Positions 1 to 27,473 of a stretch of 27,473 bases of DNA are shown piece after piece. The DNA is from a virus. The stretch lies in IMG/VR virus record IMGVR_UViG_3300028388_005324, positions 1 through 27,473 of that record. One strand, 5' to 3'. Below the pieces are notes generated by a model. It was not told the origin of the DNA and did no database searches. It worked only from the letters and a program-made list of their open reading frames with translations. Within the stretch, counting starts at the first letter, position 1. The number at the start of each line of letters is the position of its first letter. Position numbers and translations under genes: made by a program.

Positions 1-1
1 C

Positions 2-2440
2 ACAAAGGAACTAACAGCAAGCTGGCAGATCGTGACCAAGCGCTTAATGGAAGCGCGGGCCGAGATGAAGAGGATGCAGGACCCCGGCAGGGAGGTAGGA
101 AAGTCCTTTACTAATGCGGGTATTGCGGCTGGTCTCGCTTTGCAAGCTGTGAACGCACTGCAGAATGCCGTCGGTGGCTTCATTAAAACAGGCATGGACA
201 TGGAGATCCTGATGATCCAGCTTGAGGGCTTTACTGGCGGCGTCGAGGAAGCGAAAGCAGCTTACCAGAGATTCGTCGAGATTGGCCAGGCTACCCCATT
301 CACCGCCAAGCAGGTTGCAGAAGCCTCAAGGACGATGATGGGTTTCGGCATTGACACGAATACAGCTATCGATCAGGTCGAGAAACTTGCTATTGTAGCT
401 TCTGCTACCGGCGGCGAGCTGAATCACATGTCAAGGAACATGGGCCAGATTGCTGCAAACCAGAGAGCCTATACAAGGGATCTGATGCAGTTTGCAAACC
501 AGGGTATCCCAATCTATGGCATGCTTTCGGAGGTCATCGGCGTATCTACGGAAGCCGTTCGGAAAATGGCTGAAGAGGGCAAAATTGGATATGCCGAGGT
601 CTCGGCTGCCCTGGATAAGATGACAGAGAAGGGCAGCGCCTACAGGCTTATCGCAGAGAAGATGGACGCAACCCTTGGCGCACGCCTGGAGGCATTGACA
701 AGTGCCGCAGAGAAATTCGCCGGGAGATTCGTTGCCGGGTTCACCGCTATCGACGAAGCTGCTGGCGGACTCGCCTCTGGAGGCATTCAGTTGTTGATCA
801 ACGGGTTCAACACGATGTCCAAGATTATGGACATGCTGACAAATAACGCTAGGGTCGTCGGCCCGCTCCTGAGTGGCATTGTAGCGATGCTTGCGTATGG
901 TGCTGGCTTGGCTGTCATCCAGAACTGGGCAGCTCTTGTGGGATGGATTGGACAGATGCGAGTCGCTCTGATGGCAACCCAAGCTGCTCAGATCGCCTTG
1001 AACGTCGCCACCGCTGTCTTCAATGCCCTCACGGGTAACTGGGTTGCTATCGGGGCTGCCATCGCTATCGGTGCGGTGGGTATCGGCATCGCTGCAGGAA
1101 AGGCCAGGGAGATGGCGGAAGAGCAGGAGAAGGCGAACGAAGCCCTGGATGAATCAAAGAAACGGTGGGATGCGAACGCTGAGGGGATCACAAAAACAGC
1201 GTTTGCCACTACCAACCTGGTCGGGGAGCAGCGAGCCTATGTGCAGTCGCTCAGGGAGCAGTATGACAAGGACAAGAAGCTGTATGACGCCAAAATCGAG
1301 GGAATTGATCGCACCACCAAAATCCTGAAGGACTTTTACAAGCAAGAGCTCGCCGAGCAAGACAAGGTGATCGAGAAAGTTAAGGACAGAATACAAGAAG
1401 AGAAGGATGGATACGATGTTCTCAAGGACAAGTCGAAGGATTATTACGACAGGAAGGTCGATGCAGCGAAGACTGAGCTCGACAGGATCAGGGAGAAGTA
1501 TGACCTTGAGCTTGGAATGCTTGACAAGCTATCTGCAAATGAACTCGCCCTTGAGCAGGTTAGGCGGCAGGAGATTCAGCAGAAGATCTCTTCTGGCAAG
1601 CTGAGCCAGAAAGAAGTACTCGAAGCCAAGGTCCGGCTTGAGCAGATGGACAAAGCCGTGAAGAGACGTGAGATCATGGCTCGGAAGGCGGTGGAGGAAG
1701 CTGCTGCTCAAGAAAAACTGAAGAGGGCTGAGAAGGAAAGGGAAGAGGGGATGAAGAAGATTAAAAAAGAATACGAAGAGAGGCTCGCAGCTCTGGAAAA
1801 AGAGTTAAAGAAAGAGGAGTCGACTCGGGATAGGATTGACGATAAATACGAAACACAGTTCGCTAAGATCAAGAAGTTCAAAGATGAAGAGAAGGACTTG
1901 ATCTACAGAAATGGAGCGGAAGCGATTCGGTCTATCAATGAACAGATAGCGGCTGCCGAAAGACTGAAAGCTGCAATGAAGCAGGCTTATAGCCAGGCTA
2001 AAGCCGTTAACGAAGAAGCCGCAAGGAATAGGCCAACCGATAACAGCAACGGCTACACGAGGCTGGCCGAAAGGGCAGAAGGCGGTCCCGTTACCGGAGG
2101 ACAGGCCTACCAGGTGAATGAGCTCGGTAAGGAGGCGTTCCTTTCTGCTAGCGGTCGACTGAGCATGATTAACGCCCCCGCCTACGGCAAGTGGAGGGCT
2201 CCCTCCAAGGGTACTGTTATCCCGGCCCACCTAACCAAGCAGCTCGACATCCCGTCGGGTGGTATCAATATCAGCAAAGCGCCAAGCTTTAACGGAGCCC
2301 AGGTAGGGGGATCGGTTAGGTCCTATGTGACTGGCGGCGACAATATCAGCAACCAGGTCACCATCCAGGCCGCCAACCCAGTCCAGGCCGCTAACAACGT
2401 GATGCTCCAGTTGACCAAGCTCAAGCGCCTGAGGCACTGA
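2..2440 (+). CDS. Tail tape measure protein (5' end outside window)
   Basis: This protein sets tail length and is threaded through the tail tube during assembly. The frame is open to the window edge, upstream of the first possible start (GTG at 32), so the gene begins outside and at least 812 residues are visible. Counting from that GTG, residues about 50-210 match the N-terminal tape-measure domain type (ATPFTAKQVAEASRTMMGFG, then FANQGIPIYGMLSEVIGVS). Residues about 275-360 hold long hydrophobic stretches, typical of tape measures. Residues about 360-660 are highly charged and predicted coiled coil. The C-terminus has the common GGPVTGGQAYQVNELGKEAF motif. Arginine is mostly encoded by AGG. 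It precedes tail-tip genes, the usual place for a tape measure gene. Confidence 0.93.
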   Translation, partial: TKELTASWQIVTKRLMEARAEMKRMQDPGREVGKSFTNAGIAAGLALQAVNALQNAVGGFIKTGMDMEILMIQLEGFTGGVEEAKAAYQRFVEIGQATPFTAKQVAEASRTMMGFGIDTNTAIDQVEKLAIVASATGGELNHMSRNMGQIAANQRAYTRDLMQFANQGIPIYGMLSEVIGVSTEAVRKMAEEGKIGYAEVSAALDKMTEKGSAYRLIAEKMDATLGARLEALTSAAEKFAGRFVAGFTAIDEAAGGLASGGIQLLINGFNTMSKIMDMLTNNARVVGPLLSGIVAMLAYGAGLAVIQNWAALVGWIGQMRVALMATQAAQIALNVATAVFNALTGNWVAIGAAIAIGAVGIGIAAGKAREMAEEQEKANEALDESKKRWDANAEGITKTAFATTNLVGEQRAYVQSLREQYDKDKKLYDAKIEGIDRTTKILKDFYKQELAEQDKVIEKVKDRIQEEKDGYDVLKDKSKDYYDRKVDAAKTELDRIREKYDLELGMLDKLSANELALEQVRRQEIQQKISSGKLSQKEVLEAKVRLEQMDKAVKRREIMARKAVEEAAAQEKLKRAEKEREEGMKKIKKEYEERLAALEKELKKEESTRDRIDDKYETQFAKIKKFKDEEKDLIYRNGAEAIRSINEQIAAAERLKAAMKQAYSQAKAVNEEAARNRPTDNSNGYTRLAERAEGGPVTGGQAYQVNELGKEAFLSASGRLSMINAPAYGKWRAPSKGTVIPAHLTKQLDIPSGGINISKAPSFNGAQVGGSVRSYVTGGDNISNQVTIQAANPVQAANNVMLQLTKLKRLRH

Positions 2441-2442
2441 TA

Positions 2443-2452
2443 GGTAATCTCT
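2443..2452 (+). promoter_or_regulatory. Intergenic motif copy, GGTAATCTCT (one mismatch)
   Basis: It lies two bases after the tape measure stop and ends 18 bases before the ATG at 2471. It matches the window-wide consensus GGNANNCTA except for C in place of the last A. Promoter role is inferred. Confidence 0.4.
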
Positions 2453-2470
2453 TGTACCTGGGCAGATCGA

Positions 2471-2836
2471 ATGTTTAACTTTGGTACCGCAGAAGACAGT
2501 GAAGCCATGGTTCGCGATGTCGTTGACAGTGCGCTTGGCGTGGCTCACGAGGATTTCGGTGCCTGGGATATCACGATCGACGAGCTAAAGCACCACCTGC
2601 TCAGGTATAGGGTTTACTGGAAGACGGCCTACGGTATGGGCAAGACCGACGTGACGGATAAGTTCAAGAACATCTACGACTACCTGTTTACTGTTCTTGC
2701 GGCTCGCGACGACCACTTCAGGTCTTTTGTTCTTCATGGCAAGCATAGGTTCCTGGGAGGACCGAAACAGAGAGACTACTACCAAGATATTGTCAGGTCA
2801 CTTATTGATGAAGACGGTAAACTAGACAAGCCTTAG
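2471..2836 (+). CDS. Hypothetical tail-region protein, 121 aa
   Basis: I do not recognise this family. The protein is small, soluble-looking and rich in charged and aromatic residues (for example LKHHLLRYRVYWKTAYGMG), with no signal peptide or membrane segment. It lies between the tape measure gene and a probable distal-tail-type protein, a position where many long-tailed phages carry small tail-assembly or tail-tip proteins, so such a role is inferred from position only. The ATG at 2471 lies 18 bases after a copy of the recurrent intergenic motif, which supports this start. The last codons contain the next motif copy (GGTAAACTAG), so the regulatory element of the next gene is embedded in this coding region. 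Confidence 0.8.
   Translation: MFNFGTAEDSEAMVRDVVDSALGVAHEDFGAWDITIDELKHHLLRYRVYWKTAYGMGKTDVTDKFKNIYDYLFTVLAARDDHFRSFVLHGKHRFLGGPKQRDYYQDIVRSLIDEDGKLDKP
2816..2825 (+). promoter_or_regulatory. Motif copy GGTAAACTAG inside a gene end
   Basis: This exact consensus match sits in the last codons of the upstream gene (Gly-Lys-Leu-Asp) and ends 18 bases before the ATG at 2844. The same 10-mer recurs at 7291. Confidence 0.6.
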
Positions 2837-2843
2837 TCGTGAA

Positions 2844-3239
2844 ATGTCAATTGCCATCGCGTATACGGACGCAAATTCCACGACCTACGACGTAACTATC
2901 AAACAGTTTACGGATAATGCCATCCCTCGGCAGTACAACAATACTGCCAGCTTTGAGTATGGCCTTGCTGGGTCCACTCAACTAAATGGCCCTGCCTTCA
3001 GGCAAAAGAACACCTGGATTATTGACGCACTTATCCCGAGTGCCGATGCCCAGGTGATCGACAGCATGTTCAGAGCCTGGGATCAGGACAGGGCGGATGG
3101 CCGAAATGCCGCAATCGGATTAACTGATACGTGCTTCGGGGCCACTGTTAACGCGACGGCTGTGTTCAGCACAGCCCCGAGTTACACGTATAACGGTCCT
3201 AGCTACACTGGCGTTTCTTTCATTCTGAGCGAGGTGTGA
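2844..3239 (+). CDS. Minor tail protein, possibly distal tail type, 131 aa
   Basis: This is a small, beta-rich protein (ITYDVTIK-like start, PSYTYNGPSYTGVSFILSEV end) with no membrane segment. Its size, composition and position between the tape measure and a large hub-like protein fit minor tail or distal-tail-type proteins that connect the tube end to the tip. Assignment rests on context and overall look, not on a diagnostic motif. The ATG at 2844 lies 18 bases after a perfect motif copy. The stop is separated by a single base from the next ATG, so the two genes are probably co-transcribed and translationally coupled. Confidence 0.75.
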   Translation: MSIAIAYTDANSTTYDVTIKQFTDNAIPRQYNNTASFEYGLAGSTQLNGPAFRQKNTWIIDALIPSADAQVIDSMFRAWDQDRADGRNAAIGLTDTCFGATVNATAVFSTAPSYTYNGPSYTGVSFILSEV

Positions 3240-3240
3240 T

Positions 3241-5718
3241 ATGACATATCTTATCAATACGTCCGGCGCGGCTAGCGTCACCATCGGCGGAGTAGACTAC
3301 ACCAGCTCCCTTAGAGAATTTACCTGCTCTGACTCCAGCGCAAACCGGAACGGTTTTGTCGTCACCACGGGCGAAGTGGTATTAGGTAAGACCCTTGGAG
3401 GATTTAATCCTAAAGACTACGACAGAAATGCCTTCAGGCGGGGGCAGGTGGTGATCATCGACGTCGTTGCCGAGGGCACAACTGTCAGGCACCCTCGTGG
3501 ATACCTGTACGTCATCTCTACGACCTATGACGTCGCCTCTGAGACCATGACAGTCAGTGTCGGGTGTCAGATAGCCCTCTGCACTCTGACGGACAATATA
3601 GAGCCTCTGCTCCCCCTCGCTCCGACCCCTCTGGATCCAGCCAGGCAGAACATCCAGGCGGTTCAGGCCTCGTTCCAGGCAGACGGCAGCTACCTGTTCC
3701 AGAACAACCAGGGCCAGCTTGTTGCCAACAGATTCTTCGGTGGCGACACAGCAGGTAACACTGCGCCTGGTGAGTGGGTTTCCGTGCTCGGACAGAGTAC
3801 CGTTGACGTTGCCCCTCTTTCTGCCGGTTCGATCATCCCCGATGAAATCAGCCTGACTTACGCCGTTCCTACCGGAGCGCTGGCTGGAGACTTCACTGGC
3901 AAGGTCGATGAGTCCCTGTCTGATTCGTACTACTTCTTAGATTATCCCGCGATCTCCTTCGCTAGGGCGGCTGGAGACGAGGCGCCGGGTGTTGAGACCA
4001 TTGAGGTCGGCGATGGCGTGGTGGTTACAGTGAACAGGACCGGCGGAGACGACAATCCGTCTAACACAGGCAGCCTGGATACTGTTGGCAATGCCTACAC
4101 TCCCCCCGGCGGCGACGCTGGCACAGCAGTCTCTGCTGGAGGGCGCCAGAGCTCCTGTGGCAACGTTGCAGCACCCAGTGCGGGGGCTAGTGGCCCAGGC
4201 TCCTGTAACGAGGGCTACGAGACCGTACAGCAGGCCGTCTTCCTCCCCGCAAGAAGGAAGACCTACCAGATCACCTATTTCGACGGACCCGCCGGCCAAC
4301 AGAACAGGTCTGTATCCGATACCTATGTTCCCGCCGTGGAAGTGCAGGGCGGCTACTACGCTGACAAGTTCGCTGCCTGTCGCTTCACCTGGTCGGATGG
4401 ATGTAACCCCAACGGTAACTGCCCCTACGACGGCATGGACCTGGTACTGGCTTCACGGGTGATCACGACGACAGAGTTCGGCCCTGCTAACGAAGTCGTC
4501 AAGACCGAGACGGACACCTACGAGACCCTCCTCGGGGCTGCCAGCACCGCCGACTGGAGGAGTGGTAGCGTTGGGGGTAACCCTGTCGATTTCCGCTCGG
4601 ATCTCAAGCCCTATGCCATGTTCCTCTCGAAGAGGGTCACCGAGACTTACAGTAAGGATGGCGACAGGAATATCGTCACTCAGGTCCAGCTCGACAGCAT
4701 GGTATCGAGGAAGGGGGGAGATGGCAACCGCCAAAGCGAGTGGGCACAAGCCCTGACCTACGACGGCAGGCCTCAGGAGATGTTGGACAGGCAGACAATG
4801 CAGCCAACCATCAGCGTCGGTCCGGTGTTTACCAATATCCCCGACGTAGATGCCTTGTCCAATGGAATCGAGACGAAGCGTGTTCAAACGTCCGTGACAA
4901 CGGCAACGATTCCACTCCTGCCTGACTCTGTCAACTCGTCGACAACAGCTGTCCAAGACAAGATGGACACCCTGATTGTTTCGACGGGGAGGTACGAGCC
5001 TCTACCCGAAGGGGTGGGTCCGTATGTGCTGGAGGAGCGTGCTCCAGTTCCGTTCCTGTATACCACACAGGCAGAGATCGATGCAGCTGTTGGGATCTAC
5101 GGCGACTATATTCTCGGGTTCACGAAAGGTGACGCATTCGGCCTCTCTATCGTCGAGAGCCTCCGCAAAGACATCGTCAACAATTGGCGTCCCGGAATGC
5201 CTATGCGCTTCTCCGATGTCGATGGGGGCGTTGTACAGGCCATGCGGATGGACGCATGCCAGTGGGGCGTGACGCTGAACGAGTCTTTTGTGGGTTTCAA
5301 CGGGATCTGGCAAGGAACCTCTAACGGCACTGTTACGGTGACCAGTAATGTGCAGGGCAACACCACCCCAGGCGGAAGCCCTGCTCCAGATCCGGGTCCG
5401 GGTCCTTCCATCGAAATCACAGATGAAACTGCGGTCGACGGTGGCTCTTACATCATTGTTGTTCAACAAAATATGAACCTCACAGCGAATATAGCTGGAG
5501 CTGGACCTGGCGGGCGTCCTATCGTGCCCAACAATCCCCCCGGACTGGACGGATTGAATACAATCAACCTCAACACCATGGTCAGCTACGTGGCCGGCGT
5601 CGTGGCTGGTCCTGGCGGAGTATTGGCGACAGCTGGAAATGGTTCAATACCGGTGGAATACAATGGATCGCTAATTACTAGCGTCGGGGCTATCGTTATT
5701 AACGATGTCTTTGCTTAG
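3241..5718 (+). CDS. Tail-tip / baseplate hub-like protein, 825 aa
   Basis: This large protein directly follows the distal-tail-type gene, the classic place for a tail hub. Residues about 1-130 look like a compact beta domain (VTIGGVDYTSSLREFTC near the N-terminus, a conserved-looking GQVVIIDVV segment, then YLYVISTTYD), resembling hub N-domains. Residues about 250-330 are a Gly/Ser/Asn-rich, low-complexity stretch with scattered cysteines; further Cys pairs follow (CRFTWSDGCNPNGNCPYDG). Residues about 600-690 carry a second folded region ending FVGFNGIWQGTSNGTVTV. A Pro/Gly linker (PAPDPGPGPS, about 715-725) leads to a Gly/Asn-rich C-terminal domain of about 100 residues. No lytic enzyme motif is recognised. 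Hub function is inferred. Confidence 0.78.
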   Translation: MTYLINTSGAASVTIGGVDYTSSLREFTCSDSSANRNGFVVTTGEVVLGKTLGGFNPKDYDRNAFRRGQVVIIDVVAEGTTVRHPRGYLYVISTTYDVASETMTVSVGCQIALCTLTDNIEPLLPLAPTPLDPARQNIQAVQASFQADGSYLFQNNQGQLVANRFFGGDTAGNTAPGEWVSVLGQSTVDVAPLSAGSIIPDEISLTYAVPTGALAGDFTGKVDESLSDSYYFLDYPAISFARAAGDEAPGVETIEVGDGVVVTVNRTGGDDNPSNTGSLDTVGNAYTPPGGDAGTAVSAGGRQSSCGNVAAPSAGASGPGSCNEGYETVQQAVFLPARRKTYQITYFDGPAGQQNRSVSDTYVPAVEVQGGYYADKFAACRFTWSDGCNPNGNCPYDGMDLVLASRVITTTEFGPANEVVKTETDTYETLLGAASTADWRSGSVGGNPVDFRSDLKPYAMFLSKRVTETYSKDGDRNIVTQVQLDSMVSRKGGDGNRQSEWAQALTYDGRPQEMLDRQTMQPTISVGPVFTNIPDVDALSNGIETKRVQTSVTTATIPLLPDSVNSSTTAVQDKMDTLIVSTGRYEPLPEGVGPYVLEERAPVPFLYTTQAEIDAAVGIYGDYILGFTKGDAFGLSIVESLRKDIVNNWRPGMPMRFSDVDGGVVQAMRMDACQWGVTLNESFVGFNGIWQGTSNGTVTVTSNVQGNTTPGGSPAPDPGPGPSIEITDETAVDGGSYIIVVQQNMNLTANIAGAGPGGRPIVPNNPPGLDGLNTINLNTMVSYVAGVVAGPGGVLATAGNGSIPVEYNGSLITSVGAIVINDVFA

Positions 5719-5727
5719 GAAGCCTAC
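5718..5727 (+). promoter_or_regulatory. Motif copy GGAAGCCTAC
   Basis: The first G is the last base of the upstream TAG stop. It ends 18 bases before the ATG at 5746, and no Shine-Dalgarno sequence is evident in between. Confidence 0.6.
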
Positions 5728-5745
5728 GGCGATTTAGATGCTCCT

Positions 5746-6465
5746 ATGACAATCACTGCAAAGATATCTTCCGGCGAAGTTACTAGGCAAGTGACTGATC
5801 GCTATGTCGACGAGTATTTCGAGATCGCTCTTTTTAACGCGCCTGGAGTATCTTACAACCCTGGGGTTACCACTGACTCTAGCTGGATGGCGAACGAGGT
5901 CGCACTTGGAACCGGGGGGTACGACCGTCAGATCATCAAGTACGTAATTGCCGATGTTGCCAACTACTCCGACTTCGGCGTTGGTTTGGCCCAGAAAGCT
6001 GCTGTCTTCAGTCAGGACGGTGGAGGTACTGCTATAGAATTCACCCATGTGGGGATGCTGGAGGGCAGAGGAAATGTCGTCACCTTGGGCAGCACCGTAA
6101 CCCAGCCTGCCTCGTGGACTGACGGCACGTATACTGCTGTTCCTACGACTACCTTCGGGTCAGGTCTTGGCTGCACCCTTGATATCACGGTGACTGGAGG
6201 TAGCGCCAGCTTTGCGATCAACAACGCCGGTCGCGGTTACACGACCAGCGATGTCCTTGTTGTTGATTCCACTGTCTTAAATGCCATCGGGGCGTCGGCC
6301 GAATCTACCGAGCTGCGCTTGAACATCGCGGGCGCAACAGCCACTGGAGCAGATGCCATCGTTAGCGTTGCTCAGACGTCCTCTCCAGTAAGTCTTATCG
6401 CTGGCAATCAGGCTGTATTCTACTATAATATCAAGCAGTTCGGTTACTATTCCTCCTCGTCATGA
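5746..6465 (+). CDS. Tail-region structural protein, 239 aa, family unknown
   Basis: The protein is beta-rich with no membrane segment or signal. The N-terminal 90 residues (for example DEYFEIALFNAPGVSYNPG and DRQIIKYVIADVANYSDFGV) look like a compact domain I associate with cyanophage tail proteins. The C-terminal half is Thr/Ser/Gly/Ala-rich (TGGSASFAINNAGRGYTTSD). Its position among tail-tip genes suggests a virion component. A motif copy ends 18 bases before the ATG. Its stop overlaps the next gene's start as ATGA, implying coupled translation. Confidence 0.8.
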   Translation: MTITAKISSGEVTRQVTDRYVDEYFEIALFNAPGVSYNPGVTTDSSWMANEVALGTGGYDRQIIKYVIADVANYSDFGVGLAQKAAVFSQDGGGTAIEFTHVGMLEGRGNVVTLGSTVTQPASWTDGTYTAVPTTTFGSGLGCTLDITVTGGSASFAINNAGRGYTTSDVLVVDSTVLNAIGASAESTELRLNIAGATATGADAIVSVAQTSSPVSLIAGNQAVFYYNIKQFGYYSSSS

Positions 6466-6725
6466 TGATGCCAGCCCGGATTAAAGAGATGATGGAAGCG
6501 TCCAGGATGGTCGAGATCGAACGCCTGACGAATCCAGACGGCCCTAAAGGGGACTTCGAAGGTAGTGTTACTGGTTACTGGGTCAAGCTCCAGCAGGATG
6601 GTACTGGCCTTGTCTCGTACAGGGGCAAGAACTACGTCACCAAGCCTATGGGGGATTCCTCTATCAGGCCCGGCATGGAGGTCGAGCTGACCTACGCAAG
6701 GACGATTTACTACAGCAAGTGGTGA
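6462..6725 (+). CDS. Small tail-region protein, 87 aa, beta-barrel-like
   Basis: I do not recognise the family. After a helical, charged start (ARIKEMMEASRMVEIERLTN), residues about 35-87 form alternating hydrophobic strands with turns (VTGYWVKLQQDGTGLVSYRG, then RPGMEVELTYA), which could be a small OB- or SH3-like barrel. The start overlaps the previous stop (ATGA). Three bases separate its stop from the next ATG. A structural or assembly role in the tail tip is inferred from neighbours only. Confidence 0.72.
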   Translation: MMMPARIKEMMEASRMVEIERLTNPDGPKGDFEGSVTGYWVKLQQDGTGLVSYRGKNYVTKPMGDSSIRPGMEVELTYARTIYYSKW

Positions 6726-6728
6726 GCT

Positions 6729-6941
6729 ATGGCTATCCAAAGACCTTATATCACTACCACGGAGATCAGCCAGAACTATGACAGCGTCATTGATATGCTG
6801 GCCCAGGCTCCTGACGTCAATGCGCTCATCGATCCACCTACTTTACCCAACAAGCTTTTCGGCTACTACAATGGAGTCACTGACGGCGTACAGCTGTATG
6901 TCACGAATTCGCAGGGTACTTATTACGTCAGGGTGAGATAA
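6729..6941 (+). CDS. Small tail-region protein, 70 aa
   Basis: This is a short protein of unknown family. The first half looks helical (ISQNYDSVIDMLAQAPDVNA), and the second half has strand-like segments ending YVTNSQGTYYVRVR. It lies three bases after the previous stop and its final base is shared with the next start codon (TAATG), so it sits in a tight operon with its neighbours and needs no separate promoter. The strict packing and protein-like composition support it being real. Confidence 0.7.
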   Translation: MAIQRPYITTTEISQNYDSVIDMLAQAPDVNALIDPPTLPNKLFGYYNGVTDGVQLYVTNSQGTYYVRVR

Positions 6942-7300
6942 TGGCGATCGATCCAAACGTTGTAGCCACACGGCATCTGGACAAGAAAGAGCTCGGGTAT
7001 ATTCCCGTAAGGTTTACGAACACGATACCCCCTGCCTCGGTCACTAGCCAGATCACGGGTGAGGTACTGCTCGACCAGACGCCTCGGTTCGAGGGAGAGC
7101 TCTGCATCTATCAGGATTCACAGCAGAGGCTGGCGCGTGAAGGCACGCTCTATGTTGTTGTCAATATCGGTGGTACGCTCACCTGGAAGAGGATGGTGTT
7201 CGCGACGCATGCTGGCACCGGCCAGGCGTGGAACCCATACGCGAGTTACGGGAACAACCCCATCCCTACCCCCGTCAGGCCTGCGATCTCGGTAAACTAG
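6941..7300 (+). CDS. Tail-region protein, 119 aa, family unknown
   Basis: This is a soluble, beta-rich protein of unrecognised family, with segments such as ELGYIPVRFTNTIPPASV and GTLYVVVNIGGTLTWKRMVF. The C-terminus is Pro/Asn-rich. The start shares a base with the previous stop. Its last codons and TAG stop form a perfect copy of the recurrent motif (GGTAAACTAG), placed 21 bases before the large adhesin gene. Its place as last gene of the 5746-7300 group suggests it is a tail-tip part, perhaps at the fibre attachment site; this is inference. Confidence 0.72.
   Translation: MAIDPNVVATRHLDKKELGYIPVRFTNTIPPASVTSQITGEVLLDQTPRFEGELCIYQDSQQRLAREGTLYVVVNIGGTLTWKRMVFATHAGTGQAWNPYASYGNNPIPTPVRPAISVN
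7291..7300 (+). promoter_or_regulatory. Motif copy GGTAAACTAG overlapping a stop codon
   Basis: The copy contains the TAG stop of the upstream gene and ends 21 bases before the ATG at 7322. It is identical to the copy at 2816. Confidence 0.6.
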
Positions 7301-7321
7301 CCAAGTTCCGGCTAGATCGCA

Positions 7322-10300
7322 ATGCTTCTGCCAACCTCAGGTGACGCATCTTACGCGAGGGCACAGAGCGAATACAGGGAGAAGAAGCAGCGCCGAGACA
7401 TCTTTTATGGCGGAGGAATTTCCTCGCTGAGAGAAAGCCAGAACCAAGGCTATTTCACCCTAAATGGCAATCTCCGGAAGAGCTTCTTGATCAAGGAGTC
7501 GGATTTCGAGAAAGCTCAGGACGGCGTGTCCATCTGGTCCCAGGGTGGTATCACATCCCTGGAGTGTCTGAGTGCGGCCGATTGCCCCAACGGCAGTACT
7601 TGTGTCGGCGGGAAGTGCGTTAGTGGTTCAGCCTCCAACAGCACGGCGAACGAGTGTGGTGACAACGGCGCAGGGGGGTCTTTGTGTGGTGGAATCACAG
7701 GAGGCTGTGAGCAGCCCTCAAGCGGCTGCCCTGGCGACAACGTAACCAATTCTGGGTGCTGCGGTACGGGTATCTGCTGCAGAGATGGCTACTGTACGTG
7801 CGGCCCCTGTGAGTCCGAGCCGTTAGGGGACTGCAGTGTCTACTGTGCTGAAATGAGGGAGCTGTATGGCGATGATGTCCCCGGATGCCAGGACGACCAG
7901 TCTTTCTGCGACTCACCTTGCTACAAGTGTAGCGCCGTGACGTTGCAGTGCGAAAAGAACCAGCCAGAGTTTAGCGATAACTGCGAATGTACTCCATGCT
8001 CGGATTGCAACACATGCAGCTCGATCACAAAGCAATGCACAGAGGATTGCAGCAACTGCATGAAGCAGGTCTCAGGATCGCTTGACTGCTATTGCGGCAA
8101 AACCGCAGAGATGACGATCCGGATCCAGCCCGCCGGTTGCTCCGAGAACAGCATTGCAGACTGGGCTGGCTCGGATGCAGACGCACAGCTCAAGGCGAAG
8201 CTTGAGGACAAGTGTAGGGCATTGTGCGGCCTTCCTGACGGCGACCAGTGTAAGCCAAGAGTGATATCTAAGTTCGAGTCGCTTCTCTGCGGCCAGGATC
8301 CCCCGTGGCTCGCAAATCCAGATATTGATGGCATCGAATACCGAAACCAGAGGGTTAGCTCTGGCGGATGTAGCGGCGGCCAGGTCGCTACGATCATCAC
8401 GGCGGGTGCTGAAGGCGGAAGCGTCTCAGAGCAGACCCCAGGCCAGGCTGATCCCACTCTTCTGATTGCATCCGGCACCAGGACATTCAACAACTCAGAA
8501 GGCAACGACGGTCACCAGATTGCTGTCATCCAGGAGCCCAAGTACGGTGTCTTCGGTATCGACAGCTTCACCGATACGCTCGCAGGACTCAATGGCAGCT
8601 TCACCTGGGTATACCAGCTGAACAACAGTTCAGAGCTTGTTCAGAATTTAGCGCCAGGTCAAATCGAGACCGATACTATCAGGTATACGATCACCGACTC
8701 CGATGGAAAGACACAAGTCGATTCTATTTACATCTCCGTCCAGGGCATAAACAATGCAATTGTCTTCACCTCCCAACGGCAGAGCGGCCAGGTCATAGAA
8801 GATGTTAGGACTGTCGTTGCTGGAGCTGTCACTTTCAACGACCTAGACATCAACCAAACTCACCAAGCGTCTTATACTGGCAACATCCAGTACGGGACAT
8901 TCTCTCTTGGCGCCATAAGGGGGACAAGGGATGGTCGCGGTGGACTTATTCCTTGGTCTTATACGGTGAACAATAATGTCCCAGACGTTCAGCAACTCAG
9001 TGTTGGCGATACTCTCACGGAACAGGTTAATATCGCCGTTACCGATGGCTCGATAACCAGCTATCAGGTTGTGGACATTGTTATCGCTGGTACCAATGAC
9101 GATGTAACGATCACTTCTGCGGATCTTAGCGGGAGTGTCACGGAGTCCGCGACCCTTACGACAAGTGGGGACATCTACTTCAGCGATGTTGATCTTAATG
9201 ACCGCCCCGTGGGATCTTGGGTTCCGAAGAGCGTCACAAGTGACGACGTGGATGTGTATGCAGGAGCCAGGAAGGCCATTGTCGACGGATTCTCCCTCAC
9301 CGCAAGCGCCACTAATGCCAATACCGGCAGGCTGACCTGGTACTTCAGTACAACCAATGCTGCTATTGGGTACCTTGCTGCAGGCGAGACGATCACCGCG
9401 ATCTTCACCGTGGTCATCGAGGACGGCAAGGGGAGCGTTGAAGCTCGCGACGTGACGATCACAATCAACGGTGCTGGTACCTCCCTGCCCTCCTCTGACT
9501 CGGTTATTACTGGAGACGAACAGGCTATCGCCTCTCCGGGCGCTACAGCCACTGGCAATCTGTCTATCACGAATGCTTCGCTACCCCCCGAGAGCCAGCC
9601 CACTTTCAACGTACTCTCTGGTGCAAGTACTACATATGGATCTTTCAGTATCAGCTCAGCCGGATCCTGGAGCTACACTCCGGATACCACGAACTCAACT
9701 GTCATCCAGATGAATACTGGGGACAGCCTCTATGAAGGTATCACCATAACAGCAAGCGACGGCTCTGAACATACTATCTGGTGCAGAGTCCTGGGCGCCG
9801 ACGATCCGGGCGACCCCATCCAGGGCAATACCTCCGGAGACGTAACAGAGGATGCCGCACAGAGCACAGCCTCTGGCGAGCTAACCATCTCTGATCCGGA
9901 CGACGTGGTAGCTTTCCTGGACGTAGAACCAGATAACAATGGTACTTACGGATCATGGGGCATGAATAACGGGACCTGGACGTTCTACCTCGACAACAGC
10001 AATAGCGCTGTGCAGGCCCTGTCTGACGGCCAACAGCTCGTGGAGAGCCATACCTTCTACGCTACGGATGGAAGGGCACAGACTGCCACTGTAACAATCA
10101 ATGGCGCTGACGATGCGTCAGAGACTACTGGTGACTTTTACAAAATTGCCTACTCATATCCTATTCCACAGTCTGCGAGCGGGAACCTTAATGTCACTAA
10201 TGTCGATGCGGACAAGTCTCCATACTTCACTCCTGGCTCTTACGTTGGAGCCTACGGCATTTGGACCTGGATTAACTCCGGCAATGGTACATGGTCATAC

Positions 10301-11503
10301 AGCGTCGACCACACGAACACTGATGTTATAGCGTTGGGCTACGGTAACAGTCTAATCGACAAGCACACTTACATAGCCTCGGATGGTACGACGCAAGAGG
10401 TTACAGTAAGGATTGTCGGGAACAACACCGACAGAGAGAGAAGGTACAATGTCACTTACGACCTTGTCGATTACAGGGGCGTCGACGTGGGCAGATGTTC
10501 AAAGTGCGAATGCTCTACAGACGATGAGTGCGGGCCTGGGTATATCTGCAGCAGGAGCGACCAGATGGGTCCCCTCTGCACCTGCATCGAAGACACTCGC
10601 CGAGGAATGTGCCCGGCTGGGACTATTGAAGTAGAACTGTTCTATTGGGTGAAAGATGAGTACGGCCCCAGTGTTGCCATCTTAAGCGCGGAAGAGCCCT
10701 TTACAATGCTAGGCGCGACCAGCTACGTCTCCGAGTATGGCTATTACACTGGAATTTTTGGTAGAAGCTATGACATTGTCAGGTTCGAGGGTGGCGACGG
10801 CTTCCGTCCCTGCCCAGCTGGATCCGGAAGTGTCCATGCTTTCGCTTCTTACAATGGCTGGTCAATGCCTGTTAGGCCATTCCTTGAGTACAGGAGAAGA
10901 GGTACTACTATTGATAACGGGTTGGTTGTCCAGCTTACCGGTAGCAGGCCTAGAACAAACTACTTCCAAGACTACAGCGTAGACGAAGGCTTCTTTGCGG
11001 AAACCGCCAGCGTCCCCCACACAACCTATATCCATGCTGTATACGAGTTCAACTACACGGAATCAGGGGGCCACAAGTGCTTCACCAGGGGCGGCTTCAG
11101 CAAGGCGGGAAGTGCTGGCCTGTTCTGCATGCCCGCCGTGCAGTATTACGGCGAATACCCGGACTGGGGTGTTTACCCGGCCACTCCCGACCCGCAGCCT
11201 GTTGAGGCTGCCTGGTTCCTGACTAACTGGTTCGCAGAAAATACAGAGTCCCAGGTCAAGCAGTTCCCTAGCGTTGAATCCGGTCTCGAAAGGCCCTGCG
11301 ACAGCGGTCCAGGATCTCGCACAGGCTTTCTCCCTAAGATCAAGCCTCCCGCGCCTGCAAACGTCTGCCACGGATCCACCAAAACCTACGGCCCTGAGTT
11401 TATGAACCTTCCTCTTATCGAGACACCTCGGGCCTATCCAGACGGGGAGAGAACGTCTCCCATATATGGAGGGGACTACTCATACCTCCTTTTGAATCCA
11501 TAG
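7322..11503 (+). CDS. Giant Cys-rich VCBS-repeat adhesin / tail fibre, 1393 aa
   Basis: Probably a virion surface adhesin. Residues about 80-360 are extremely Cys-rich (about 38 Cys), with EGF/granulin-like spacing such as CLSAADCPNGSTCVGGKC and NSGCCGTGICCRDGYCTC. Residues about 385-1036 hold about six repeats of 90-125 residues resembling VCBS-type domains: each ends in a strand like VTINGADD or DIVIAGTNDD and carries YG-x-(F/W) and VTDGS-like motifs. Residues about 1055-1100 bring a second Cys cluster (CSKCECSTDDECGPGYICSR). About 290 further residues form a C-terminal domain of unknown fold. There is no signal peptide. It follows the tail-tip genes, so attachment to the tail tip is inferred. 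The ATG lies 21 bases after a perfect motif copy. Confidence 0.85.
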   Translation: MLLPTSGDASYARAQSEYREKKQRRDIFYGGGISSLRESQNQGYFTLNGNLRKSFLIKESDFEKAQDGVSIWSQGGITSLECLSAADCPNGSTCVGGKCVSGSASNSTANECGDNGAGGSLCGGITGGCEQPSSGCPGDNVTNSGCCGTGICCRDGYCTCGPCESEPLGDCSVYCAEMRELYGDDVPGCQDDQSFCDSPCYKCSAVTLQCEKNQPEFSDNCECTPCSDCNTCSSITKQCTEDCSNCMKQVSGSLDCYCGKTAEMTIRIQPAGCSENSIADWAGSDADAQLKAKLEDKCRALCGLPDGDQCKPRVISKFESLLCGQDPPWLANPDIDGIEYRNQRVSSGGCSGGQVATIITAGAEGGSVSEQTPGQADPTLLIASGTRTFNNSEGNDGHQIAVIQEPKYGVFGIDSFTDTLAGLNGSFTWVYQLNNSSELVQNLAPGQIETDTIRYTITDSDGKTQVDSIYISVQGINNAIVFTSQRQSGQVIEDVRTVVAGAVTFNDLDINQTHQASYTGNIQYGTFSLGAIRGTRDGRGGLIPWSYTVNNNVPDVQQLSVGDTLTEQVNIAVTDGSITSYQVVDIVIAGTNDDVTITSADLSGSVTESATLTTSGDIYFSDVDLNDRPVGSWVPKSVTSDDVDVYAGARKAIVDGFSLTASATNANTGRLTWYFSTTNAAIGYLAAGETITAIFTVVIEDGKGSVEARDVTITINGAGTSLPSSDSVITGDEQAIASPGATATGNLSITNASLPPESQPTFNVLSGASTTYGSFSISSAGSWSYTPDTTNSTVIQMNTGDSLYEGITITASDGSEHTIWCRVLGADDPGDPIQGNTSGDVTEDAAQSTASGELTISDPDDVVAFLDVEPDNNGTYGSWGMNNGTWTFYLDNSNSAVQALSDGQQLVESHTFYATDGRAQTATVTINGADDASETTGDFYKIAYSYPIPQSASGNLNVTNVDADKSPYFTPGSYVGAYGIWTWINSGNGTWSYSVDHTNTDVIALGYGNSLIDKHTYIASDGTTQEVTVRIVGNNTDRERRYNVTYDLVDYRGVDVGRCSKCECSTDDECGPGYICSRSDQMGPLCTCIEDTRRGMCPAGTIEVELFYWVKDEYGPSVAILSAEEPFTMLGATSYVSEYGYYTGIFGRSYDIVRFEGGDGFRPCPAGSGSVHAFASYNGWSMPVRPFLEYRRRGTTIDNGLVVQLTGSRPRTNYFQDYSVDEGFFAETASVPHTTYIHAVYEFNYTESGGHKCFTRGGFSKAGSAGLFCMPAVQYYGEYPDWGVYPATPDPQPVEAAWFLTNWFAENTESQVKQFPSVESGLERPCDSGPGSRTGFLPKIKPPAPANVCHGSTKTYGPEFMNLPLIETPRAYPDGERTSPIYGGDYSYLLLNP
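8480..10428 (+). repeat. About six divergent VCBS-type protein repeats
   Basis: The encoded protein shows tandem units with boundaries near bases 8756, 9102, 9477, 9804 and 10113. Each has a central YG-x-F/W turn, a long strand pair, an acidic-Gly 'TDG/SDG' turn and a closing VTINGADD-like strand. The units are clearly diverged at DNA level, so this is an old duplication. Confidence 0.7.
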
Positions 11504-11509
11504 AGAGTA

Positions 11510-11519
11510 GGAAGCCTAG
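11510..11519 (+). promoter_or_regulatory. Motif copy GGAAGCCTAG
   Basis: It ends 18 bases before the ATG at 11538 and is followed by CCCAGCTT. A near-identical extension (TCCAGCTT) follows the copy at 14765. Confidence 0.65.
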
Positions 11520-11537
11520 CCCAGCTTCTATTGTAAG

Positions 11538-14500
11538 ATGGCAGTCTTCCCTGATAAGATTGGTCTCAAGAACTCCACGGATGACTCGTCAGCGATTCTT
11601 GGGGCCATCTCCCCTGGGGGAAGCGAACCTATCGTCCCCGGCGAACTGGTCATCTCCAGGAGCAACGGCAGCGCTTCTTTGTACACACTGGACGCCAATA
11701 ACTCTGTAGTCAAGGTCGGGACAGAGGGGGCGGAAGCAGCCTCTCTCGACGCCTATATAATCCAGAATTTCGACAACGTTAGTACCGAAACAGCTTTCAG
11801 TACTGACTCCATGTTTGTCCCGGTTCCCGACACTGGGGACCCGAAGTTCGGGACAGGCGCGGTTCTTTTTGATCACAACAGCGACCTGACTAATTTCGCG
11901 CAGAACGTCGCCTTCGCAGGCGATAGACTCCCTGGTGCTCTGGGTACCTCGCAGTTCACGCTGGAGTTTTGGATTAAGACGGACATCGCCAACTGGTACA
12001 GGACCCTCAACGGAGCCGGCGGGCTTGGTCCTCAGGGCTTTATGAGTATCGTCGGCTACAAGGGCTTCCCACAGGGCCTGGGCGCCTTGAATGTGTATAT
12101 GGATGCTGGTACCCTCAACAACATCGGGTACGGCACGACAAGCCGCTCAGACGTCGCTCAGGGCGCCATATGCCTCGGGCTATGGCCAGGAGAGGACAGG
12201 GGCGCTCAGAGCATTGCAGGCCTGCCTAGCACGGGTGAGATTCTCTGCTCCGGCACCGTCAGCGTAGCGGATAACGTCTACCATCACGTCCTGATCCAGC
12301 ACGAGGGCTCTGGATCGTATTCCATGTATATCGACGGGGCCCAGGTCGACCGAGTCAGGCTCTCGGAGTCTCTTACCTTCGGGGTCTCCGAGCCTAGCGA
12401 TACGGCAGTGGTCGGGCCTTATGACTTGTATATTGGAGGCCAGAGCTCAGACGTTCTTGGTACAGGGCAGTCGGGTGACTTTGTCAATAGCTACGGTTTT
12501 AATGGCCTCATCGATTCGTTCCGTATCGTCAGGACATCCCTCTATCCCTCCTGGGGCACTATCCCCGTGCCGACCGGAAGCGCGGCCACGCCAGTGCTCG
12601 TTCCCCTGCCGTCACTCAAGAGCTTATCTGACACGGCAATCTCCCTCTCCCCTGCCAATAACTCGGTACTTCAGTACGACTCAAGTACTGAGACGTGGTA
12701 TGACGCAGCGGTCCCTGGGTACGATCTTTCTGGGAACAACTTGGATGACATCAATGACGTCACTATCTCAAATGTAGCTACGGGTCAGTACCTTAAGTGG
12801 GATGGGTCCGCCTGGGTCAACGACTCCGTAGACCTTGGAGACTTAAGCAACGTCGCTCCAGGAATACCGGCGATAGGCGATTTCCTTGTCTGGAACGGGA
12901 GTACCTACGAGAGGAACGCTAGCACTGTTTGCATTGTTTCCGCCACTGAGCCCACGACAAGGCCTGGGACAACCCTTATCAGGGACGGCGACCAGTGGCT
13001 TGACAGCAGTACGGGCGAATTCTACGTCAGGAATAATGGCGTCTTCGAACTTACCGCAGGCGGAGGTGGGGCCACACCAGGCGGTGGTTCGATTGACGAC
13101 CTGACAGACGTTGACACGACTACAGTCCCCCCGAACAGCGGGGATACTCTGGCATGGAATTCAGGTCTACAGATCTGGGAACCAGTCGCGCAACCACCCG
13201 CAAACATCTCCACCAGCAGCATTCACCAGCTGGCCGATGTGGAGGCTCTCGATATCGCTAGCAGGGTCGACGGGAATGTGCTCAAGTGGGTTGGAGGTAG
13301 TAATGTATATGCACTTGGATCTGTCAACTATGCCGAGATCGAGGGTACAACCCAGATCAGCAAGTTCCAGAATGACGTGGGTTACCTCGTCGATATCACT
13401 AGCCAGAAACTCGAAGATCTGGTGAATGTAGTCGGCAATCCCCCTTACCAGATGGGCGACATCCTGATTTACAACACGAACCTCAATCTTTACGAATATA
13501 AACAGAACAACTGGTTGCGTTACACCGACGTTTCCGATACCCCAAATGACGGCGATGCGATTACCTACAACAGCGCTCTTGGCAAGTGGGTTGCCGGCTC
13601 TGGCGGCGGTGGCGGTGCCACTAACCTTGACGGCCTGAGTGACGTCAGCAAGGATGCAAATGATGACATTGTATTCCAGGATGCCAACTCGCTAACGCTG
13701 GATGACGCCGCCGCAGTAACATACGGCAAGTTCAAGCTCGGATACGGTGATACTTCTACCGGCGCAGTGATCGGGGAACAGTTCGGCCTCACTCTCAAGA
13801 AGGACGGTTTGCCCGATGCCAGTGAGATCTGGCTCAGCCGTAGTTATGGCACTAAGATGGTACTTGGCGGTACTAGGTCGCCAGAAGACAATGGCATGGT
13901 TCTTCGCCTTCAGGGTCAGGAGCAAGAGAGGATCGATAGTAACAACAATTGCCGGCCTGTAGTCCGGTGGGAGAGCGGAGATTATACGTACCTCAATGAA
14001 ACTGGTAACTACATCTCACTGAGCATCCCTAATGGTCTCACCGAAAATACCGACTATGTTTTCCCTCCTGAGGACGGTTCCGATGGCTATAGCCTTAGGA
14101 CAGACGGTCAAGGGCGGACCTATTGGGCGCCTGCAACTGGCGTTCTGAATGGGGGTGTATGGGTAATTGATGCCGCGAATACGACTCCCAATTTTGCGAA
14201 CGGGGAGTTCAACTTCGATAACAACGACTTCGGCTTTGCGACGGAGATTCGACTCTCAATTATCACCTCGGACAACGCCAATGTTGCCAGGTTTATGGCC
14301 CAAATGGGCAGGAATAATGGCATCATTTCCGTCCAGGAGGTTAATCAGAACGAAACGCACCTCTTTAGGATTACAAGCGCAATCAACGACATGGGGAGCT
14401 TGATCTATGTATTTGGGATCGAGCTCATCGAGAGCACCAGCGGCCAGCTAATGTCAAGCATTGGAGAAACCTGTGAAATCAGGTTCTTCCCTAGCTCTAG

Positions 14501-14762
14501 TCGGCTGTCAGACGCGATTGATGTCTCTAGCAATACCCCGACGGACGGTAGTGTCTTGGTCTACAATGCCACTACTGGAGAATATGCTCCAGGGTCTGCC
14601 CCTGCTACTGGCGTCGGCCGTGGCGAGGGTGGCAACTTCGAGACCGGCAGTTCTCTCATACCCTTTGCGTCAGGTATCTACGGTGGCGGTGATTTCGAGA
14701 CAGGCGTGGCGGATTTGCCGATCGAACAAACCACTGGTGTCGATGGCGGCGTGTTTACCTGA
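11538..14762 (+). CDS. Large tail fibre with LamG-like lectin domain, 1074 aa
   Basis: Residues 1-60 resemble the short anchor module shared by the window's fibres, with PGELVISRSNGSASLYTLD. Residues about 75-270 look like a concanavalin/LamG domain: FTLEFWIKTDIANWYRT, then YHHVLIQHEGSGSYSMYIDG, then GLIDSFRIVRTSLYP, the usual order of LamG signatures. Residues about 360-730 contain several short fibre modules of the form L-x-DV ... G..L.W....W (for example GQYLKWDGSAWVNDSVDLGD). Residues about 730-1010 are a further beta-rich region. The last 50 residues repeat GGNFETG, GGDFETG and DGGVFT, a terminal tag shared with other fibres here. A host-glycan-binding role is inferred from the lectin-like fold. 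Confidence 0.85.
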   Translation: MAVFPDKIGLKNSTDDSSAILGAISPGGSEPIVPGELVISRSNGSASLYTLDANNSVVKVGTEGAEAASLDAYIIQNFDNVSTETAFSTDSMFVPVPDTGDPKFGTGAVLFDHNSDLTNFAQNVAFAGDRLPGALGTSQFTLEFWIKTDIANWYRTLNGAGGLGPQGFMSIVGYKGFPQGLGALNVYMDAGTLNNIGYGTTSRSDVAQGAICLGLWPGEDRGAQSIAGLPSTGEILCSGTVSVADNVYHHVLIQHEGSGSYSMYIDGAQVDRVRLSESLTFGVSEPSDTAVVGPYDLYIGGQSSDVLGTGQSGDFVNSYGFNGLIDSFRIVRTSLYPSWGTIPVPTGSAATPVLVPLPSLKSLSDTAISLSPANNSVLQYDSSTETWYDAAVPGYDLSGNNLDDINDVTISNVATGQYLKWDGSAWVNDSVDLGDLSNVAPGIPAIGDFLVWNGSTYERNASTVCIVSATEPTTRPGTTLIRDGDQWLDSSTGEFYVRNNGVFELTAGGGGATPGGGSIDDLTDVDTTTVPPNSGDTLAWNSGLQIWEPVAQPPANISTSSIHQLADVEALDIASRVDGNVLKWVGGSNVYALGSVNYAEIEGTTQISKFQNDVGYLVDITSQKLEDLVNVVGNPPYQMGDILIYNTNLNLYEYKQNNWLRYTDVSDTPNDGDAITYNSALGKWVAGSGGGGGATNLDGLSDVSKDANDDIVFQDANSLTLDDAAAVTYGKFKLGYGDTSTGAVIGEQFGLTLKKDGLPDASEIWLSRSYGTKMVLGGTRSPEDNGMVLRLQGQEQERIDSNNNCRPVVRWESGDYTYLNETGNYISLSIPNGLTENTDYVFPPEDGSDGYSLRTDGQGRTYWAPATGVLNGGVWVIDAANTTPNFANGEFNFDNNDFGFATEIRLSIITSDNANVARFMAQMGRNNGIISVQEVNQNETHLFRITSAINDMGSLIYVFGIELIESTSGQLMSSIGETCEIRFFPSSSRLSDAIDVSSNTPTDGSVLVYNATTGEYAPGSAPATGVGRGEGGNFETGSSLIPFASGIYGGGDFETGVADLPIEQTTGVDGGVFT

Positions 14763-14764
14763 TA

Positions 14765-14774
14765 GGCATCCTAG
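14765..14774 (+). promoter_or_regulatory. Motif copy GGCATCCTAG
   Basis: It lies two bases after the upstream TGA and ends 20 bases before the ATG at 14795. The identical 10-mer occurs at 22603. Confidence 0.65.
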
Positions 14775-14794
14775 TCCAGCTTTAGTCCGTTGGA

Positions 14795-16474
14795 ATGCCC
14801 GCACCTAACAACCGAGTCCCCGTTGTTGTAGCAAGGGGCAATAAGGCAACCCTAGACGCCAGTATCTCCGCCATTAAGGAGGGCGAAATCGTCCTAGCGA
14901 CCGACGAGGATATCCTGTATGCCAATATCGGGGGAACCCTGACTGCTGTTGGGCAAGCTGGCGGTGGAGGTGCTGCGGCCCTCAACGAGCTGACAGACGT
15001 TGACACAACGGGGCAGAACGAGACGAGCGCAAACTTCCTTCGGCTTTCTGGTGGCGTCTACAAGCCAAGCGCGGCTAACATCAAGCAAGACACCATTGCC
15101 GAGATAGAGAAGCTATCTGGGGCTGCGGCTGGCGCCGAGATGACGACCATCTGGGATGTGGGTGATTTCCTGTATGCCGACCAGGCGGCCTGGGAGACTG
15201 GTGGATGGACCTACATTGCCGGAAGCGGCAGTGTCGCCAGTCAAATTAACCTCACAGATACCGACTTCCCTTTCGACCCTTCGACCGTCTCGACCACATG
15301 GGCGACGGGGACGTACCTCGGAGTAGCCGTCTCTCCTTCTGCTTTGTGGACGGTTTCATCCGCCGGCTCCCTTTGCATCGCTAACGATGGTGTGAGCAGG
15401 GTTCAGGACTACAATCGTCAATTCAATAGCAGTATCTATAACACCATCGATATCGCGATTCAAGCTGTCTATGAACCCAGTTTTGCGGGAGCTGGCTTCA
15501 TGGAGGTTGTGGCTGATCAACAATGGGTTGTCCGCCTGCAGGTCTGCAATAACAATCAGTACAATCAGACTTACGGTTACATCGTAGAGTATATCTTCAA
15601 TGCAGATGGTACTATTCGCTGCAATGCCGGTCCCACGAACGACGCTCTGGTCACAGTTCCTTTCTGGGATAGCGACAACAGGTCTGGGGTCAGCCTTTCT
15701 GGTGACGAGATCCTAGGTCTCAATGGTTTTAACTGGGGCACAACCAACGTCGAGGCCCACTCAACTCTTGTCGGTGGTATCGCCGAGCCATTCTCTCTGG
15801 TCGACTTCAATGGCATTGACGTTACTGACGTTAAGGCAGGTGACTTGGCCCAGTTCGACGCAGATGGCAATATCACTCCGGGGCACGATGCCCTAAAAGA
15901 GATGACGGATATCAGCGCAAACGTTCCGATGCCGCTGACTAATGTCGAGAAAAGTACTGGTGGTTTCTTCGACGTTCCTGGTGCGTTCAGGTTCTTCTAC
16001 GGCGGAAACTTTACCGACCCGTTCAGTGGCGAATTCACCGTAAGCGGTACCAGTGTGTATTTTGACGATAGAGGATCGGCTCTCGATGGCAGTGGAACGT
16101 ACCTCCTGGGTCCCTGGTTCCGTACGTATGTAACAGGCAGTTCTATTGATTTCTGGTATTCAACAAGTGCAACTGGTCCATGGACTAAGCATACGGCAAC
16201 CGGCGGCCTTATCGAGCAGACTGTTGACGACACCTACCGACTTGACGGTGTTTCCACTAGCGGGAGCCTTTCCAGCAGCGGTTATTTCGCTTTCAGTGAC
16301 CCAGCCGCAACTGGTTATAACGATGGTGATGTTTTGGCTTGGGACACAACAGAAGGTGCGTGGATTACAAGGGGCAAAATTGACACCGACGACTTCAAGG
16401 CCTTGGTCGCAGCGTCTACCGATTTTGCTGATTTCCAGACAAGGGTTGCCGCTATCCCTAGCTTCCGCTCGTAG
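14795..16474 (+). CDS. Tail fibre, 559 aa, with shared N-terminal anchor module
   Basis: Residues 1-55 (start MPAPNNRVPVVVARG, then EGEIVLATDEDILYANIGG) closely resemble the starts of the genes at 23730 and 25058; the pattern is similar to the Mtd-N-type anchor domains that fix fibres to phage tails. A Gly linker and one L-x-DV fibre module (LNELTDVDTTGQN) follow at about 62-90. Residues about 115-540 are Ser/Thr/Gly-rich and beta-dominated, presumably the shaft and receptor-binding region, of no recognised family. The C-terminus is helical (DDFKALVAASTDFADFQTRV) and lacks the DGG tag found in four other fibres. A motif copy ends 20 bases before the ATG. Confidence 0.82.
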   Translation: MPAPNNRVPVVVARGNKATLDASISAIKEGEIVLATDEDILYANIGGTLTAVGQAGGGGAAALNELTDVDTTGQNETSANFLRLSGGVYKPSAANIKQDTIAEIEKLSGAAAGAEMTTIWDVGDFLYADQAAWETGGWTYIAGSGSVASQINLTDTDFPFDPSTVSTTWATGTYLGVAVSPSALWTVSSAGSLCIANDGVSRVQDYNRQFNSSIYNTIDIAIQAVYEPSFAGAGFMEVVADQQWVVRLQVCNNNQYNQTYGYIVEYIFNADGTIRCNAGPTNDALVTVPFWDSDNRSGVSLSGDEILGLNGFNWGTTNVEAHSTLVGGIAEPFSLVDFNGIDVTDVKAGDLAQFDADGNITPGHDALKEMTDISANVPMPLTNVEKSTGGFFDVPGAFRFFYGGNFTDPFSGEFTVSGTSVYFDDRGSALDGSGTYLLGPWFRTYVTGSSIDFWYSTSATGPWTKHTATGGLIEQTVDDTYRLDGVSTSGSLSSSGYFAFSDPAATGYNDGDVLAWDTTEGAWITRGKIDTDDFKALVAASTDFADFQTRVAAIPSFRS

Positions 16475-16483
16475 GTATTCTAC
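16474..16483 (+). promoter_or_regulatory. Motif copy GGTATTCTAC
   Basis: It starts on the last base of the upstream TAG and ends 19 bases before the ATG at 16503. It is followed by GCCAGC, like the extension at the 11510 and 14765 copies. Confidence 0.6.
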
Positions 16484-16502
16484 GCCAGCATAACGGGGTG
16501 AA

Positions 16503-16880
16503 ATGATCAACTCTATCGAGGATCTACGTAGTGCCGGTACACTTCCCACGGGCCCGGTGTCAGCCTGGCCCAAGGAGAGGAATGTGGCGGGTCCTGGAAT
16601 GCAGGCACAGTATGTCCCAGGACAGCAAGACCCGGAACCCAAGGTGAAGGCTAGTTTGAGCACTATGGCTAAGGGGTTGGTCAGGAGTGCTGGCATGGCG
16701 ATCAGGCATGGAAAGATCAGCGAAGAGATCCGTAACGAACGCTTTGAGACCTGTCAAAAGTGCCCTGCCTACAACCATAACAGCAGTCGCTGTTCTGAAT
16801 GTGGTTGTTTCATGAAGGTCAAGACGTGGATTAACGGTGACCCGGATCTGCTGTGCCCCCTTCGCAAGTGGGAGCGCTGA
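16503..16880 (+). CDS. Small Cys-cluster (zinc-ribbon-like) protein, 125 aa
   Basis: Residues 1-70 are Pro/Ala-rich and probably flexible. Residues about 81-125 carry a Cys pattern C-x2-C-x9-C-x2-C-x-C-x15-C (CQKCPAYN, then CSECGCFMKVK, then CPLRKW), which looks like a metal-binding knuckle. I recall similar short 'CxxC...CGC...K...CP..W' proteins in cyanophages and other phages (perhaps the DUF6171 type), but cannot confirm it. It lies between fibre and scaffold genes. Role unknown: metal-stabilised structural part or DNA/RNA-binding protein. A GGGGTG segment 5 bases before the ATG could serve as ribosome binding site. The next gene starts two bases after its stop. Confidence 0.8.
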   Translation: MINSIEDLRSAGTLPTGPVSAWPKERNVAGPGMQAQYVPGQQDPEPKVKASLSTMAKGLVRSAGMAIRHGKISEEIRNERFETCQKCPAYNHNSSRCSECGCFMKVKTWINGDPDLLCPLRKWER

Positions 16881-16881
16881 T

Positions 16882-17325
16882 ATGGCGCTCTATGTGTCCA
16901 CCTTCGACGAAAACACTCCCTCAAAATGCAAGGCGCTCTGGGGCGTGAACGAGGGGCTTCTATTTGACTGTGCGAGCCCTTGCGGTCCATACGACAATCC
17001 TTTTGAGCTTGGCTACTTTCACCTGACGAGCTTCGACTGTGAACAGTACCCACCGAATCCCCAGGGCTACTATTATGATTACACCTACGTCAACCAGATA
17101 GGCGAGAGAGTCAATTTTGCCAGCCTCACTGAACCAGTCATTCAATTGGTGACAGACCAGACGCTTAACTGTGACATCAGCATCTACGGATCCTCGAAAA
17201 ACAGGACGATCTTTTCTTTTACGGGAGTCGAACTTGGCCAGATCCGGGAGATTGATGCATGTGGGGCGTTCACTCTTGCAACCGTGACCAGGAAAGAGAT
17301 TCAGACCAACGTATCCTTTATATAG
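16882..17325 (+). CDS. Hypothetical protein, 147 aa
   Basis: I do not recognise the family. The protein is acidic and aromatic-rich with several Cys (SKCKALWGVNEGLLFDCAS, FDCEQYPP, NCDISIYG, IDACGAFTLA) and many Tyr (GYYYDYTYV). The second half is beta-strand-like, compatible with a small virion protein. The reading frame extends upstream to 16837, but that would overlap the conserved Cys end of the previous gene; the ATG at 16882, one base after the previous stop, is the better start and gives MALYVSTFDENTPS. It is probably co-expressed with the 16503 gene, as no motif copy lies between them. Confidence 0.75.
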   Translation: MALYVSTFDENTPSKCKALWGVNEGLLFDCASPCGPYDNPFELGYFHLTSFDCEQYPPNPQGYYYDYTYVNQIGERVNFASLTEPVIQLVTDQTLNCDISIYGSSKNRTIFSFTGVELGQIREIDACGAFTLATVTRKEIQTNVSFI

Positions 17326-17334
17326 GCATACTAC
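17325..17334 (+). promoter_or_regulatory. Motif copy GGCATACTAC
   Basis: It starts on the last base of the upstream TAG. The gap to the scaffold ATG at 17374 is 39 bases, longer than usual, because a hairpin lies in between (17349-17365). Confidence 0.6.
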
Positions 17335-17348
17335 TCGGTAACTTTCAA

Positions 17349-17365
17349 CCAGGTGTGATACCTGG
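17349..17365 (+). other. Leader hairpin before the scaffold gene
   Basis: CCAGGT pairs with ACCTGG around a 5-base loop. No T-tract follows, so it is not an intrinsic terminator. It would sit near the 5' end of a transcript beginning just after the motif at 17325; a role in mRNA stability is inferred. Confidence 0.5.
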
Positions 17366-17373
17366 CTTACAAA

Positions 17374-18045
17374 ATGGCTGAAGAGAACATGACTCCCGAG
17401 ACGGAAGTTAATGCCTCACCCGCTCCAGCAGGCGACGATATGATGCCCCGCTCGGAAGCCGAGAAGCAGGTCAAGGAACAAGCGGCTCAACTTGAGCGTT
17501 TCGCTGACGTTAATCCCGATGAATGGGCCTCGATGCAGGCTGAAGCGGCAAAAGCTGCTCAACTGCAGGCTCAGTTCGGCGAAGCCAAGGAGGCTATCGA
17601 GCTCAAGTATAGCCAGCAGGCAGAAGCTGCTGCGAAGGAGGCCGCCGCTGCCAAGGCTGCACTGGCCGATTATCAGAAGAAGTATGCCCTTGAGAAGGTG
17701 TTCTTCGCTGCGGGCGGTCGCACCGACTCTGCTGACGGCGTGTCGTTCTTCGACATGATGGCTCAACAGATTGGCAACAACTTCCGGCAGGAAGCCGACG
17801 GCTCGCTTACTGTCGTCGACGCCGCTGGTGACCCCATCCTTGACAAGGAGTCCGGCAAGCGTATCTCCGCGCAGGACTATGTCGCTAGCTACAAGGCCCA
17901 TCCGATCTACGGCACCTTCTTTAAGGGCCAGAAAGGCGCTGGTGCTGGTATTGGCTACGGAGGGACAGACGCTAACGGCATGCCGAAAGCAGACTATTCT
18001 TCTATGAGTCCAGATGAGTTGTTCCAAGCAGCCTTTGGTTCTTGA
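17374..18045 (+). CDS. Probable capsid scaffolding protein, 223 aa
   Basis: Scaffolding proteins guide procapsid assembly and then leave or are cleaved. This protein is Ala/Glu/Lys/Gln-rich: residues about 28-115 form one long predicted helix or coiled coil (QAEAAAKEAAAAKAALADYQ). A more ordered C-terminal part follows (ALEKVFFAAGGRTDSADGVS, DYVASYKAHPIYGTFFKGQK) and ends in a short acidic-aromatic tail, SPDELFQAAFGS, as scaffold C-termini that bind the capsid protein often do. It lies immediately upstream of the major capsid gene, the standard position. All Arg codons are CGN, unlike the AGG-rich tail genes. The family was not verified, and no protease domain is evident. Confidence 0.82.
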   Translation: MAEENMTPETEVNASPAPAGDDMMPRSEAEKQVKEQAAQLERFADVNPDEWASMQAEAAKAAQLQAQFGEAKEAIELKYSQQAEAAAKEAAAAKAALADYQKKYALEKVFFAAGGRTDSADGVSFFDMMAQQIGNNFRQEADGSLTVVDAAGDPILDKESGKRISAQDYVASYKAHPIYGTFFKGQKGAGAGIGYGGTDANGMPKADYSSMSPDELFQAAFGS

Positions 18046-18049
18046 ACCT

Positions 18050-18079
18050 CTAATTTGATCCTGATTTGAAGTAAATTAG
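18050..18079 (+). other. Inverted repeat just upstream of the terminator
   Basis: CTAATTT (18050-18056) pairs with AAATTAG (18073-18079) around a 16-base loop. It immediately precedes the strong terminator at 18085, making a two-hairpin end to the scaffold transcript. No T-tract of its own. Confidence 0.45.
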
Positions 18080-18084
18080 GAGAT

Positions 18085-18106
18085 GGGCCCTTCGGGGCCC
18101 TTTTTC
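18085..18106 (+). terminator. Intrinsic terminator after the scaffold gene
   Basis: A perfect 6-bp all-GC stem, GGGCCC-TTCG-GGGCCC, with a stable UUCG loop is followed directly by TTTTT. It would separate scaffold transcription from the capsid gene downstream. Confidence 0.9.
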
Positions 18107-18114
18107 TGTGAATT

Positions 18115-18124
18115 GGAATACTTA
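18115..18124 (+). promoter_or_regulatory. Motif copy GGAATACTTA upstream of the capsid gene
   Basis: It has one mismatch (CTT for CTA) and lies 8 bases downstream of the terminator. It is 121 bases before the capsid ATG, the longest gap in the window; no closer copy is seen. Confidence 0.4.
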
Positions 18125-18245
18125 GTATAGCAGCCCAGAAGGGAAACTCTGAGATGGAGTGGACTGGAGGGTGCGATTGCTGCGGCCGTTGAGACAACTG
18201 TCAAAGCGCTAACACCCAATCTTTGTTCATTCTTAGGTAATTATC
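18125..18245 (+). other. Long leader before the major capsid gene
   Basis: No convincing gene is seen here. If transcription starts at the motif at 18115, this would be a leader of about 115 bases. It holds a small hairpin (GTTG-AGA-CAAC, 18188-18198) and an AT-rich stretch just before the ATG. There is no strong Shine-Dalgarno sequence; TAGGTAA near 18234 is the closest. A role in high expression is inferred. Confidence 0.35.
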
Positions 18246-19139
18246 ATGGCATTGACCCTTCTTGAGGCTCAAAAGCATGCTCGTACGCCCCAGGAACTGG
18301 CGGTTGTGACCGAGCTGGCTGCTGGCCCTCTCCTGCAAAATCTTCCTTTCCGTAACATTGAAGGTAACGGTCTCTTCTGGAAGCGTGAAGAGAGCCTGCC
18401 TGATGTGGGCTTCCGTAACTACAACGGCGCCCTGGCCGAGTCTTACGCTGAAGTGAGCCAGCAGTCTGAGAGCCTCAAGCTGTTCGGTGGCGACATCAAA
18501 GTTGATCGCGCCATCGTCGAGCTGGAAGGTGCTCAAGCCAAGGCTTACCAGATCCAAGCACGGGTTCGCGCAATGCGCCTTGCCTGGGAAGCTCTGTTCA
18601 TCAACGGCGACTCCAATCAGTCCCCCTCTGAGTTCGACGGCCTCGCTGCTCGTATTCAGTCCGGTTCTTCCCAGTACTTCGCCAATGGCGGTGGTGCTCT
18701 CGATCTCGGCAAGCTGGACGAGGCCATCGACAACGTCGACGCTACCGGTGGCCGCAAGTACCTGGTGATGTCGAAATCCATGCGTCGCGCTCTGACCCGT
18801 CAGGCTCGTACCAACACTCAGATCGACATCGTTCGCAATGAGTTCGGCTATCAGCAGATGGTGTATGCTGGCCTGCCTGTCCTCGAACTGGACCGCGACC
18901 ACAAGAACGTGGCCATCCTGGACGGCACCCCTGCTGCTCAGGACCTCTATGTGGTGTCCTTCGGCAACGATCACCTGACCGGCATCCAGAACGGCGGCGT
19001 GAGCGTTCGTGAGCTCGGTGAGTCCTTCGACCAGCCCCAGATGATCACCCGCGTTGAGTGGTACTGTGGCCTGGCTCTGATCAACGGCCGTGCCGCTGCT
19101 CGCGTGGCTGGCATCGACGCTACTGCCGATCCTGCCTGA
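18246..19139 (+). CDS. Major capsid protein, 297 aa (probable HK97 fold)
   Basis: It forms the icosahedral shell. The N-terminus (MALTLLEAQKHA) is followed by a region typical of HK97-like shell proteins: LLQNLPFRNIEGNGLFWKRE, then the E-loop-like SLPDVGFRNYNGALAESYAE. The core helix region FGGDIKVDRAIVE and QARVRAMRLAWEALFINGD is characteristic (spine helix followed by 'xLINGD'). The later AGLPVLELD and DLYVVSFGNDHLTGIQNGGV match the usual capsid P-domain pattern. It lies after the scaffold gene and before decoration-like genes. Every Arg codon is CGN and codon choice is strongly biased, as expected for the most abundant protein. No prohead-protease extension is apparent. Confidence 0.92.
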   Translation: MALTLLEAQKHARTPQELAVVTELAAGPLLQNLPFRNIEGNGLFWKREESLPDVGFRNYNGALAESYAEVSQQSESLKLFGGDIKVDRAIVELEGAQAKAYQIQARVRAMRLAWEALFINGDSNQSPSEFDGLAARIQSGSSQYFANGGGALDLGKLDEAIDNVDATGGRKYLVMSKSMRRALTRQARTNTQIDIVRNEFGYQQMVYAGLPVLELDRDHKNVAILDGTPAAQDLYVVSFGNDHLTGIQNGGVSVRELGESFDQPQMITRVEWYCGLALINGRAAARVAGIDATADPA

Positions 19140-19155
19140 TCTAGCCTCCTAGATC
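19138..19155 (+). other. Inverted repeat at the capsid gene stop codon
   Basis: GATCTAG pairs perfectly with CTAGATC around a 4-base loop. It overlaps the last two bases of the TGA stop and lies five bases before the terminator, mirroring the hairpin pair found upstream of the gene. Confidence 0.5.
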
Positions 19156-19159
19156 TCCT

Positions 19160-19183
19160 GGGCCTCCTCTGGGGGCCCTTTTT
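19160..19183 (+). terminator. Intrinsic terminator after the major capsid gene
   Basis: GGGCCTCC pairs with GGGGGCCC (8 bp, one T-G wobble) around a TCT loop, followed by TTTTT. Confidence 0.88.
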
Positions 19184-19190
19184 AATGCTT

Positions 19191-19200
19191 GGAAGTCTAT
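19191..19200 (+). promoter_or_regulatory. Motif copy GGAAGTCTAT
   Basis: It lies just downstream of the capsid terminator and ends 22 bases before the ATG at 19223. Confidence 0.55.
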
Positions 19201-19222
19201 AGGGTACACATGCCTTGAAACA

Positions 19223-19600
19223 ATGGCTGCTCGCTCTACGGGCATGTACCCCAGGGAAGGTTTCAACCTTGATGAACAACTGCAGGTGCCCCTTACGACT
19301 GGTGGCACGGTTGAGAATCTTGGTTGCACTCTGGAGCATGCAAAGACTGTTCGTGTTATCATCATCGGTGGCGTCGTGACCGGTGATGGCTACATCGAGT
19401 TCTCGCCAGACCTGGCTGGCAGTATCCGTATCAAATTCACCGCTGCCGACCTGGACGCTAATGGCGTCGGGATTGCCCATTTCCGTGGTGCGCTGATGCG
19501 TGGTAAGACGCAGGACGCTGCCTTCGGTCTCATCAATGGGACCGGCTCCGCCAATGCCACTGCCTGCTACATTGAGCTCCTCGATACTGCGGAGGTTTGA
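19223..19600 (+). CDS. Capsid decoration-like protein, copy 1 of 3, 125 aa
   Basis: This is the first of three tandem paralogs sharing the start MAARS-x-G-x-(Y/F)PREGFNLD, an AKT-x-RVIIIGG-like strand, the segment DANGVGIAHFRGAL and a closing YIELLDTAEV-type strand. The proteins are compact and beta-rich with no signal or membrane segment. Placement directly after the major capsid gene suggests a capsid decoration or minor head protein; this is inference, and a small tail-tube or neck role is not excluded. The stop codon is preceded by GGAGG, which serves as Shine-Dalgarno for copy 2, two bases downstream. Confidence 0.82.
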   Translation: MAARSTGMYPREGFNLDEQLQVPLTTGGTVENLGCTLEHAKTVRVIIIGGVVTGDGYIEFSPDLAGSIRIKFTAADLDANGVGIAHFRGALMRGKTQDAAFGLINGTGSANATACYIELLDTAEV

Positions 19601-19602
19601 CC

Positions 19603-20004
19603 ATGGCTGCACGTTCTGAAGGGATCTTCCCCCGCGAAGGCTTCAATCTTGATAATGCCTTCGAGGTTACGCAGGTCGAAACCGCAACACCTGTAAACCT
19701 GGCAAATGTTCGGACTTATCGTGTGATCATTATCGGCGCGACTGAGGTCGCTGCAGTCGGCGATGGTGGTCCTGGCGTGTTTGGGTATGAGATCGGCGGT
19801 GCGGTTTTCCCGTTCACAATCGACAACTTCCTGGCCACTCTTGACGAAAACGGTGTTTACATCGCGCATCATCGTGGCTTCGGGCTAACGAGCCCAACCA
19901 CCGCCTCCTATGAGATTACTGATGGCGCCCCGAACACTGGCCTCGGTCAGTCCTTGACTATCGGCGGCATGTTTATTGAGCTGGTCGACGGCCCTGCCCT
20001 CTGA
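19603..20004 (+). CDS. Capsid decoration-like protein, copy 2 of 3, 133 aa
   Basis: This paralog of the flanking genes starts MAARSEGIFPREGFNLD and ends FIELVDGPAL. It is the longest of the three, with extra residues in the middle (around GATEVAAVGDGGPGVFGYEI) and before the last strand. The start is the ATG at 19603, which aligns with both paralogs and has GGAGG seven bases upstream; the in-frame TTG at 19597 lies in the stop region of copy 1 and is unlikely. It has no motif copy of its own and is presumably co-transcribed with copy 1. A decoration role is inferred from position. Confidence 0.82.
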   Translation: MAARSEGIFPREGFNLDNAFEVTQVETATPVNLANVRTYRVIIIGATEVAAVGDGGPGVFGYEIGGAVFPFTIDNFLATLDENGVYIAHHRGFGLTSPTTASYEITDGAPNTGLGQSLTIGGMFIELVDGPAL

Positions 20005-20006
20005 TC

Positions 20007-20016
20007 GGTATTCTAG
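20007..20016 (+). promoter_or_regulatory. Motif copy GGTATTCTAG
   Basis: It lies two bases after the upstream TGA. The ATG at 20077 is 60 bases downstream, with a leader hairpin (20024-20049) in between. Confidence 0.6.
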
Positions 20017-20023
20017 CTTGTAA

Positions 20024-20049
20024 GCCAGATTCGCTACGGTAAGTCTGGC
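20024..20049 (+). other. Leader hairpin before the third decoration gene
   Basis: GCCAGA pairs with TCTGGC around a 14-base loop, 7 bases after the motif. No T-tract follows. If transcription starts just after the motif, the hairpin would be at the very 5' end of the mRNA; a stabilising role is inferred. Confidence 0.45.
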
Positions 20050-20076
20050 ACTTTAACCTCTACCTGGTATTACACA

Positions 20077-20397
20077 ATGGCTGCACGCTCTTCTGGTCTT
20101 TTCCCTCGCGAAGGTTTTAACCTTGACGCCGAGTGCGAGATCACCACTTCCTCTGCTCCCGCTGCTACCACCCTCAAGCACGCCAAGACCATCCGCCTGA
20201 TCGGTATCAACGTCACCGCTGACGTGACCGTGACCATCGGTGGTCAGACCGTTGCTCTTAACGTGGCTGACGCTGACGCCAACGGCGTCGTGATCGCCCA
20301 TGTCCGTGGCGCCCTGTGCGACGCTAACAACAACGTGATCTATGCTGGCACCGCTGACGGCGTGTTCTACGAGCTGGTCGACGGGCCTAAGCGCTGA
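20077..20397 (+). CDS. Capsid decoration-like protein, copy 3 of 3, 106 aa
   Basis: This is the shortest paralog, starting MAARSSGLFPREGFNLD and sharing LKHAKTIRLIGI, DANGVVIAHVRGALC and FYELVDGP with its neighbours. It may be the most compact form of the fold, since copies 1 and 2 add loops. All Arg codons are CGN and codon bias resembles that of the capsid gene, so it may be the most highly expressed of the three. It has its own motif copy, a leader hairpin and a downstream terminator, making it an independent transcription unit. A decoration role is inferred. Confidence 0.83.
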   Translation: MAARSSGLFPREGFNLDAECEITTSSAPAATTLKHAKTIRLIGINVTADVTVTIGGQTVALNVADADANGVVIAHVRGALCDANNNVIYAGTADGVFYELVDGPKR

Positions 20398-20410
20398 TCT
20401 CAATCATAAC

Positions 20411-20420
20411 GGTAACCTAA
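20411..20420 (+). promoter_or_regulatory. Motif copy GGTAACCTAA abutting a terminator
   Basis: It ends 24 bases before the ATG at 20445 and overlaps the first two bases of the terminator stem, so a transcript begun downstream would not carry the 5' arm. Confidence 0.55.
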
Positions 20421-20443
20421 GGGGTCTATATGGCCCCTTTTTT
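20419..20443 (+). terminator. Intrinsic terminator after the decoration genes
   Basis: AAGGGGTC pairs with GGCCCCTT (8 bp, one wobble) around a TATAT loop, followed by a run of six T. The in-frame ATG at 20430 lies within the loop, which argues against it as the next gene's start. Confidence 0.85.
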
Positions 20444-20444
20444 C

Positions 20445-20810
20445 ATGGCACACCTACGTAAGCTGCCGACCTACTTCGTCAAGGGCGATGAGCGTCGTGC
20501 CGCATATTACACCATCACCGCCCGCGAATTGAAGGCCGCAGGCTTTGTTGAAGAGGGTGCTGCTCCTAACAAGCCGATCGAGGCTCATAAACCAGCAGAG
20601 CGCCAGCCCGAGATTGTGGTCGAGGCGGGTGCAGATGCTTTCGATAGCACTGACTCACTGACTGAGCCAATGGCGGAAGAAGAGGCCCTGGAGGATATGA
20701 CCAAAGCGGAGCTGCTGGACTGGGCCATGGAGAAGGGGCACGACCTCAAGAACGCCCTGCCCAAAGCCGAAATTTTCCTTAAGTGCAAGGAAATCCAGTC
20801 CCAGGCTTGA
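20445..20810 (+). CDS. Small head-region protein with SAP/HeH-like C-terminus, 121 aa
   Basis: The N-terminus (HLRKLPTYFVKGDERRAAYY) is basic and folded-looking. A Glu/Ala/Pro-rich acidic linker covers about residues 40-85. The C-terminus (MTKAELLDWAMEKGHDLKNA, then LPKAEIFLKCKEI) resembles the short helix-extension-helix or SAP/Rho-N-like motifs found at the ends of several phage head-completion proteins. A longer start at 20430 is possible, but that codon lies in a terminator loop, so ATG 20445 is preferred. Position after the decoration genes suggests a head or neck role; the actual function is unknown. Confidence 0.72.
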   Translation: MAHLRKLPTYFVKGDERRAAYYTITARELKAAGFVEEGAAPNKPIEAHKPAERQPEIVVEAGADAFDSTDSLTEPMAEEEALEDMTKAELLDWAMEKGHDLKNALPKAEIFLKCKEIQSQA

Positions 20811-20816
20811 TTTTCG

Positions 20817-20826
20817 GGAATTCTAG
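20817..20826 (+). promoter_or_regulatory. Motif copy GGAATTCTAG
   Basis: It ends 23 bases before the ATG at 20850, which supports the small gene that follows. Confidence 0.58.
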
Positions 20827-20849
20827 GTTAAGAGCTCAGGTTAATCAGG

Positions 20850-21023
20850 ATGGAAATTACCTACACTAACGGCCCTCGCTTCATTGATGGCGTTAACATC
20901 GACGCTGACGTAAATGCCGCCCCAGCAAAGGTAGACGAAAGATCGATCGTCGATCCTGTCACTGACTATAAAGGGAGGGGATACGAGCCTGGCCAGAAGA
21001 ATTTGGATGGGTCAGATGTCTAG
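20850..21023 (+). CDS. Small hypothetical protein, 57 aa
   Basis: This short frame encodes a polar, acidic, probably unstructured protein (start MEITYTNGPRFIDGVNIDAD, end YEPGQKNLDGSDV). It is of unrecognised family. Support comes from position: a motif copy ends 23 bases upstream, CAGG directly precedes the ATG, and its end overlaps the start of the next gene in another frame. It would be the first gene of a run of very small genes. Confidence 0.6.
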   Translation: MEITYTNGPRFIDGVNIDADVNAAPAKVDERSIVDPVTDYKGRGYEPGQKNLDGSDV

Positions 21024-21216
21024 TCCCTGCAGCGCTATCTGTAAAGCCTTGAAAGGGGCTCTCGGTGCGGGGATTGTTGTTGCCGTACTACTCGGGGCCT
21101 CGCTGGGAGCAATAAGTAAGCTGAACCACGATCTCACCATCGAGAAAATTCGTGGCGGCTCATTAGTTGTAGAGGATCGACTTAATCCTGGCGGTCAAGT
21201 TATTAACAGACCTTAG
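21007..21216 (+). CDS. Small single-span membrane protein, 69 aa
   Basis: One clear transmembrane segment spans about residues 16-36 (GALGAGIVVAVLLGASLGAI), after a short Cys-containing basic N-terminus and before a polar tail of about 30 residues. The start is uncertain: ATG at 21007 or 21016 (MSSPCSAICKALKG). A near-match to the intergenic motif (GGGATACGAG at 20978) ends 19 bases before 21007. The frame overlaps the previous gene by 17 bases and its 3' end overlaps the convergent reverse gene by 54 bases. Class-II-holin-like or spanin-like roles are possible but only suggested by size and topology. Confidence 0.6.
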   Translation: MGQMSSPCSAICKALKGALGAGIVVAVLLGASLGAISKLNHDLTIEKIRGGSLVVEDRLNPGGQVINRP

Positions 21217-21783
21217 CATGTAGTCCACGTTTGCTTTGTCTGGTTCTACGACTGCGGCAACGTAGCCCCACACGTCGTATTGGTTATGAATCGGACAGGC
21301 TACTAGGACCTTCGTCGGGTCTCTGTCGAAAGGAACATCTTTGCATTCGCCAAAGACAAACGGCCCTGCCAATAATCTCATGTCTGGAGTGAGAGTGTGA
21401 TGTCCTTCCTTTTCTGGGAAGGTTCCTCTCGGCCGCAGCCAGACCCCTGACAGCTCGTTGAGGTCATGCCATGACACCATCATCAAACCATGAGGGCGAT
21501 GGGAGTAAAACCAGTCTTCGAGTTCATTGGTCACTCTTTCGGACATGCCGCTTACCTCCGCAAGCCTGGTCTCTATGTTCCTCTCGGCGATGGGCCTTGG
21601 GGAAAGCATTGACACCCATTCCGGGTATCTAACAAGAGTGAAGGTTGTCAGAGCAGTAAAGCTGAGGAAAGTGACGACCGCGAGGCGCCTGAACCACTCT
21701 TTCACGTCACTCGGCTTGGTTGTCATAAATTGGGCGGCGGCTTCCGCAAGGATTTCACGCCAGCTCTGTTTTTCTTCTGACAT
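21163..21783 (-). CDS. Single-span membrane protein, 206 aa, sole reverse-strand gene
   Basis: A cytoplasmic N-terminus (MSEEKQSWREILAEAAAQF...) is followed by one transmembrane helix at about residues 35-55 (LAVVTFLSFTALTTFTLV) and a globular domain of about 150 residues. That domain has conserved-looking segments, GLMMVSWHDLNELSGVWLRP, then LLAGPFVFGECKDVPF, then VACPIHNQYDVWGYVAAVVE, with a faint resemblance to PAS/Cache-type sensor domains. No function is assigned. The start at 21783 is chosen because a motif copy on the reverse strand ends exactly 18 bases upstream, as for forward genes; an upstream TTG at 21795 is less likely. It could act in lysis timing or at the cell envelope, but that is speculation from its neighbours. 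Confidence 0.8.
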   Translation of the reverse strand: MSEEKQSWREILAEAAAQFMTTKPSDVKEWFRRLAVVTFLSFTALTTFTLVRYPEWVSMLSPRPIAERNIETRLAEVSGMSERVTNELEDWFYSHRPHGLMMVSWHDLNELSGVWLRPRGTFPEKEGHHTLTPDMRLLAGPFVFGECKDVPFDRDPTKVLVACPIHNQYDVWGYVAAVVEPDKANVDYMLRSVNNLTARIKSILYN

Positions 21784-21801
21784 GTGACAAACCAACCTAC
21801 C

Positions 21802-21811
21802 ATAGGTTACT
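21802..21811 (-). promoter_or_regulatory. Reverse-strand motif copy AGTAACCTAT
   Basis: Read on the reverse strand it differs from the consensus only in its first base. It ends 18 bases before the reverse gene's ATG at 21783, the commonest spacing in the window. Confidence 0.55.
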
Positions 21812-21829
21812 TATTCTGTTTGTCATCTT

Positions 21830-21839
21830 GGGACCCTAG
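21830..21839 (+). promoter_or_regulatory. Motif copy GGGACCCTAG
   Basis: It ends 19 bases before the ATG at 21859 and lies in the 75-base divergent gap, 18 bases from the reverse-strand copy. Confidence 0.58.
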
Positions 21840-21858
21840 GATTAAAATGGAGCTCCTC

Positions 21859-22122
21859 ATGGCTGCCAAGTCTAGATCTGCGCGGTATTACGCGAGCAAT
21901 CCAAAGGCTCGGGCGAAGAAGGCGAAGTACGATACAGCCTACCATTCGACGCCTAGCCGCAAGAAGTATCGGCGAGAATTGGCTGCAGAGCGTCGTCGTC
22001 GCGGCATTATGGGCAAAGGCGGCAAGGACGTCAGCCACATGAAGAATGGCAAGACGACCCTGGAGTCCCCATCCAAGAACAGGGCGCGGCAAGGTGCTGG
22101 TGGTCGCGCACGGAGGAAGTGA
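21859..22122 (+). CDS. Small very basic conserved phage protein, 87 aa
   Basis: The protein is strongly basic: MAAKSRSARYYASNPKARAK, then YDTAYHSTPSRKKYRRELAA, then KGGKDVSHMKNGK and SPSKNRARQGAGGRARRK. I recall this family, with SRSARYY, KYDTAYHSTPSRKKYR and KDxSH..NGK, as common in cyanophages and some algal viruses (perhaps DUF5872). The role is unproven; a DNA-binding or internal virion protein is plausible. Longer starts exist at 21784 and 21847, but ATG 21859 has GGAG six bases upstream and fits the family start. Its last base is shared with the next start (TGATG). Confidence 0.82.
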   Translation: MAAKSRSARYYASNPKARAKKAKYDTAYHSTPSRKKYRRELAAERRRRGIMGKGGKDVSHMKNGKTTLESPSKNRARQGAGGRARRK

Positions 22123-22211
22123 TGGCTCTGCCCTATGTAATTGCCCAGGCCACCGGAGGCAAGAAGAAAGGTGGCAAAAAGACTCCAAAGAAAGGGACTG
22201 GAAAACGATGA
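22122..22211 (+). CDS. Tiny Lys/Gly-rich peptide, 29 aa
   Basis: This very short frame runs from a TGATG overlap with the previous gene to an ATGA overlap with the next. The peptide starts MALPYVIAQATGG and ends in alternating Lys/Gly/Thr (8 Lys, 1 Arg). GGAGG at 22112-22116, six bases before its ATG, is a good ribosome binding site. The double overlap and the ribosome site argue that it is translated; the basic tail suggests nucleic-acid or membrane-surface binding. It could also be mainly a translational relay between its neighbours. Confidence 0.55.
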   Translation: MALPYVIAQATGGKKKGGKKTPKKGTGKR

Positions 22212-22405
22212 GCATGCCGCCAATCAAGGTTCCAAGTAAGCATAGCGCCGTATTAAGTCTGTTAGCTGTGTTGATGGTTTCACATTTGACCTTCCTTGGA
22301 CTCAACGCAAAAGACAGCCCTGACGGTCCAGCTGTTTTTCAAAAAGCTTCAGAGACATACGTGACCATTCTTCTTGCGTTACTCACCCCGCTTGCGCCAA
22401 AATGA
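22208..22405 (+). CDS. Small two-span membrane protein, holin-like, 65 aa
   Basis: Two hydrophobic segments, about residues 14-32 (VLSLLAVLMVSHLTFLGL) and about 50-62 (TYVTILLALLTPLA), flank a polar loop; the N-terminus is Pro/Lys-rich. Size and topology resemble phage holins, but no family motif is recognised and no endolysin gene is seen nearby. The start at 22208 gives ATGA overlaps at both ends; an in-frame alternative lies two codons downstream (MPPIKV). The frame is open far upstream, but the overlapping gene at 21859 makes that extension unlikely. Confidence 0.6.
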   Translation: MSMPPIKVPSKHSAVLSLLAVLMVSHLTFLGLNAKDSPDGPAVFQKASETYVTILLALLTPLAPK

Positions 22406-22593
22406 AAACCATTGACCTGTTCCTTATCTTTACCGCTCCCGTTGATCCGTTTATCGTATTGAATACGGCTCTCGGACTTGCTGTGATGGAAGCGATAGTG
22501 AAGCCGGTATGCGTTCGCCTAATGAAACTTGCGATAAGGTTTATTGATAGCTATGTCAAGTTCATCCCAGACTGGCTGCACAAGATGAAATAA
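22402..22593 (+). CDS. Small hydrophobic protein, 63 aa
   Basis: Residues about 5-33 are largely hydrophobic (DLFLIFTAPVDPFIVLNTAL, then GLAVMEAIV), followed by an amphipathic basic C-terminus (RLMKLAIRFIDSYVKFIPDW). It overlaps the previous gene's stop as ATGA, so it is probably coupled to the holin-like protein, perhaps as a partner (holin/antiholin-like pair). This is inference from topology and coupling only; I do not recognise the family. Confidence 0.6.
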   Translation: MKTIDLFLIFTAPVDPFIVLNTALGLAVMEAIVKPVCVRLMKLAIRFIDSYVKFIPDWLHKMK

Positions 22594-22602
22594 GTCGACG
22601 TC

Positions 22603-22612
22603 GGCATCCTAG
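22603..22612 (+). promoter_or_regulatory. Motif copy GGCATCCTAG
   Basis: It ends 20 bases before the ATG at 22633 and is identical to the copy at 14765. Confidence 0.65.
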
Positions 22613-22632
22613 CCTGAAAAAGGGTAATAGCA

Positions 22633-23691
22633 ATGATTCTCAGCTCTGCCGACATCTTGCGCGTTCTCGGCGGCAGTGAAATCATCCGCCTATCAGCCAA
22701 GCTTAAGATAGTTGACGCCAAGCCTGCGCTGAGCGGCGCCGAGGGATTATTTATATACGTTGGCAGGTTTCCCAGGCTCGAGGAGTTCGAGGCAACCTGG
22801 ACGATCTGGGTTGAGAGCGACGGCAGCGAACCCGACGACCTGGTGATTGCCGAGATTAAGAAGCTTCTACCAAAGGTCCAGACTCGCCCTGGCCTGATGA
22901 CCGAGGTCACTACGACGGACTTCCGCTCAGAGAGCACTCAGAGCGCCCCAGAGGCGCCGAGGCCCGCGAAGGCACAACCTAGCATGGACGCTTTCGAGGA
23001 GCGCTTCCAGGCCCTTGTGGAGGACGTAGAGGACCGAATGCTGCTCGTGACCTCTGGCAGGCCTGGCAAGGATGGTCAAGACGGCAAGGATGGTGCCGAC
23101 GGGCGCGATGGGCGCGACATCCTGGCTACCGAGACCGAGCTTGAAGATCTTGTCAACGTAGAGTCGAACATTGCTAAGGAGGACGGGCAGGTTCTGACCT
23201 GGAAGGATGGGGCCTGGCAAAACCTCTTCATTCCGCAGATCATCTCTAGCATCTCTGGCGGCAGTGGCAGTGGCGGTGGAACGACGATTAACAAGCTCGA
23301 CGACATCGGTGACGTTGATACTCCCGCTCCCGGCGACGGGTCGGTGCTGTCATACGACGCAGCCAGTGGTAATTGGATTGCAATAGCAGCGCCACCAGCG
23401 GACATCTCTGGCAGTAGCATCGACGACCTGTCTGATGTTGATACAACCACCACTGCTCCCTCGCTAAATCAGGCACTTGTTTGGGACGGTTCCAATTGGG
23501 TTCCTGGCGATGTAACCGTACCCGATGACGACGGCGGCGACTTCGGCGAGCTGCCCCCTCCAGATGGCGGAGACTTTGAAACTGGTACTACCACCTCGGT
23601 TCTTGCCTACCCCGTGGATGGCGGCAACTTCACCTCCGGTGCGACCAATGCCTATGGCGACTCCGTCTTTGATGGCGGGGAGCTTACTTGA
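22633..23691 (+). CDS. Fibre-like virion protein with collagen-like segment, 352 aa
   Basis: Residues 1-95 form a distinct N-terminal domain (MILSSADILRVLGGSEIIRL, then GLFIYVGRFPRLEEFEATW) unlike the other fibres; I recall similar domains in cyanophage structural proteins. After a Pro/Ala linker and a short helix, residues 142-162 are seven collagen-like G-X-Y triplets (GRPGKDGQDGKDGADG...). Two or three fibre modules follow (DLVNV, INKLDDIGDVDT, IDDLSDVDTTTT with L-x-W partners). The C-terminus carries DGGDFETG, DGGNFTSG and DGGELT, shared with the 11538 fibre. Trimeric fibre architecture is inferred. AAAGGG seven bases or so before the ATG may act as ribosome site. Confidence 0.82.
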   Translation: MILSSADILRVLGGSEIIRLSAKLKIVDAKPALSGAEGLFIYVGRFPRLEEFEATWTIWVESDGSEPDDLVIAEIKKLLPKVQTRPGLMTEVTTTDFRSESTQSAPEAPRPAKAQPSMDAFEERFQALVEDVEDRMLLVTSGRPGKDGQDGKDGADGRDGRDILATETELEDLVNVESNIAKEDGQVLTWKDGAWQNLFIPQIISSISGGSGSGGGTTINKLDDIGDVDTPAPGDGSVLSYDAASGNWIAIAAPPADISGSSIDDLSDVDTTTTAPSLNQALVWDGSNWVPGDVTVPDDDGGDFGELPPPDGGDFETGTTTSVLAYPVDGGNFTSGATNAYGDSVFDGGELT

Positions 23692-23698
23692 GCCTTCC

Positions 23699-23708
23699 GG
23701 AATCCTAG
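23699..23708 (+). promoter_or_regulatory. Motif copy GGAATCCTAG (first of a tandem pair)
   Basis: It ends 21 bases before the ATG at 23730. A second copy, CGAATCCTAG, lies 16 bases downstream. Confidence 0.62.
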
Positions 23709-23714
23709 CCTGAT

Positions 23715-23724
23715 CGAATCCTAG
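23715..23724 (+). promoter_or_regulatory. Second tandem motif copy CGAATCCTAG
   Basis: It differs from the upstream copy only in its first base and ends 5 bases before the ATG, too close to act like the others; it may be a duplication remnant. Confidence 0.35.
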
Positions 23725-23729
23725 TTGCC

Positions 23730-25058
23730 ATGCCCGTACCGACACCAAGAAATCCGATCACCCCAGCCCGTGGCAGCTATGCGACCCTGCTTGCCAATAT
23801 CGGCAGCTTGTCTGAGGGTGAGTTCGTTTGGGCGACCGACCTGAACCAGATCTTTGTTAAAGAGAGCGGGACCCTGGTCGCGCAGGCCGACTTCGGCACG
23901 CCAAACCTAGTTTTCGTTGGCACGAAAGCCGATTTTCCCGATCCTGTTGGTGGCGTGATCACCCTGGCGGACAATGCCACCTACTTCATTGCTGACACCG
24001 TCGATCTGACTGGCGATCGGCTGGTTGCTGGACAGAATACAACCATCATTGGCGGCTCTTCCGAGAACTGTCGCCTCAAGTCCACTGGCCTAGTAGGCAC
24101 CGCGCTTTTGAGCAGCGCCTGGACGCTACCCCTGCGGCACTTCACCATCGAGGCCGACGTTGCACTGAACCTGGATGCAACTGGCAACGCTGACCAGGCC
24201 CTCGACTGGTACGGCGTCAACTTCACTGACTGCGGCACTATCGGCACGATCAAGAACTACGGGAACTTCATCTACAACACGGGCGCCTTCCTGAACAGCA
24301 GCGGCCTCACGTTTGACGGCACGTTTGGCACGATCGCCTTTGCCGATAGCCTGCTTTCTGGGTCTTTTGACAATACTGTTGTTACGTTTGCGCCGACGCT
24401 GGTTGTCACCCGCCGCTTCCGCTCGATCTTTTCATCGGTCATCGCCCTCGGCAGCGGTGTCTACGCATTTGACGTCCAGAACGGTGCCGTGATTCCCGAC
24501 GAGGGGTTCATTCTCATTGAGTGCAACTTTACGCTAATTGCTGGCGCTACTGCAGTCAACGGCCTGGGCACGGTTGCCTCGTCCAACAAAATCCTGGCCA
24601 AGGGGTGCAAGGGTATTTCAAATACATCTGTCAACGGCCAGATGTACATGCAGAACAATACTACCGCTACTCCGATTGCAACCAGCGGCACCTTTGTCAA
24701 GGTTGAGGGTGTCACGACGCCATCTGCCGACAACGCCAAGTACTCCCACACCAACAACCGACTGACCTGCGATGCTACCAGGCTACGTAAGTATCTGATC
24801 CAAGCTTCCCTGTCATTCAGTTCTGGTAACAGCAACGAGTGTACATTCGGCTTCTACGATAGCAAGCTTGGCGATGTTCGGCTGCCCTCGCGAACCAAAT
24901 CAACCGCTGGTTCCAGTGGTCGGGCTGAGAACATTTCCTTCATGTGCGTTGTTGAGCATGAGCAGGGAGACTATATTGAGATCTGGTGTGCGAACAACAG
25001 CACGACTGTTGACGTGACCGTCGAAGAGCTCAATGTCGTGATCACGGAGCTGGGCTGA
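23730..25058 (+). CDS. Tail fibre/spike, beta-helix-like with C1q-like end, 442 aa
   Basis: Residues 1-55 carry the shared anchor module (MPVPTPRNPITPARG, then EGEFVWATDLNQIFVKESG). Residues about 75-310 have the rung-like repeats of a right-handed beta-helix (NTTIIGGSSENCRL, YGNFIYNTGAFLNSSGLTFD, FILIECNFTLIAGATAV). Residues about 315-442 look like a compact jelly-roll, C1q/TNF-like fibre head (LRKYLIQASLSFSSGN, then ENISFMCVVEHEQGDYIEIW). It was not matched to a known enzyme; no depolymerase residues could be identified by eye. Its stop overlaps the next start (TGATG). Confidence 0.82.
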   Translation: MPVPTPRNPITPARGSYATLLANIGSLSEGEFVWATDLNQIFVKESGTLVAQADFGTPNLVFVGTKADFPDPVGGVITLADNATYFIADTVDLTGDRLVAGQNTTIIGGSSENCRLKSTGLVGTALLSSAWTLPLRHFTIEADVALNLDATGNADQALDWYGVNFTDCGTIGTIKNYGNFIYNTGAFLNSSGLTFDGTFGTIAFADSLLSGSFDNTVVTFAPTLVVTRRFRSIFSSVIALGSGVYAFDVQNGAVIPDEGFILIECNFTLIAGATAVNGLGTVASSNKILAKGCKGISNTSVNGQMYMQNNTTATPIATSGTFVKVEGVTTPSADNAKYSHTNNRLTCDATRLRKYLIQASLSFSSGNSNECTFGFYDSKLGDVRLPSRTKSTAGSSGRAENISFMCVVEHEQGDYIEIWCANNSTTVDVTVEELNVVITELG

Positions 25059-25669
25059 TGGCCGCCCCTAACCCGAGAGTCCCTGTCAAGCCAGCGAGGG
25101 GCTACTATGCCGTCGTGCTCAACGATTTGGCGTCAATTCAGGAGGGGGAGCTATTTTATATCAAGGACCAGAACACCCTCTATGTCAAGGAAGGCGGAGC
25201 AGCAGTTCCCATTGTTGGCGCTGGCTCTCCCGTTACCAATAGCGTTCAGGCCGGTGATAACATTACCAAACTGGTCAACAATGCCGGCTACATTACGGCA
25301 TCGCAGGTGCCTGCCGACAGGGTGCAGTCCGTCAACGGCCAAGTGGGCATCGTGGTGGTGTCGGCTGACGATATTCCGACTGCCGGGACGACCAACAAGT
25401 TTGTCACCCAACAGGACCTGGACAAGTTGGCTGGCATCCAGGCCGGGGCAGAGGTTAACGAAGTAAATGAAGCACCCGAGGACGGCCAAGCGTACCTGAG
25501 GCAAAACGGCTCTTGGGTGCCTAACACGTCCGTGCCCGTTAACATCTCCAACAACACGCTTGGGGAATTGAGTGACGTCAATCTGCCCACTCCAGCCGCT
25601 GGGGAGGGTCTCATCTACAATGGGGTCGAGTGGGTGGCAGGTGGCGACTTTAACGGCGGCAGTTTCTAA
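25058..25669 (+). CDS. Short tail fibre, 203 aa, anchor plus DGG-type tail
   Basis: Residues 1-50 are the shared anchor module (MAAPNPRVPVKPARGYYA, then EGELFYIKDQNTLYVKEGG). Residues about 85-135 are the common fibre module SVNGQVGIVVVSADDI...NKF...LAGIQAGAEVNE. Residues about 140-203 hold an L-x-W element and LGELSDVNLPTPAAGEGLIY, ending GGDFNGGSF. It is translationally coupled to the 23730 spike, so the two products may assemble together, for example as a short adaptor. This is inference. Confidence 0.8.
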   Translation: MAAPNPRVPVKPARGYYAVVLNDLASIQEGELFYIKDQNTLYVKEGGAAVPIVGAGSPVTNSVQAGDNITKLVNNAGYITASQVPADRVQSVNGQVGIVVVSADDIPTAGTTNKFVTQQDLDKLAGIQAGAEVNEVNEAPEDGQAYLRQNGSWVPNTSVPVNISNNTLGELSDVNLPTPAAGEGLIYNGVEWVAGGDFNGGSF

Positions 25670-25675
25670 GATCCT

Positions 25676-25685
25676 GGCATACTAT
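25676..25685 (+). promoter_or_regulatory. Motif copy GGCATACTAT
   Basis: It ends 24 bases before the ATG at 25710; no Shine-Dalgarno sequence is evident in the gap. Confidence 0.58.
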
Positions 25686-25709
25686 AAAAGATCTGTCCCA
25701 TGAGCTGCG

Positions 25710-26843
25710 ATGTCGAACGCTATTCGCATTAAGAAAAGAGCAGCAGGCGGCGCGGCTGGAGCCCCAGCGTCACTCAGGAGTAGCGAGCTGGCCTTTAACG
25801 AGCAGGATATAACGCTCTATTACGGCTTCGGGGATGACGGATCCGCGAATGCTACCAGCATTCTTGCAATCGCTGGCGCTGGCGCCTACGTGAGCCTGGG
25901 CACCAACCAGTCGATTACTGGCGACAAAACCTTTACCGGATCGGTTGATCTCACTGGCGCTACTGTCACGGCAGCGACCCAGACCGCCGGTACAAACAAT
26001 ACGACAGTTGCCACGACGGCCTTTGTGACGGCCGCCATCCAGGGTGCCGGCGGTTATGTCGACCCTCTGACCACTGACGGGGATATCCTCATTCGCTCGG
26101 GCGGATCTACGACGCGATTGGGCATTGGCACGGCGGGCCAGGTCCTTACCGTATCCGGAGGACTCCCGTCTTGGCAAAACGCTACCGGTGGTGGGGGTAC
26201 TCTCAATATCGCGGCCGATGGTGCTTTTACTGGCTCTGTCGACCTTGACACTCAAACACTAGGTATCGTCGGTGGTACTGGCATCACCACGACTGGGTCG
26301 GGTCAGACGATCACCGTCAATCTGGACGATACCGCCGTTACTCCGAACTCCTACGGAGCTGCTGGCAGTGTCGCCACGTTCACGGTCGACCAGCAAGGCC
26401 GCTTGACTGCGGCGGCGACTACCGCAATTTCTATCACAAGCTCACAGGTCAGCGATCTGGCCACAACGCTCGGGGACTACGTCAGCAAGACGAACGCCGG
26501 CACCGAGACAATGACCGGCTCCCTGGTTGTTGGCGGTGATCTTACTGTCAATGGTACGACGACTACGATCAATACGACGGAGGTCCTTGTAGAAGACAAA
26601 AACATTGTCCTTGGCAATGTCACCTCGCCGACTGACGCGACCGCCGACGGTGGTGGTATTACACTTCTTGGCGCCACCAATAAAACGTTCAACTGGGTCG
26701 ATGCGACCGACGCTTGGACGTCCTCTGAGAACATTGACATAGCGGACACAAAGTCTTACTCGATGAACGGCACCGCAGTCTTGACTTACAATGGTACGAC
26801 CAAGATCTTGGACAATGTCGAGATCGACGGCGGGACCTTCTGA
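25710..26843 (+). CDS. Tail fibre / virion structural protein, 377 aa
   Basis: The first 55 residues are a diverged anchor module (MSNAIRIKKRAAGGAAGAPA, then SELAFNEQDITLYYGFGDDG). Residues about 70-270 are Thr/Gly-rich shaft modules (NQSITGDKTFTGSVDLTGAT, TVDQQGRLTAA, LGDYVSKTNAGTETMTGSLV). Residues about 272-377 (GDLTVNGTTTTINTTEVLVE, then DATADGGGITLLGATNKTFN and WVDATDAWTSSENIDIA) are a module I recall from many cyanophage and T4-type marine phage fibre-like proteins. It ends NVEIDGGTF, the DGG tag. The motif at 25676 and the downstream terminator make it its own unit. Confidence 0.85.
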   Translation: MSNAIRIKKRAAGGAAGAPASLRSSELAFNEQDITLYYGFGDDGSANATSILAIAGAGAYVSLGTNQSITGDKTFTGSVDLTGATVTAATQTAGTNNTTVATTAFVTAAIQGAGGYVDPLTTDGDILIRSGGSTTRLGIGTAGQVLTVSGGLPSWQNATGGGGTLNIAADGAFTGSVDLDTQTLGIVGGTGITTTGSGQTITVNLDDTAVTPNSYGAAGSVATFTVDQQGRLTAAATTAISITSSQVSDLATTLGDYVSKTNAGTETMTGSLVVGGDLTVNGTTTTINTTEVLVEDKNIVLGNVTSPTDATADGGGITLLGATNKTFNWVDATDAWTSSENIDIADTKSYSMNGTAVLTYNGTTKILDNVEIDGGTF

Positions 26844-26856
26844 TTTCTACTAAAAC

Positions 26857-26866
26857 GGAATACTAC
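26857..26866 (+). promoter_or_regulatory. Motif copy GGAATACTAC just before a terminator
   Basis: It lies two bases upstream of the terminator stem. The ATG at 26909 is 42 bases downstream. Confidence 0.55.
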
Positions 26867-26868
26867 TT

Positions 26869-26891
26869 GGACCGTACATACGGTCCTTTTT
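26869..26891 (+). terminator. Intrinsic terminator after the 25710 fibre
   Basis: GGACCGT pairs perfectly with ACGGTCC (7 bp) around an ACAT loop, followed by TTTTT. Confidence 0.88.
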
Positions 26892-26908
26892 CTTGCTAGA
26901 TAGCAGCC

Positions 26909-27394
26909 ATGGCTAATGTGATCAGACTGCGCCGCAGTGCGGTCCAGGGCAATGTACCAACGACTGGACAGATCGCCCTAGGTGAAGTCGCTATTAACAC
27001 GTTTGACGGCAAGCTGTTTATCAAGAAGGACAACGGTACTGAGTCAATTGTCGAGGTAGGAGCCGGTGGCGGAGGTTCGAACACGACCCCCTCGGCGCTG
27101 ACTCCGGGTGCAACGGTCACACCGGACCTGTCCGTTTCCAGCAACTTCACGCTAACGCTTGACCAGAGCACGACGCTACAGACACCTACCAACTTGACGG
27201 CAGGCGTGAGCGGTGCTATCGTGATAACACAAGACGCCACAGGAGGCCACACAATGGCTTTCAGCTCCGCGTACAAGTTCGAAGACGGGAACGCCCCTAG
27301 TCTCACGACTACGGCTAACGCCGTCGATGTCTTGGCGTATTACGTGGAGTCGGCGACTCGGATTACCGCAAAACTCGTGACTGATTCAAAATGA
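26909..27394 (+). CDS. Short tail fibre, 161 aa, anchor plus fibre head domain
   Basis: Residues 1-52 are an anchor module close to Mtd-N-type starts (MANVIRLRRSAVQGNVPTTG, then ALGEVAINTFDGKLFIKKDN). A Gly linker follows. Residues about 65-161 form a beta-rich C-terminal domain with a pattern common in phage tail fibres: SGAIVITQDATGGHTMAFSS, YKFEDGNAPSLTTTANAVDV, LAYYVESATRITAKLV. No DGG tag. Its stop overlaps the next start as ATGA, so the next gene is probably coupled. Confidence 0.82.
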   Translation: MANVIRLRRSAVQGNVPTTGQIALGEVAINTFDGKLFIKKDNGTESIVEVGAGGGGSNTTPSALTPGATVTPDLSVSSNFTLTLDQSTTLQTPTNLTAGVSGAIVITQDATGGHTMAFSSAYKFEDGNAPSLTTTANAVDVLAYYVESATRITAKLVTDSK

Positions 27395-27473
27395 GCATCA
27401 ATACTTTACTGCTTGGCGGCGAAGCTGGTGCTGTGGTTGAACCCAGCTATCGTGCCCCTGGTTCGGCGAGCTG
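27391..27473 (+). CDS. Start of another gene, truncated by window edge
   Basis: The ATG overlaps the previous stop (ATGA) and the frame is open to the window end. The visible 27 residues start MSINTLLLGGEAGAVVEP. It could be another fibre-cluster member, but too little is visible to say. Confidence 0.6.
   Translation, partial: MSINTLLLGGEAGAVVEPSYRAPGSAS

Follow-up and report, generated by a model that had tools for sequence, protein, structure and literature searches.

A recurrent ten-base element before the structural genes of cyanosiphoviruses is a candidate late promoter for a phage SigF-type sigma factor

A ten-base element that recurs in front of the structural genes of a 27.5-kb virus fragment (IMGVR_UViG_3300028388_005324; 27,473 nt, the whole stretch analysed and hereafter the window) very likely serves as a late promoter of the single-element, extended −10 type for a group 3 sigma factor of phage origin; we infer both the start site and the factor from comparison of related phages. 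Host RNA polymerase carrying a phage-encoded SigF-type sigma would read the element as a −10-type core, and each gene or gene cluster would have its own compact promoter. The earlier note on this DNA had read the element as a single-element late promoter of T4-like layout, used by a phage sigma-like factor, and the comparative evidence supports that reading. No earlier report of the motif was found in the literature searched, which covers few subscription journals.

Judged by similarity, the window is from a cyanosiphovirus related to the Synechococcus phages S-CBS2 and S-CRES1-3. It shares 82-83% identity with the S-CBS2/S-CRES relatives in the DNA of the capsid gene region and 87-90% in the capsid protein; outside the capsid region, a near-identity search gave no match to the relatives, from which the window has diverged too far. 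Its gene content (tape measure, tail, scaffold, capsid and fibre genes) is consistent with theirs. Several tail- or fibre-like genes of the window (22633-23691, 25058-25669, 11538-14762 and 14795-16474) match different parts of PHROG 9627, and these partial matches suggest that fibre modules have been shuffled or duplicated.

All 18 sequences listed by eye in the earlier note are present where it had placed them. The strict pattern GGNANNCTA(G/C) matches the window 15 times, 14 times on the forward strand and once on the reverse; 5.5 ± 2.3 matches on both strands are expected from shuffled windows, and none of 100 shuffles reached 15. For scoring, we trained a matrix only on S-CBS2, S-CRES1 and S-CRES3, leaving the window out, and set a cut-off of 10 bits, at which the window has 17 forward sites and one reverse site. 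By this measure, 17 of the 18 listed copies score at least 10 bits. The two copies that had been called weaker fare differently: GGAATACTTA at 18115-18124 scores 12.8 bits, whereas GGTAATCTCT at 2443-2452, 28 nt before the gene at 2471, scores only 6.5 bits and is doubtful. The list was also incomplete, since a forward copy inside a gene (12913) and a reverse copy (5′ end 9917) had been overlooked.

The copies, all of those named here being on the forward strand, stand close before start codons. GGTAAACTAG occurs at 2816-2825 (13.2 bits), inside the end of the previous gene and 28 nt before the gene at 2844, and again at 7291-7300 (14.9 bits), 31 nt before the large gene at 7322. Between them, GGAAGCCTAC at 5718-5727 (12.4 bits) overlaps the stop codon of the preceding gene and lies 28 nt upstream of the gene at 5746. 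GGAAGCCTAG at 11510-11519 (15.3 bits) precedes the gene at 11538 by 28 nt, and GGCATCCTAG is found both at 14765-14774, where it is the best copy of the window (16.3 bits; 30 nt before the gene at 14795), and at 22603-22612 (15.5 bits; 30 nt before the gene at 22633). They are joined by GGTATTCTAC at 16474-16483 (11.8 bits; 29 nt before the gene at 16503) and GGCATACTAC at 17325-17334 (14.0 bits; 49 nt before the scaffold gene at 17374). Two copies lie directly 3′ of a terminator-like hairpin, namely the one at 18115, 131 nt upstream of the major capsid gene, which starts at 18246, and GGAAGTCTAT at 19191-19200 (11.7 bits), 32 nt before the gene at 19223. GGTATTCTAG at 20007-20016 (13.9 bits) is 70 nt from the gene at 20077. 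At 20411-20420, GGTAACCTAA (11.6 bits) is followed directly by a GGGG...CCCC-T6 hairpin, a layout also present in relatives, and the likely start of its gene is 20445 (34 nt) rather than 20430. The remaining copies are GGAATTCTAG at 20817-20826 (10.6 bits; 33 nt before the gene at 20850), GGGACCCTAG at 21830-21839 (10.1 bits; likely start codon, read from the sequence, at 21859, 29 nt away), GGAATCCTAG at 23699-23708 (13.6 bits; 31 nt before the gene at 23730), GGCATACTAT at 25676-25685 (12.6 bits; 34 nt before the gene at 25710) and GGAATACTAC at 26857-26866 (12.1 bits), which has a terminator-like hairpin just downstream and lies 52 nt before the gene at 26909.

We then asked whether the motif is equally common inside genes, as the earlier note had advised, and the outcome clearly favours the motif. 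The four genomes compared (the window, S-CBS2, S-CRES1 and S-CRES3) together have 79 strict matches. Of these, 55 stand between 10 and 60 nt upstream of an annotated start, where 3.0 would be expected, and six control patterns (five shuffled, one reversed) gave 1-3 matches upstream of starts. The distance from element to start peaks at 28-31 nt and drops off abruptly below 27-28 nt, as would be expected if the leader had a minimum length; counted from the end of the element, the start codon is mostly 18-21 nt away, in line with the 18-24 bases first estimated. Genes that abut or overlap their predecessor had been said to go without a copy, and indeed window genes with a gap below 18 nt carry it in 2 of 9 cases compared with 13 of 18 for larger gaps; the relatives' genes without upstream room mostly lack it too. 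Shine-Dalgarno sequences are mostly absent, as had also been observed, with an SD-like sequence before 12 of 72 element-bearing genes versus 86 of 228 early genes.

The element is a feature of late genes across the group. When only late genes with 18 nt or more of free upstream sequence are counted, GGNANNCT precedes 23 of 31 in S-CBS2, 19 of 30 in S-CRES1 and 23 of 31 in S-CRES3, compared with 3 of 25, 5 of 22 and 4 of 21 early genes, respectively. Related contigs, sampled as 86 stretches (915 kb in all), contribute 634 sites on the coding strand and 74 on the other strand, and column-shuffled matrices gave 82-170 sites per strand on the same stretches; since many sites occupy homologous positions in related phages, these pooled counts overstate independence, a problem from which the figures within each genome are free. 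All 80 capsid-gene stretches contain the element, and the six sigma-gene stretches have only 0-3 forward sites each. Chance or coding bias as the source of the 10-mer is ruled out by the reverse-strand, reversed-pattern and column-shuffled controls. Taken together, the element is recurrent, lies on the coding strand and keeps a fixed short distance upstream of structural genes, as expected of a late-promoter class.

The consensus of the clade is T(A/C)GG-H-A-N-(A/C)-C-T-A-(G/C), followed by three pyrimidine-leaning bases and two purines. Its core is GG-N-A-NN-CT; the near-invariance of GG, A and CT is partly imposed by the search pattern, and the other columns are measured. No column exceeds 0.16 bit from −40 to −4, which indicates that there is no −35 element at fixed spacing. 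When the first G is numbered 0, purines occupy index 13 in 86% and index 14 in 81% of sites, and the pyrimidine-purine step peaks at index 13 (270 of 504 sites). This peak holds its position for start-codon distances from 28 to more than 45 nt, being weaker at long distances, and at index 13 it is missing from sites that no gene follows. In the window 14 of 14 sites have a purine at index 13, and in P-SS2 90% of sites have one at index 14. A signal anchored to the start codon was ruled out, as the purine peak tracks the element. The signature 13-14 nt after the first G thus resembles a transcription start site, and transcription would begin there, 4-5 nt after the element, with GG at about −14/−13, the A at −11/−10 and the T at −7/−6. 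The −10 element of sigma-70-family promoters contains two flipped bases. A start at index 13-14 would put the invariant A and T in the place of these bases and would give leaders typically of about 14-17 nt.

A candidate reader is encoded by the relatives. S-CBS2, S-CRES1, S-CRES3 and P-SS2 each have two sigma-like proteins, and in all four complete relatives the gene of the SigF-like one adjoins the terminase genes; the search for a sigma-like gene advised in the earlier note yielded a SigF-type (group 3) candidate in the relatives, and the window fragment itself has no sigma gene. In S-CRES1 the SigF-like sigma is gp20 and the RpoD-like one gp7. The best profile is NCBIfam SigF, followed by SigB/F/G and FliA, all below curated cut-offs. 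Region 2 is recognisable and similar to that of SigF/SigB/FliA. Region 4 found no match in the whole protein, one C-terminal fragment matching weakly at E 0.11, and Pfam gave nothing convincing for the C-terminal domain, which by eye only may be a region 4 remnant without the recognition helix. With region 4 absent or degenerate, a −35 element would be unneeded. The best match by sequence to a solved structure is chain H of 8x6g (E 7e-8), the S. aureus sigB-dependent open complex, and a predicted model matches sigma factors, with confidence in region 2 only and an overall pTM of 0.40.

The sigma and the element occur together beyond the closest relatives. The P-SS2 sigma has 51% identity over 150 residues to the relatives' SigF-like sigma, and the element is present in P-SS2 too, biased to GGAA. 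Two contigs with more diverged sigmas have their own form, (C/T)GGAA(C/G)CCT(A/G), before 17 of 77 and 11 of 59 ORFs, compared with 4 and 0 for the reversed pattern. In the late half of Microcystis phage Mwe-JY26 the element is not enriched. Among 26 contigs searched, the sigma gene was not found in ten, all fragments of at most 61 kb; one of them (G001, 60.7 kb) is probably a fragment, as terminase, portal and primase were also unmatched in the 53 kb examined. A scan of bacterial genomes for the SigF-like phage sigma returned one contig binned as a Proteobacteria MAG and a weak Myxococcota match. The former (L162, DGOV01000074.1) encodes a late sigma with a QSSLF tail and is perhaps a phage contig in the MAG bin. 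In S-CBS2 (NC_015463, 56832-57564) the late sigma gene is frame-shifted relative to all relatives, its second frame ending in LQGSLF, and the shift is either a sequencing error or real. In 2009 the group 3 sigma of P-SS2 (ORF 003) was predicted to read regulon-specific sequences, none of which was named, and the promoter search of its authors was directed at sigma-70 promoters only (PMC2784084). ORF 003 belongs to the same protein family and has the same place after the terminase genes as the sigma described here, from which it differs in having no QxxLF tail. We infer that the SigF-like sigma recognises the motif and that the genes behind it are expressed late.

It is improbable, although the most serious of the alternatives, that the element is a late promoter whose reader is instead a host sigma, for example SigF, or the second phage sigma, the RpoD/RpoS-like one (gp61 in S-CBS2, with counterparts in the other phages). 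Because all four complete relatives carry both phage sigmas, co-occurrence within the group cannot separate the two. However, the element is not enriched in KBS-S-2A and S-CBS3, cyanosiphoviruses whose sole sigma is of the group-2 type, and its GG-type core resembles SigF promoters rather than TATAAT. Synechocystis SigF reads TAGGC at −32 and GGTAA in the −12 region (PMC2758279). Cyanobacterial SigF promoters such as that of pilA1 (PMC2758279) share with the phage system a GG-type −12 region, the phage element beginning GG-H-A-N, and a group 3 SigF; they differ in needing the −32 box, whereas no such box stands upstream of the phage element and region 4 is not recognisable in the phage sigma. 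Host SigF would be expected to need TAGGC at −32, but no such box appears at a fixed spacing before the element.

The tight 28-31 nt to the start codon and the scarcity of Shine-Dalgarno sequences would also fit a signal that acts in RNA, to enhance translation or guide processing; the earlier note had offered both as alternatives, and transcription would then have to begin at some point before the element. We regard such a signal as very unlikely, as it is disfavoured by nested terminators, by the long leader of the capsid gene and by the start-site-like purine step anchored to the element. A terminator T-run stands between element and start codon at 34 non-identical sites, in most of which the 5′ arm of the hairpin begins at or before index 8-12; sometimes this arm is the element itself (GGTACCCTAG...GGGTA, then Ts). 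The folding energy is about −12 to −15 kcal/mol with the 5′ arm present and about −3 to 0 kcal/mol for RNA begun at index 13. Such RNA, lacking the 5′ arm, would escape the terminator, and transcripts from upstream would be terminated, which makes an element acting inside RNA hard to explain. There are exceptions: at 26857 in the window and 38745 in S-CBS2 only part of the hairpin is lost, and three sites have all of it downstream. Under the promoter reading, the promoter would sometimes lie inside the terminator of the previous operon, so that only incoming transcripts are terminated.

The capsid gene adds a different kind of evidence against an RNA-level signal: here a structured leader separates element and start codon, which are about 130-140 nt apart. 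An equivalent element occurs at −129 to −144 in most of the relatives L009-L088. In the window the leader RNA of the major capsid gene spans approximately 18129-18245 on the forward strand, downstream of the promoter element; in the same relatives the leader of ~110 nt has 17 consensus pairs, ten of them with changes on both sides (26 sequences). A search of Rfam gave no match on the leader, a possible novel cis-regulatory RNA for capsid genes in cyanosiphoviruses. In the capsid promoters the seventh base is often A instead of C (GGCATAATAG, GGTATTATAG); such promoters are hybrids with a TATAAT-like −10 and may be read by two sigmas.

A promoter for an RNA polymerase encoded by the phage is an extremely unlikely reading of the element: S-CBS2 gp34 is annotated as 'RNA polymerase-like' and P-SS2 gp85 as 'DNA-directed RNAP', but both are small (139 and 185 aa by coordinates), lie among structural genes and are implausible polymerases, and the relatives have a dedicated sigma and an element that resembles a sigma −10.

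Most of the SigF-type sigmas end in a conserved motif. Among the 48 distinct sigmas, 40 carry Q-x-x-(L/V)-F either at the very C-terminus or no more than a few residues from it; 19 end exactly in QGSLF, and QPSLF, QASLF, QGNLF, QQSLF and others also occur. In the alignment, 37 rows extend into the tail and all of them have its Q and F, and the adjoining C-terminal domain (166-230) has a mean column entropy of 2.07 bits compared with 0.51 for residues 36-98. Only two other proteins among 493 in five genomes end similarly. The clamp-binding consensus is QL[S/D]LF, more generally QxxLF, and is C-terminal in PolC (PMC12309361). Such a tail would probably anchor the holoenzyme on the sliding clamp of the host. 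A bacterial-type clamp gene was found in none of eight records by a search that was positive in 11 control genomes, which makes the host clamp the natural partner. The tail is absent from P-SS2 (L101) and from divergent sigmas (L146-L150 and L156-L159). Since P-SS2 has the element without the tail, the element as such does not depend on the tail. Where it is present, the tail would bring the holoenzyme to the host clamp and couple late transcription to DNA replication.

The T4 late system (gp55/gp33/gp45; PMC7892883, PMC2988020) is the closest parallel in layout. T4 gp55 consists of a region 2 domain and a clamp-binding tail, loss of which impairs but does not abolish activation (PMC7892883). 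Both systems combine a single −10-type element with a small sigma without region 4 and serve structural genes, and most phage sigmas here have what appears to be a C-terminal clamp-binding motif as well. However, the element here, GGNANNCT, is unrelated to the AT-rich box of T4, the SigF-type sigma matches SigF/SigB/FliA and is not recognisably related to gp55, no counterpart of gp33 was identified, and the clamp would be that of the host whereas T4 encodes its own. By sequence comparison, then, the cyanophage system is not a member of the T4 late class, as it has neither a gp55 homologue nor an AT-rich element. The late motif of Ma-LMM01, a cyanophage for which such a motif is published, was set aside as a match because its promoters are sigma-70-like (PMC5780444).

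We give somewhat better than even chances to the broader proposal that these phages have a replication-coupled late transcription of their own, independent of T4, in which a SigF-type sigma, having shed −35 recognition and acquired a QxxLF tail, uses the host beta clamp to serve single-element promoters, some of them nested in terminators. If the tail does bind the host clamp, clamp-coupled late logic arose at least twice. The analysis supplies a probable regulon and a consensus for the group 3 sigma across the whole cyanosiphovirus group, and the compact pair of −10-only promoter and sigma might be of use for orthogonal gene expression in cyanobacteria.
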